From: Prorocentrum cordatum
Taxonomy: Eukaryota; Sar; Dinophyceae; Prorocentrales; Prorocentraceae
DNA length: 64,000 nt
NCBI GenBank assembly: GCA_963575745.1
Contig: CAUYUJ010007224.1
Coordinates: 864,501-928,500, forward strand
Direction: 5' to 3'
The notes beneath the pieces are model-generated. The model was not told the origin of the DNA. It was given only the letters and a program-made list of their open reading frames with translations, and made no database searches. How positions within the stretch are numbered: position 1 is the first letter of the stretch; each line of letters starts with the position of its first letter. Below, one piece after another: positions 1 to 64,000 of the stretch. The position numbers and the translations under genes are program-made.

Positions 1-480
1 CCTCCAATGCTTGTTCATCGCCGATGGGGGCCTGATGGCCCACCTCGCCCAGGAACGCGCTCTCTCGTTATCGGGGACCCATCGCCAGCGAGAGACGGTT
101 GGAGATCAGGGGCAACGACAGGGGGGGATTGGCCCAGGGGTGGGACGCATCGGCCCCCGATCGCGCACTCATCGCCGATAAGGGCCCGATAACCGATAGC
201 CCTCCCCGCCCAGGAACTCGCGGATTCGCTGCCGGGGTCCTGCTGCACGGAACCTGTGGAAGGCAACGGCGGGCGGCGTCCACCTGTTTCCTCGCGCATC
301 CCAAGCGTGCCCGCAACCCGCAGTTGTGGATCGACCCCCAGTCGCCCACTCATCGCCGACCGGGGTCTGACAGCCCACCTCGCCCAGGAACGCGCGCGTT
401 CGTTATCGGGAACCTGTCGCCGATCTACCTGCGGTATATATATATATATATATACACTGCCGATTCCAGCTCGAGGTCCC
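1..480. repeat. Degenerate tandem repeat R2 (period about 155-180 bp)
   Basis: Three diverged copies of a block reading roughly ATCGCCGATNAGGGCCCGAT, then CCCACCTCGCCCAGGAAC, then CGTTATCGGG, begin near 14, 169 and 348. A further single copy lies near 47862-47960, so this is a dispersed family. The ORFs here are shadows of the repeat. A (TA)n tract at 434-455 ends the array. Confidence 0.7.
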
Positions 481-1239
481 CCCTCCTGAGCCAGTCCCCC
501 CCGTATCATTCCCCCCACGGGGAGGATGGTCTGTTCACGGAGATGCCGCAGGCGCAGCGCCGTGTTCGGTAACTTGCCCCCCAGCGCCATGTTCGGTAAC
601 CTGGTAAGGGACAGCGGAACTACGCTGAAGAGTGATGTGCAGTTGAATCTCCAATGAGAAGATGAGACTCACGCGCGCACGCTCGTGGAGCATGTGCTCT
701 CCAGATCGGCTCCTCGACAAGCAACGGGGCCCGCAGAACCACGTCCTCTCCTGCAGATGACAAGGTCCCGAGCGTTCTCCACAGAATGGTCGTGAGGGGC
801 GCATTGTGTTGTTTTGTTTGACGGGAGTTTTAGAACCAGTTGAGGTCGTGCGCTCCCGCTCGAGGATGGCGCGCCCCGCGCGCAGAGTCCTCGACAAGCT
901 AGCGGGGGAGGGGGCATGCCCCCCGCTGGCCCCCGGCAGCCTCCTGGAGGCCCAGTGTCATTGAATGTCAGCGTATGATGAATAACTGATGCCTCCCCCC
1001 CTCCCGAGGCTGTTGACCACACCTCGCGGTGCTCAAAAGAATTGTTTCATTTTTGTTTAATTGCGCGCGCCAGGGGGTCGTCGCGGGCGCCGCCGAGGGG
1101 CTCGAGTACCCCCCTGCACGGCAGCTTCAAACCGATTGCTTTCCGTAAAGAATTCATCATAGGGTCGTATACATCCGAGGCGAACTTCTCCCCCGTCTCA
1201 GGCTGATTATTGCCGTGCCACAGTCGTCGTCGACTACAC
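481..1239. other. Unassigned spacer
   Basis: Both strands were read and no coding signal was found. A segment near 1060-1085 (GCGCGCCAGGGGGTC) resembles the start of a short dispersed repeat also seen at 28705, 47510 and 50685. Confidence 0.5.
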
Positions 1240-1261
1240 TACAGCGGACCTACGCAGCACC

Positions 1262-1640
1262 TCCCCACAGTGCGTCGTCGTCGCGTCGTCGTCGTCGTCG
1301 TCGTCATTCGGCGTCGTCGTCGTCGTTGCCGTCGTCGACTGCGGCGGAATTCACAACGCAGCGTCGTCGTCCGTCGTCGCCGGCGCCGTCGTCGTCGTCG
1401 CCGTCGTCGCCGGCGCCGTCGTCGTCGAAGACGACAGCGGGGCCGCCCGGGCCTACGCAGCCCCCCCCCCCCAAGCCCCCCACTCATGGGGCATCCGCAG
1501 TGCGTCGTTTCGTCGTCGACGACTACACCGGGCATGCGCACCACACCCATGCCGCCCCCCCCCCTCATGGAGCATCCGCAGTGCGTCGTCGTCCGCCATC
1601 GCCGTCGTCATCGTCGTTGTCGTCGTTGCAGGACATATTG
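1262..1640. repeat. Cryptic (CGT/GTC)n trinucleotide tract
   Basis: Imperfect CGT/GTC repeats interrupted by C-rich stretches. All frames are open on both strands because the repeat has period 3, giving Arg-, Ser- and Val-rich artefact ORFs. Not treated as a gene. Confidence 0.85.
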
Positions 1641-2334
1641 TAATGGATGGGGGGGAAGGGGGGGAGAAGGAGAAGGAGGAGCCCTTGCCGCCTGCCTCTG
1701 CCGTTCCTCTTCCCTCTCCCTTTCGAAGCTTGTAGCTATGCCGGCACCGCCCGCCAGCTGAGGCGCCTCCTCCTCCTCCCGCCTACTCTCTCTCTCCTGT
1801 CTGTCTTCAGCTGCGTGAGTGATCACAGGTCGATGGCACGGAGAAAACCCAGCAATGCAGAGCAGGCCGATAGGACAGAACATACAGTTTCGACATCTGA
1901 TCCTGTGCAGACGGCGGGTGGGCAGGGATTCGAACGCAAGATTCAGCCCAAACCAGCCAGTGAGAGCTGACCGAATCAACAACTTCTGCCTGAGAACAAC
2001 CTGCTACAGCAGCTGAGGTACCAGCGGCGGCGCTAAGTCTGCGAATTTTCGACTGACAGCGCGGTCCCTCATGTTCCTGACGGAGTCCGTTGGCGCATGA
2101 GCTCTTGGAGGACTGAGATATAGCAATACCTTCCTTTTGCCAGTGTCCAATTCAAATACAAACATCTTTGCCGTCTTGGGAACGGATACCAGGTAGAACA
2201 CGATTCCATTTCGACTGTTGGCAGCCATTTCGCTTCCCTAGGCGTCGCTCCAAAGACAAGTTGTACTTGAGAGGCGAGCCGGTGTACACATTAGAGTTAC
2301 ACAGTGCATACAAGTAAAGAGAGACGAGTGGTCC
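1641..2334. other. Unassigned spacer
   Basis: Lower-GC stretch with no supported gene. A tRNA T-arm-like word (GGGATTCGAAC on the + strand, near 1927) has no fitting acceptor, D or anticodon arm and is not called. Confidence 0.45.
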
Positions 2335-2545
2335 GAGCAACGGAAATGATGGCCCCGGTCGGGTTCGGTTCGGTCCAGTTCGTCGCGCTTTCGGGTCGTC
2401 TCGGCCGTTCTGGTTCGGATCGCGGTCCAAGTCGGTCCAGCGATCCGAGCTACATGGCCGGAACGGCTCGGCCGGTCCGGTTTGGCCGTTCGTTTCGGCC
2501 GGTTCGATCCGGTTCGGCCAGTCCTAGTTTTTGTATCGTAAGTTC
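2335..2545. repeat. GGTTCGG-type low-complexity repeat, copy 1
   Basis: Dense irregular repetition of GGTTCGGTCC, GGCCGGTTCG and similar words. The same composition recurs at 24060-24440, so it is a dispersed cryptically simple sequence. Open in several frames by composition; no protein is called. Confidence 0.6.
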
Positions 2546-4282
2546 GTTTGTCGTGCATGCTATTGAGCGTTGCCGCTTCTACTGCTTAGACCTCGAACAG
2601 AAATAACGAGCATTCATGCCACAATTATCTGTCAACACCTCCCCCTCCCCCCAATGTTCAAAGTCGGCGGTGGGTCTGATGAGCTGCACCTCGACCGCAG
2701 GCTCCCCCGCGCGTGCACAAACTTTGGGTGTTTTTTTTTTTGGGGGGGGGGTCACTAATTGTTTCCCTCTACCGTTGCGTTGCCTTTTCACATAAGTGCC
2801 GTCAGCAGAAAAACGAAAACGAGGAGCGGGGAAGGCGGGCGAGAGAGGAGGGAGGGAGAGATGGAGGGAGGTAGGGGAGGAAGGGGGGGAGGAGGGCCGA
2901 GGGAGGGGGGAAGGGAGCGAGAGGCCGAGGGGGGAAGGGGCGGGGGGGCCGAGGGAGGGAGGGAGGGGGCAGGAGTGCCGGCACCCAAGGGGAGGATAAG
3001 GATGAGGATGGATCGGGGGAGCCTTGCCTGCGGGCAGACTGCCACCTAACTCCACAGCAAGCCACTTGAGTGTAATGCTCACGGTTTACTCGGGGGGGGA
3101 TGCCGGCACCGGGGGGGGATGCCAGCACCCGGGAGGGGGGATGCCAGCTTTCGGGGGTGGGAGAGGGACCTTTCGGGGGCTCCTCTGGGGTTATGATGTG
3201 GCCGCCCCTGGTAGGGCCTCATGTATGAAGAAAGTGCCAGATAGGTCAAACATAGGTTTAAAATAACTTCGTGCATATCGTTAAAAATAGGTACGCCCAG
3301 CCCGCCCGCTCGCCCTTCAAGAAGGCGAGGGGTCCACGCGCGAGACAAATAATGTTACAAAGTAAGTCGTTTAGCCACCTGCGGTATTTCGTTATACTTG
3401 GCCTCGTTCTAAACGTTGCCCCGATGTGTCTACACCTTCGTCCCATTAGCAATATGCGCGCTCTTCGGTGATTCCATTCAGGTCACCTCGTTGTACCCCC
3501 CCCCGCAAATCTCACTTCCCCACCTCATTATCACCTGCTTTCCCCCGTAAGAAACCGCCGGTGTCCGACGTTGCTTTGGGAGGAGGGGGGAGGAGGAGTG
3601 CGAGTGCGATTTTGGCAGTATGACAGAGAGTCGGATATGCGACGCCCGCACAGGACGGTCGTTGCGCGCAGGCCACATGTGCAAGCAAGTTATGGCCTTG
3701 ATTGCTTGTGTTTGTTCGTTGGTCCCAGGGCCTGTTAAAGCCTGACCTGGGCAAAGTGAAGCATGATTCGACAGTGCGGCGCTATATGTATTTCAAGCGC
3801 CGCCACATGCATTTCTGACAACAGTAGCGCGTAGTGCTTCGAAATCGCAAACCGTAATTCTCATGGCCACGTTTACACGTCCCCCCCATGTATAATGAGT
3901 CGTGCCCCAGCTTCGAAAATAGGACATCCCACGCACCCCATGTTTGAGAGGGCACGCGCGACGCAAGACCTTCAAACGCCAATGCAAAATTGAGTTTCGC
4001 CTAGAGACAGTCCTTAAAATTCCGCGCTTCGCCCAGATCTTACTATGTCTGCGACTCCCGTTGCTGCATCACGATGCTGCGCCTCGCCGAACGACGTTCC
4101 AGGCCAACTAACGTGGGCCAAGCTGCAATGTTGCGCCTTGCCGAGAGACCCCCAGCACAGTGCGGTCGACGCCCCAACAATGCCTCTCCCATATCTCCCA
4201 ATAATCATTCGCCGCGTTTGTGCATTTTCGCGGAACGGTGACCCACCCCATTCCCCCTTTGCTCCCCCTGCACACCATCCCG
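2546..4282. other. Spacer with purine-rich tract and small tandem repeat
   Basis: A GGGAGG-rich purine tract occupies about 2815-2995. Three imperfect copies of GGGGGGATGCCRGCACC lie at about 3088-3160. The rest (3170-4282) shows no supported gene, although it lies directly upstream of the relict spliced leader at 4283. Confidence 0.5.
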
Positions 4283-4304
4283 TCCTTAGCCATTTTGGCT
4301 CGAG
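4283..4304 (+). other. Relict dinoflagellate spliced leader (DinoSL)
   Basis: This 22-nt stretch matches the dinoflagellate trans-spliced leader at 20 of 22 positions as I know it, including the whole core AGCCATTTTGGCTC. The differences are G to T at leader base 4 and A to G near the 3' end. The SL is normally added to mRNA by trans-splicing and is not encoded next to genes. A genomic copy at a gene's 5' end is therefore the recognised signature of a reverse-transcribed, reinserted mRNA. Coding sequence follows within about 200 nt on the same strand. Confidence 0.85.
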
Positions 4305-4331
4305 AGGTTCTGGCCCCTCGCCTCTCTGAAC

Positions 4332-7085
4332 ATGATAGCCCTTCATGTTCATTCATATATGTCCATAGTCTTCATAATGTGGGCTGCCGTGGCAGCGACA
4401 GTCGCACTGGAGCCCGAACCGCCCGAGGCGGACCCAGGGGCTCGGCGGCGGCCATCGACGCAGCCAGCTTGGCCCCAGCAGATGCATCAGCCGCCGCCGA
4501 GCCGAACATGTTGCTGAATGCGCTGGGCGACACTCTGGCACCCCAGCCGCCACAGAAAAGAATGAGAACAGGTCGTCCAGCGTCGTGGGTGCGTTCCGTA
4601 TCAGGTGAATTGGATTCACAATCAGTGGAGTTGGACTCGCCACCAAGGCCCACGGAGTCTGATTCTCATGCGCCTGCGGCAGAACTGGTGACCAGACACA
4701 CGGGTGTGATCGTGAGGGATTGGGATAAGAGCATGCCAGTTTCTGTTGTATCCCTTGCGCCGCCCAGCCCATTATCATTTCACCTTGAGTCGTGCGTCGC
4801 AATGGGGATGCCACCTGGTGCTGTGCAGCGTCCTATCATCCTGGATGTGGCTCGACATTGGTGCACTTCCTCTGGGCTCGTGCTGAACTGGTCGCAGATC
4901 GCCAGGTCGACAGGCCACGACCGCCAGGTCCTGCAGAAAGCGCTTCACCGCTTTGCTGAGGCGTATTTCTTGTGCCAGGTTCAGTTGAGGAAGAAGCTCG
5001 AGGGCGCCCTGGTGGAGTCGCTCGGCAGAGAACGGTGCCTGCTGTACGTCGACACGTCACGCTACGACGGGACACCCATGAAGACGACGTTGAGGGGAGA
5101 TGCTGCTACAGGATCCGCAATTGATGTCAATATCCACGCTCTTGTCCCCCTGCCGTTTGGCAGGGTACTGCGGCTCATGCACGCCCTCGCTGTTCACTAA
5201 CGAAGTGCTGCGATGGTCACGAAGCTCATGCAGATTAACCAAGTAGTGTGGTTGCTCGTCAATGTTGGCGATATCCCAGTGCGGCTGTATCTGAATACTG
5301 TGTGCCTCCTTCAGCCGATGGAGTCGACGGCTGCGCCAGTGTGCAAGAACGCAGTGCTACGGAGTTGCGCGGTGTCCACATACAGCGACGGCTTCAAACA
5401 ACGGATGCGCTTCTGCTGCTCTGACTCCGCGAAGCCCAGCATCGTCGTGGAGAACAGCATCGCGTCTGACCGACATGGATGGGAGTCCCTGCGCTTGTTC
5501 TGCGAAGTTCACGTGACAGCAGGTATCCACAACAAGACGTTTGAGAGTATCATGCCTCGCACGATTTCGTCGGTGGTTCACGCATCCCTCTCCTTGCAGC
5601 TCAGCAGCTATTTGAATCAGTTTAGGAAGTGTTTGAGGCACGTGATCAAGTCCAGGATCAAGCTCGTCCCCGAGGGGCTGCCAGATGACGCTGTTAAGTA
5701 CAAGAGATCTGTCATCTAGATGTTTGACTGGCCCTGGCAGGGAGGTGAAGAAAGTAGTTGTCGCTTGCCTTCCACGCGGCGACTGGAGGAATCGAGATTA
5801 CGTCGAGGTATGCGTGCCACACGGGCTTGTGACCGACATCGACGTAGCTGCAGTGGCAAGCGTCATCGAGAACGGTCTCAGTTTCGCCCTGGTGAGCGCG
5901 AAGCCTAGCGTGTGGCCGAGACATCGGTGGACGGGCTCAGAGATCGCAGTTGACTTTTGGGGGCGCCTCGAAGCAATGCACGGGCTGGCGTCTGCGACGT
6001 ATCCTTTGTTTTCTCGAGCCCTCGGCAAAGAATTACCTCCCGCGGGCCCTATTGGCGGGGCGGTGGGCGCCGATGGTGCCGCTGGTGTTTTGGAAGACGG
6101 CGGGGTCGATGATGTCGCGCACGTCCATCACGGGCCAGAGGCGGAGGCACCCGCCGACGCTGCTCCAGCTGATGGACATGAGGTCGTCGACAACGCTGGC
6201 CGCGCTGACTCGGAGCCGAGCTTCGCAGAGAAGAACGCAAAAGGACAGGAAGTTGACGCTCGAATGGTTGTCGAGAGATCCCTTGCCTGACCTGATGTTG
6301 TTGAGGTGTGCGCTCAATCCCATCATGCGCATGCTCCACGATCAGCTGGGCATGGCTAGCCTGCGCTGGGAGCTCAGCCAGAGGGCGGCCGTGGCGAGGT
6401 CGCATCAGATGGGGCGCCTTCCAGGACTAGGCGCTGGGGGCTACAGGATCGTCACCGCGCGCGAGCTCATACCGGAGGAAAATTTCTTCAAAGAGCTCCA
6501 GGCGATCTGGCTTGGGCCACATCACTGGCGTCCGTTTCCAGAGGGGTGCTACGCAGAGGAGTTCAACTGCCTGGCGCTCCGCTTGCTCGCGCGGGAAGGC
6601 GCGCTGGTGGAGCAGCTCCACGTTTCGAACCACTCCCTCTTCCACTTCAGAGTCTCCGGGCTGCTCGTGGACAGCAGCAGGGCGCAGTCGTTGAACCGAA
6701 CCCCAGACTGCATATAGGGGCCGCGGGGTAAAGATTTGCGCGCCCGCTTCCCTGGCTTGGTTGGCCAGGACCTCTGGGAGGTGCTGCTCGCCCTCGCCAT
6801 GCTCATTCAAGTGGACATCGCGTGCGTGGAGGCGAAGCACGCTGCCGTCCGACGCCAGCTGGAGCAGAGGTCAACCCGCCGACACACACGCTCAACATCG
6901 AGGACGCCTCCGCCGAGTGGCTGATGCAGCAGGCTCGCACTCTTCAGAGGACGCGACCTTGGTCTGGCCAGCACCGCCATGAGACCAGTGCGAGCGAGCA
7001 GGACAGGGACGCGAGAATCGGGCGCTCAGGGGGCGCCCGGTCGAGGGTTAGCGCAAAGCTATCCTTGCGGACGGGGGAGGGGTGA
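4332..7085 (+). pseudogene. Retroposed, decayed copy of an unrecognised protein family (5' part)
   Basis: Coding potential runs on the + strand for about 2.7 kb without a clear intron but is broken repeatedly. Frame 2 (GTG/ATG near 4508) is open to a TAA at 5198 and continues in the same frame to a TAG at 5717. It then moves to frame 0 (to about 6290), frame 1 (to 6717, and again about 6736-6870) and frame 0 (to 7085). Each segment reads like real protein with high GC3. Segments include NWSQIARSTGHDRQVLQKAL near 4890, a CEVHVTAGIHNKTF block near 5498-5540, LPRGDWRNRDYVEV near 5780 and DLWEVLLALAML near 6765. The relict SL upstream fits a processed pseudogene. I recall similar predicted proteins in other dinoflagellates but cannot verify it. 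The CxxH block hints at a transposase-like fold, which is inference. Function unknown. Confidence 0.6.
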
Positions 7086-8057
7086 GTGACACGCGTAATT
7101 CTGAGTCCGAACCACGGCGCGCCACGTTTGGGGTGGTGGTGGGTGGGGGAGCGGCGGGAGCGTGGAGATAATTTACCTGACGGCCTCCCCATCTCGCCAG
7201 CCTGGGTTGTGGGTCGGAAGCCTGTCTGTTGGGTGGTCGTTGGGATGTCGCGCGGGGCCTCTCGGTTGGTGACAAGTTTGAAGCCTCTTGGGGGCAGTTC
7301 TGGGGTTTCTGAAGGCGTCTTCGGGGCCTCCTGGGGATCTGTTGGGGCTTCTCGGGGGGCCTCTCGGGGCCTCCGTGAGGCCGCGTGGGGGCCTCTTGGG
7401 GCGGGGGCTCGGATTTTCGGTTCGTGTTCCCCCGCTTTGGGCCCTCCGTGGGGTTGTCTTTGGACCCTCTGGGGTCGTCTTGGGCGCCTCTGGAGCCGCC
7501 TTGGAGCCTGACTTGGGTAGTGCTGGGGTCCTCCTGGGGGGCTCGTGGGCCGTCTTGAGGCGGTCCTGGGGGCACCTTGGACAGTCGTGGAGCGTCGGGG
7601 GCTGGAATAATCGACGCCCAGAGCATTGAAACACACGTGGAGTATGCATTACGTTGGTATCTCAAGGCCCTCTTGGCTCTTGGGGCCCTGTTGGGGCGTC
7701 TCGGAGGCCTCTTGGGCCATCTCGAGGCCATCTTGAGCGTCTTGGGGCGATCGTCGGGCGACCTGGGTTCTTCCAGGGCCGTCTCGAGGGCCGCGCGATG
7801 CCCCGCCCCATATCGGGCATTCCACCAGGCCCAACAGAATCGCGCGAGACGCTGCGAGGAACCCCAGGGGGCACGCGACAAGCCCAATAATGTTTGGCAC
7901 TGCGAGGCCAGGGCCCTTCATGGACTCCCCACGGGTGCTTGAAGGAATAAGCATTCCGACCACGCCAACCTGCCGCCGCGCCCAACGGCGCGGTGGCGGA
8001 TTGGCGGGGTCGGAATGGCATGCGCACGTTGCCCATTCGCCGTGCCCTCACGTTGCA
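7086..8057 (+). repeat. Insertion or intron of CTTGGGGGCCTC-type minisatellite interrupting the decayed locus
   Basis: Coding similarity stops near 7000 and resumes near 8058. Between them lies a GC-rich region whose core (about 7250-7760) repeats words such as GGCCTCTTGGGGGC and GTCTTGGGGC. This is the same core as repeat family R1 at 10826, 14711 and 24694, but the R1 end words are not evident. The right edge resembles a splice acceptor (CACGTTGCAG ending at 8057). It is either an intron or an inserted element. Confidence 0.5.
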
Positions 8058-10364
8058 GGGGAGGGGGGCGGAGGACGCCGTGCCCGACGAGCGAGCCCGC
8101 GCAGGAGAAGAAGCGCATGAGGCCAGGGGGCTCTTGGAGGGCCCATGTGAGCACGGCGACTTCGGCTGCGGGAGGGATGAGAGGTTGTGGCATCAGAGCC
8201 CTGAGCGCCCAGTACAGAGAGATCAAACAACGGGGCGGTGACGATTGGAACAGACTTGTATGCGATGGCAACCTCGCCACTGTCGCTGCCAGGGCTGAGC
8301 GCGCTGGCCCCAAGACAGGGGCGTTCGGACTGAACAAGAAGCAGCGCGCTGCCATGAGACTTCGGGCAACGCGGCAGGCGCAGGCCAATCGCGCGCAGTC
8401 GACGAGCGGCGACGCGGCGAGCCCTCTCCCAGGGGGCACTTCATTCATGGATGTATCTTGCCACGCGGCCGTTGCCAAGGAGTTGAGTTCACAGAATCGG
8501 CAGCGGGTTGCCCAGCAGGAGAAGGATATTCAGGACGCGCTTTCTGAGTTCGAGGTTGGCAGCGGCGCTGGTTTCGTGGAGGAGCTCCGCAGGCAAATGC
8601 CTATATTGCGGCAGTCTGGTATTGTTATTGTTCCAGTGCCACGCGAGGGCCGTGGTCATTGCTACTTCGCGCGGCCCCCTTCAGAGCAGCATGCGAAAGT
8701 TGGCGCTGCGTGGGCGGAGGCGTTCAGCAAATGCAACTTAGGGCAGTACCTAGAGCAACAGTGGTCGCAGAGACATCGCACAATCATGAGGGACGATTGC
8801 GCTCTTGTCGATGCCCCAGCTGCGCTCCTCACTCCGTGCATGAAGGCTGGCATCTGCATTTGTCAAGGGGATGGGCTGCGCAGGTGGAAGTTTCGGAATA
8901 AGTACTTGGTCCATCTCAAGGCCACCTGCCCACCGCGATCTTCGATGCGAGCATTGCTGGTTGATGGCTTCATCGCGTGTCGGTTAGAGGGTTCGCCATT
9001 GGGGGGCGCCGGGGGACCCCCTGTGCAATTGTGGTTCCACGTCGCCGCGATGCACTTGAACCCATTTCGGCCGACCTTCAGCAAGTTGCAGAAGCCAGCT
9101 GCTCAGCCTGAGGATGAGCGGAAGATCAAGTTGAAGGCTCGCGGGATGTTCGCGTCTGCCATGCGTTTCTTCAGATTAAATGCATTTCCTGTGCGCCCCG
9201 GCGCGTAGCCGCATAGCCGATGCATTTCCAGTGCGCGCGCCTCGCGTATTTCCCAGCCCCCGCCCCCCTTGGCATTGAGGCGTTTGTGTCTGGCAATGCA
9301 GAGGGTTGAGGGCAAACGGTTTCATAGGGGGTCCCTCAGCGCCCCCCAATGTGCCGCAGGCTGTCGGCAGCATCTACACAGAGATGCAGGCCTTCAGCGA
9401 AATGTCCTTGAACACCGAGTGGACAGTCGAGTTCTTCCAGATTTGCTCTACCAGCTTGGCTCTGCCGTATCTTTCGCCAGGCATTGTATCAGTTGCGAGC
9501 GCCAGCCCTGTCTACCATGCCTGGCCGCCCTTGCGGGAGAAGAGGGGCACGAACGTGACAGATACTTCTGCCCCTGATTGGTCTTCAGTTGCGTCGGGCT
9601 CACAGGCGCTGGCAGACGGCGACAGCTGCGACCCCGAGGAGGACCTCACCAAGGATGAGGGCGCTGAGGGAGGCGGCACGGGTGGCGAGGGTGTCGAGCC
9701 ACGCAGCGACTTGGATGAGTTAATGGACATGTTTCTGGCCATGATCCCCGATGACGGGGCCGACGGAGCTGGCGGCGACACTGGTTCTTCTTCTTCTGGC
9801 CCCAGTGGAGGCGATGGCGGCGGGGCTGCCAATTCAGCGGCATCGGGTTCGGGAGAGCCGCCACCGCCGCTGCCCCCGCTGCCGCCGCATGAGGAGCTGC
9901 CGCCGGCGGGAGCCGCTCCACCGCCGCCAGAGCTGCTTCCGCCACTTGCCGCTGGGCCTCCTGTGCGCGGCGGCCAGAGACCTGCCGAGGCAGCTGTTCA
10001 CGTGGGCACGGGGAAGATCAGCTACTATGAGTCGAAGAACTGTTTCGAGGCAGTCTGCTCCAAGCACGGGCGCGTCCTGACGCGAACCTCCAGGTTGAAG
10101 AGAGTTGCGGGTGGAGCGATGAAAGGAGGGAGGCCGTGCGGCTTCCTCGCGGCATGGCTGGTCGATGGCCACGGATGCCACAGGAAGGTCGAGCACGCAG
10201 ACAACGTGCGGCTCCGAGCCTTGGACCGCGACCAGAGATTGTTGGCGCGCAGCGGTCTTGAGGCCACTGACGCAGGGAGGAAGCTCCTCAGTTTTGAACG
10301 CGCCCTTGCTGATGGCGAGGAGAGCGAGTCTCTGGATGTGTCGGGGTGCGTAATGGGAGTTTAG
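8058..10364 (+). pseudogene. Continuation of the decayed unknown family (3' part)
   Basis: Frame 2 is open to a TAG at 9206. Coding then resumes in frame 0, probably from an acceptor GTGCCGCAG near 9357, to a TAG at 10362. Readable blocks include a WRAHV...IRALSAQYREIKQRGGDDW segment near 8134-8250, spaced somewhat like an HMG-type box (weak inference). Later blocks are QLWFHVAAMHLNPFRP near 9028, NTEWTVEFFQ near 9412, a Gly/Pro-rich linker (9640-9960), and a C-terminal block with FEAVCSKHGRVLTRT and GGRPCGFLAAWLVDGHGCHR (10045-10180). GC3 is high throughout. It appears to be the second half of the locus starting at 4332. The 9.2-kb frame change could be an intron or decay. No poly(A) or target duplication was recognised after 10364. 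Confidence 0.55.
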
Positions 10365-10825
10365 CATGCGCCCCTTTCTGCTGGCAGATTTACCCTGCGA
10401 GCTGGCGAAGGGGGGCGCATTGCGCATCGCCCCAAGATGTCACGCATCCTGGTGGCAAGCCTGTGTTCTGCTCGCGCGTCGGCGCTGCGCCTGCACGCGC
10501 TGTCTGCCGACGCCGCATCACCAAGCTTAGGTTGCACCGAGCCAGCTAGCTATAGTCAAATCATCCCCCCTCCCCTCCGCCCTTAAGAAGAGCGCATCGC
10601 CTCTCCCCTCCCCGCCCGCCCTCCCCCGAGTGGTCCGCGCCCCCGCGGCGCTCATCTGTCGCTGCGACCCACGGTAGCATTGATGCCCCGAATGAGCGAT
10701 CAACTGCATCCAAAATGTAGACCATTAGATGAAACCCGCTATCCAACCCGCTTACACCATATGGCTAGGAAATGTCTAAGTTCGTGTGTGGCCACGGTCC
10801 CTTAGGACGCAGCTCTTAGGACTAA
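10365..10825. other. Unassigned spacer
   Basis: Nothing supported on either strand. Short pyrimidine-rich stretch at 10562-10630. Confidence 0.5.
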
Positions 10826-11491
10826 ATTGTTGGCGCTTCGCGAACCCCCACCAACCCATCCAGAAACGATGCCCCAGAGAAGTTGCCTCGACCAGGGAAG
10901 TGGGCAGCACGCAGAGGAAGACTGCATGAGATGTCTTGGGGTATCTTGGGCCATCTGGGAGGTCATCGCGGACTCCCCCAGGCACTCTTGGAGTCATCCT
11001 AATCAAGGCCCCCCCCTCCCAAGAGGCCAACATGTGGCTAAAACCTTAGTGGCGCCAGTGATTGGGCATTCTCGCCGAGGCCTCTTGGAGCTTCTTGGGT
11101 GCCTCTGGGGGGTCTCTTGGGGCCTCTTGGGGGCCTCTTGGGGGCCACTTGGGGGCATCCTGGGGGCCTCTTGGGGCTTCCTGGCCACCTCGCGGGGCCC
11201 TCCTGGGACGCCCCTGGGGGCCTTCGGGGCCATCGATGGGCCGCTGATTGCGGCCCCCCCTCAGGAGGCCAACGCGTGGCCAACGCCAACGTAAAACAAA
11301 CGATGTTGGCTTCCTCGCCGAGGCCGTTTCGAACGCTCAGGCGACTCGCGGGGCCCCCCGCCCAGGTCCAGTGGAGGGGGTAGGGGGAGGGGCAACGCCC
11401 TCCCCGAAGGGGAAGACGGAAGGGTGGAAGAGGAAACTCTCTAAACCACCGACGCCCCGAGGGCTGGTGGGATTCGCAGTTGTGGTAGGCA
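10826..11491 (+). repeat. Interspersed repeat R1, copy 1
   Basis: It starts with TTGGCGCTTCGCGAAC, then CCCATCCAGAAACGATGCCC. It continues into a core of imperfect CTTGGGGGCCTC repeats (about 11080-11220). It ends in a conserved module with a small hairpin (CTCCCCGAAGGGG) and AGGGCTGGTGGGATTC. The same order of modules is found reversed at 14711-15391 and directly at 24694-25258. The apparent ORFs (SWGLLGASWGPLGG...) are translations of the core. Confidence 0.8.
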
Positions 11492-12549
11492 ATGCATCGC
11501 CATCATTACGTCGCCGTTCGGGTCGACAGTTTCCAGGGCAGCGGGCGCGCGCAGACATTTCCCTCACCGCGCCCCGTTGGCCCATAATGTCTTGCGAGGT
11601 GAGTGGGTGGCTGAACTTAGCGATGACGGACCCGAGCAAACCCATGGGCTATGAGAAGCGGCTTGATGTCGAACTCCCGCGCACGTTATTCATTATCGGA
11701 GGAAGCCCCGCATCCGCAACTCCAGGACAGAATCCCGAGATCCCTTCAGAGCCCGCCGAACCCGCTACAGCGATCCATCATGCAGGGACACCAAAACATC
11801 GTAATCCTGAGCCTCATGCGGATAGTCATCCACGCTACCCAACAGATGGTGCAATCGACTCTGGCGGACGGGCCTCACGGAGCATCAGAGGAGCCGCGCA
11901 AGGGCGTCGCGTCAGAGGCCCCCGCCACGCTCGCGGCGAGCCAGGCAGATTCTGACGGGCGCCCTGCCGCCAGCAATCATGTAGGCCAGTCTCGTTTCAC
12001 AAAGGGTCCGAGCTCTGCGATTGGTGGCTCGGCGGCGTCAGAGCCCGATGATGTTTCTGGCGCCAAGCAGGTTGCAGCTGCGCGGCTTGTTTTGCTGAGG
12101 CCGACGGCGCGCACGGGACGCCGTCTCGCCGCTTCCCGTTTGATCTCCAAGGTTGCCGAACCACAACCATTCAGGTTTCCGATAGCGTTGATGAGGTGCC
12201 CTTGCAGCAGATTGCGCCGTCAGGCGACTCTTCTTCGAAGCGCGCAGCTGGTGAGCGTTCGCCAAAGAGCCCTGATGTCATGCGGCCGACTCTTGAGACG
12301 CCAGCCAGGCTGACCGCTGATCCTGTAAGTGCGAGCGGCTGGATGCAGGCGCCTAAGAAGCGCCGTAATTGGATGCTGAGGTCGGATCAGAGCGAGCCGC
12401 GCCCCTCGTGCCGTTCCGGTGCCGAGGTAGCCAGGGCCCAGGGCATGCATGGCTGGCGCGAGCCAGCTCGCACTGTCGAAGATCCAGGTGCGGCCCTTGG
12501 TGACCTGCTAGAGCGCCCCAGTGATTTGCTGCAGGAGTTTGAACAATGA
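11492..12549 (+). pseudogene. Weak, frame-broken coding remnant
   Basis: Codon-like sequence in frame 1 (about 11600-11955), frame 2 (about 11870-12100) and frame 1 again (about 12180-12549, ending GAACAATGA) gives Ser/Ala/Pro-rich protein. It ends with a basic PKKRRNWMLRSDQ segment that could be a nuclear localisation signal. No family is recognised. It may be a decayed relative of the neighbouring locus or exon pieces of an intact gene. Confidence 0.3.
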
Positions 12550-13799
12550 TGGCCCTAGCTATGGTCGATGCTGCGGCCGAGGCAGGGTGGCTGCGAGGGT
12601 AGCTGAGGAGGGGTTCGATGACGACAGCGGCGCATATTGAAACAAGGAGGGGGAGGGGAAGGAATGGGAGGAGGACGACCATGCAGCGTCATCATCAGCT
12701 CGCAATGCACTCGAAAGCTGCATGTGCAGCTGAGTGGGTTTCAGTCTGCCTGGCCACTTGCGCTGCCCGCAATTTTAATGATTGCCAGCCTCAGCCCTTC
12801 ATTGAGATAAGCTGAGCCGGTGGCAGGGGGTACTTGCCCCGTGGGCCCTGCCGAACGTTCGAGGTTGAACTAAGATGAATGGTCGCGGGGTGCGACCGCC
12901 AACCACTTTAGAAAACAAGGGTTGTCTTTCGTCCCCCTCCCACTCCTCTCGCGTAGAACCAAGCGCCCTTGGAATGATACGGCACCTTAAACGCCTACTA
13001 ACCAAGAGTCCCTTAGGAGCGCAGGTGCGTGTTACCTCCTGTAAGGTCCCACGTGGGGCGCCCCGCGCGTTCGGGCCCCTCTGCGGCAGAATATACGCGC
13101 CCAAAAGCCCCCCAAAAACGCTGCCCGACATGGGCAAATTGTGGCCAAAAGCACGTTTGGTGTCCACTACCGATTGCCACGCACCGTAGACTACCCTCGT
13201 CTTTCCCCAAACACTCTCTGTCCAACGCAAGCTTTGGCATGCAGTCACTCAAGTCTTCCGTGTCCCCGCAAACATGTGCAGTACTCCCCCACTGTGTTGT
13301 GCTATTGTTACCACTACACATTAGGAGTTACTACGCAGCATCACTAGCTTGCGGATCGCAAATGGGAGAGGGAGCAGGGGCGACGAGGACGGGTGGATGC
13401 GAATTGGGAGGCGATCTGGGATGGAGAGCGGGAGGGGTGCCAGAGGGGAGGAGGAGGCCGTGGGCAGATAAGGGCAAGGGTGGATGAGGTCGTGGCGACG
13501 ACGATAGGTCCAAAGAGTTAGTTTGGACCCCCGACGTGATCCCCGACCTCTTCGGAACCTACTTTGGCACCCGCGCTGGGGCACTCGACCTTCTTTTCCT
13601 ATCTCCGTGCTCGATACATAGCTAAAAAGTAGGTCGGGGGGGTCGGCCCCCCATTCTGCAGATAGGTCAGTGACCAAGCCTGGGTTTCGAGATAAGTCCA
13701 GCGAGCTTCCGCCGGCCCCATCCGACCTGGCAAGTAGGTTAGCAAACCCATGCTCATTAAAGGTTGTCTTCCGTTGCGCCAATGGCGGCGCGTCGCTTG
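12550..13799. other. Unassigned spacer
   Basis: No exon with believable splice edges or codon bias was found on either strand. Confidence 0.45.
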
Positions 13800-13955
13800 A
13801 CCACACTCCGCCCTGTGCAAAAGTAAGTTGCAAGTAGGTCAAATATAGGTCACAAGTAGGCCACAAGTAGGTCACAAGTAGGTTACGGCAGTTTGCAAGT
13901 AGGTCTAAAGTAGGTCAAAAATACGTCCAAAGTAAGTCAAAAGTAGGTCCAGGCA
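13800..13955. repeat. Minisatellite of 10-13 bp (CAAGTAGGTC-like)
   Basis: About a dozen imperfect units, mostly ACAAGTAGGTC or AAAGTAGGTC, repeat head to tail. The unit contains GTAGGT, which resembles a 5' splice-site core. Confidence 0.8.
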
Positions 13956-14404
13956 GCACCTAAGCCATGTATACATACACTGGCATATAACACTTGCGTG
14001 TACATATGCTGTCGTGGCTGCGTGCCCTAAGTCCCCCCCCCCCGCCCACCCTTGTCCTGATTGCGATCTGGTAGTTCGTGCACGTTGTGGGTTGCTCTAC
14101 TGCCCTGGCTGGGGTCGGCCTCATTGCAGCAGGCTCTCGTCGCACTGATGTCAGAATGGCCGACGTTGGGCCAGGTGGAGGGAGCTGTTCTCCTCGGCGG
14201 TTCTGGCATTCCTGTTTGCGGCGAGGCTGGAGAGTTTCGGAGTCGTGGAGTTCAGGGGTTCTGGCAACATTGCTCTGTTCTCGCTCCCCACCTCCCTGCC
14301 CGCCAACCCCAGTGGGCTTCCAGGATCAAGACTCTTGCTCTGGAGAGAGCCCCCGTTCCTCGCCCAGGCAAGGAGCGTCCAAGGCACGCGTCTCTCCTGG
14401 CGCG

Positions 14405-14584
14405 ATGGCTGCCCAAGGCCCTCTTCCGCAGCAGCCCCACGGAGACGCAGCTGGCGCCGCTGGTGGCCCTGCTCCTGCCAAGCTCGCCCCGCGCACGAGG
14501 GCCATAGACAAAGGCTCCCTGCACCTGGCGGTCAGCCAGGAGACCGAGAACATGCGGGGCCGTGTCGGCGCAGCTGGGGCGAAG
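14405..14584 (+). CDS. Exon 1, HU/histone-like DNA-binding protein
   Basis: ATG at 14405 opens a 60-codon exon ending AAG before a GT donor at 14585 (phase 0). The first 30 residues are Gln/Pro/Gly/Ala-rich. They are followed by KGSLHLAVSQETENMRGRV, which matches the first helices of HU-type proteins (pattern KxxLxxAVxxxTxxxxxxV). The start is the first in-frame ATG with a plausible context, and a pyrimidine-rich stretch ending CCAACCCCAG at 14313 could be the SL trans-splice acceptor. Exon 1 alone would not identify the protein; identity comes from joining the three exons. Confidence 0.6.
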
Positions 14585-15440
14585 GTTCCCATCCCTGTCT
14601 TCGCGACTTCCCTCGCCGCCCTTCCCCCCTCCTCGACGTCGCCCTCGCCGCGGCCCCGAGGCGCCCGCGGGCGAGGCGGAGGGGGGGGGGGTCGACGACG
14701 ACATGCACATCCAGTCCCACCAGCCCTCTGGGCGCCGGTGGTTTAGAGAGTGTCCTCGCCCACCCATCCTTATTCCCCTTCGGGGAAGGGTTTACCCTTC
14801 CCCCTGACCCCCCCCCCCCCTGGACCTGGGCGGGGGGCCCCGCGAATCGTCGGAGCGCCCAAAACGGCTTCGGCGAGGGCGCCAAAATCATTTGGTTTAC
14901 TATGGTTTTGGCACCATTTTGGCATCCTGAGGGGGGGCTGCAATAAATAACCCCCCTCCTGCGATCGACCCCACCCAAGATGGCCCAAAGATGGCCCCCC
15001 AAGGCCCCCAAAGGTGCCCCAAGAGGGCCCCAAGAGGTGGCCAGGGCGCCCCAAGCGGCCCGCAGGACGCCCCCAAGAAGCTCCCAATAGACCACCAAGA
15101 GGCCCCAAGAGACCCCCCAGAGGCACCCAAGATGCTCCAAGATGCCTCGGCGAGAATGTCCAATCATTGATTGTACTAAGGTTTTGGCCACATGTTGGCC
15201 TCTTGGGGGGGGCGCTGGTTAATATGGCCCCAGGAGCGCCTGGGGGGGCCCAAGATGACCTCCAAGATGGCTCAAGATATCCAAAGATGCCTCATAATGG
15301 CTTCCTCTGCGTGCTGTCCACTTCCCTGATCGAGGCAATTCCTCTGGGCATCGTTTCTGGATGGGCTGGTGGGGAGCCGCGAAGCGTCAACTATTCGGTC
15401 ATTGTTCAAGTCGTCATCGTCGGCGCCCCCCAGCCAGAAG
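14585..15440 (+). other. Intron 1 of the HU-like gene, largely filled by R1
   Basis: GT...AG intron of 856 bp flanked by phase-0 exons, with acceptor CCAGAAG before GCT. About 680 of its 856 bp are a reversed R1 copy (14711-15391), leaving about 126 and 49 bp at the edges. Confidence 0.6.
14711..15391 (-). repeat. Interspersed repeat R1, copy 2 (reverse orientation)
   Basis: On the minus strand it begins TTGACGCTTCGCGGC, continues CCCATCCAGAAACGATGCCC and the CTTGGGGCCTC core, then the conserved hairpin module and AGGGCTGGTGGGACTGG, in the same order as copy 1. It lies inside an intron whose flanking exons read through in frame. Confidence 0.85.
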
Positions 15441-15587
15441 GCTTCGCACTACGACGTCGTGAGGGTTCTCTGCGCGCTCGAGGCAGTGTGCAAGCGCGAG
15501 CTGAAGCAGAAGGGCATCGTGATCACCCCAGGGATCGCGGAGATCTCGGCCAAGCGCGTGGAGGCGTCCCAGACGAAGATGATCAAG
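15441..15587 (+). CDS. Exon 2, HU/histone-like DNA-binding protein
   Basis: A 49-codon phase-0 exon after an AG/G acceptor. It contains DVVRVLCALEAVCKRELKQK and then GIVITPGIAEISAKR. This matches the HU and dinoflagellate histone-like (HLP) pattern: a dimerisation helix with conserved Leu/Lys, then the G-x-x-x-x-PG turn leading into the DNA-binding arm. The donor appears to be AAG followed by GATTAC, a GA-type donor of the kind used in the glucokinase gene here. Dinoflagellates lack bulk nucleosomes and use such HU-like proteins on DNA (known biology). Confidence 0.65.
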
Positions 15588-15941
15588 GATTACAACTTAT
15601 ATGTTCTATTCTAGTCTACTGTACCCCTGTATGCTCATTGCTCCGCTGTGCTCTACCCTTGCGAGTCCCATGTTACCCTGTTCGGGTGAGCTACGTTATG
15701 TTCCGTGTGCTGATATTCCCCTCTCTCTTATTATCCCTTGCTCCTTGCTCAATTCCCACCAGGGAATGTCACCTCTAGCAGCGGGAAGACTCATGCAATT
15801 TCTGGCCCTGGAGCCCCTTAGTTTACTTGAGTTATTTCAGCGTCGGCCTCCTCTGCTCCTATATGCTCTGCTCTATTGTCCGTATTACAAGCCTCCTATA
15901 CGATGCCCCTATCTAATATATTATGCTCGACCTGGCTCAAG
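15588..15941 (+). other. Intron 2 of the HU-like gene (GA...AG)
   Basis: 354 bp, clearly more AT-rich than its surroundings, beginning GATTAC and ending GGCTCAAG. Both flanking exons are phase 0. Confidence 0.5.
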
Positions 15942-16088
15942 CACAAAGACGTCGCGATCCACGCGAAGCCAGCCCATCTCCTCACCAAGGCTGTCACCAT
16001 CGCCGAGCTCAAGCGCATCCCCCTGCATGACCAACCAGCGGCCGTCATGGAGCAAGGGAACGACTCTGAGGAGTACAGCTCGGACTAG
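15942..16088 (+). CDS. Exon 3 (terminal), HU/histone-like DNA-binding protein
   Basis: 48 codons plus TAG. It starts HKDVAIHAKPAHLLTKAVTI and continues AELKRIPL. The V-x-I-x-AKPA...K-A...LK arrangement is the C-terminal signature of HU/HLP proteins (typically VVKAKPAKTVVKAFPVAALK). An acidic tail rich in Glu/Asp/Ser (DSEEYSSD) follows, which is not usual for HU. The joined protein is 157 residues, basic in the DNA-binding part, probably a nuclear or organellar chromatin protein. Alternative: another organelle-targeted HU homologue, since the N-terminus was not tested as a transit peptide. Confidence 0.65.
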   Translation, partial: HKDVAIHAKPAHLLTKAVTIAELKRIPLHDQPAAVMEQGNDSEEYSSD

Positions 16089-17910
16089 CAGGGAGTAGGA
16101 AGTGAGTTTCGGTGCGATCAGCTGGTTGAGATGGGTTGGACGGTGTCCAACCTCAGGCTATCGACGTGATTTCCCTGGTTTATGGTATCCACCGCGTGGT
16201 GCGAGGTTTAACGGTTCCTGTTTTGGCTTCAGTCGCTTCGCCATCTCAATCGGCTGCTCGACTGGCCGGCGACCAGGCTGGGCCCGGCGAGAGTTCGGAG
16301 GGCGCCGCCCAGGAGGGGGCGATTGCCGACGCGGGAGGGGGGCGGCGGAGGGTGAAGGAGGAGGGGGAGGAGGGGGGCCGAGGAGCGACAGGAGTAGCAA
16401 GATCAATGGGGGGTGAATCGCAAGTAAAAGAACGAGGAGGATCCCGCGGGCTTGGTCGGGACCCTCCTCGAACTCCTGCGAGTGTAGTTGTTCTTCTGCG
16501 AGCCGCCGCTGAGCAGTGTTATCTGGCGGCGAGAGCGCCTGGGCGACGAAGAACGACCGCCTCTGTCGCTCCCCTGGCCTTCTCCCCCGAGAACCCCGCT
16601 TGAACGTACAACTCAACGACGTCCGTCCTAGAACGGGGGCGAAGGAGTCATCGCACGCGGGGCCAGGGCCCCAAGAAATGCATCGGTCCCTTAAGTCTGG
16701 CGCCCACATTCCTGGGGGGGCGCGATGGCTTGAACAACTGCGTGGAAAATCTGATGCAAGGCTGATGTGTTAAGGGGGTTGTAGGTGGGTAGCTTGCGGG
16801 GGTTAGCCTAGCGTCGACAGCGTCGAACACGTGTCTAGCAATGTTTAGCTGTGTCCCCAGAGGGCTGTGGGCGCCGAGGCTTTGGGGCTGGTGGGTGACA
16901 CAATTTTCAGTCGGTTCGGCGGCTTTGAAAAACGCGCAACAGACGGATATGAAGTTTGCTGTTTGTGCCTTCTTCCCCCGTCGGTTCGGCGGCGTTGAAA
17001 CCAGAAGCATACTCAGTGCGACAGGTCTGCTGCTCTACATGGTCATCGAGAGGCTGTCCTCAGCGAAGACCCCCACCCCGAGCTATGACGGCTGCTTGCT
17101 GCGTGGTTGGGGGGGGGGGGCTTGAAATTTATGGAGCGCCTCCTAGAGGTCCATCTTAGGCCCCCTAAGCAGGCTCCGAGAGAGCCCCCATAGGACCCCA
17201 CGACAGGGCCAGGATGCGTCCACAATGTGCTGCAGAAATGCCACCCCCTAGGAGTGCACAGACCCCCCCCTGGGGGGGAGTCCACGAACCCCTGTTGGAC
17301 TCCCCCATGGGGGGTCCGTGGACTTCTCTGGGGGCATGTAATCTGTCGCAAGCACTACCCTTTAACGCGGCAGGTTGTCAAGACCCCCACCCAAGCCCCA
17401 ACGCATCGCGGGCCCAGAACCCTTTGGGGGCTGCAACTGCCCCCCGCTCGGTCGACGCCCATGGCGAAGCGACCGAACACGGGGGAAAAGGGGGGAGGTG
17501 GAAATCGGAATGGGGCTTGTTAGGAAACGGCTACGGCAACAAACGGGGTAAGGGGGGGATAGATCCACCGAGGCCTAATAACCACGACCTCCCCGTGCCC
17601 CTACAGTTGTCTTCTGCGATCGTCCCCATTGGTGCACGAGGCATTCTCCATGCCCGTATGGGCCTTCTTCAGGCCACGCAGCAAGCAGCCTGCTACGGGG
17701 CCCCAGCCATGTCTTGAGTAATGTCTGTTCTGCCTGAAGGAAGTCCAAGCGTGATGCATGTTGAGTCCTGCTGTGTGTTCGGGGGCGGTGTCCAGCTGCG
17801 ACGACTGGGAGGCCCGTCATCTCTCGCCCTTGGTGCCAGAGGTCCAATCTAGATCAGGGCTCCGTTCGAATGCCATTGCATTGTTGGATCAGGGCTGCCC
17901 TCAGCAGCAG
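16089..17910. other. Unassigned spacer and probable 3' UTR
   Basis: Nothing firmly coding. The first 150 bp are T-richer and may be 3' UTR of the HU-like gene. Open frames at 16136-16603 have poor codon bias. No AATAAA signal is expected in dinoflagellates and none was used. Confidence 0.45.
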
Positions 17911-17917
17911 TGTACTG

Positions 17918-17943
17918 TTTTTTTTTTCGCTGCCACTTCACAG
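17918..17943 (+). promoter_or_regulatory. Probable SL trans-splice acceptor
   Basis: A run of ten T, a further pyrimidine-rich stretch and CACAG end at 17943. Only nine nucleotides (CTGTCTTCC) separate this AG from an ATG at 17953 that opens a coding exon. Polypyrimidine plus AG just before the first ATG is the expected arrangement for SL addition. It could instead be a 5' UTR intron acceptor. Confidence 0.6.
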
Positions 17944-17952
17944 CTGTCTTCC

Positions 17953-18180
17953 ATGGCAGCATCCGAGCTGCCGATGTCTGGGGGAGGCAACGGCGGCCTG
18001 TCCGTGGCCGCTGCCTCTTCCAAGGCGGCCAGGAAGCGCTCTGCACCTGGGGCCAGCAGCGGCGGCGCTGGCGACTTCGACGCTCCGCCGCCCGCGGTGA
18101 ACCCCAAGAAGAAGCGCATGATGGGCGACGGCTGCAAGTGCGGGCTGTGCCATGCGAAAGCCAAGGATTGTTGGGATGAA
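17953..18180 (+). CDS. Exon A, large protein of unknown function
   Basis: Starts MAASELPMSGGG. It has a basic patch NPKKKRM (possible NLS), then a Cys cluster CKCGLCHAKAKDC that pairs with GCQEC in the next exon, suggesting a small zinc-binding module. 76 codons, phase 0. The downstream boundary is GATGAA before GCAAGT, a textbook GC-type donor. I recall similar Cys-rich N-terminal blocks in predicted dinoflagellate proteins but cannot confirm it here. Confidence 0.65.
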
Positions 18181-18405
18181 GCAAGTCGCCGCATGCCCTT
18201 CAAACCTAGCCCAAAAGCACGGTGCCCCTGGTTGGGGCGTGGTTTCACTTGTTGTCTGAGTGTTATTCGCTGGTCAGGCCGCCGCGGTGGGCTGCAATGC
18301 CTACGCAGGGGTGGTCGGTGAGAGTTTTTGTTAGGAAGGTGTGCCTCCAAGGGCACTCAGGAAGACAGGTTATATGTTGCGCATGCTGCCACTTGCCCCC
18401 CCCAG
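18181..18405 (+). other. GC-AG intron, 225 bp
   Basis: Begins GCAAGT and ends in a C-tract and AG. Removing it joins exon A and exon B in phase 0 and completes the Cys cluster. Confidence 0.65.
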
Positions 18406-19403
18406 CAGGACAAGAAGTGGGCCCGCTACAAGACGCCCCCAGGCGGCTCCCAGGTGCCGCTCGACGATGGCTGCCAGGAGTGCTTCGAGTTGTGGGGCCT
18501 CGCCTTCGCGCACTGGACGCGGCGGGAGTTGTGTGAGCAGAACGCCAGCGCCAAGGATGCGCAGGCCGCTGTCTCGCAGGCTCGGACTCTCAGGGAGTCT
18601 GGCGGCGCGCCTCGCGATCGCGCGTCTGTGACATCCGAGGTGACATGCAGGCTGAGGGTGACGAGGGCCTTCGTCTGCGCCAACGACAAGGAGCTCAGGC
18701 AGGCCGCGAAGCAGAAGAAGCAGCTGCCGAAGTCGTCGACGAGCCACCTCCCGACAGTCATGGTGCCGTCGGGGCAGGACCCATTCAAGGACGAAACAGT
18801 GATGTGCGTCAGGGGCGAGTCTCGGCCATTCCGGAGCCTGGGAACCATCCTCGAGACGAACGTCGGCAAGGAGGCCGCCCACATGTCAGTCGCCAACAAT
18901 CTGTGGAGCAACCAGGCCAATAGTCACCTCGCCGACTTCCGCGGCAAGACGATCGACGACGTCGGCACGCGCCAGTTTTTATTGAAAGACGAGAACATGC
19001 ACACTCAGACCGTGGAGGAGTTCTTTGACAAATTCAACAAGGAGAAGAACGGAGTCAGGCCCGATGCTGGACTACATGGCGACAGAGGGGGGGGGGCGGC
19101 CAACCTGGGGCAGGCGAGTGTCAATCAGATGATGATGTCTTCAGTGATGGCGCCGCGGCGGCAGCCGCGGTCTCAGGCTGTAGCTCTCTTGGCGGAAGTT
19201 GCCCTGGCATGTCTGTTACGCCGACTAAGGCTGGCCCTCTCGCGTTCGTTCTCTCCTCTGCAGGGGCTCCAGCAAGTGCCGACGCAGACGGGGACTCCGA
19301 TGGTGGCGCTCGCAGCGTTGCCGCATCGCGACTGAGCCATGCAAGCGGCCTGACCAGAGGCAGCTTGGCTCCAGGATCTGGCGAGACTGCAGGACTCATT
19401 CAG
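18406..19403 (+). CDS. Exon B, large protein of unknown function (one frame break)
   Basis: Starts QDKKWARYKTPPGG, with GCQEC near 18472 completing the putative zinc site, then helical charged sequence (VEEFFDKFNKEKNG near 19012). At a run of G (19087-19096) the frame moves by one base. Beyond it the reading is an acidic, Ser/Ala-rich linker (QSDDDVFSDGAAAAAAVSG...) to a CAG/GT donor at 19404. A homopolymer slip in the assembly or a real mutation would both explain the break. Confidence 0.6.
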
Positions 19404-19654
19404 GTCTTGTTTCAAATGTGCATGGCCTTTCGTCGGGTTCTGAAAGTTTGCGGCGCATCCTCGTTGCCACCGTGAGCTGGGAATGTGCTGTATTGGGGGA
19501 GGGGGCCTGTCGCCTTTGTGGGTCGGCATGCGTCGGTTCGCCCTGGTTTCGAACTGGAACCATGCAGCGTTGGGCCTCGCACTCGTGAGAACAGCCCCTG
19601 CACGGGGGCCGTGCGGTGCTGCGCGGTGCCGAGCTCTCGCGAGCGCGCTGGCAG

Positions 19655-20305
19655 AGTCTGCGTGCAAACCCGATCCCGCCAGGATGCCTCGAGAAGTGGA
19701 AGACCAAGCTCAATCTGGTTGCCATCATGACTGGCAAGCTGGATGGGCGCACCATGTCAGGGGCCAAGAAGGCGCTCGGGAGAATGAGGGCATCTTCCAA
19801 CGAGCAGGCGAACCTGGACGCTGCGCTGGTGGCGAATCTCATCAAGTCGGCGGAGTCTGCGGAGGAGTGCGCCCCTGAGTCCATCAAGGTCACGCCGGTG
19901 AGCGAGCTCACGCCCCACCTCGACAAGATGATCCAGGAGTCCGTGGAGTGGCCCGACGTCGCGCAGACCGCCCTGGTGACGAAGAGGCTGCATGCCGTCA
20001 CCGCCGAGAAGAACTGGAGCCTCGTGACCAAGATCTGCAAGCCGTGGGGCATGGGCGACGAGATGGCGTTCGACCCCAAGGCCCCTTGCGTGGCAACGTG
20101 CGGAGAACATATGCGCCACAGCATCCAGCTCTTCAACAAGGTCGTTTTCGAGAAAGTGCTCACCCGATTGATCCGCCAGGGGCCCGACGCCGTGTCCGAG
20201 GTGACCAGCTCGGCTGCGCATTGCCGAGATGCCTTTGCTGACATTGACCTCGTGGAGGCGGAGAACGCGGTTGCAGCGGCCTTGGAAGAGTGGAACACGA
20301 TCTGA
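19655..20305 (+). CDS. Exon C, large protein of unknown function
   Basis: An acceptor CGCTGGCAG at 19654 gives a phase-0 start reading SLRANPIPPGCLEKWKTKLN. A long Lys/Glu/Ala-rich helical stretch follows with EWPDVAQTALVTKRL and GEHMRHSIQLFNKVVFEKVL. The frame ends at TGA 20303. I could not find a donor that joins cleanly to exon D, so either the exon ends a little earlier or exons A-C form a separate gene. Confidence 0.55.
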   Translation, partial: SLRANPIPPGCLEKWKTKLNLVAIMTGKLDGRTMSGAKKALGRMRASSNEQANLDAALVANLIKSAESAEECAPESIKVTPVSELTPHLDKMIQESVEWPDVAQTALVTKRLHAVTAEKNWSLVTKICKPWGMGDEMAFDPKAPCVATCGEHMRHSIQLFNKVVFEKVLTRLIRQGPDAVSEVTSSAAHCRDAFADIDLVEAENAVAAALEEWNTI

Positions 20306-20591
20306 GGTTGTCTCGTAGCTCTGGGCTCGCACGGCCTCCGCGGGCAGCATTTGGACAGTGGCCTTAAAGTGTGTTTTGCGCACACACCGATTCGACAACC
20401 AACGTTCGCTACGATTAGCCATTCGTTTCCTGGGCTACACGTGCGTATGTATGATTTTTAGTTTTTGCGTGTGGATGTAGTGTCTACGGAGCTTGCGGCG
20501 TTTGGGTTGTCGGTGCCAAGAGCCGTTGGTTTTTTTCCTCGGCGGGGGTCTCTTGGTCGAGGCCCACGGCGTGGTTGAGTAACGATGCCAG

Positions 20592-21888
20592 GGCTTCGAT
20601 GCACGGCTGCGCTTCCAAACGCTCCAGGACGACATGTTGTTGCTGAGTTCGCACATTGGCAAGACTTCGAGGACCGTGACTGCCTTGGTGGCTGCAGCAG
20701 TTGAGGCCACTGACTTCTGGAACTCCAGGCTGCAGGGGCACGTCCGCTGCGCCAAGGACGTCAACAAGCTGGCGTCCCAATACGACGACGTCGTCGCCGT
20801 CTTTGCCGCGCTGACCGATGACCCAGCGGAGCTCCGCGGGTGCAGGATGCAATCGCCAGGCTCGGCGAGTTCAAGGAGAAGCTGTCGCCTGCTTCCACTG
20901 CCAATATGTTAGACACGGCGCTGGGAATCATCCTGGGCAAGAGCAAGGTCTTCATGGCCGCTTGTGCGACGCCCGACAATGTGAGCGAGAAGTTCATCCA
21001 GGATTGGCAGGCAGTACTCCCCGAAGCAGTCATCCTCTATCCCACGGCCGAGGAGTTGAGCCAGACGATGATGTCCCTCGGCGCGAAGTTGCAGGACATG
21101 GGACTCGCCGTCAAGCTGGCCGAGCTGACCAAGCACATGAAGGAGATGGCCAAGTCGGCCGCCGCTGGCCAGGAGACGGCGTGGTTGCGAGAGTTTAAGC
21201 TGACTGAGTGCAACGCCATGGTCAACGCCATTCGCGAGCTCAACGCCCCCCGCGACCATGCGATTGCCATCGCGGCGGTCGGCCTGGCCGACAATGTCGC
21301 AGAGTACGTGGCTATGGAGATCGGGAAGACCAACTTCGACATTGCCAAGCTCCGTGAACTTATCATTGCTGCAGAAGGGTTGACCACGCAGTGCGGCACG
21401 ACCATCGACGGCGTGCAAGCCAAGGTGTCGATGGTCAACAAGACTATCACGATCGACGGTCTGCTGCAGGAGTTGGCGGCCCACGGCTCTTGCATGGATG
21501 ACAGGGCGACGGCGAACAACTTCGACCTGGTTGTGTCACTGGACAGGTGCACGAAGCAGCTCCGCGAGCTCATCTCCGCCAGCGCCAATGCAGACCACCC
21601 CGCCGCTGCGAGTAAGATGCTTGACGACGCGACCAAATTCTTGACTGAGCTGCACGGCGCCTACATCAAGAAGAGCAAGGCTGCCCTCGAGGTCAAGCTG
21701 AATGAAATCAAGCCGCTGAACGGCGGCATGGACAACGGGGAGTACTGGGTGGACGCGTTCAGAGGTGACCTGGGCTGAGTTCTCGGAGCACGCGTCCAAG
21801 ACCGTGCTGAAGGCGGACCCCAATGCGCTGGTCGATGCGACGTCTGGATTGCAGCAGGCGGTGCCAATCGAATTGCGCAACGTTGATG
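20592..21888 (+). CDS. Exon D, large protein of unknown function (two compensating frame breaks)
   Basis: Acceptor GATGCCAG then GFDARLRFQTLQDDM in frame 0. At about 20838 the reading moves to frame 2 (VQDAIARLGEFKEKL...) for about 310 codons, and at about 21765 it returns to frame 0 (VTWAEFSEHASKTVLKADPN). The two one-base shifts cancel. The protein is alpha-helical, Ala/Leu/Lys/Glu-rich, with no recognised catalytic motif. The donor is GATG before GTGCCC (phase 1). Confidence 0.6.
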
Positions 21889-22114
21889 GTGCCCCCATGT
21901 CGCCACCGCGCTCCCCAGTGCAACGCGTTTTGGGTTGTTCAGTTTCTCGCGTCCTGGGCGTCCGCGGCCCGCTCTTCTTCGGGGGGCCGCCATCGCGGCG
22001 AACGCCCCCGCCTCTCGCCATCGCCCGCCCTTGCCCGCCCATCGTCGCCCCCAAGGCGTTTCGATCAGTGACAGGGGGCACTATCATCGATGCCACTCTC
22101 GGTTGGAATCCCAG
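21889..22114 (+). other. GT-AG intron, 226 bp
   Basis: Begins GTGCCC, ends AATCCCAG. Splicing joins phase 1 to the following exon (G plus AG, Glu), giving NVD-EALDLYEKY. GC-rich with no coding. Confidence 0.6.
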
Positions 22115-22398
22115 AGGCGTTGGATCTTTATGAGAAGTATTGCGACACTGCGATGGTCGAGAAAGAGGCTGTCGTCGTGGACGACGCCAAGCAGCAGATC
22201 TACGGCGCCCGCCGCATCAAGTTCCAGGGCGTCCTGATGTACCATTTCCGCAATGAGAAGCAGGCCGCCGGCCTGCGCACCAAGGTGCAGGGCGAGATCA
22301 GGGAGGTGCGCAAGTATGTGCAGGACTACCCGCAGCTCCTGCCCGCCCTCCTCGCCAAGATGGTGAAAGACGCCTTGGCCATGAGGGTCAAGCTCTGA
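22115..22398 (+). CDS. Exon E (terminal), large protein of unknown function
   Basis: Reads EALDLYEKYCDTAMVEKEA, then IKFQGVLMYHFRNEKQAAGL and a helical C-terminus (EIREVRKYVQDYPQLLPALL) ending AMRVKL and TGA. With exons A-D the predicted protein is about 1,150 residues. A dinoflagellate-restricted multicopy family is my unverified impression. Confidence 0.65.
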
Positions 22399-22691
22399 GG
22401 AGGCGGTGGAGGAGGAATAGACGCAGGAGTGGGATGAGGATAGCAAGGGCCCCCCCACCCCGATTGGCCAACCACATGGTTCCCCGCCAACCGCCCCCCA
22501 CCACCCCATCTCAGACCGCCCCCATCCAGAGCCCTCATCCTCCTCCTGGGGTCCAGCTCGCAGCCAGGCATTCGACCCGCTCGGACGGGCCAGCCTGCGA
22601 GACAGGAGAAAGTGTCAGAGCGGGAGGGGGAGTCGAGGCGGTGGGAAAGGTAACACGGCGACCAAACATAACAACAACAAACACGCAACCT

Positions 22692-22706
22692 AACTTTTTT
22701 TTTCAG
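22692..22706 (+). promoter_or_regulatory. Probable SL trans-splice acceptor
   Basis: AACTTTTTTTTTCAG. The following 189 nt are a pyrimidine-rich, ATG-poor leader to an ATG in good context at 22896. This is as expected for trans-splicing of the next small gene. Confidence 0.55.
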
Positions 22707-22895
22707 TATTCATCTACCTCATTTCATCGCCCCCTCGTCCTCCATTCGTGTCCTCATTCGCCTCCCTGTCTATCCTGATGATTGTCCTTGTCATCGTCCT
22801 TGTTTCAAGTTTGCCCATCGTATCCCTGACTCGTTTCGTCTTCCATCGGCCCCTTCCTCGTTATTCAAGCGACTGGTTCCATTCTGCCAACCACC

Positions 22896-23225
22896 ATGGC
22901 AGCTCATGGGTTCGGCAAGGGTCGTGCCACGTTGCCTGGCCTGTGGTCAGGAGCCTCGGGGGTGCATGCGATGGGTATCGTGGGATGATTTTCGTGGGCC
23001 TCTTGGAGGGCTATCGCTGGCACCTGGATTGCTGTTGGAGGCTTCGCCATGGCACGACACGTAGCAGCACAACATACAAGAGCCATATTGGAGCCGTTAA
23101 TCAACTCCTGCTCACATCCAGGCCCGAGCAACCACAGGAGGCCAACCCAACCTCACCTCTTCCATATCACCAGCTGTCCCATGACGGGGGCAGCTGATGA
23201 TGTGGAATATGAGTCAGGGCGCTAG
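22896..23225 (+). pseudogene. Small putative membrane protein interrupted by TGA
   Basis: ATG in CCACCATGG context opens MAAHGFGKGRATLPGLWSGA, then a TGA at 22986. The same frame continues FSWASWRAIAGTWIAVGG and FAMARHVAAQHTRAIL, a good single transmembrane segment with flanking basic residues, to TAG at 23223. The TGA sits where Trp (TGG) would fit. Possible readings are a recent pseudogene, an assembly error, or an unrecognised splice. Size and shape resemble a small organellar inner-membrane subunit, but no family is recognised. The last 40 residues look less protein-like. Confidence 0.4.
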
Positions 23226-24059
23226 GTCGCATCGTTTCCTCTCCTACTCTAGTTTACGTCGTCCTCTATCGCGCAATCTACGTAGCCCCCCTGGCGCGCC
23301 CGCTAAATCGTGCTTTCACCTGCTCAGCCGTGCAACGCCGCGGTCCCCACCGCACTCTCATAATGGTTCAACCTGGCCCGCGCGTCATTGGGCTGTGCCC
23401 TGCCACGCTTCCTACCGCTCACAGTGTCATCGTACATTTTCCCAGTTGCCATGGCACCTTTCACTATGTTATCATACCCCGTGCGCCATTGCAACGCGCC
23501 GCCCAAAAATTATCCCAGGGGGGCCTAACGCGGCCCAAGGGGGCCCCAAGAACGGCCCAACTGAAGTACGAATTGCCATTTCAAGACCTTCCCGCCGCGA
23601 TGGCCCCAACAGCCACCCAAGGACCCCCTGGGCGCCCCGCGGAAGGTCCCAGAGGCTTCCAAAAGGCACCCAACCCAGAGGTTCCCAAAAGGCACCCGAG
23701 AAACGATGGGTTTCTTCCTTCCGTGCTGCGCGGGCCGTTCCGATTGTTCGGTTCACGCGCGCGTGGCCCGTCGCATCCTGACGCTGCGCGGCGGGCCCCG
23801 TCGCGGACGATGTGATTGAGGCGTTCGCTCGAAGCCCGCATTCCATGAGAGGCCCCCCCCGCAGTTCCAGGCGCGCGGCTGCAGTTGCGTTTTGCGCCGC
23901 CTTTTCTCTGGGCGCGGGCTCCCGCATTTCGAGATCACGTGATCAATTTCTGCTGTTAGTTTCGTGTTTGTTTTTGTATGGCCACAATATTTATTTTTGA
24001 GTTATTGTTTAGTTTTCTCGGACTTAGCAGGGCATCCAACATCATAACTCTGGGGGCTC
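23226..24059. other. Unassigned spacer with R1-core-like fragment
   Basis: Around 23510-23700 GGGCCCCAAG and CCCAAAAGGCACCC words resemble the R1 core in reverse orientation. No gene is supported. Confidence 0.45.
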
Positions 24060-24440
24060 TTGGGCAGCGAGGGGTGCGGCTGGCTCCGATTTTCTGTGGT
24101 TCGGGGTCCCTGCGGTCCGGATCGGTTAGCCCGCTCCGGCTCGGTCCAGGGAGCCAGAGCGGTCCTGCAGACCATTGTCGCAATCGGCGTCTGCGTCGTC
24201 GTCGTCCTGGGGGCCCCGACCAGGCTGCCAGGGTCGCGTCCGGTCTGGTTCGGCCGGTTCTGTTCGTCGGGCTGGTTCGGTCTGGCCAGTCCGGTTCGTC
24301 GGGCCGATTTGGTCCGGTGCGGCCGGTTCGAGTCGAGGGCAGGTCCGGTTCGGCCAGTTCGATTCGAGGACCGATTCTCGGTCCTCGGTTTGGTTCGCGG
24401 CCATCATGTTGTGCTTGTTGGCGAAGATCCAATCAACGTC
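24060..24440. repeat. GGTTCGG-type low-complexity repeat, copy 2
   Basis: Same word set as 2335-2545 (GGTCCGGTTCGG, GGCCGGTTCG). ORFs on both strands rich in Arg, Pro, Gly and Ser are compositional. Confidence 0.6.
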
Positions 24441-24693
24441 TAGAGCCATATCAATTCTTGACTCTTCGCGGATCCCAACCAGCATGGCAGGCACCGAATT
24501 CCGTGACACTTTGTCCTGTGCACGTGCTCGAGCTTTCAGGATGCCGTCCGCCGTCAGCTCCCCCTTTTAGCTTCGCGGCTGCTTTGTGAGTGGGCCGGCC
24601 GGCCTGTGCTTGTTGTAGCCAATTAGCCTCGTTCGCGCCCCGGACTTTGCTTTCGCCGCCTGACCCTTGTCTCGCGGCCGCGACCAAAAAAAA

Positions 24694-25258
24694 TGATCCC
24701 AACCAGCCCATGCAGAAACGATGCCCACGAGATTTGACGGGGGGAGAGCGGAAGAGACACGCATAGTCAAACAGCGAGGGAGGCTTGGGAAGCTCCGTGG
24801 CCATTTCGAGCCGTTTTGGAGCGGTCTTGGGGCCGCTTGGAGCATCGTGGGAGACATCTTGAGCCAGCTTGGGCTATCTGCGCCATCTTGGAGGTCATCT
24901 TGGGCTCTCTGAGGCCGCTCGGGGTCCTCTCGGGTGCCTCTTGGAGCCCTCTTGGGGGCCTCTTGGGAGCCCTGGAGGGCCTCTTGGGGCCATCTTGGAG
25001 GCGGTCGGTCAAAAGAGGGGGAGGTACTAGATTTGCGTCCCCCCCTCAAGGGTCACGATCCTCGTGAGGGGTGGCAAGAAATCGCCCTCCCAGGGGCCGA
25101 AAAAGGAGCCTCCGACACATCGCGACCCGTCCCACAAAACCTCAGGGAGGGGAGGGGGAGGGCTCCCCTTCCCGAAGGGCAGAGGGGTTGTGGAAGAGGA
25201 ACGAGACCTTCCTCAGACCACCTGTCGCCCAAAGGGCTGGTGGGATTCCAGAGCACTG
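24694..25258 (+). repeat. Interspersed repeat R1, copy 3
   Basis: Starts CCAACCAGCCCATGCAGAAA, then the CTTGGGGCC core (24830-25000), the hairpin module CTTCCCGAAGGG near 25163, GGAAGAGGAACGAGACC and GGGCTGGTGGGATTCC. Module order matches copies 1 and 2; the core is shorter. Confidence 0.75.
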
Positions 25259-26225
25259 CCTCCAAGGCGGCCTGGGAGGCGCCATGTCCACCGTGAAGGC
25301 GGCCTTGTCTGGTGACTCCGAAGCAACGCGCGCGGCACCAAATCCCAGCAGCCCAGGCAAACGAACACACTGACCGAGGGACCTTCTCAGGGCTTGGCAT
25401 TGGAACATAGCCGACGTCTCCCTCAGACTTGGGGGAAATAAGGAGAGGCATGATGCGCATGGCAATCTTACCAACACTCGACGACATTCACCCGCCCATC
25501 AACTGTGGCCAACATCTCGGTTGTGCTCGGTTTGAGGAGGGTTGCTTCCTTCGCACCGAGGTCGGCTAGGTGGCTAATTGCGCGCCTGTACAATGCATCA
25601 TCCGAAATGTCGGGCTCCTGGAGGGACAGATGGGCTTTGACGTTGACCGTACCAGGTGTCTCGAGTCCTCGTGGTGTCTCGCTTATAATTTATGCCCAGC
25701 GTACGTGTTGCGGCAAGGTCTCGGGTCGTTTTCTGAGCTACTCCAATGGTCTCGAGCAATCTTGCAGTCAGGAAACATCTAGACGGTCCGCCCAAGGACG
25801 TCACTGGTCCTGCGAACCCCGAAAATTCAGCGCACTGGGCAGTTTGGCAGAGCGGAGCGTGCACAGGGCATTGCATTTCACGCTGACGGATCCCGTTGAC
25901 GAGAGTCTTGCAGTTCCAGGCTGCTCACAATTTGTTGATAACATGTCTGGAACAAGAGCCGTCACAAAAATGTCACACTCGATCCCCGGTAAAGAAGGTG
26001 CATCCATTTTGGCCCAAACGCCACGCTGTAGCCGAGGCGCTGCTGTCGCCCTCCAGCTGTCGGCCAGGTGTCGGCATTTATCGTCGGCGCCGCCATTTGC
26101 CAAGCGCACCCCCGCCATTCGCCCGAGCAGGGGAAACATGTTTTAAGTCACGCGCCTGGCTTGTTTGTATCACTCACAAGCTGACACGACGAGGAATTGC
26201 GGTGCCTGATGAGATCGCGGACGCA
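25259..26225. other. Unassigned spacer
   Basis: One frame (25505-26146) is open on the + strand but lacks codon bias. A 14-nt SL-like word at 26004 is too short to call. The upstream exons of the glucokinase are expected somewhere before 27528 but I could not identify them here. Confidence 0.4.
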
Positions 26226-26560
26226 CCGGTCGTCGTCATTCGAGCGCGGACGCGGCCTAATTACAACGATCGTGGCATCGGGAGCGTTAGCCCGGGGTAG
26301 TTTATGTGGATCGTTGCCCTCGGAGCGCGGACGGCACATAAGTCACTAGCGACTGTGGCTTTGGGAGCGCGGACGCAAAGTAATTTACAAGGAGCTGTGG
26401 CCCTGGGAGCACGGACGCAGAGTAGTTCACGGGAGATCGTGGACTTCGGAACGCGCAAGCAGCGTAATGTACTAGGGATCGTTGCGTTGGGAGTTCGGAT
26501 GCAGCGTGAGTTGCAAAGAGATCGTGGCGTTGGGCATTTGGAGCGCGGATGCAGTTAGTT
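26226..26560. repeat. 42-bp minisatellite, about 8 units
   Basis: Unit ATCGTGGCNNTGGGAGCGCGGACGC plus about 16 variable bases. Because 42 is divisible by three it translates as a repeated IVALGART-type peptide, but no codon bias supports a gene. Confidence 0.8.
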
Positions 26561-26634
26561 TTTGCGACGGGGTCGTGCCCCCGGGAACACTGATCCAATG
26601 GATAAGAGTTATTGAGCAGAGTGGGTCGTGCTTT

Positions 26635-27145
26635 GGCTCGTCTGCCCTTGGCATGCTCCGTGGCACGTCCCCTGGCGCGTACCCTGGCATGACCTCTGGC
26701 TTGCGCTTCCGATGGCACATCTGCGACGCGTCCCGTGACACGTTCCGATGGCGCATCTGCGGCGCGTCCCGTGACACGTTCTGTGGCGCATCTTGTGGCA
26801 CGCGCTTCCATTGTCAGGAACCCTGGCGCGTCCACTGGCACGTCCCTTGGCACGTCCAGTGGGGCGTCCCGTGGCATGTTGCCTGGCTCGTCCTCTGTCG
26901 CTTCCCCTGCCGGTTCCGTGGCGCGTCCCCTGGCGCGTCGCTTGCCACGTCTTTGGGCGCGTCCCTTGGGACGTCTCCGGGCACCGCGTCCCCTGGCCTG
27001 GCACGCCCCTCGGCACGTCCCGTGGCAGGTCCCTGCATTCTTGGCGCGTTCCCTGATACGTTCCTTGGCACGTCCCTTGGAGCATCTTCTGGTGCGCCCA
27101 TGGCACACCCCGTGGCGCGTTCACGCGCCCTGTGCCCCCTCTCAG
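26635..27145. repeat. 12-bp satellite (TGGCRCGTCCCY)
   Basis: About forty imperfect 12-bp units such as TGGCGCGTCCCC and TGGCACGTCCCT. All frames on both strands stay open for long stretches for this reason. Adjacent to the 42-bp minisatellite. Confidence 0.8.
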
Positions 27146-27527
27146 TTCGTCCCGCTTCGGAAACGAAACGGATCTTGACCCCGATCTGGTTCAGCGCCCT
27201 GCACGTTTTGACTACCAGCGGTGAGCGAGCCATGCGTTCATGCGGCTGGTGCTGAAGACCCAGATTAGTTCGGACAAGATACGGACGCCAAGCACGATTG
27301 GATCCATAACGCAAAAGAGCGCAGCGCAGCTCAACACTGCATGCATCAGCACAGCTCAGCACAGCACGGCGCAGCATGGCACATCGCATCGCAGCCGAGC
27401 ACGGATCTTGGCACGGCATCATCATGGATATCCTCAGTACTGCCAGTGCCCATGGCCCAAGGCAGGCAGCTCTATACATATCCGGTTCTGGGCTCGTGGA
27501 TCGATCGTGCCTGCTCCTCCGTGGCAG
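27146..27527. other. Spacer before the first recognised glucokinase exon
   Basis: Contains a degenerate GCAGCACAGC-type short repeat at about 27320-27400. A polypyrimidine stretch (TGCCTGCTCCTCC) precedes the acceptor GTGGCAG at 27527. Confidence 0.5.
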
Positions 27528-27600
27528 GTCATCAACGACTTCGTGGCCCAGGGCTACGGAACTCTCACCCTCCGGGCGGACGAGAAGATCCACATCTACG
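27528..27600 (+). CDS. Glucokinase exon a (VINDF motif)
   Basis: 73 nt: 24 codons plus one base. Reads VINDFVAQGYGTLTLRADEK then IHIYG. The Asn-Asp pair of INDF is the catalytic base region of Glk. Acceptor GTGGCAG; donor appears to be GA (TACG before GAGGGG), the only choice that keeps phase with the next exon. Confidence 0.85.
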
Positions 27601-28084
27601 GAGGGGCTCGGCGGTCGCAGCAGAGTGCTGCGCCCTGCCCTCTCCCGAAGGGAGGGTGGCAGGGCGGAGGAGCCGGAGGAGAGGGCAGAGGAGGGGCGGG
27701 AGGAGGGCGGAGAGGAGAGGGGGAAGCAGGAGGAGGAGGAGCAGCAGGAGGAGGAGTAGGACGACGACGACGACGACGACGGCGACGGCGACGAGGACGA
27801 GGACGAGGAGCGGGAGGGGGAGTGACAGCGGGAGAAGGAGGAGGTGGACGGGGTAAGAAAAAGAGGAGGTGAACGGGGCGGGAGCAGCGAACAGGGCGGG
27901 GGGCGGGGCAGGGATAGCATGAGGGAGGGGGAGGCCGGATGACGCAATGCTTTTTTTTTTTTCCTCTCTCTCTCTCTACATACTACATATATGTATCCCT
28001 CTCTCTATCCGCCTCTCTCTCTCTTTATGTATTTTTCTCTCTCTCTCTCTCTTTTTCTCTCTCTCTCTCTCTCGCCCCTGTCTC

Positions 28085-28116
<32 letters not shown>

Positions 28117-28468
28117 ATTCTGACTCTCTCTTTCTCGCTGAGGGGAGGGGGAGGGGGGCATGATGAGGAGGAGGGGGAGAAGAAGGGGGAACGAAAGGGA
28201 GAAGGGTGCAGGGAAGCGGGAAGGGGACATAGCAAGAGCAGGATGAGGACCAGGAGGAGGAGGAGGAGGAGGAGGAGGAGGAGGAGGAGAGGAGGAGGGG
28301 GGAGGAGGAGGAGGAGGGGAGGAGGAGGGGGAGGAGGAGGAGGAGGAGAGGGAGGAGGAGGAGGAGGACAAGGAGGGGGGATGAAGGAGGAGAGGAGGAG
28401 GAGGAGGAGGAGGAGGAGGAGGAGGGCATTGTCCTTGCCCCCCCCCCCTCCCCTCGGGGCGGCGGCAG
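27601..28468 (+). other. Glucokinase intron, 868 bp of simple repeats
   Basis: Holds GGA/GAC tracts (about 27700-27860), a CT-rich (CT)n tract (27951-28135) and a (GGA)n tract (28230-28435). Ends CGGCGGCAG. Confidence 0.75.
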
Positions 28469-28569
28469 GCCCCAAGACCGCCCTCAGCGGCGCGCCGATC
28501 GCCTGCATCGGCGCCGGCACAGGCCTGGGGCAGTGCTTCCTGACCGCGGACGCGGAGGGAGAGTACACC
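28469..28569 (+). CDS. Glucokinase exon b (GAGTGLG motif)
   Basis: 101 nt. Reads PKTALSGAPIACIGAGTGLG then QCFLTADAEGEYT. The GAGTGLG loop binds the ATP phosphates. Donor GC (ACC before GCCCCG). A 26-bp copy of its 3' edge recurs at 28788-28813. Confidence 0.88.
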
Positions 28570-28699
28570 GCCCCGGCCTCAGCCCGGCGAGCGCGTTCCA
28601 CTACTCGCAAAGTGCCTACACATTTTGAATTTCCAATTTTTCGAGAGTTCTTGATTTTTGTTTGGGGGGCCAAGATCCTTTCATGTCTAATTGTTCTGC

Positions 28700-28770
28700 G
28701 CTCCGCGCGCCAGGGGGTCCAGCGCCGATCCGAGAAAGCCGCGCGAACCTCTGAGTTGTTAGGTTCATTG
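28700..28770 (+). repeat. Short dispersed repeat (TCCAGCGCCGATCCGAG)
   Basis: Reads GCTCCGCGCGCCAGGGGGTC followed by CAGCGCCGATCCGAGAAAGC and CGCGCGAACCTCT. Closely similar segments occur at 47510-47570 and 50685-50735. Confidence 0.65.
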
Positions 28771-29882
28771 CTTGCTCCCCTGCAGGGGGGAGAGTACAGC
28801 GCCCCGCCCTCAGCGGCCCATCGAAAACAAAAAGATAGCGATGCCTGGTCGTCGCCGCATGGCGAAGTCCCCGTCGTGGTTCACATTCCGGGCCGTCGCC
28901 GGCTGGACAGCTGGCGAACCAGACTGATGACTATTCTCCACGACGAACCCGACGCGGCCCCGATGTGGGGAAAGTTGCCTCGCTCCGTCCCTCTCCTGCC
29001 TTTGGCATGGTGGCAGAACTCGCTCTAACGGCATCCCCGCTTAGGCATCCAATCGCCAGCGCAGACGTCCCCTGCATAGCCGCCGACGCAAACAAAAATT
29101 GCGCGGACGCTCCGGCGGCGTTGCCTGGCTTGGCGGGGCGTTGCTTGGCAGTGCTCGACGACCCTTGGGAGGCCCGCCTCACGCAACGGGACCACGGAAA
29201 ACCCGGAGCAACGCGGGCCCGCACAGGCCTGGCACGCACGGATTCTTCCACCACTGTTAAGGACGGCGTAATGATCGCGGGGGGGGGCGAGTAACCTTCG
29301 ACGGAGCGCCCCCGTGACCCCCCCCCCGCTCCGCCCCTCAGCGCGCGTCCGAAATTCTCCCCCCCCCCCCCCCCCTCCACTTGGCCCCCCAGGGATTCGA
29401 GCCTCAAAACTGCCATCCCCCCCGAAGCCCTCCCCGACGGCACGCGCCCCCCCCCTCAAACCCAAGGGGGGGCGATTAGTATCCCATCCAGAGTAGGCCC
29501 CCACGGCGGGGCTTCCAGCGCCTCCCCTGGCGCGCTGCGCGCGGGCCCAGCGCAGGTCCTCAGCTGGAAGGAGTGGCACCCATACCGCTACCGTTGCCTC
29601 GTTCTCGCTTTTCGGGGGGGTCCTGCCAGGCCTTCGTCGCCACCGCTGGGTTCACTTCACACATTTGGTCAGAACGCACCCCGGGAGAGGTCGAACGGTC
29701 ATGCCGATTCATTTTCTCATTGCTCCCCAGAGTTCGAGGCACGCTTTGCACGCACGAAGCCAATTATTCAGGACGGCGCCTGGGCAATCGCCAGGTGCAA
29801 GGAGTGCATTAATGACAAGGACCGGGGGGAAGGGGGAAGGGCTGACAGGCATGTACACATGGGATGATGTGCGGATGCGGGT

Positions 29883-29931
29883 CCGTTGCCATGTTGGCTC
29901 AAGCCATTTTGGCCCAAGCCGTCGGCTCGAG
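29883..29931 (+). other. Tandem array of three relict spliced leaders
   Basis: The first unit (29883-29903) is a full-length leader with two mismatches (CCGTTGCCATGTTGGCTCAA plus G). The second (29904-29918) is CCATTTTGGCCCAAG, the 15-nt leader remainder after its internal TAG, with one mismatch. The third (29919-29931) is a shorter CCGTCGGCTCGAG remnant. This full-plus-truncated order is what repeated rounds of mRNA retroposition and renewed trans-splicing into the relict AG produce. Spacing has no gaps. Confidence 0.8.
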
Positions 29932-30960
29932 TTTCGGGCCCAGCGGCCGGCACGAGCAGCTTGGCGCGCGCGGGCCGCGCGAGATGGTGCGGCGCTGACC
30001 GGGCTTGATTGCAGCAGGGCAGCCGTGCCGTCGCGTGGCAAGTGGGCGGGAAGACGTGGCTGTGCATCTGCATCCCCGCGGGCTGGGGGTGGAGCCCCCA
30101 CGCAACCCCAGTCGCGCCCGGAACCGGGAACGCGTGGGGATGCGCCCTTGGCATCCGTGGGCCGCGCCCGCACAGGGGGGCCCAGCGACGCTGCATGCGG
30201 CTGCACCTAATGAGGCGTGGAACCCCTCGGCAGCGCTGGCGCTGACTCCGAAGGGTGCGAAGCCGTCGGCGGCCCCTGGCTGAAGGGCTGCCCCGCCCCC
30301 TGCGCAGGCCCGACCAGGCTCGAGGTCATCTCTCGGGGGGGGGGGGAGGTGCCGGCGATGGTGCCGAAGGCGGCTGCGCTGCGCCCGGCCCCGCAGCCCC
30401 CCCCCAGCAGGCGGGGGGGGGCGCCGCTGCGCGGGCGGGCGGAAGCGGCGTCCCCCTTGGGGAAGGCCGCGCCGAGGCGCCCGAGCGAGCGCGCAGCCCG
30501 CGGGCTGGCACTTAGGGGCCGGCTGCGGCGGCCAGTGGGCGTCGCTCGCGTTGGCGCAGCGCGCGCTCGAGCATCCCCGGCGCCCAGGCGCCGCGGCGCC
30601 GGCCCGGGCGGGGGGCCCGCCGCCGCCGCGCCCGCCGATGCAGCCCCGCGCGCGGACGCCCCCAGGTTCCCTGGGGGAGTGCGGGCGCACCGAGCTCTGC
30701 GTGGTAGATCTAAAATGTTTAGACGTGGTTGAGATGCGATCGGGCCTTGGCGCGGGCGAGAGGCCGTTCGGATCCATTGTTCTGCCGCGAGCGCGCAATG
30801 GATATGCATTTCGGATGCGTCCCCCCGGTGTGCACGAGAGCGCCTCCGTATTCAAACACTTCTATGCTTCAAGCATATCTGAACATTTTGGCCCGTGTCT
30901 TTTTCCACCTCGCCCCAGCAGCCGCAGCAGTCACCAGGGCGCCCGAGGAGGAGGAGGTTG
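29932..30960 (+). other. GC-rich sequence after the SL array; coding status unclear
   Basis: An intron-acceptor-like TTGATTGCAG at 30010 precedes a short readable stretch (GSRAVAWQVGGKTWLCICIP). The remainder is extremely GC-rich and open on both strands. It may be the body of the retroposed transcript, but I cannot follow one frame. Confidence 0.3.
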
Positions 30961-31032
30961 GCCAGCAACTACGACGAGTACCACCAGCACACGGCGATCC
31001 TGAAGAGCGACGGGTTTGTGCAGACGCTGTGA
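30943..31032 (+). CDS. Orphan exon with stop, nested in the glucokinase intron
   Basis: After acceptor CACCAG the frame reads GRPRRRRLASNYDEYHQHTA then ILKSDGFVQTL and TGA at 31030. From 30961 almost every codon ends in G or C, a strong coding sign here. Either a terminal exon, or it splices through a GA or GT donor before the stop to the exon at 31672. Protein not recognised. Confidence 0.4.
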   Translation, partial: PRRRRLASNYDEYHQHTAILKSDGFVQTL

Positions 31033-31671
31033 TGCAATGTTCAGGTTTGCTTTGATTGCTCCTCCCTTCCCTCCTTCTCCGCCTCTCCGTGTAATTTTGT
31101 GCATGGGCAGCGTGTGTGGGCTTAGCTCACGGCCGCGTTTGGCCGACCCCACGGGCCACTTCGCGTCGCCCTCGGCTCGTCTTCTCGTCGCCGGATGTCG
31201 GCCCTCCGATGCTGCGGGGCACGGCTGTGCCTCATCACCGTAGTTATTTCATGTACAAACTTTGGCGAGTGCTTGCGCCCAAACCTGTATCTCCCGCTTT
31301 TGCGGCTTGCCTGTCTTGCCCTTTTCCTCCTCCGTCCTCCTCCCTCTTCTTGGTGTCTTCTCGCCCCCTTCTTTTCTGCCCGGTTTCACCAGATGTGGCG
31401 GATCCAATCGAGACGCTTCTTCTTTATCTTGAGCTGGGTTCCAAACAGAGCTCGAAGCTGTCTGGGCGACAACATTGGTTCATTTCAAGCATACGACTTT
31501 TTCGACCGGCGTAGATGCTGCAGGGTAATCCACAGCAGCCGCCGCGGTGTGGCGTTGCGTGTTGACTCCATTTGTGCTGTCTCCCCCTTCCTCCCTCCTC
31601 CGCTGCGTTCCCCGCATGCACTTTGCTCCTGCGTGTTCCTCTTACCTGCGAGTGGTGCTGACGTAGCGCAG

Positions 31672-31761
31672 GCGTTCCGAGGCAGCGATTTCCCCCGCGC
31701 GTTGGAAGCATATGATCCAGGTGCTCGCTCCGTGATCCGAGGGCTGCGGAAGGTCATGTAG
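31672..31761 (+). CDS. Orphan terminal exon, nested in the glucokinase intron
   Basis: A pyrimidine-rich stretch and GTAGCGCAG precede 29 codons (AFRGSDFPRALEAYDPGARS then VIRGLRKVM) and TAG. AG/G acceptor, phase 0. Could be the last exon of a small nested gene together with 30943-31032. No family recognised. Confidence 0.4.
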   Translation, partial: AFRGSDFPRALEAYDPGARSVIRGLRKVM

Positions 31762-32816
31762 AGCAGACGCGGGCGAGGGGGAGAAACAACAATTGGCCCG
31801 TGTCTTCTTAAAAAGAAGTTTTATTCGTATTCATTTTTCCGAGCAAGCATCTGTCGCGCCGTATCTAGTCGCATCTAGATTGGCCAGAGCGGGCGCCTGT
31901 GGCGCTGCCCTCGGAGCGATGATTAGCGCGGCCATGATTAGCCAAAGGGGGGTTCAAGAAAAGCTGTAGCGATGATGCGTGAGGAAACGAACGGTAAGGG
32001 CTAAAGAGGACGACGAGGAGGAATGAGAGAGACAACAATGAGGCAACGATTAATGAAATGAGGGTTTGGGAAGGAACTGGGAGGGAATGGAGAATCGGGG
32101 GAGGAGGTGGAGGAGAAGGACGAGGAGGGAGGAAGACGAGGAGCGAGGAGGAGGAGGAGGCGGAGGTGGAGGAAGATGAGTCAGATCGGTAGATGCAGAG
32201 CGAAGAGGGTGGTGCGGGGTGCGGATGAAGTGGGTGATCAAGTGCGAGGAGGAGCGAAGACGTTTTAGGATGAATGGCGGGGGAATTGATGACGACGATA
32301 CGATGAAGCAGGGGGAGCGGGAGCCAGATGGTGGAGAAAAGGACAAAGAGGGGGAGGAACAACGATACGGAGGATGATGGCAATGAGGAAGGAGCTGGAG
32401 GATATGGCATTACGCGGATGCGCGAGGAGGTAGCGTGAGGGAGGATGGGGGCTCCTCTTCTTCGTCCTTTTGGGCCTCGTGATCGTTCTGCTTGCACACC
32501 TTGTTCCCCCTATCCCACCTTCTCGTCTTTCCTCCTTGTCGCCGTCGCCCCGAACAGCATGTGCAACGTCTTCCGCGCTCGTTGTCGTTGAGCAGCCTCG
32601 GCGCGGCTGTGTATACACGGTGCCGTATATACTTGTATAGGGCTTTCCAGTTTCGATTGTCCATCTTGAAGGGCCATATCGAGCCGTGTCTAAACATCTC
32701 TGACCATATCTACCCGTATCTAAACATGGCACCGTGTCGAAAACAAATAAGACAACATAACGTTCCTGTGTGTTAAATTTGTGTTTAAAATTTAAGAAAA
32801 TGCACACGTATCTCCG

Positions 32817-32867
<51 letters not shown>

Positions 32868-33705
32868 CCAAACGGTATATAGTCGTATCGAATTCCATTG
32901 TACAGCCGTTGTAAGACGCATTCGATCCAGGGGCAAAGTTTAGATACCGCTGGGCCTTTCGGAATGCCGCTGCCGCCGAGGGAATGAACAACGAATTTCT
33001 ATTTTGGGATATGTCTTGCAGGGGGGCCTGCCGAGCGCAGCCCCGCGACGGGCGGCGCGGAGTTAGGCACGAACGCGCCCCCCAAGGCCGGCGACCCCGC
33101 AGCAGCGGGAGCAGCGGCAGCAGCGGCTCGAACACGGCGGCACGGGCGCACGAACGGCCCCGCGGGCGGAAGTTCCCGCGGTAGGGGCGTCTCTCGCGGG
33201 CAGTCCGCGCCGGGGGCGGCGGCGCGGCGGTGGCGGCGGCGGTTGCCCCGCACCGCAGCAGCAGCGGCGACCGCACCGACGAGAGCGCCAGTGGTTCCGA
33301 CCTAGGGTGATTCCGACAGCTCCCCGGCCGCGGCGGCGAGGACTCCAACGGCATTTCCGCCAGCGGCGGCAGCGCCTGGAGCAAGGGTTCCGACCGCAGC
33401 ACCGTTGGTGGCAGCAGCGCTGGGAGCAGGAGCTCCGACGGCAACGCCGCAGTACTTTACGGAGGCGGCAGCGTCGGGGGCAGGGCCTGGCGGCGGCGTG
33501 GCCGCCGCGGCGGACGGCGGCGCACTCAGCGCGCCGCGGGCGAGGCGCCCGCGGGGTCCGCAGGCGGCGCCCCCCGCAGTGGCGACGCTCAGGGCGAGCG
33601 GCCAGGGCTTCGCGGCCGAGGGGGTCGCGGGGGGGTCCCAGCCGCTAGGCGGTAGCCGCTGGCTTTCTCCGACGGCGAATCCGGCTAGACGCCGGCGAGC
33701 ACTCC
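31762..33705. other. Intronic spacer with (TA)n and Ala-rich GC tract
   Basis: A perfect (TA)n run lies at 32819-32866. 33000-33700 is very GC-rich with repeated GCAGCAGCG and GCTCCGACGGCA words, translating as Ala/Gly/Pro-rich sequence with stops. No gene is called. Confidence 0.5.
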
Positions 33706-33811
33706 ATGGATCGCGAGTACGACGGGCTCGACTGGGCGCGGCTTGAAGGCCAGCAAGACCCGACTGGCGCACCAGGCAACGCAGCCCCGACGACTCCCCG
33801 GGGCAGGGCAG
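33706..33811 (+). CDS. Possible first exon of a small nested gene
   Basis: ATG in CACTCCATGG context opens MDREYDGLDWARLEGQQDPT and ends at a strong donor CAG/GTCTGTGAG in phase 1. The orphan exon at 37130 begins in the matching phase (G plus AT gives Asp). Joined, the product would be about 80 residues. Pairing is inference from phase only. Confidence 0.3.
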
Positions 33812-34257
33812 GTCTGTGAGCTGGAGCGCCCGGGCCAGGCGGAGAAGCGCGGGCCCGCGGTCGCCGCAGTCGCGACCCCGCCGCGGGCGCGGGGCCAGGC
33901 GGCCTCTGCATTAACCAGGGAGGCGGCGGCTCGGGGCATGACCTGGCCTCCGAGTAGGAGGCCGCCAGGCTCGCCGCCCCTCGGGCGGCAGTCACGAAAC
34001 CCGCGGGCGACGCGCGGGCCGCGGGCGCCCTGGGCGCCGCGACGGCAGCTCGCGCAGCCGCGGAGAAGGCTTAACAGTGGCCGCGGCCGCGGCCGCGGAT
34101 GCGGCAGCCGCGGAGGTTGCCGAGGAGCGTGGCCAGGGATAGCTTACTCCCGAACGACGCGGGCGCGACTCGTGACATTATGGACCTCCTGGCCCCCCCC
34201 CAACGCCATCGCAAGAGACGAAAAGACATGCCATCTACATTCTCCGATGCGAGGTCA

Positions 34258-34750
34258 ACGCGGAGGAGGAGGAGGGGGAGAGAGAGGAGCAGAAGGAGCA
34301 GGAGAAGGAAGACGAGGAGAAGGAAGAGGACGTGAACGAGGAGGAGGAGGAGAAGGAGGGCGAGGAGGGGACGGACACAGGTGAGGAGGAGGACGACGAG
34401 GACGAGGAGGGGAAGAAGGACGGAGAAGAAAAGGAGGAGGACAAGGAGAAGGAGGAGGAGGAGGACGAGAAGGAGGAGGAGGAGGAGGAGGAGCAGGAGG
34501 AGGAGGAGGAGGAGGGGGGGAGGAGGGGGAGGAGGAGGATGAGGAGGAGGAGGAGGACGAGGAGGAGAAGGAGGAGGAGGAGGAGGAGGTTCGGAGGAGG
34601 AGGAGGAGGAGGAGGAGGAGGAGGAGGTGGAGGAGGAGGGGGAGGAGGAGGAGGAGGAATAAGAGGATGAGGATCAGGAGAAAGAGGAGACGGAGGAGGA
34701 AAAGGAGATGAGGAGGAGGATGAGGAGGAGGAGGAGGAGGAGGAGGAGGA
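34258..34750. repeat. (GGA)n tract joined to R3 copy A
   Basis: Nearly 500 bp of GGA/GAG/GAC triplets on the + strand, running straight into R3 at about 34750. Poly-Glu and poly-Gly frames here are artefacts. Confidence 0.9.
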
Positions 34751-35418
34751 CCTGTGCAATCCCAGGAACCGTCGACGATGCTTGAATAAGTCCTGCCTCC
34801 AAGCTTCGTCTTCCTAGGCCCGCAGCTGGGTTCATTTCCATTGAGGGAACTGCTTCGTTGGAAGACAACCGTTTGAAGACCCTGAAGCATGCCAAAACAT
34901 TGTTCTCGGGATGTCATCGCCACGGGTCAACCTGACTGTTGCGTCTTGACGATCCCGAACCGCGCCAGAACGCCATCCTTGGGATGTCAACACCGCGAAT
35001 CAACGTAATTGTTGCGCCCCCATAATCCTGAATCCGTCCAAAGCAAAATGTCTGGTACGCTGGTTCTGGAAATCCTTTAAACCCTTGCAACTGTTAAAAA
35101 CGGATGTGCGCGGCGCTCAGGCGACAGCTACATTCTGAAAAGGAGCCGCACTCAGTCCGTAAGGCTATTGCGGCACTAGGGCGACAGCCACATTCTGACA
35201 ATCATTCGCCTTCAATCCGTGAAATTCCGGCAAAGTTTGAAAACGAATGTGCACCGCCCTAGAGCGAGAGTCACATGTTGAAAACCACCCGCCTTCCATA
35301 TGTGAAATTGTTGCCAACGTTTGAGCTTCAAGGCCAAACATTGTTAGGAAGTCTCAGGCGAAACGCCCTGCCCGCCCTAAAAGCTGGCCTCGGGGTGTGA
35401 CAGGGAGAAGTTATGTCA
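34750..35418 (+). repeat. Interspersed repeat R3, copy A
   Basis: Starts CCTGTGCAATCCCAGGAACC. It continues through GAGGGAACTGCTTCGTTGGA and GCATGCCAAAACATTGTTCT, then CAACCTGACTGTTGCGTCTT and a minisatellite of about 76-bp units (GTGCGCGGCGCTNAGGCGAGAGCCACATG). It ends AGGAAGTCTCAGGCGAAACG and GGCCTCGGGGTGTGACAG. Copies B and C have the same order. Confidence 0.85.
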
Positions 35419-36245
35419 AGACACCCTCCAGATAGCAAGCCGTCTAGTTCACTCCCACCCGCCCTCCCAACACATAAGTAACACCCGAGCCTGAGCATGT
35501 TCTGCGGTCGTCTTTTGATGGGCAGCTACTGGGAACCAAAACCGAGCCCATGTGCGCGACGCTGGGGCTAGGTGCGCCACGCGTGCCAGGCGCGCCACGC
35601 GCGCCGGGCCCCCCTGGGGCCCGAGCGTGCCAGGCACGCCTAGTGCGCCATATGCTCCCTCCAGCCGCGTCAGGTGCGCCACGTCCGGGGCACGTGCAGA
35701 GTGTGTCAGGTGCGCCTGCGCACATGACAGCACACATCGGGAAACATGTCGGCCCCCACCATCCCTGTCGAAAACCAGTGCCCATCATTATGTCTGGTGG
35801 GTCTGCGCACAGCAGGCCATCCACCACCACCCCCGCCGTCCCTGACAAAAACCACTTGACAGTGATCGCGGGGTGGCCGCGCACTATCCAAATTTAGCCG
35901 CGAGGTGTATTTTGTATTGTGTTTGTCAGGGATGGTAGCCCTGCGCGCAGCAGGCAATATGCTGACACCACCGCCGTCCCTACCGAAAAACAATACAAAG
36001 TGCCCGTGGGCCTCACGAACATGACTACAGACTTTGCCCCAAACTGTGCTGTGTTTTGTTTTTTCCCCACATCCAAAGTGGGGTTCTTGTTTTCTCTGGA
36101 CACCCCGCGCAGGACCAGGAACACACACACACACACCCACTCACACTCTCTCATCATCAACCTCATCAGCATATTCGATGATGCTCTCTCACATTCTTAG
36201 TCACTCACATACTCATCATCATCACTCGCACTCTCTCACACGCTC

Positions 36246-36250
36246 ACGAA

Positions 36251-36314
<64 letters not shown>
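36246..36314. repeat. (ATC)n microsatellite
   Basis: About 23 ATC triplets, within a broader CATCAT/CACTCA-rich region (36110-36440). Confidence 0.9.
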
Positions 36315-36450
36315 GGCATCGGCATCGGCATCATCCTCATTCAAACATCATCATCGCCACCACCACTCACAATCAATCATCATCCTCTTCACCACTCATC
36401 TTCACCACCACTCATCATCCTCATCCTCATCATCGTTGAGTAAATTGTGA

Positions 36451-37152
36451 GGAAGTCTCAGGCGGGAGCCCCCTCCCTATGGGGCCCGCAGATCATGTTG
36501 GTAATCCGAGCGGGTCATCGGGATCCTGTAACTGTCGTCACTTTTGAGCTCCCCAGGCCTGAAAATGGAGGAAGTCTCAGGCGGGAGCCTCGTCTGTGAG
36601 TGAATTGGGAGGAAGTCTCAGGCGGGAGCTCCCTCCCTATGGGGCCCGCAGATCATGTTGGTAATCCGAGCGGGTCATCGGAAACCTGTAACTGTCGTCA
36701 CTTTTGGGCTCCTCAAGCCTGAATTTGGAGGAAGTCTCAGGCGGGAGCCTCGTCTGTGAGTGAATTCTGAGGAAGGCTCAGGCGGGAGCCCCTCCCTATG
36801 GGGCCCGCAGATCATGTTGGTAATCCGAGCGGGTCATCGGAACCCTGTAACTGTCGTCACTTTTGGGCTCCCCAGGCCTGAAAATGGAGGAAGTCTCAGG
36901 CGGGAGCCTCGTCTGTGAGTGAATTGGGAGGAAGTCTCAGGCGGGAGCTCCCTCCCTATGGGGCCCGCAGATCATGTTGGTAATCCGAGCGGGTCATCGG
37001 AACCTGTAACTGTCGTCACTTTTGGGCTCCTCAAGCCTGAATATGGAGGAAGTCTCAGGCGGGAACCTCGTCTGTGAGTGAATTGGGAGGAGGTCTCAGG
37101 CGGGAGCCCCCTCCCTATGGGGCCCGCAGATCATGTTGGTAATCCGAGCGGG
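36451..37152 (+). repeat. 159-160-bp tandem repeat (five units) carrying a splice acceptor
   Basis: Units start GGAAGTCTCAGGCGGGAGC at 36451, 36611, 36771, 36930 and 37089. Each contains GGGGCCCGCAG followed by ATCATGTTGGTAATCCGAGC. Units 1-4 continue with TCATCGG and CTGTAACTGTCGTCAC. The fifth breaks off at 37152 and continues into coding sequence. The unit's first words (AGGAAGTCTCAGGCG) are shared with the 3' end of R3. Confidence 0.9.
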
Positions 37153-37266
37153 CCGCCGGCGCCCCTGCGGAAGGCGCTCCTGGAGTTCGACAAGAGAGCG
37201 GTTTTGTCCAGGGCGGAGGCGAAGCAGCTCGCGGCAGAGCTGGGTTTCGTGCTGCCTTCCGCCTGA
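37130..37266 (+). CDS. Orphan terminal exon whose start lies inside the tandem repeat
   Basis: After CCCGCAG the frame reads (D)HVGNPSGPPAPLRKALLEF then DKRAVLSRAEAKQLAAELGF and VLPSA, TGA at 37264. The C-terminal part (37153 on) has strong GC3 and a typical helical charge pattern. The first eight codons come from the repeat unit, so the acceptor itself has been multiplied. Alternatively the exon starts at an internal AG nearer 37150. Confidence 0.45.
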
Positions 37267-37783
37267 GCGCGGCTGCGCCTCGCTCGAAGCCCGCGGGGTT
37301 GTCCCAACGGCTTGGTCTTGCGCGCCAACGGCTCGCGGGGTTGTCCCGACAGCCTGGCCCGCGGGGTTGTCCCAACGGCTGCGCGACGTGACCAGTAGAG
37401 AACGCGCCTGTGCTGGCCGTGGCGGCGACGGCGCCGAGGAACATCGACATGCGCGCTCATGCAACAGGAAGGGGAGGAGGTGGCGGGGCGCGGAACAAAC
37501 AGGGGGGCGAGGATGGGGACAACGTAAGGAGTGGAAGGGGGGCCCGCGCCAAGGCGACAGGAAATATACGCAGAAGAGACAGCCAGGACGCCTCACCAAC
37601 CACGAGGACGACGGTGATGGTTTTTTTTCCAGATTCGCCCAGAGGATTCTTATGTGGGGTTCTTCCGTCGGAGTAATTGACAGGGATGGCGGGGGGGGGG
37701 GGGCGCATCGGGTTGGTGCGCATGCTCCGAATTTGGAAGCAGAGAACGGTTTGTGTGTATTATATATATAAATATATATATAT

Positions 37784-37814
<31 letters not shown>

Positions 37815-38017
37815 GATATTATATGACAGGGATGGTTGGGGTGGGCCTTCATGGTGTGCGCATGTTTCCCGGTTGGCTGCTGGCCGGGTTGGGGAGGGGG
37901 TGTTTATTAGTAGGGAACAGAATTATAAGGAGTAGGAATGGAAGAGGAGGAGGAGGAGGAGTCCTCCAGGAGGAGGACGACGAGGTGGAGGAGGAGTAGG
38001 AAGGGGAGGATGAGGAC
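37267..38017. other. Intronic spacer with (TA)n
   Basis: Three imperfect copies of a GCGGGGTTGTCCCAACGGC word lie at 37290-37390. An A/T-only run with mostly TA steps lies at 37757-37815, and a short GGA tract at 37938-38015 leads into R3 copy B. Confidence 0.6.
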
Positions 38018-38873
38018 CAGTGTAAGCCCAAGAGTCATCAACGATGTTGGAATATACCCTCCATCCAAGTTCCCTCTTCACAGGTTCCTACAACGGTTCA
38101 CCTCGATTGAGGGAACTGCCTCGTCGGAAGACAATCGTCTGAAGATTATGAAGCATGCCGAAACATTGTTTTCGGGATTCCAGCACCACGGATCAACCTG
38201 ACTATTGCGTCTTGAATAGCCTGAATCGTGCCAGAACGCCATTCTTGGGACTTCAACTTCGCTAACCAACGTAATTGTTGCACCCGCATAATCCTGAATC
38301 TTTCCAACACATCATGTCTGGTACGTTGATCATGCGACTACGTGAAGCCCGTGTAAATTTGATAAAAGAGTGCGTGTGGCGCTGAGGCGAGAGCCACATG
38401 TTGAAAAGGAACCGCCCTTTACGCGTGAAGCTCGTGCAACTTTGTCAAACGAATGCACGCGGCGCTAAGGCGAGAGCCACATGTTGAACACCACCCGCCT
38501 TCATCCGTGAAACTCTTGCAAAATTGTCAACGAATGCACGCGGCGCTCAGGCGAGAGCCACATGTTGGAAACCACCCGCTTTCAATCCTTAAAAATTGTG
38601 CAACTGTGTATAGAGAAATGTGCGCGGTGCTCTGGCGAGAGCTACGTTTTGGAAAGGAACCGCCCTCAATCCGCGAAGCTCGTGCACACAACCAGCGAAC
38701 GTGCGCGGCGCTCGGGCGAGAGCCACATTTTGAACACCAACCGCCCTCCATCCGCGAAATGGTTGCCAATGTTTAAGCTGAAGGGCCATCAGTGATGAGG
38801 AAGTCTCAGGCGAAACGCCCGGTCCGCCCTAAAAGCTGGCCTCGGGGTGCGACGGGGAGAAGTTCTGTACCAT
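38018..38873 (+). repeat. Interspersed repeat R3, copy B
   Basis: Starts CCAGTGTAAGCCCAAGAGTC immediately after a GGA tract. Same modules as copy A, with about six units of the internal minisatellite (38370-38760), ending AAAGCTGGCCTCGGGGTGCG. Confidence 0.85.
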
Positions 38874-39008
38874 TTGTTTTGACATCGACGCTCCTTCCAA
38901 GCCGCACACTGGGGGGACGGCGCCTCCCCCCAGAGGCGCCTCCCCCCAGGGGATGCCAGGTACAAAATGTGTGAAGGCAAGGCACAGGCGAACATATTAC
39001 GTAATGAA

Positions 39009-39190
39009 GGAGTAGGAGGAGGAGAAGGAGGAGGAGGAGGGGGAGGAGGAGGAGGAGGAGGAGGAGGAGAGGAGACGGAAGAGGAGGAGAGAAAAGGGAG
39101 GAGGAGGAGGACGAGGACGCGGACGAGGACGTGGACGAGGACGAGGACAAGGAGGAGGAGGAGGACGAGGAGGAGGAGGGGGAGGTGGCA
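39009..39190. repeat. (GGA/GAC)n tract
   Basis: Uninterrupted purine-rich triplets. Frames open on both strands by composition. Confidence 0.9.
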
Positions 39191-39504
39191 AGCTAGGTAC
39201 GCTAGCGCCAAGTCTGACATCATACCCATCTCTCCCATGCCTCACCATGGCGTCGATCTCCCATTTATCCGCACACTCGGATGTCGAGCAGGGCAATCCC
39301 AAGCGGGTACGCGATGGACAGAAAAGCATGGCGCAGAAGAGCACGGCAGAGTTTAGCATGTCATAGCATTGCGTGGCATTGTGTAGTGAAGCATTACATC
39401 ACAAAGCATATCAACACAACGCAAAGCACGGCATCGCACGGCGGTGCACAACACAGCATCGCATTGTATGCCGTGGCACTGGACCGACGGAGGCCAGGAC
39501 CGAC

Positions 39505-39770
39505 GAAAATGAGACCAGCGCTGCAGCGGGAGCACGATGTTGGAGGACTGGAGCGCGGGAGCGAGGCCAGGACCGAAAACGGAAATGAGGCCACCGTTGC
39601 AGCGGGAGCACGATTTGGAGAAGCCGAACAGCTGGAACAAGGCCAGCGTTACAGCGACAGCGCTAAAGGAAAGGACCGAACACGCCAGTGCTGCTGCACG
39701 ATGCTGGTTGACCGAAGCGTGGAAATGAGGGCGGCGCTGCAGCGGGAGCACCATTTTGGAAGAACCGGAA
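39505..39770 (+). repeat. About 75-bp tandem repeat related to the R3 minisatellite
   Basis: Four units with GAAATGAGGNCNSCGYTGCA and GCGGGAGCACGATTTGGA. They resemble the R3 internal unit (GCGCGGCGCTNAGGCGAGAG, then CCACATTTTGAA), so this is probably a diverged R3 fragment. Preceded (39310-39470) by a degenerate GGCATTG/AGCACGG short repeat. Confidence 0.55.
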
Positions 39771-39912
39771 ACGACCTGATTGAAACACATACGTAGGACA
39801 AATCATACCAACTAGTGACATGTTGTGTGTGAACAAAGCGCGGAGAGGACGGGATATTATTTGGGCAGGTTCAAAGGAGAGGGAAGAGTTATATTCATTT
39901 TGTGACATCGTA

Positions 39913-40393
39913 CAGGAGGAGGAGGAGGAGGAGGAGGAGGAGGAGAAGAAGGAGAAGGTGGAAGAGGATGAGGAGCAGGAGAACGATGACAAGGACGAGG
40001 ACGAAGACGAGGAGAAGGAGGAGGAGGAGAAGGAGAAGGTGGAGGAGGAGGAGGAGGAGGACGAGGACAAGGACGAGGACGAAGACGAGGAGGAAGAGGA
40101 GGAGGAGGAGGAGAAGGACGACGAGGAGGGAGGGAGGGGCGAGGGGGAGGGAGGAGGGACGGAGGGAGGGACGAGGAGAGAGGAGGAACAAACTAGGAGG
40201 AGGAGGAGGAGGAGGAGGAGCAGGAGGAGGTGGAGGAGGAGGAGGAGGGGAATAAGGAGGAGAACGAGGAGGAGGAGGAGGAGGAAGAGGTAGTGGAGGA
40301 GGAGGAGAAAAAGAGCGAAGAGGAGAACGAGGAGGAGGAGGAGGAGGAGGAGGAGGAAGAGGAGGAGGAGGAGGAGGAGGAGGAGGAGGAGCA
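39913..40393. repeat. (GGA)n tract upstream of glucokinase exon c
   Basis: GGA/GAC/GAA triplets over 480 bp ending 78 bp before the exon at 40471. Confidence 0.9.
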
Positions 40394-40470
40394 GCAGCAT
40401 ATGCTCAAGCCCATGGAGGTCTCGGGGGGCGTGGCCGCGGCGGCCGCTGCCGCCTCAGACCCCGCGTCAG

Positions 40471-40550
40471 GCCTTCCCCAGCGAGGGCGGCCACGCGGAG
40501 TTCGCCCCGCGCGGCGCGGGCAACGACGAGACGCAGATCGAGCTGCTAAG
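40471..40550 (+). CDS. Glucokinase exon c (SEGGH motif)
   Basis: 80 nt. Reads AFPSEGGHAEFAPRGAGNDE then TQIELL plus AG. The Glu and His of SEGGH contact glucose in Glk enzymes. Acceptor CGCGTCAG; donor GC (CTAAG before GCGCCC). The split codon AG+G gives Arg with exon d. Confidence 0.9.
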
Positions 40551-40701
40551 GCGCCCTCCCCAGACCCCCTCGCGCTGCGACAAAGATCATGACGGGAGGT
40601 CTTTCGCTATTTTCGGCCTTCGGTCTCGGCACCGTCAAGCAGAACACGGGAAGGGGTCCCGGCTTTGCACGGCTTGCCCCAGGGCCATAGGCGACCCGAG
40701 G

Positions 40702-41050
40702 AGGTGGATCAGGAAGAGGAGGAGGAAGAGAGGAAGAGGAGGAGGAGGAGGAGGAGGAGGAGGAGGAGGAGGAGGAGGAGGAGGAGGAGGAGGAGGAGGA
40801 GGAGGAGGAGGGGGAGGGGGAGGAGGAGGATGGGGGAGTGAGGAGGAGGAGGAGGAGGAGGAGAGGAGGAGGAGGAGAAGGAGGAGGAGGAGGAGGAGGA
40901 GGAGGGAGGAGGAGGAGGAGAGGAGGAGGAGGAGGAGGAGGAGGAGGAGGAGGAGAAGGAGCAGGGCGGAGGAGGAGGAGGAGGAGGGAGAGGAGAAGGA
41001 GGAGGAGGAGGAGGCGGAGGAGGAGGAGGAGGAGGAGGAGGAGGAGGACG
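40702..41050. repeat. (GGA)n tract downstream of glucokinase exon c
   Basis: About 350 bp, nearly pure GGA triplets. Confidence 0.9.
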
Positions 41051-41778
41051 GGTCGCCTAAGCCCTTCGGAGACCAGCTCTTCGGGGTCACGTCATGAAAA
41101 AAACACGACGTCGGGGGTCTCGCTCCGCTCCGCCGGCGGCCGCCGCGAGCGCACCCTTCGGGGCCCATCCTCCGATCCGATCAGATTCGATTTCGACGGC
41201 TGCCGATTGCCGGTCCGATCCGACCTCGGATTCTGATGTGGAATCTGATTTCTCGACGGAGGCCTATTAGCTTGCCCATTTTCCGCCGATGAGACTTCTC
41301 TGGATTCGGCTGTCGATTTCCCCGGTCCGATGCATCTGGATCGACGATCAGACTTCTCGATCCGATTTTGGGCTCTCCTGGCGTCGCGGCCACGCACGCG
41401 GCGGCGCGGCGTAGGCAGTCGAGCTGAAGAACGCGCCCGCCCAGGCCAGATCACGCGGCGAGGGGGCCAGGGATCCGCCCATAGTGGATCGACCGGGTCA
41501 CTCGCGGTGGGCCGCGAGGGGGCGGGAGGCGGAGAGGGAGAGAGGGGGAGAGGGGGGAGAGTGGCGGCAAGTGGAGGTCTGCAGTGCAAGACGCAAGGTG
41601 GGGCCGCAGGCGCACACTCGGGGGAAGGAAAGGTAATAGCCGATGCCGCCGCTCGTCCCGGAGAGCCCTCGTTGCCGCGGCTGCCTCGAGGCTCTGGTCA
41701 GAGTGCATCTCAGTAGATGTCCGTGGAGTGGCGGTATCAGTACCTTTGTGTCCCTGCAGCCGCGGAGTTGGCGTGGTC

Positions 41779-42102
41779 GTGTTCCTCCTCCTCAGCCTCT
41801 TCCTCCTCCTCCTCCTAATTCTCCACCTCCTCCTCCTCCTCCTCCTCCTCCTCCTCCTCCTCCTCTTGGTCCTCCTCCTAATCCTCCTCCTCCTCGTCCT
41901 CCTCCTCCTCCTCCCTCTCCTCCTCATCCTCCATCTCCTCCTCGTCCTCCTCCTCCTCCTTTCCTCCACTCCTCCTCCCTCCTTTTCTTCCTCTTTCCTT
42001 CCTCCTTTCTTCCTCCTCCTCCTCCTTTTCTTCCTCCTCCTCCTCCTCCTCCTCCTCCTCCTCCTCCTCCTCCTCCTCCTCCTCCTCCTCCTCCTCCCTC
42101 TA
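41779..42102. repeat. (CCT)n tract
   Basis: Pyrimidine-strand counterpart of the GGA tracts, over 320 bp. Followed at 42118-42180 by a segment (CATGACGGGCGTTTCCG...) resembling ones at 40587 and 46570. Confidence 0.9.
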
Positions 42103-42439
42103 GTCCCCCGCCAGGAGCTGTGAACAAAGACCATGACGGGCGTTTCCGTCCCGTGTTTTGAGATGTTCTGGGCCGGAGGGCCTTCGCGGGTTGACCAGGC
42201 CCAAGAGGCGCCTCAAATCGGCCCATGCTGGGAGTTCCAGTCATGACGCATCATGATGTTGTCTCCCCCCTTCGTGTATGTATTGTTGGGCTCTCGCTCT
42301 GAATTTGCAGCGCTGCGCGTCTCTTTCTCTTCCTTGTTTTCCATCACTCTTTATCAAAGCCTGATGCCTGCCCTACCACCAGCCGTGTCCGTAGGCCAGG
42401 CTGGACGGTTCGCTTGGGACTTCCTCGTAAGGTCCGATC

Positions 42440-42960
42440 CCGGAGTGCAACATTACCAACAGCTACACGGATGGAGGGCCAGTTGTTCGCAAATTGTGGA
42501 TCTCGCCTCAGCGCCGCGCACGTGCTTTTTTTGTTAATAGTATTCCGACCTCACACGTATGGAGGGCCTGTCGTGTTCAACATGTGATTCCGGCTATAGC
42601 ACCGGTGCATTCGTGCATTTTGTCTTGACACTGGATGGCACGTGCATTTCACATGTTAATTTCGCTTGAGACTCCCTCCAACTTAGCTGCCCTAGTATGC
42701 CCGTTTGGAAACGTCCGTTTTCAAGACGTCCGTGTGAATACGTTGCGTGTTGGCTCAATTTGTTGGCCCACGTTTTGGCGACCGCATTGCGCCACACCTA
42801 CGTTTTCAGTCTACGTGCTGAGCTCCGTATCAATACGCCACGTGTCGCGTGTTGCGTATAGGGGCAGCTAGGCCCTCCAAACGTATCAACGAAAGCTTAC
42901 ACATGTGAAACACATACTCGAAAGGAGGGCGGTTGTGTATGGATGCAGGGTGGTTCATTT
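42440..42960 (-). repeat. Degenerate R3 fragment, reverse orientation
   Basis: On the minus strand it reads GCACGTGCGCGGCGCTGAGG then CGAGATCCAC and CCTCCATCCGTGTAGCTG, matching R3 minisatellite units. Similarity fades toward both ends. Confidence 0.5.
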
Positions 42961-43159
42961 TCAAAGCGGTATTGTCATTTACTATACCCTTGAATGTAGT
43001 AAAACCCAACGTTGCCACGCTCCTTACAGCTCAAAGGGCGGCAGTGGCAAAAAAATGTGTGCAGGGACGAATGAGCAGGGGACTTGGGACGGGAGGGTGC
43101 GTTCCCGCATCGTTGATACATCTTGAGTTTACTGTCGAAACCGATGGCAAGTAATGACG

Positions 43160-43390
43160 GCAATCTTCCGAAAGGGTACCCTTACATGCTTGCCTTGTCT
43201 GTCCATACCTGACTGCTTTCGATGGCCAGTCGCGCTCGAAAAAGCTTGAAGCACGGGCGTCCAAGGGGCTTGCATCCTCACCGCGCATCCCTACCATCAG
43301 TTTTGACTGCAATCTGGCCCCCTCCAGTCTGCTCCTCCTCCTCCTCCTCCTCCTCCTCCTCCTCCTCCTCCTCCTCCTCCTCCTCTGCTT
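43160..43390. repeat. Dispersed repeat (pair with 60340) plus (CTC)n tract
   Basis: CGAAAGGGTACCCTT, GCTCGAAAAAGCTTGAAGC and GGGCGTCCAAGGGGCTTGCA recur, diverged, at 60350-60475. A (CTC)n run follows at 43331-43386. Confidence 0.6.
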
Positions 43391-44635
43391 CCTGCCTCTG
43401 CCGGCTACATGCAAGAGTGACCCTTCGCCGGAGTGACCTTTGGTGCGGGTTCATCGGGGTCCCCCCGATCTGCTTGCGTGTTGAGATGCGGCTACCTTGC
43501 GCCCCCGTAGTCCGCGCACCACGGGTCACTCTCGCCTGGGCTCACTCCGGCGCGTCGCCGACTCCGCTCTCCGTCCTGCCCGGCCCGGCACGCCCCCAGC
43601 ACACGCTCCGTGCTCCCGCGCGGAGCTCCACCCGCGGCCCCTTTTTCGCGGGCGCGCCCGCGCGCCGCCCGCCGCCCCTCGCTCGGCGCCACCCCATCAC
43701 ACCGAGCGTGCCCCACGGGGGGAGCTCCACCTGCACTGCTGTCGGCCGCGCGCAGAGGGGGCGGGGGGGAGGGGGCAGTTGTTGTTCAATCCTTCCAGGC
43801 AACCCTCGGTCCTGGGCGACACACGGTCTGCAACGGCAGGGTGAAGATGTCACGGAATACCTCCGGGAGGTGGTGAACAATAGGGGGGGGTAGGGGGCAG
43901 GGGGGAAGGCCTCTCGGAAGCACCCCTGCCTCTCAGAAGGCGCGGGCCTTGTCTACAGAGGTGAGGCCGGCGCCTTCTAAGCAGCAGCCTCTTTCCAGGA
44001 AGCCTTGCCCCCTCCCCCATACCCTAGCGGGCGCGCCCGCGCCCGCGCGCCGACCCCTGGCCATCGCGGCACACCCTTCACGCCGATGGCGCCCCCCTGG
44101 GGTCCGCACCTGCCCTTCCAGTGGTTCCCCGGGGCGAGCTCGGCACGGGAAGAGAAGGCCACGCCGTGCGCGACCCGTGGGTGCACATGGGGCTGGGTTA
44201 AGTCGGGCATGTCCCTCTACAGGCGGAAGATTCAAAAACAGCAGAACAAATGGTGCGGGGACGATTTGTCGATGCTTTTTATACCACGTTTGAATATTTG
44301 TTGACTATTCTTGAGTGTCCTTCCAGAGTCCGCCTGTAGGAGGACATGCCTGACCTAGGGGATGGGCCCTTCGCCAGGCTGGTCGTTCTCCCAACATCAG
44401 ATCGCAGGGTCTTCCTCGTCTACATCGGACTGAACCAGAGAAGCGGAGTTGTTGCCCCCCCCCCGACCCCCTCGCTCGTGTCCGCAGCGGCGGGCGTGCG
44501 TGATCTTCTGCCTCGTGTATGCCGCACCTCGCAGTCGCCGTCGTTGTCGCCGCCGTCGGCGACGTCTTCGTCTCGTCCTCGTCTTCGTTCCCGCCGCCGT
44601 GTATCACCCCTCTCGCCGCCGGCTCTTCTGGCGAG

Positions 44636-44699
44636 GTACCTGAAGGTCAAGTTCTCTGGTTGGAACCGCATCTCGTTCGAGCGCGTGGTGTCGGGGAAG
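44636..44699 (+). CDS. Glucokinase exon d (ERVVSG motif)
   Basis: 64 nt. Reads YLKVKFSGWNRISFERVVSG then K. The Glu of ERVVSG corresponds to the glucose-contacting Glu of E. coli Glk. Acceptor TTCTGGCGAG; donor GA (GGGAAG before GACGCC), phase 0. A GGA tract starts 12 bp after the exon. Confidence 0.9.
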
Positions 44700-45825
44700 G
44701 ACGCCATTCGCAGGAGGAGGAGAAGGAGGAGGAGGAAGAGGAACGAGAAGGAGTCAGAGAAGGAGGAGCAGGAGAGGAGCAGGAGAAACATCGAGGTTTT
44801 CCAGAGGATCGACGTTTTCCAATACTTTTGGCATATGTTGGGCCCCCGGAAGCCTCTGGAGCCTTTGGGGTCCTCCTGCGATTTTTGGGGGCCTGCCTTT
44901 CCTCCTCATCATATCCGTCTTCCCTCTTCAAATGAACGTTGTGACACACACACACACAGCTCGGGAAGCACATGTTTCTCTTTTTGCACGCGGAGCAGAC
45001 ATCGTCACGCTTTGCCGCAGCGAATATGCGATTAGTTCCTCGCTACGGGCAAGGGCGTGGCAATGAGCGATCAAGTCAGCCAGAATTGTACCGCAGACCG
45101 TGGAGTATGTTTTTGACCAGTGCCCAAGCGCAATGACTGACCCGAGCATCATTACATACTTCTTGCAGGTGCATCCCATGTAGCCATTGGATTCCGTCTT
45201 AAGACATGCCACGATGCAATCAGAGCATTCATGTCAATCATGTACGCGTTCTGGCTGTTCATCGCAAACCCAACGACGTCTTGGGAGTACGGCAGACGTT
45301 GACCCTGAGCACAGAACACTCGAGCCACTGTCTCCCATTAACTTACCGGCGGCGGATCCAGCAGCGGCTCGGACTGCCGCTTGTGTGTCTGCTAAAGCAT
45401 CGGGTATAGCCAGGACCCCAGGTGAGGGAACCCAGTTAGTAGTAGGGCCCTGGAGCCCCTGAATTGGCCAGAATCACTATACCAGGTCTGCTGTAGCTGG
45501 TGTTGTTTCGGGTGACGTTAGTTCCGATTAGTGGAACGGGGCGGGGGGGGGGGCGTCCCCCAGTGCACATCTCCAAACCAGGTCCCACTAAACCCAGTTC
45601 TGCCAACGTCCGAAAGCAGACCGCTGCTTGATGGCTGAGTGAGCGATGCCGGACTGGCCATTGGTCGGCGGAGGGACCGAGAGCGAGGCCGCGGCGGCTC
45701 CGCCGAGGGCGCCCCCCCCGAGCAGAGCACAGCGCCCGCGGTGCGGGCCCGCGGCCAGCCCCGGAGACGCTGGCACGTGCCTCGGGGGAATCCGCCGGCT
45801 CAGCAGCTGTCTCGGGGCGGCGACG

Positions 45826-45951
45826 AGACGTCGCCGCCGCCGTCGCCGCCGCCGCAACCGCCGCCGTCGCCGGCGGCGGCGGCGGCGTCGTCGTCAGCGG
45901 CGTCGGCGTCGGACGACGACGTCCTCGTCGTCGGCAGCAGCGTCGGCGTCG

Positions 45952-46001
<50 letters not shown>

Positions 46002-46035
46002 CGACGACGACGACGACGACGACGACGACGTCGCC
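45826..46035. repeat. (CGA/CGC)n trinucleotide tract
   Basis: GACGACGAC and GCCGCCGTC triplets. Poly-Asp and poly-Arg frames are artefacts. Confidence 0.9.
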
Positions 46036-46392
46036 GCCGTCGACGACCACGCGTTGGGACCGGGCCCGCCTCCACGAAACCACTGCAGCACTGCCCGCCA
46101 CTGCTCGGCCTGCCCCGCTCCCGCCGCACGCCCCGCCGCATGCCCCGCCCTGCTGCGCGCCCTGAGCTGCCAGAGATCTTCCGACGCACGGGTCGCTGCC
46201 GTCCGCGGGCGGCCGAGGAAACGTACTCCGGGTGGGATATTGATCGAGGAGTGGTCGGGGGCCCCCAAACGGGGTGGTGACCACACCGTGCGGTGAGTCG
46301 GTGGGGATTCGGGTTCACGGCACAGTTTTGGGACTCGGGTCGTTTTCCCAGGACGTCTCGGGCGACTGGGGCACCTGTGATCCCAAGACCGT

Positions 46393-46456
46393 GCGGTGAC
46401 GGACCGTGCGGTGAGGTCTTGGGGGATTTCGAGGTCACCGCACGGTCTGTCACCGC
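46393..46456. repeat. Near-perfect inverted repeat (22-bp arms, 20-nt loop)
   Basis: Left arm 46393-46414 begins GCGGTGACGG. Right arm 46435-46456 is its reverse complement with one mismatch. A further related word (ACCGTGCGGTGA) lies at 46285. The arms contain CCGTGCGG. Confidence 0.85.
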
Positions 46457-47304
46457 GCCGTTTCGGGATTCCAAAGGTGGGCTACTAACTTCCTACGGAG
46501 CTTGCCCATCCCCCCCCTCCTCCACCTCCTCCTCCTGCCCCCTCCAGAGTACTCAGACATGCTCGCGTCGTGACGAAAGTCACGACGGGAGGTTTTAGGC
46601 CGTTTTTCAGCCTCTGGAGGCCCTCGCCAGGCCCCTGGGCCGTCGAAAAACGACTCTGGATGAAAAACCGGTGCCGGGGAAGGGGTCGGGATTTCCAGGG
46701 ACCGCGCTATGAATCAATGAAGACGTCGCATGTCTGGATGAGACTCGGGCACGCCTGGAACTCGGGTTCGCCGACGCTTTTTGACGGGCCCGTTCTGAGT
46801 TTTGACGGTGAAGTTTCCGGGTGTTTGGAGCGGGAGTTCGCGTCAAGTTTCAGGTCGGGTCTCGTCCGTCAGGCCAACCACAGCCCCCCGAACCCGAGTC
46901 TTACGCCTCCCCGACGGAGGTCGAGGAATCAGTATTCAACACGAACATCGACTCTCGAAGGTCCAGGGCCATTTGCCCCGATGGGCCGCCTGGACAAAGC
47001 GTGGGCGGGAGGCCGGAGGGTTCCAACGAGGGTTTGGGGGGAGGTGATTTTCCAGAGAGCCCCCCAGGGGCCTCGGAACCTCGCCAAAACAGGGGGAGCG
47101 AAGCCCCTGGCGGACCCCTCCTGGAAAACCCCCTCCCCCAAAACCCCCTTTGGACCCCTCCGCGTGGGCGGGAGGGGGCGGGAGGGCGATCCACAGCGAG
47201 CAGGGGCCGCAGGCATCCACACAAAATCTCATAAGCGTTGCCTTCTCGGAGGTCCGCGCCGATCTCTCGGATCGGCGCTGGGGCCTCTCTCTTCGGGGGT
47301 GGAC

Positions 47305-47575
47305 AGGCCTCCTACCCTGACAGGTCGATTAGCGAATTGGCCGTCTTCGGTTCGCGAGAGGGCGTCGCGGCCGTCATTTTTGCGGGTCCAGGTCCGTCGG
47401 TTTCGGTCCCAGGCCGTTTTTACTACAGGGAGGTTTACTAAAGGGAGGTTTGTCCACCGCCGGTCTCTCTGGCGCGCGCGGAGCGCTCCAGAGGCAGCCC
47501 TGGAGGCGCTGCCAGGGGGCTCCAGCGCCGATCCGCGGAATCCGCGCGCACCTCTCACAGTCCATGCTTCGAGCC
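47305..47575 (+). repeat. Composite dispersed repeat, copy 1
   Basis: CCTCCTACCCTGACAGGTCG, TTAGCGAATTGGCCGT, GCGAGAGGGCGTCGCGGCCG, GGGTCCAGGTCCGTCGGTTT and GGGAGGTTTACTAAAGGGAG recur nearly unchanged at 50445-50590. Both copies end in the TCCAGCGCCGATCCG module also seen alone at 28700. Confidence 0.85.
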
Positions 47576-47602
47576 TGTTTCTGTTCAGACTCTGGCAGGA
47601 AC

Positions 47603-47746
47603 TTACTTGCATGGACGGGGGGGGCCCTGAACCTGAAGCAAGCCGCAGACGACTCGCACGTGCGGAATCACGCAAGTCGAAATGCACTTGCACGCTCGTG
47701 TTCGTTTGACGAGGGGTGAGGAGGGGGGCGAACTCCATGCAAGTAA
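47603..47746. repeat. Short element bounded by 13-bp inverted repeats (MITE-like)
   Basis: TTACTTGCATGGA at 47603 and its exact reverse complement at 47734 enclose about 118 bp. Part of the interior (AATCACGCAAGTCGAAATGC) and the right arm recur at 52450-52610. Target-site duplications are not obvious. Confidence 0.5.
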
Positions 47747-47859
47747 ACTTACATGAATCAAATGGCAGGCTCATGCTTGTGTTTTGAAGATTCAGGCAAT
47801 GTAATTTGCACGGCGCTCGCCCCCCCATCCCCACCCCTCGCCCCTCTTCAAACGCGGCC

Positions 47860-48015
47860 CACAATAGCCCACGCGTTGCCGATAGGGACCCGATAGCCCG
47901 CCCCTCCCAGGACCATGCGGATTCGCTATCGGCGGAGACCCATCGCCGATACATCCGCGATGTACAGCCGATTCCAGGCCGATGTTCCCCCCCCCCCCCC
48001 CCCGGGCTGGTCCTC
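47860..48015. repeat. Single R2 copy and C-run
   Basis: CGATAGGGACCCGATAGCCC and GATTCGCTATCGG match the R2 array at 1-480. A run of 19 C interrupted by nothing else follows at about 47985-48004. Confidence 0.55.
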
Positions 48016-48434
48016 GCTCTGGCCGCCTTGGGCTACCGCTCGCCCTGCCCGCACTCGACCCCCGTCGCCTCGCTGCTCGTCTTGTGCGGGCCGCTGGTTG
48101 GCCCGCTCCCTCCTGACCCTGTCCGCCTCCCTGCGGCTCCCCCCCCCTCAGGAGAGGAGGAGGAGGAGGAGGAGGAGGAGGAGGAGGAGGAGGAGGAGGA
48201 GGAGGAGGTCCCCATACCGCTACCCTTCCCTCGTTTTCGCCTTTTGGGGCATCCCGGGGAAGCCCTCGTCGCCGCGGCGGGAGCAACCCCGACATTCTGG
48301 CCTCCACGCGCCCAGGTGGCGGTCGGGAGAGTGGCGGTATCGGTGCCTTTTGGTTTCCCCCCCCCCCTCCCCCCCCGCATTCTCGTGCAGCACCCTCTTG
48401 CACGTTGATCCTCGCCGCATGCTCCTGAATTCCT

Positions 48435-48790
48435 GCACCAGGATGAGGGAAGGAAGGGGAGGAGGACGACGAGGGGGAGGGGGAGGGGGATGAGGAGGGA
48501 GGAGGAGGAGCAGGAAGGGGAGAAGAGGGGGGAAAGAGGAGGAGGAGGAGGAGGAGGAGGAGGAGAAGGAGGAGGGGCAATGAGGAGCGAGGAGGAGAAC
48601 GGTGACGAGGAGGAGGAAGAGAGAAACGGAGATGTAGGGAGCAGGAGGGAAATGAGGAGGGAGGAGCACTGATGAGTAGCAGCAGGGAGAAGGAGGAAGA
48701 GGAGGAGGAGGAGGAGGAGGAGGAGGAGGAGGATGAGGAGGAGGAGGAGGACGACGAGTGGAGGAGAAAGGAGGTCGAGGAGGTGAAGGG
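48435..48790. repeat. (GGA)n tract upstream of glucokinase exon e
   Basis: GGA/GAC triplets ending about 100 bp before the exon at 48888. Confidence 0.85.
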
Positions 48791-48887
48791 GGAGAGGAGG
48801 ATAACGTGGACATTCAAGATGCGCTCTGGCTGGTAATCCAGCGGATGCCGAGTTACGCGTCTGGGCGAGTCCCCCATACGTGGCCAG

Positions 48888-48947
48888 GGCATCTGCAACA
48901 CCTACGAGTTCTTGGCGTACAAAAACCCTGGCCGGATCGACAAGAAG
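48888..48947 (+). CDS. Glucokinase exon e
   Basis: 60 nt, phase 0 on both sides. Reads GICNTYEFLAYKNPGRIDKK. Joined to exon d it gives SGKGICNTYEFL, the counterpart of SGPGLVNLYRAI in bacterial Glk. Acceptor GTGGCCAG; donor GC (AAGAAG before GCCCCA). Confidence 0.88.
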
Positions 48948-49316
48948 GCCCCAGCGGGTTGGTGGGAGTGAGCGCGGCGAAGTCGATGTTCAAGTCGTGA
49001 TCTTCCGACTCGCCGCCCAGGGTCCCAGCGATGGGATCGGGCGGGAGCTGCAAAGGTCAACCTCGACCAACACCTTGCGAACCCCACTGGTCGCCCCGAT
49101 TGTCATGAGTCGGCGGGTCAGCGCACTGGGGGTTCGGAGTCTTGCGACTGTGCCGCCGGGTTTCCCCCGAGAGGCGCCGCCACGGCCCAGAGGACCTCGG
49201 AGGAGGGCAAGTCAAGACACCGGCAGCCCTCCCTGGCACTGTTCGTCCTGCTCGGGCCTCCCGGAGGCTTCGCGTCGCCGCGGCCGGATCCGCGTCGAAG
49301 ATCGAGTCGGGATGGA

Positions 49317-49470
49317 CCCCGTGGGGGGGGAGGTGGGGGGGAGGACGGGGAGGGGGAGGGGGAGGGGGTTGGGGAAGCGGGGTGGGGGAGGGGGGGGGGG
49401 AGGGGGACGGGGACGGGGAGGGGGAGGGGGAGGGGAAGGAGGAGGAGAAGGAGGAGGAGGAGGAGGAGGA
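49317..49470 (+). repeat. G-run cluster grading into (GGA)n
   Basis: More than a dozen runs of four or more G separated by one to three bases, then GGA triplets that join R3 copy C at 49472. Strong potential for G-quadruplex formation on the + strand. Confidence 0.85.
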
Positions 49471-49471
49471 G

Positions 49472-50226
49472 GACCAGTGTAACCCCAAGAGTCACCAACG
49501 ATGTTGGAATAAACCCTCCCCCCAAGCTCCCTCTTCACAGGCCCCTGCAACGGTTCAACTCCACAGAGGGAACTGCCTCGTTCGAAGACAACCGTTGAAA
49601 GACCCTGAAGCATACCAAAACATTGTTCTCGGTATTCCAACGCCACGGATCAACTTGACTGTTGCGTCTTGACGATCCTGAATCGTGCCAGAACGCCATT
49701 CCTGGGACTTCATAACCGCGAACATTGTCACTATTGCGCCCTCATAATCGGGAACCCTTCCAAAGCACAATTTATTTCTGGTACGTCAATCATGGGGGCC
49801 CGCGAAATGCTTGCAAGGTGTTTAACGAGAACTTGCGCGGCGCTATGGCGAGAGCCACATGTTGAAAAGGAGTCGCCCTCAATCTGTGAAACCCTCGCAA
49901 TTTGTTGAAACGAATATACGCGGCGCTAAGGCGAGAGCCACATTTCGACAACGACCCGCCCGCAGTCCGTGAAACTCTGGCAAATTTTGAAAAAGAATGC
50001 ACGCGGCGCTAAGGGGAGAACCACATGTTGAAAACCACCACTCTTGCCAATTTTGAAAACGAATGTGCGCGGCGCTAAGGCGAGAACCACATGTTGAAAA
50101 CCACCCGCCCTCAATTCGTGAAGCACTTGCCAATGTTTAAGCTTCAGGGTCGTACATGGTATGGAAGTCTCAGGCGAAACGCCCGGCCCGCTCTAAAAAC
50201 TAGCCTCGGGGGGCGACCAAGAAAAA
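49472..50226 (+). repeat. Interspersed repeat R3, copy C
   Basis: Starts CCAGTGTAACCCCAAGAGTC directly after GGA triplets, with the same modules as copies A and B and about four minisatellite units (49810-50110), ending CTCGGGGGGCGACCAAG. Confidence 0.85.
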
Positions 50227-50439
50227 TTGCTTATAAGGAGAAGCGGAGGAGGAGGAGAGAGGGAGGGAGGCGCGCGGATGCGCCGATGCTGATCGCAGTT
50301 AGGCCTGGCTGGGGAGCCGCCGCCGTCTCGACGGGCCCTCGCACGACCACCGCGCATCGCTCGCGCGTGCCCTTCATCGCCGCGCCACTGAGCAGCCTCG
50401 TGTCCCTCTTCGGTCGAAGAAGAAACAACTCGGAGGTTG

Positions 50440-50735
50440 ATAGACCTCCTACCCTGACACGTCGATTAGCGAATTGGCCGTTTTCGGTTCGCGAGAGGGC
50501 GTCGCGGCCGTCATTTTTGCGGGTCCAGGTCCGTCGGTTTCGATCCTAGGCCGTTTTTTCTAAAGGGAGGTTTACTAAAGGGAGGTTTTTCCACCGCCGA
50601 AAAACGCTATGAACATAAGCTTTTAGCGCTCCGCGCGGATTTCTGGCCCCCCCCTGGCGGCGCCTCCGGCACCGTCCCTCGCGCGCAGGGTCCAGCGCAG
50701 ATCCGAGCAATCCGCGCGGAACGCCAACAGTTTAT
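50440..50735 (+). repeat. Composite dispersed repeat, copy 2
   Basis: Same blocks as 47305-47575, over about 150 bp nearly identical, then a diverged middle and the module TCCAGCGCAGATCCGAGCAA. Confidence 0.85.
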
Positions 50736-51167
50736 GTTTATACCTTATACCGTTGTTTCTTCTGCTACGGTGGGGGCTTTGGTTAAGGAATGTTCCCAGG
50801 AGGATGGTTCTTTATTTGATGAGGGCGGCGGTGTCATCCATGGCCTCCAGACCCTGGATTCCTTGTCAACGGGTTCCTTATCCAATGCCCCCACCGTATT
50901 TGGGGCAGCCGCAGCCTGCCGCTGGGAGCCCTGGCAGGCCCCTGGCCCTCGGGCCTGCGCGATCCTCGGAGCTCTTCGCGGCACAGTTCGCATCAACGGC
51001 ATTCCCGGTGCCATTGCTCTTCCGTCAGCGCAGTTACTCTGCCTTTTGAGGACCAGCGGGGCCTGGTGGCCGCGGCGTGCAGGAAGGGCGAGGCATGTCG
51101 GGAACTCGCTCGCCAGGTCGAACAAACCCGACCTGCCGCGTCGCCCATTTGTTCCAGAAAGCCATGG

Positions 51168-51347
51168 ATGTGCGTGTGTGTGTGTGTGTGTGTGTCTGTG
51201 TGTAGTGTGTGTCTGTGTGTCTGCGTGTCTGCGTGTCTGCGTGTCTGTGTGTGTGTCTTTGTGTGTCTGTGTGTCTGTGTGTGTGTGTCTGTGTGTCTGT
51301 GTGTCTGTGTGTATGTGTGTCTGTGTGTCTGCGTGTGCGTGTGCGTG
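51168..51347. repeat. (TGTGTGTCTG)n microsatellite
   Basis: Alternating TG with regularly spaced TC steps over about 180 bp. Confidence 0.9.
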
Positions 51348-51556
51348 AACGCCGCCGCAAAAAGTTCCTCGTGAGCGTTTCGGAACGGGTTCGCTCCCCC
51401 CTCCCTGCGCAGCGGCATCGGCCGTCCTCACAGGCCGCCGCGCCTCGCCCGACGCGCAGCCGCGCGGCCAGGGCCGACGCGGGGCCGAACCCTTCCGGAG
51501 GTCGGAGAGAGCGGGAGGGAGGGCCGCCCACTCTCTAGTAGCACCCACGTTCCCCC

Positions 51557-51666
51557 TCCTCCTCCTCCTCCTCCTCATCCTCCTCCTCCAGCCTCATCCT
51601 CCTCCAGCCTCCTCCTCCTCCTTCTCCTCCTCCTTCTCCTCCTCCTCCTCCTCCTCCTCCTCCTCC
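51557..51666. repeat. (CTC)n tract
   Basis: Pyrimidine triplets over about 110 bp. Confidence 0.85.
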
Positions 51667-52877
51667 AACCCGTCCCTTGTCAGGCTGTCTATCCCTTCTG
51701 CCTCCCGTCCTCGTCCCTCGGAGCTCGGCCCCCAGGAGACGGTTTCCCCGTCGATTCTAACAAGTTTTTGTTGCGTCGACGGGGGGCTGGGGCAAGCAAG
51801 CCAGAAGCAACAGTACAAGCGGAGTTGCTCGAGAATCGAAGACGCCCGCAGGGTTTGCCATGGGTGCGCCGCGTGGGCAGCTTCGATTACTTCCTGGGGT
51901 CAGGTATCCCAATATGCACTTCTAGGTTCCACGAGGACGCTGCATCCATCCTGCTCCTGGAGCTCTTATTCGCAGACGTCTGTCTGAAGTTTCGTTCCGC
52001 ATTGCTTCGACAAGCGTTGCGTTTGCATCGCTTTGGCGCTCGTTGCATCTCATTGCGGTTTCTATCACTTCCACATGGGCTGTCTATGCACTGCGTTTCG
52101 TTACATTGCGTCGTGCCGCGTAGCACTTGACAGTGTTGCGTTGCAGTGCCTGGAATTGTGTGGGCCCACATTGGAAAGCCATCGAGAAGTCATTGGAACG
52201 CCATTGGGGAACCATTCACAAACCTTCGGAACACCATTGGGAGACCGCTGAGAAATGATTGGAAAACACTTTGAAACCATTAATGAACAATTTGGGGAAA
52301 ACATAAGGGAGCCTCAATGGCAAAATGGGCGGGGGGGGCATTCTGAACCAATGTGAGGAAGCTTCGCTAGAACTCGAAGGCGAGCTTATTCGGAGAAAGC
52401 AAAGCGGATTTCACGCCCTAACAGCCTCTTGCGCTTGCACTCGGGGGGGGGCGGCGAGAATCACGCGAGTCGAAAGGCACTTCTTGCACGCTAGTACTTG
52501 CGTAAAGAGGGGTGAGGGCGGGGGGGGGGAAGGAGGAAGAGTAAAAAGAAAAGGAGGAGGAAGGAGGGAAGAGGATGGGGGGGGGGGGGGGCAAACGCCA
52601 TGCAAGTAAACTTGCCTGAGTCCAGAGAAAAAAACCGTCTCTGGGCCGTCCCCCAGGCTGTGCGGCGTGCCCCGAGCAGAGTCCCGAGGGGAGCCGGGCA
52701 CCCCGGCGACGGGAGGCGCCCGGGCCAGAGGCCCCTGGAGGAGCGGCGGATACCCAGACCCCCTGAAGCTAGGGAAAAATCACGACGGGAGGTTTTCATC
52801 AGAGTGAAGGGGCCGAACGGTCATTCCTTGTCCTTGGGTGCGTGGCTGAAGTGAGAATCCGTGGTGAGGATTATGCT

Positions 52878-53117
52878 TGTTGCGTTGTTGTTGTTGTTGT
52901 TGTCGTCCTTGTTGTTGTTGGTGGTGGTGGTGTTGTTGTTGCTGTTGTGATTGTTGTTGTTGTTGTTGTCGTCGTTGTTGTTGTTTGTTGTCGTTGTCGT
53001 TGTCGTCGGTGTTGTTGTTGGTGGTATTGTAGTTGTCGTTGTTGTTGTTGTTGTTGTTGGTGGTGTTGATGTTGGTGTTGTTGTTGGTGTTGCTGTTGTT
53101 GTTGTTGTTGTTGTTGC

Positions 53118-53194
<77 letters not shown>

Positions 53195-53295
53195 GGCGTC
53201 GTTGTTATTGTCGTCGTTGTTGTTGGTGGTGGTGTTGTTGCAGCTGTTGTTGCTGCTGTTGTTGCTGTGGTTGTTGTTGTTGCTGCTGTTGAACG
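52878..53295. repeat. (GTT)n tract
   Basis: About 415 bp of GTT with GTC, GGT and GCT variants; the longest non-GGA triplet tract apart from 58805. Poly-Val, poly-Leu and (minus strand) poly-Asn frames are artefacts. Confidence 0.92.
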
Positions 53296-54192
53296 CTCAT
53301 TTCTGAATAATATTTTTTGTTGATCCCCCCCCACCGGTGCATACTGTTCTTTCTCAATCAAAGTGTGCCCCTCGACACTCGCACCCTGTTTTTTTGACAG
53401 GGGATGTCTTGATGCTCAAACTGGGCCCCTGGCCCCCGGGTTACAACAACAACGGCTCCCGCCTGGGACCATCACAGATCGATCAGGCTCGAAAGATGCA
53501 GCAGACATATGGGGGGTCTCGGTTTCAGGGCTCCTTCCTGTCGTGATCCTTCGCGAGGTTGTGATTTTTGTCGCAACGTCGGATCTCGAGGTGAGATGAG
53601 GGCGAGGCGAGGCAACGGCAGGTTGGCCTTGGGGAGGCCCGTTATTGCTACGGCTGGACGATTTGGACCCCGGGAGGGGGTCCGGGGACAGATTCCGAGC
53701 TGTCGTTGGCTCAGCTCGCCCGGCTCCGAACTGGGGACGGGGACCGCCGGCAGATCTTGTCCGTTCACCGCAGCCGTTGGCAGTGCAGTCGGACCGAGGC
53801 ATAAGATCGAGGTCGGCTCGGGGAGGGTATGCCCTCCTGTTCTTGGTGCTTGTAGGATGTTCTCGCGCATCCTCAGGAGGGTGCCCTTGGATGTTATGTT
53901 GTTTGTTGGGGGGCTGAGGGTCTCGAGAGTCTTGGAAGACGTTCTTCTGGCCCAGGTTCGACCGTGCCTCTCGGCAGCGTCTGGGTGAGTGCCCGTGCGC
54001 CGAGGGAGCAACGGGCGTTTGGGCTCTGACTTCTGCTGCGCTGCCCTGAGATTTGCCGATGGGCCTGTTTTCCACCACCACCACCACAAGTAGGAGGGGG
54101 AGGGGGTCCTCCTCCTCCTCTTCCTCCTCCTCCTCCTTCTCCTCCTCCTCCTCCGCCTCCTCCTCCAACTGCTTCCCCCCTCTAATTTATGG

Positions 54193-54264
54193 TAGTGGTG
54201 GTGGTGGTGGTGGTGGTGGTGGTGGTGGTGGTGGTGGTGGTGGTGGTGGTGGTGGTGGTGGTGG
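54193..54264. repeat. (GGT)n microsatellite
   Basis: About 24 perfect GGT triplets flanked by copies of CCTGTTTTCCACCACC in inverted arrangement (54065 and 54262). Confidence 0.9.
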
Positions 54265-54780
54265 AAAACAGGCCCATCATTTGTCCATGCTCCTATCTCT
54301 GTTGAATTAGGACTCGCTGCTGGTGCTTCCGCGGAAGTCGCCCACGCGAGGCGGGAAGTCGCGTGCCCAACGGCGGCCGCAGGGAAGGAATCGTCCACCC
54401 CTCCCCCTGCTGTTCGGAAGACCTTCCGATGTCTCTGGAGGCGTCCCGAGGCAAAGGGGAGCCAAGCACGCGGGGAGAATGTCCAACTTATTGCCCCTAG
54501 CGAGCATTGTCGATTTCTTCCCTTTCTTTCTCCGCTTGATATTAGCCTTGTTCGTGCCGCCCGATGGGGACAAGACATGGGCTCATAGTCAGAGAGCCGA
54601 CCCTTTCACCCGAGTCAGCGCTGTAATTACCGAGTTGTGGAGCGCGAGGGCAGGGCTTGCCCGCCACTTTTGGGCAGCATGCCGTGTCCAAAGGTAACGT
54701 AAAGCAGCGATTACGAACACACACACACACACACTAACATTCATCATTCGTCGTCGACCTCTTGTTTGTGTGTCCGGGAG

Positions 54781-54836
54781 GTCCACAGCGAGTACCTGGC
54801 GTCGAGAGAGAACGCGGGCATCGTCGCCCAGAACGC
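54781..54836 (+). CDS. Glucokinase exon f
   Basis: 56 nt. Reads VHSEYLASRENAGIVAQN plus GC. Acceptor TCCGGGAG, donor GC (AACGC before GCGGCC). Split codon GC+G gives Ala with exon g. Continues from exon e as IDKK-VHSEYLAS. An (AC)n run lies 47 bp upstream. Confidence 0.8.
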
Positions 54837-56187
54837 GCGGCCGGGGACGCTGCCGCCACCACCCACCGATGCCCTTGTGCGCGACAGGTCGGGGTCCAGG
54901 ACTATCTAGACGCGATCTGTGGCGAACGGGGTCGCGGTAATTATCCGGGGGCCCGCGTCACGAACCAAATCGCGACGCTGGAGGTGTGGTGGGAGCATCC
55001 GTAGAGCGAGGCGCAGAGCAGCCAGGGGCGAGGTCAGCTGGGCACCGCGCTGGCAACACCCCCATGGAGGGTCGCACCGCCGGTCCCCGGGCCAGCCTGG
55101 CAAGAGAGAGCCGTCCAGTGCGGGTCCCAGTCCTCAGCCCTTGAATGGTGGGAGCCCAGCCCACCGCACACCTCACGCGCGAGAGCCCGCTGTCCGGCAC
55201 GCCCCTCCCCGCGTCGAAGCGCCTCAGACAGCGTGAAGGGTGCGCGACCACACCGCGCCTCGTGGGTCCCGCGACCTCAGCGAGGGCGGAGGGTCCTCGC
55301 TCTGCGGCAAGCTTGCGGAAGTGAGGTGAGAGGAGGAGGAGGAGGAGGAGGAGGAGGAGGAGGAGGAGGAGGAGGAGGAGGAGGAGGAGGAGCAGCAGAA
55401 AGCGGAAGGAAGAGGAAGAGGAGTTGAATAGAGAGACTAAAGCGTCCCACCAGTCGATGAAACGCCTGGCGACCGCGGCGGGATGTGCCTCCGAGAGGCG
55501 ATCATAATTTCGACCACTCCAGGGCCTCGCAGACCCGAAGCGCCCTGGGGACCTCACCACCTCAGGCCTCCCAAGGACGGACTTTCGGAGCCGCCTTGCA
55601 AGGCAACTGGCCTGTTAGCTGCTGCTCCAGCTGGTGCTAGCGGGCCGAGCCGAGTCGTGACCTCATGCCGCGAACTTGCCGGTGCCGAGCGCGAGGTAGC
55701 TTGTCACTCGACGGGCTTACCGATGCCGTCGTCCAAGAAAATGGGCGGTGACGGGCGCGCCTGTCTGGCACCAGGCTCGGCCGCCGCGAGCCAGGCCGAA
55801 GTCCCCACCGAGGCAGCAGCCGCGCGTGACTCACACGCTCATGGCACCACTCATCCAGGGCGAGAAGCGGCGGGAGCCATCGCCTCCGAGACGCCTTACG
55901 CGACTGCGCCGAGGCGGGCCAGCTCCAGGCGCCGAGGCGGACTTTGTGACCTCTGAGCGGGCGGCGGCCAAGCGCCGAGCAAGCATGCTCGCGCACAAAC
56001 CTGCTCGCGGCCGACGGGGTCGAGCGTCGTCCGTGGCCCAGGCCGGGCCATCGGGGCGGCCGCAGGGCCCATCTTGTCGGAGAACCCCTTGCGGCACAGC
56101 TTCGCAATCTCCATCCAGCACGACGTGCAGCAGCAGCAGCAGCAGCGGCAGCGGCAGCAGCGGCAGCAGCGGCGCTGCCGGCTCCGT

Positions 56188-56500
56188 CTACGTGATGGCC
56201 ACGCTCGCGGCGATCTTCGGCAGCACGTGCGCAACCCTCAGGGTCGTGAGGTCCAGAAGGGCCGCAACCGCCAGCAACCCTATGCTCAGCGACAGGCCGC
56301 TGAAGACCCTCAACTCCATCAGGCCGACGCGCCAGCTCAACGAACGCATCATCCCTACGATCTCCCTCCAGGCCTCCTGTGCCAGGTACCTCTGCGTCAT
56401 GGCCACACTCATGGCGAGCTCCGCCACCATGTTCGGCGCTTGCAGGGCAAAGTGGACCCCGACCACCAGCATCGCCATGCCAGACCCTTGCCACACGGGC
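56188..56500 (-). CDS. Possible minus-strand exon of a membrane protein
   Basis: The minus strand reads MAMLVVGVHFALQAPNMVAE, then REIVGMMRSLSWRVGLMELR, LSIGLLAVAALLDLTTLRVA and HVLPKIAASVAIT before TAG at 56188. Codon choice is natural with about 85% GC3 and one good hydrophobic segment is present. The + strand is also open in this GC-rich region, so this is only a candidate. A second minus-strand frame (EIAKLCRKGFSDKMGP, about 56075-56125) could be a following exon. Confidence 0.3.
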
Positions 56501-57524
56501 CGCTGAACTCCCTCGGCACTGGCACGCTGACGCCCTTGCTCCGCGAGCGCCAGGTGCAACGCGCGACCGGGCCGCGGCAGTTCCTGGCCGCTGTGCGCCG
56601 CGGTCTCCGCGAACACCCTAGGTCGCGAGGTGCTGGGCAGCGCGGCCCCTGCGCCCGCGAGTATGGCGCGCGGCCCTCCGCGGCCGACCCCTTCGGGCGG
56701 CGGCCACGCCGCAGCCCATGCATCTGGTCCATCCCGCGGCGAGGGGGGCGAGGGGCGGGGGGCAGGGAGGTGAGATGACCGAGGGGCCCCAGGGCGGCGC
56801 GCAGGCGCCGTGGCGCCGTGGCGCGGGCTCGGGATCCCAAGATAGGGCCGAGCTGGCAGTCAGGAGGAGGAGGAGAAGGAGGAGGAGGAGGAGGCAGAGA
56901 CAGAGACGGAGACGGAGACGGAGACGTAGGATGAGCCGGCGGAGTTGAAGTAGGAAGAGGAAAAGAAGCATCAGGAGATGGAGGAGGAGGAGGAGGAGGA
57001 GGATCCTAGGGATGGAGGAGGAGGAGGAGGAGGAGGAGGAGGAGGAGGAGGAGGAGGAGGAGGAGGGAGGAGGGGGAGGAGGAGGAGGATCCGAGGGATG
57101 GTGTCGGGGGCTCCGTTGTGCAGAAGTTGCGCTCTGCTCCTCGGGGCTCTACTTCTGCCACGACGGATCCACCGGGTCTCCTCAGTGACGATGTCGGCTT
57201 CCGCTTTGGGTGTGCACGTAATTCGTCCTCATTTCCTTCCTTCACGCTCCCTCAGCTCTCTCCTATTCTCCCCGGGAATCGACTGTCTAGTCGAGCGTCG
57301 CGGCTCCAACCCTCCTGACCGTTTGCGGGTCCCGTCCAGTCCTGTGGGGGCATCGGGGGAACGTGGGGAGTCCGCGCACCTTCCTTTCTTTCCTCGAGCC
57401 CTGGCACAGTTCAAGGCTGGCCACTGCGAAGATGACACCTGGGAAGGGCAACAGCAATGGACAGCACGGCACAGAGCGGCACGTCACTGCACCGCGCAGC
57501 ACGCCGCAAGATTCGCCAAAGCAG

Positions 57525-58020
57525 GAAGTGGAGGAGGATGAGGAGGAGGCGGGGGAGGAGGAGGAGGAGGAGGAGGAGGAGGAGGAGGAGGAGGAGGAGG
57601 ACGAGGAGGAGGACGAGGAGAGGGAAGAGGAGGAGGAGGAGGAGGAGGAGGGAGGAGGAGGAGGTGGAGGTGGACGAGAAGGTGGAGGTGGAGGTGGAGA
57701 AGGAGGAGGAGGAGGAGGAGGCGGAGCGGAGGAGGAGGAGGAGGAGGAGGTGGACACAAGGAGGTGGAGGTGGAGGAGGAGGAGGAGGAGGAGGTGGAGG
57801 AGGAGGAGGAGAAGGAAGAGGAGGGGAGCAGGATGAGGAGGTGGAGAAGGAGGAGGAGGAGGAGGAGGAGGAGTAGGAGGAGGAGGAGGTGGAGAATGAG
57901 GAGGAGGAGGGGGAGCAGGAGGTGGAGGAGGAGGAGGTGAAGAAGCAGGAGGATGAGGAGGTGGAGAAGGAGGAAGAGGTGGAGAAGGAGGGGGAGGAGG
58001 AGGAGGAGGAGGAGGAGGAG
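57525..58020. repeat. (GGA)n tract with GGT interruptions
   Basis: About 500 bp of purine-rich triplets including GGAGGTGGA. Confidence 0.9.
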
Positions 58021-58804
58021 CCAGGATGGGCATGTCCAGGTCCAGAGCCCGCGTGAAGTCGACATGCTCTCAGGTCGACCGCTGTTGCCCCTGGAGCGGC
58101 CGAGCCGTGCTCCATGCGGCCGGCTCCAGAAACGCTCCTCGCTGTTCTAACCCTCCACTCCCTCCTCTTCCAGCTCCTCCTCCTCCTCCTCCTCCTCGGC
58201 CTCCTCGGCCTCCTCGTCCTCCTACCCCTCTCCTCCGCCCCCTCCCCCTCCTCCTCCGCTCTCCTCCTCCCCCTCTCCCCCTCCGCTCGCCGCTGGCAGG
58301 ATGAACAACAAGCCACTCGGCAATCGGCAAGCTGAAAGCCGCAAAGCCGCAAAGCCGCAAAGAGCCTAATACGGCGGGAAGCAGCTAACAATTCGCACCG
58401 CTGAACGAGCCGAGTCCAGCAAATTTCTGTCAAACCCAGCCCCACCATTCCGCCGTGTCAACTTCTCCTCGTCGTCCTCTTCTGTTCTTGTCCTCGAACT
58501 TCTTCCTCTTGATTCCGCTTCCCTCTCCGTCCCCACGTTTTGCTCGCTGTCGTTAACGTTGTCCTGGTCGTATTCTGTTTAGCATACCATTGTTCCAACG
58601 TAGAAAAATGGTAGCATCCCGCAGCATCCCACGGCGGCCGGACTTTGGAGAGATGCGGGGGGGCTAAATGTGCAAGCTATGGGGTGCAAACCACTTTGAC
58701 TGACTTGAAGCTGTCCTCTCCACTGCTCGTGCAAACATCCCACCCTCCCACCCGCAACTTGGTCGCAAGACCTCTTAAGACCGTGACGGTCGGTGGGTAC
58801 CAAA

Positions 58805-59057
58805 TGGCACTTGGCAACGACAGCGACGCCGACGACGACAGCGACAACGACGACGACGACGCCGCCGACAACGACTACGACGACACCGACGACGTCTCCA
58901 ACGACTTCGACGACGCCGACAACGACGATGACGACGACAACACCGACGACGACGACGCCGACGCCGACGACGACGACGACGATCACAACGACGACGACGA
59001 TGACGACGCCGACGACGACGACAACGACGACACCGACGACGACGACGTCAACGACGC

Positions 59058-59102
<45 letters not shown>

Positions 59103-59620
59103 CGGCGACGACGACGACGCCGACGACGACGACGACGACGAAGACGACGACGACGACGACGCCGACGCCGACGACGACGACGAAGACGACGACGACGTCG
59201 CCAATGACGACGACGACGACGAGGGAGGAGGGATGACGACGACGGCGACAATGACGACAACGACGACAACGACGAGGGAGGAGGGAGGACGGCGACGACG
59301 CGAACGACGAAGAAGGAGGAAGGACGGCGACGCCGACGACGACAGCGACGAGGGAGGAGGGAAGACGACGACGACAGCGACGACGACGACGACGGCGACG
59401 AAATAGGAGGGACGACGGCGAGACGCCGACGACGGACGACGACGACGACGAGGGAGGAGGAGGAAGGACGACCACGGCGACAACGACGACGGAAACGACC
59501 ACGACGCCAAAGAGGAGGACGACGACGAATACGAGGAAAGACAGAGGACGACATAGGCGACGACGACGACGACGCGGGAGGAGGGAGGACGGCGACGACG
59601 ACGACGACGACGCAAGAGCG
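58805..59620. repeat. (GAC)n tract
   Basis: About 800 bp of GAC/GCC/AAC triplets with short GGAGGGAGGA interruptions. Poly-Asp, poly-Thr and poly-Arg frames are artefacts. Confidence 0.95.
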
Positions 59621-60090
59621 CGCGCGCACGCTTTGATTTGTTGAAAATCCGTGTTGCGAAACTTTGTGTCTTTGTAGGTTTTTTGGACACACGATGTTGA
59701 AATCCTTCCGAAGCCGATCGGTTTTGAAGGATTCCGGCATACGCGCGCGACGACGCGAGCGTCTGCATTTCGTCCCAGCTGTTGCAGAGGATTCTCGCGA
59801 CGGCACACGCGCAAGGGCGTCCGACTGATTTCGACATGCGCGCGCGAAGTCCGTTTGGTAGTATTTTATGAGAATCTTGAAAGACCCATGGTTTTGTTAA
59901 GATTTCGCAAGAGCTCGCGCGTAAGCTTTTTTAGCAAATCAGTGTTGCGAAACCCTGTGTCTTTGTATTTTTTGGAAGCTCGATTGCGAAGTCCTTCCGA
60001 CACCGACGGTTTTTGAAGGATCTCGGAATGCGCGCTCGACGACGCGCGCGTATGCACTTCGTCCCGTTTTTTGCAAGGGATTCGTGAACA
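59612..60090. repeat. Diverged direct repeat, two units about 310 bp apart
   Basis: GTGTTGCGAAACTTTGTGTC at 59652 recurs as GTGTTGCGAAACCCTGTGTC near 59942. CGACGACGCGAGCGTCTGCA then TTCGTCCC recurs near 60038. More AT-rich than the surroundings; no gene. Confidence 0.75.
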
Positions 60091-60339
60091 AATGCTATGT
60101 TCGAACAAAAGATGTCCCCGCGTATCCTTTTTTCAGAAGGGATCCTCAGGGGGAGCGATACCGGCCCCCCGGGGATAGTGTGAATTCATATTTAGGATGG
60201 ACATGTGGTCAGAATCATTTATGATTTACATACCCGAAAGGGGTACGGATAACGCCAGGGGGGGCGGGGGTAGAGTCGATCGTCTTTTTAGAAAGGAGAA
60301 CCGATGTGATATGAGCTACAGCCATCCCGCACAGTAAGG

Positions 60340-60560
60340 ATGTGCAACCTTCCCAAGGGTACCCTTGCACCCTCGCCTCCTCGGTTCATCCTTGGCCACT
60401 TCCGTTGGCCGCGCCCCGCTCGAGAAGCTTCAAAATGGGCGTCCAAGGCCCTTGCATCCTTATCGCGGATCCTTCTGATACGGGCCGACTGTATGTCGTG
60501 TCAGCCATGCGGAGGGGGCTGAATGTGCAAGCTGTGGGGTGCAAGCTGTGTGATATGATA
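60340..60560. repeat. Dispersed repeat (pair with 43160 and 58640)
   Basis: AAGGGTACCCTTGCA, GGGCGTCCAAGGCCCTTGCA match 43180-43275. GGGGGCTGAATGTGCAAGCT with GTGGGGTGCAA matches 58660-58690. Confidence 0.6.
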
Positions 60561-61310
60561 TACCGTCGAGGCGGCATGGTGGGTCGACCCTGCCACGTCA
60601 AGGGTGCTCGTGCGTCCTGCGTTCCGCGACCCATGCCTTTCTACATGACTGTGAAGTGGGCCTCGGACGGGTCCTGTGTCCTCTCGCGTGTCCTCTCCAA
60701 TCGGCCCCGACTGTGAGCTTCGCTGTGCAAGCCATGCGGTGCAAGCTGCGCGTGGCGCCGGCGAGGCGCCCGGCACGGGCGGCACGGGCGGCAGCGCAGC
60801 GGCCCGCAGCGCAGCCTCGGCGCATGCCCCGAGCGCAGGGGCACCCTCGGGGCGCCCACGAGGCGGCACCAGCGCGGCAACGTGGCGCCACCTCGGCAGG
60901 TTCCTCGAGCGCGGGGCGCCCGCGAGGCGCCCACGAGGAGGCAGCACCGGCGCGCAACGCGGCGAAGACCAAGAAGACCTGCCCAGGTGCGGGGCGGCGC
61001 GGGCGGCAGCGCGGCGCAACCTGGGCAGTCCCCCCAAGCGCGGGACGCCCACGAGGCGCCCACGAGGCAGCAGGGGCCCGCAGCGCGGCGGAACCCGGAA
61101 TCGCCAGCCGAGCAGTTGTCGAAACGAAGCAGGGCACCTGAGGTGCAGCCACTGTTTTGGGAAAGCGCATGCTGCTCATTCCGTCGCCGTTTCTGGATGG
61201 TCCCAGGGGTCCGAGACGGGCCTACCGGGGGCCCTGAAGTCGAATCACAGGCCGTCACGGAATTGTGTCTTGACGGTCGAGGCCCTGGGGGCTCGCCCTG
61301 CTTCGGCGAG

Positions 61311-61383
61311 GACCCTCTGCTACGAGACCCTCGAGATCTTTGCCGACTGCTACGGCGCAGTGTGCGGAACGTTCGCCCTGCAG
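61311..61383 (+). CDS. Glucokinase exon g (last one found)
   Basis: 73 nt. Reads (A)TLCYETLEIFADCYGAVCGT then FALQ, matching the alpha-helical Glk segment with conserved Cys/Tyr/Gly (bacterial [20 protein letters not shown]). Acceptor TTCGGCGAG; donor is GT (CTGCAG before GTCGCT), the only GT donor of the gene. The next exon should carry a GG-x-Y-x-x-GG motif and was not found before 64000. Confidence 0.82.
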
Positions 61384-61649
61384 GTCGCTCCCGCTGGGCG
61401 ATCGGGCCTCCCGCTGGCTGGGGTACGCCCTCAGCCCCACCGGCTACGCCCCGCGGGAGGGAGAAGAGAGGAGCGATGCGGAGGAGGCGAAGGAGAAGCA
61501 GGCGGAGGAACAGAAGAAGCAGCAGGAGGCAGAGGAGGAGAAGGACCATCGGCACTGCTGAGGGTCCCGGGGCCTGGCGAGGGCACCCAGAGGCCGAGGA
61601 CGGCCAAACATCCGCCGCCGTGCTTTTCTCACGGCGCGAGCATGTCTGG

Positions 61650-61930
61650 GTCATCATCATCATCATCAGCAGTATCATCATCAGCATCATCATCCTTATC
61701 ATCATCATCACCACCATCTTCATCATCAGCATTTGCATCAGCATATCAGCATATCAGCATCATCATCACCACCATTAAAGTCATCATCACCATCAGCATC
61801 ATCATCAGCATCATCATCATTACCACCACCATCCTCATCATCCTCATCATCGTCATCATCATCATCATCGTCATCATCATCATCATCATCACCATCATCA
61901 TCATCAGCAGCAGCAGCATCATCATTAGCA
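61650..61930. repeat. (ATC)n tract
   Basis: About 280 bp of ATC/ATT/AGC triplets. Poly-Ser, poly-Ile and (minus) poly-Met frames are artefacts. Confidence 0.92.
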
Positions 61931-63210
61931 TTTTCGTCATCATCTGGTTGCCGTGTTGCAGCTGGGGCCTCTCCCCGCCTATGTGCACTCGCTGCCTGTG
62001 AGCACTCCCCAGCCTAAAGGCGCGTCTGCAGGCCCTCCTCGCCTGCAGGCACGCCTACAGGCCCACCATGCCAATTGGCACTCCTTCTCTCCCACGCACG
62101 CCTGCAGGCCCTTCCTGCCTGCAGGCGCCCGCGCACTCCAAGGCAGCGCCTGCCGGCGCTACCCGCGCGGCCTCTCTGGCTGCGATGGCCCGCAGGGCCT
62201 GAAGGTCGGAGGCGCTCGCAGATGGGCGGGGCGCCGCGTGCACGCAGGAGTACGTCGCCGCGCCCGTTTGTTCCGACGCGCGGCCTCCCGTCTGGAGGAA
62301 GGCGCCTCGGCCACCAGGGCAAGCTCCGCCTCGGGCGCGGAGTCGACCGTGGGGTGTGCCGCGGTGCCGGCTTCGTCTACTTGGGCGCGTTCAGAACCAA
62401 CGGCGCGGCGACAGATGCGCATACGTACTCAAGCCTGTCTCAAGCCTGCCTCAAAATCAGACCCCAGCTGTCGGAGGGAGGAGAAGCGATACCAACACCA
62501 CCGGGGGGCCCACCTCCAGCGAGGAGGTCCACGATGCCTCCCCGAGTCTGGATGCTGGGGATGTCTCGAGCGAGAGGGGGGGGGACCACACCACCAGGGA
62601 GACTCCCCTTGCCTCCTCGCACATCCTCGCCCTGCTGGTGTTGGTCGCCGCTCCTTGTTCCCAAGCTGTCGGTGCATCGGCGGCCCTCCCTGGCGTGTCT
62701 CCTGCTTGTGGCCTCTAGGCCTCTTGTCGCCACGGCCGGGGTTCGGCGGCCCCCCCCCCCATACCCCTTCGGATGCAACTCCTGGGAGGTCAAGTTCTGA
62801 TTTTGCCCTGGTCCGAAATCCTGGCATCGCTCGGACGTGTGCATTTTTTCTTCGGCGAGGACCATCGAGGATCACCCTTGATCATTTTACGAAAAAGCCA
62901 CGCACGAAACCGAAAATTACGCTACCCAGGAACTCCACATACCTATGTATTTCCTTCCCATGTGTACCATCGGTGCTTCTGCTGCTGCTCCTCCTTCTCC
63001 TCCTCGGTGTCCTCCTCCTGCTGCTGCTTCTGCTGCTGGTGCTGCTCTGCTGCTGCTGCTGCGTCTGCTGCTGCAGCTGCTGCTGCTGCTGCCGCTGCTG
63101 CTGCCCCACCTCCCCGTCCTCCGCCTCCTCCTCCTCCTCCTCCTCCTCCTCCGCCTCCTCCTCCTCCTCCTCCTCCTCCTCCTCCTCCTCTACCTCCTCC
63201 TCCTACCTCC

Positions 63211-64000
63211 CAGCGCACCCCCTGTGGCGTCGAGGAAATGCTACGCCTGCCACGCCCTGGGAGCCTACAACGCATAGGGCCCCCACCCCCAGCGCACCCC
63301 CTGTGGCGTCGAGGAAATGCCACGCCTGCCACGCCCTGGGAGCCTACAGCGCATAGGGCCCCCACCCCCAGCGCACCCCTTGTGGCGTCGAGGAAATGCC
63401 ACGCCTGCCACGCCCTGGGAGCCTACAACGCATAGGGCCCCCACCTCCCAGCGCACCCCCTGTGGCGTCGAGGAAATGCTACGCCTGCCACGCCCTGGGA
63501 GCCTACAACGCATAGGGCCCCCACCCCCAGCGCACCCCCTGTGGCGTCGAGGAAATGCCACGCCTGCCACGCCCAGGGAGCCTACAACGCACAGGGCCCC
63601 CACCTCTCAGCGCACCCCCTGTGGCGTCGAGGAAATGCTACGCCTGCCACGCCCAGGGAGCCTACAGCGCATAGGGCCCCAACCCCCAACGCACCCACTG
63701 TGGCGTCGAGGAAATGCCACGCTTGCCACGCCCCGGGAGCCTACAACGCATGGGGCCCCCACCTCCCAGCGCATCCCCTGTGGCGTCGAGGAAATGCCAC
63801 GCCTGCCACGCCCTGGGAGCCTACAACGCATAGGGCTCACACCCCCAGCGCACCCCCTGTGGCGTCGAGGAAATGCTACGCCTGCCACGCCCTGGGAGCC
63901 TACAACGCATAGGGCCCCCACCTCCCAGCACACCCCCTGTGGCGTCGAGGAAATGCCACGCCTGCCACGCCCTGGGAGCCTACAACGCATAGGGCCCCCA
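63211..64000. repeat. 79-bp tandem satellite, ten units, truncated by window edge
   Basis: Unit CAGCGCACCCCCTGTGGCGT, CGAGGAAATGCCACGCCTGC, CACGCCCTGGGAGCCTACAA, CGCATAGGGCCCCCACC. Units differ by a few substitutions (GCTACGC for GCCACGC, CAGGGAG for CTGGGAG). Period 79-80. No spacers, so not a CRISPR array. Confidence 0.95.

Follow-up and report, generated by a model that had tools for sequence, protein, structure and literature searches.

The glucokinase gene of Escherichia coli is one uninterrupted frame. Structure 1q18 is the E. coli enzyme, and DxGGTNxR is the N-terminal phosphate-binding motif of glucokinase. N99, D100, E157, H160 and E187, in E. coli glucokinase numbering, have roles in glucose contact and phosphotransfer.

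For the dinoflagellate Prorocentrum cordatum CCMP1329, the genome paper (PMC10666404) gives a mean gene of 24,462 bp, a mean intron of 4,709 bp, long introns, a GC content of 59.7%, GC/GA/GT donors at 51.4/23.8/24.7% and AGG acceptors at 79.7%, and states that its authors adapted gene-prediction tools to GC and GA donors. Introner elements are described for dinoflagellates in three papers (PMC10666404, PMC7789003, PMC11453091). Introns of up to 178 kb (88-178 kb) are tabulated for other dinoflagellates. A search by title found no earlier literature on a Prorocentrum glucokinase gene, which does not prove that none exists.

Gene structure

The glucokinase exons lie on contig C7224 of the 4.13 Gb P. 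cordatum genome, and the 64-kb window (the whole stretch of DNA analysed, 64,000 nt) covers the middle of the gene. From the window and its flanks we assembled a contiguous model of 14 exons (44-101 nt each), 945 nt and 314 residues, which spans 146,579 bp and reaches at least 25 kb before the window and 57.6 kb after it. The frame is open, all exons are on the same strand and in order, and 13 of 13 introns end in AG before G. About 20 kb of the span is probably an assembly duplication; the gene thus extends over about 127-147 kb with at least 14 exons, the lower figure excluding the duplicated part. All of the exons very probably belong to one nuclear PF02685 glucokinase gene of the E. coli type. 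The locus is real; for a dinoflagellate the gene is of an ordinary kind, and only its length is unusual.

The first-pass annotation had placed seven exons here, and their 507-nt join, open 169-residue frame, AG|G acceptors and listed donors were all reproduced from the sequence. Its reading of a glucokinase across 34 kb was right in family and phase; 27-61 kb is not the extent of the gene, as exons continue on both sides. Coordinates are given in Table 1.

Table 1. Exons and introns of the glucokinase gene in and next to the window (window coordinates; contig coordinates where indicated).
Feature	Position	Strand	Remarks
Exon D, DWIIDGPMLEERFGLQCIE	-21380 to -21324 (contig 843120-843176)	+	before window; AG/GAYTGG-type acceptor search
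Intron D/1, 3' part	1..27527	+	total 48,851 bp, begins 21,323 bp before window; GC-AG; without N gap
Exon 1, VINDFVAQGYGTLTLRADEKIHIY(G)	27528..27600	+	GA donor; N99 and D100 equivalents; tblastn, HMM scan
Intron 1/2	27601..28468	+	868 bp; GA-AG; GAG repeats inside
Exon 2, PKTALSGAPIACIGAGTGLGQCFLTADAEGEYT	28469..28569	+	GC donor; GAGTGLG; tblastn, HMM scan, P0121 genome search
Intron 2/3	28570..40470	+	11,901 bp; GC-AG
Exon 3, AFPSEGGHAEFAPRGAGNDETQIELL(R)	40471..40550	+	GC donor; E157 and H160 equivalents; tblastn, HMM, P0121 search
Intron 3/4	40551..44635	+	4,085 bp; GC-AG
Exon 4, YLKVKFSGWNRISFERVVSGK	44636..44699	+	GA donor; E187 equivalent; tblastn, HMM, P0121 search
Intron 4/5	44700..48887	+	4,188 bp; GA-AG
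Exon 5, GICNTYEFLAYKNPGRIDKK	48888..48947	+	GC donor; tblastn, HMM, P0121 search
Intron 5/6	48948..54780	+	5,833 bp; GC-AG
Exon 6, mended end, VHSEYLASRENAGIVAQNARPG	54781..54845	+	GA donor; tblastn with P0005, frame, GA-AG, AG/G
Intron 6/7	54846..61310	+	6,465 bp; GA-AG
Exon 7, TLCYETLEIFADCYGAVCGTFALQ	61311..61383	+	GT donor, the sole GT among 13; tblastn, HMM, P0121 search
Intron 7/8, 5' part	61384..64000	+	51,741 bp as assembled
Exon 8	113125-113190 (contig 977625-977690)	+	after window

Exons were sought with a family HMM built from 118 of 120 listed relatives and run on both strands of the window, with 20 first-order Markov resampled windows as a noise control. Six of the seven exons (1-5 and 7) reach 12.8-45 bits, against best matches of 2.3-7.4 bits in the resampled windows. 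By the HMM alone exon 6 is at noise level (4.4 bits versus 4.1 for the best other match in the window); it is backed by tblastn with the relative P0005 (E 4.8e-5), by phase and by order. This alignment continues through NARPGTL, past the end at 54836 with a GC donor that had been proposed. Moving the end nine bases on, to 54845 (next bases gac), leaves the reading frame intact and supplies R-P-G at a place where six aligned relatives have three residues before a Leu-Cys motif (K/T-P-G in four of them), so that no length difference from these relatives is left at that place. The start, frame and order of exon 6 stand as annotated, and the seven donors become GA, GC, GC, GA, GC, GA, GT, with only the sixth changed. 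The exons in this part of the gene measure 60-101 nt rather than 56-101 nt, and their share of about 1.5% holds (516 of 33,856 bases).

In a search of the whole genome with the relative P0121, 10 of the 18 matches at E <=10 are exons of the 14-exon model, all on the forward strand and in order; exons B, B', 1 and 10 were not among them. The PF02685 family search of the whole genome gave no match at E 0.001 (nine candidates). Both this miss and the four exons missed by P0121 are explained by single exons being too short for detection in 4 Gb. Exon D was located through the pattern AG/GAYTGG, of which about 50 kb hold two instances.

The model is incomplete at either end. VLAADVGGTNSR, a candidate for the N-terminal DxGGTNxR motif, is on the forward strand, in order, 59 kb before the window start; its linking exon and the start codon were not found. 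A candidate piece at -45695 contains FMLYLV, the sole [FL]MLY.V on both strands of 344 kb, in phase if exon A is given an earlier end. It scores 24.4 versus 23.6 for the best reverse-strand control, and was kept tentative and left out of all exon counts. Three scans for an exon linking FMLYLV to LLTEKKY gave nothing clearly above noise, and a search of 82 kb for a last coding exon after exon 10 yielded none.

Family membership

The glucokinase identity proposed for the seven-exon join is borne out by Pfam (PF02685: 123.4 bits, E 1.3e-35; gathering score 22.1), and the 14-exon model reaches 246.8 bits over profile positions 26-308 of 314. The glucokinase-named structures matched are 1q18, 1sz2, 9yrs and 9pyu, with E values of 3e-15 to 4.4e-15 for the join against the four and 2e-36 for the full model against 1q18. 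Every known glucose-contacting residue had been described as intact; this holds for the five sugar-contact residues checked, as the equivalents of N99, D100, E157, H160 and E187 are all identical in the alignment with the glucokinase chain 9yrs.

The model is 75% identical to P0121, 70% to P0122, 69% to P0125, 68% to P0126, 60% to P0145 (Symbiodinium sp. CCMP2592) and 47% to P0147 (Cylindrotheca closterium). Among these alga and dinoflagellate relatives, P0121-P0125 and P0127 come from JGI contigs and P0126 from EukProt; P0121 is presumably a spliced transcript, because its source contig is 1.7 kb. Candidates of about 93-460 residues included neither a transcript nor a protein from the same species, the best listed identity being 74% for the seven exons and 73% in a second search.

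The sequence itself establishes the order and phase of the exons, their splice dinucleotides, the family to which the product belongs and its sugar-contact residues. We infer a single transcript for the exons, their splicing and the predicted activity. Transcription most likely yields a single, very long pre-mRNA, which would be spliced by the ordinary dinoflagellate spliceosome taking GC, GA and GT donors with AG/G acceptors. The spliced coding sequence is perhaps 1.2-1.4 kb, judged from relatives of 414-460 residues. The product would be an ATP-dependent glucose kinase, family membership predicting that the enzyme phosphorylates glucose with ATP.

Splice sites

The 14-exon model has 6 GC, 6 GA and 1 GT donors with AG/G acceptors in 13 of 13 introns, although several boundaries outside the window were picked partly by the GC/GA/GT and AG/G rule and are not independent support. 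The first-pass annotation was right that donors are mostly GC or GA; the mix is not exceptional, as it fits published usage and is normal for P. cordatum (the chance of at most one GT among 13 donors at that usage is 0.13).

We rejected an introner origin of the introns, as there is no repeat excess over mismatched pairs. Direct repeats at the junctions sum to 44 versus 40.6 +/- 3.0 expected (1221 of 7324 permutations as large), and the two ends of an intron match each other in inverted orientation no better than ends taken from different introns do. The exception is B'/C, the one intron of 13 in which purine and pyrimidine simple repeats face each other.

Giant introns and alternative explanations

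Eleven introns of the contiguous model are 0.9-11.9 kb; D/1 and 7/8 are outliers at 48.9 kb and 51.7 kb. In intron 7/8 a gap of 100 N at window coordinate 86,634 is flanked by a direct duplication of 19.9 kb (99.1%), and the real length of this intron is perhaps about 32 kb rather than 51,741 bp. Intron D/1 holds, before the window, an uninterrupted same-strand frame of 510 codons that encodes Ion_trans and EF-hand domains; a further gene thus seems to sit between exon D and exon 1. This frame and an Arb2-domain frame between exons A and B are the two of seven flank frames above the curated Pfam cut-off, a third being just below it (Methyltransf_3, 21.4 versus 22). None of ten forward-strand ORFs of the window is above its cut-off and two have matches below.

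The exon blocks (to exon D; 1-7; 8-10) could instead be transcribed apart and trans-joined, or be misassembled. The ion-channel frame weakens the one-gene reading and strengthens this alternative, which is also favoured by the N gap with its duplication and the size of both separations; dinoflagellates do trans-splice a leader, according to the genome paper (PMC10666404). A search of L006 for a relic of the dinoflagellate spliced leader gave no match at <=3 mismatches. We nevertheless consider separate blocks unlikely. They share strand and order, the 48.9-kb intron is free of N gaps, the separating introns carry GC-AG and GT-AG sites at their ends, and introns of 88-178 kb are tabulated for other dinoflagellates. 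Further, a second glucokinase-like locus on contig C8258 is interrupted at the position of D/1, and in the same phase, by an intron of only 230 bp, which makes it an ordinary cis intron there. A 97% identical copy of the ion-channel frame is on contig C445, for which the P0121 whole-genome search lists no glucokinase exon, the pattern expected of an inserted gene.

The C8258 locus might also be the working gene and the locus described here a dead copy, in keeping with the lack of a same-species transcript among the listed matches. This is very unlikely, as 945 nt are without a stop or frameshift, 13 of 13 junctions are in phase with accepted splice sites, the sugar-contact residues are retained, third positions are biased (GC3 0.93 versus GC2 0.43) and the only length difference from P0121 is a single residue. 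Chance matches strung together by eye, a reading to which the short exons and the noise-level score of exon 6 (also within the <=7.4 bits of resampled windows) lend themselves, are refuted by the join score, the HMM scan of the other six exons, the resampled windows, the P0121 genome search and the 14-exon model, in which the flanks supply, in the right order, the N- and C-terminal parts that the seven exons lack, exon D among them.

Implications and comparison with known systems

The gene is a clear example of why dinoflagellate genes readily escape detection: its exons measure 44-101 nt, most of its donors are not GT, and its introns reach about 50 kb. One intron position differs about 200-fold in length between the two copies. 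Intron length might be nearly free in this nucleus, given 230 bp at a place that elsewhere holds 48,851 bp and an ion-channel frame; to the boldest form of this idea, separate transcription units that are trans-joined, we give little credence. The two copies make exon recognition by the dinoflagellate spliceosome, and its handling of a gene within an intron, testable. The metabolic meaning is limited to the presence in this alga, judged from sequence, of an E. coli-type glucokinase.

Resemblance to dinoflagellate introners, as described in the papers cited above, is limited to the facing repeats of B'/C. Compared with the averages published for P. cordatum CCMP1329, the gene is about five times the mean length even without the 20 kb that are likely duplicated. 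With the E. coli-type PF02685 glucokinases it shares a profile match over nearly the whole length and the sugar-contact residues, but where E. coli has an uninterrupted frame, the algal gene is split into 14 or more exons spread across about 127-147 kb.

The glucokinase gene and its product

The seven window exons are where the first-pass annotation placed them, AG|G precedes each as it claimed, and joining them gives 507 nt with an uninterrupted 169-residue reading frame. The join matches the Pfam glucokinase family PF02685 (E 1.3e-35, profile positions 95-249 of 314) and glucokinase structures (eight matches, of which the top four have E 3e-15 to 4.4e-15). A protein search with the join returned 945 proteins at E <=0.001 among 1072 candidates; in the 120 of these listed, the most identical are the relatives P0005, with 74% identity across 63% of the query, and P0001, with 70% across 83% (source 'merc' for both). 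Proteins of the glucokinase family carry out ATP-dependent phosphorylation of glucose, and family membership predicts this role here. Five sugar-contact residues said to be intact were checked (equivalents of N99, D100, E157, H160 and E187 in E. coli numbering), and all are in place. Exon 2 carries the motif GAGTGLG, exon 8 the motif GGVTQK.

Two of the 120 listed relatives have <=140 residues; a family HMM built from the other 118 was scanned against the window frames on both strands. Scores of 12.8-45 bits were obtained for exons 1-5 and 7. Exon 6 scores 4.4 bits, against 4.1 bits for the best other match and 2.3-7.4 bits for the best match in each of 20 first-order Markov resampled windows, and is therefore without HMM significance alone; it is backed by tblastn with P0005 (E 4.8e-5), phase and order. 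Around exon 6 the annotated join is three residues shorter than six aligned relatives, four of which have K/T-P-G. Extending the exon by nine bases to 54845 gives NARPG|TLC, keeps the frame and leaves a GA donor. The dinucleotides reported as donors (GA, GC, GC, GA, GC, GC, GT) are all present, with the sixth replaced by GA at the corrected exon end, making three GC, three GA and one GT in the window. The first-pass annotation is correct on the gene and on every boundary except this one.

Additional exons were identified by HMM and tblastn in the flanks of the same contig (C7224, 724501 to 1068500), all on the + strand and in the correct order. Two more came from phase and splice rules. Exon D was located via AG|GAYTGG, a pattern that occurs twice in ~50 kb, and then also by tblastn (E 1.65e-4); exon B' was the top of 613 candidates. 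The contiguous model comprises 14 exons of 44-101 nt (945 nt, 314 residues) and spans 146,579 bp, about four times the 34 kb originally proposed. Against PF02685 it reaches 246.8 bits; its identity to the relative P0121 is 75%, with one single-residue length difference. The 13 introns (868-51,741 bp) have six GC, six GA and one GT donor and all end in AG|G, although some outer exon ends were picked by the splice rule and therefore do not test it. GC content is 59.9% in the span and 61.3% in the window; the published Prorocentrum cordatum CCMP1329 assembly (4.15 Gb, 22,724 scaffolds) has 59.7% (PMC10666404).

An N-terminal exon (exon A) with VLAADVGGTNSR lies near contig position 805,530, 34 kb upstream of the model. 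No secure match was obtained in the flank searches for the exon expected after it, the start codon or the last coding exon. An isolated FMLYLV at window coordinate ~-45697 (contig 818803), in phase behind an AG|G acceptor, tentatively fits as the continuation of exon A.

The model span has a single gap (100 N, window coordinate 86,634), and another gap lies between exons A and B. A 19.9-kb head-to-tail repeat (99.1% identity) flanks the first gap, with one copy to either side, and is probably an assembly overlap; thus, intron 7/8 may be ~32 kb and the span ~127 kb. Intron D/1, at 48,851 bp, is without a gap.

Features of the glucokinase locus and of the second locus (C7224 carries the window; negative window coordinates lie 5' of it, those above 64000 lie 3'; L numbers are DNA pieces)
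Feature	Contig coordinates	Other coordinates	Strand	Remark
Arb2-domain frame	C7224 830265-831134	L008:5765-6634	+	E 5.5e-27; between exons A and B, where the model is unfinished
Exon B	C7224 839513-839573		+
Exon B'	C7224 840741-840785		+	phase and splice rules
Exon C	C7224 841821-841892		+
Exon D	C7224 843120-843176		+	AG|GAYTGG pattern, tblastn
Ion_trans and EF-hand frame	C7224 846100-847629	L006:1600-3129; window -18400 to -16871	+	inside intron D/1
Duplication, copy 1	C7224 931309-951133	window 66809-86633		direct
Duplication, copy 2	C7224 951234-971137	window 86734-106637		direct
Exon 8	C7224 977625-977690		+	contains GGVTQK
Exon 9	C7224 982175-982258		+
Exon 10	C7224 986048-986091		+
Second glucokinase locus	G000:C8258:240100-432200	L029-L032	+	diverged; at least 191 kb, exons seen in four small pieces

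A second locus in the genome

The genome searched (G000, with the window at C7224:864501-928500) comprises 4,128,499,153 bases in 21,875 contigs. A whole-genome search with PF02685 gave no match at E 0.001 (nine candidates scored), because single exons are too short for a family search. With P0121, 18 matches were listed at E <=10. Ten are model exons (E 9.9e-8 to 1.18; exons B, B', 1 and 10 are absent among those listed), four lie on contig C8258 (E 9.7e-4, 0.017, 1.55 and 2.85) and four elsewhere (E 1.35-9.83). No intronless glucokinase copy was among the 54 candidates scored in this search.

In the C8258 copy, the intron before VINDF matches D/1 in place and phase; it is only 230 bp long (L029 65-294) and has a GT donor. 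Its other visible intron positions differ: PSE|GGH is seemingly split, and the copy reads through the 3/4 and 9/10 positions.

Coding frames and repeats inside introns

The frame in intron D/1 runs uninterrupted for 510 codons, with Ion_trans (E 1.2e-27) and EF-hands. Contig C445 carries a copy split into two pieces, with identities of 97% and 96%, and the 84 scored matches (from 9225 candidates) also include relatives at greater distance; no glucokinase exon on C445 was listed in the P0121 genome search. It is most naturally read as an intronless gene or retrocopy inserted into intron D/1, which fits the short intron at the second locus. Such a frame would also be expected if exons 1-7 and those up to D formed separate units with the channel gene between them. 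One intron of the glucokinase gene seems to contain another gene. Three minus-strand frames in intron 7/8 and two other flank frames gave no match above the cut-off, nor did those + strand ORFs (~170-420 residues each) that were tried against Pfam from the runs at window 4205-10364 and 17755-22216, in intron D/1.

Tandem arrays occur in intron 2/3 (window 36437-37152; 4.5 copies of a 159-bp unit, 94% matches) and at 63209-64000, reaching the window end (10 copies of a 79-bp unit, 93% matches). On the + strand of the window (1-64000), purine runs total 3088 bases versus 854 for pyrimidine runs. This excess is not general across the locus: the values are 1160 versus 1561 in intron 7/8, 1840 versus 2267 past exon 10, and 3312 versus 2244 upstream of exon A.

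An introner origin is not supported. Direct repeats over the 13 junctions total 44 bases versus 40.6 +/- 3.0 in permuted pairs (a total this large arises in 1221 of 7324), and terminal inverted repeats match no better inside an intron than from one intron to another; the exception is intron B'/C, where purine and pyrimidine simple repeats face each other.

Comparison with known dinoflagellate genes

Non-GT donors, AG|G acceptors and long introns are already published features of dinoflagellate genes. The longest introns given are 177,825 bp in Symbiodinium microadriaticum and 88,176 bp in Breviolum minutum (PMC7789003), and a review calls a C. cohnii intron of 26,372 bp notable (PMC11453091). 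Genes of P. cordatum average 24,462 bp (PMC10666404); the present gene is therefore long, yet of a known kind. Its donor mix, initially taken as an exception, is usual for dinoflagellates, and splicing with GC and GA donors is common in P. cordatum, whose donors are reported as GC 51.4%, GA 23.8% and GT 24.7% and an AGG acceptor in 79.7% (PMC10666404). From these figures, the chance of at most one GT is 13% in 13 introns and 45% in seven.
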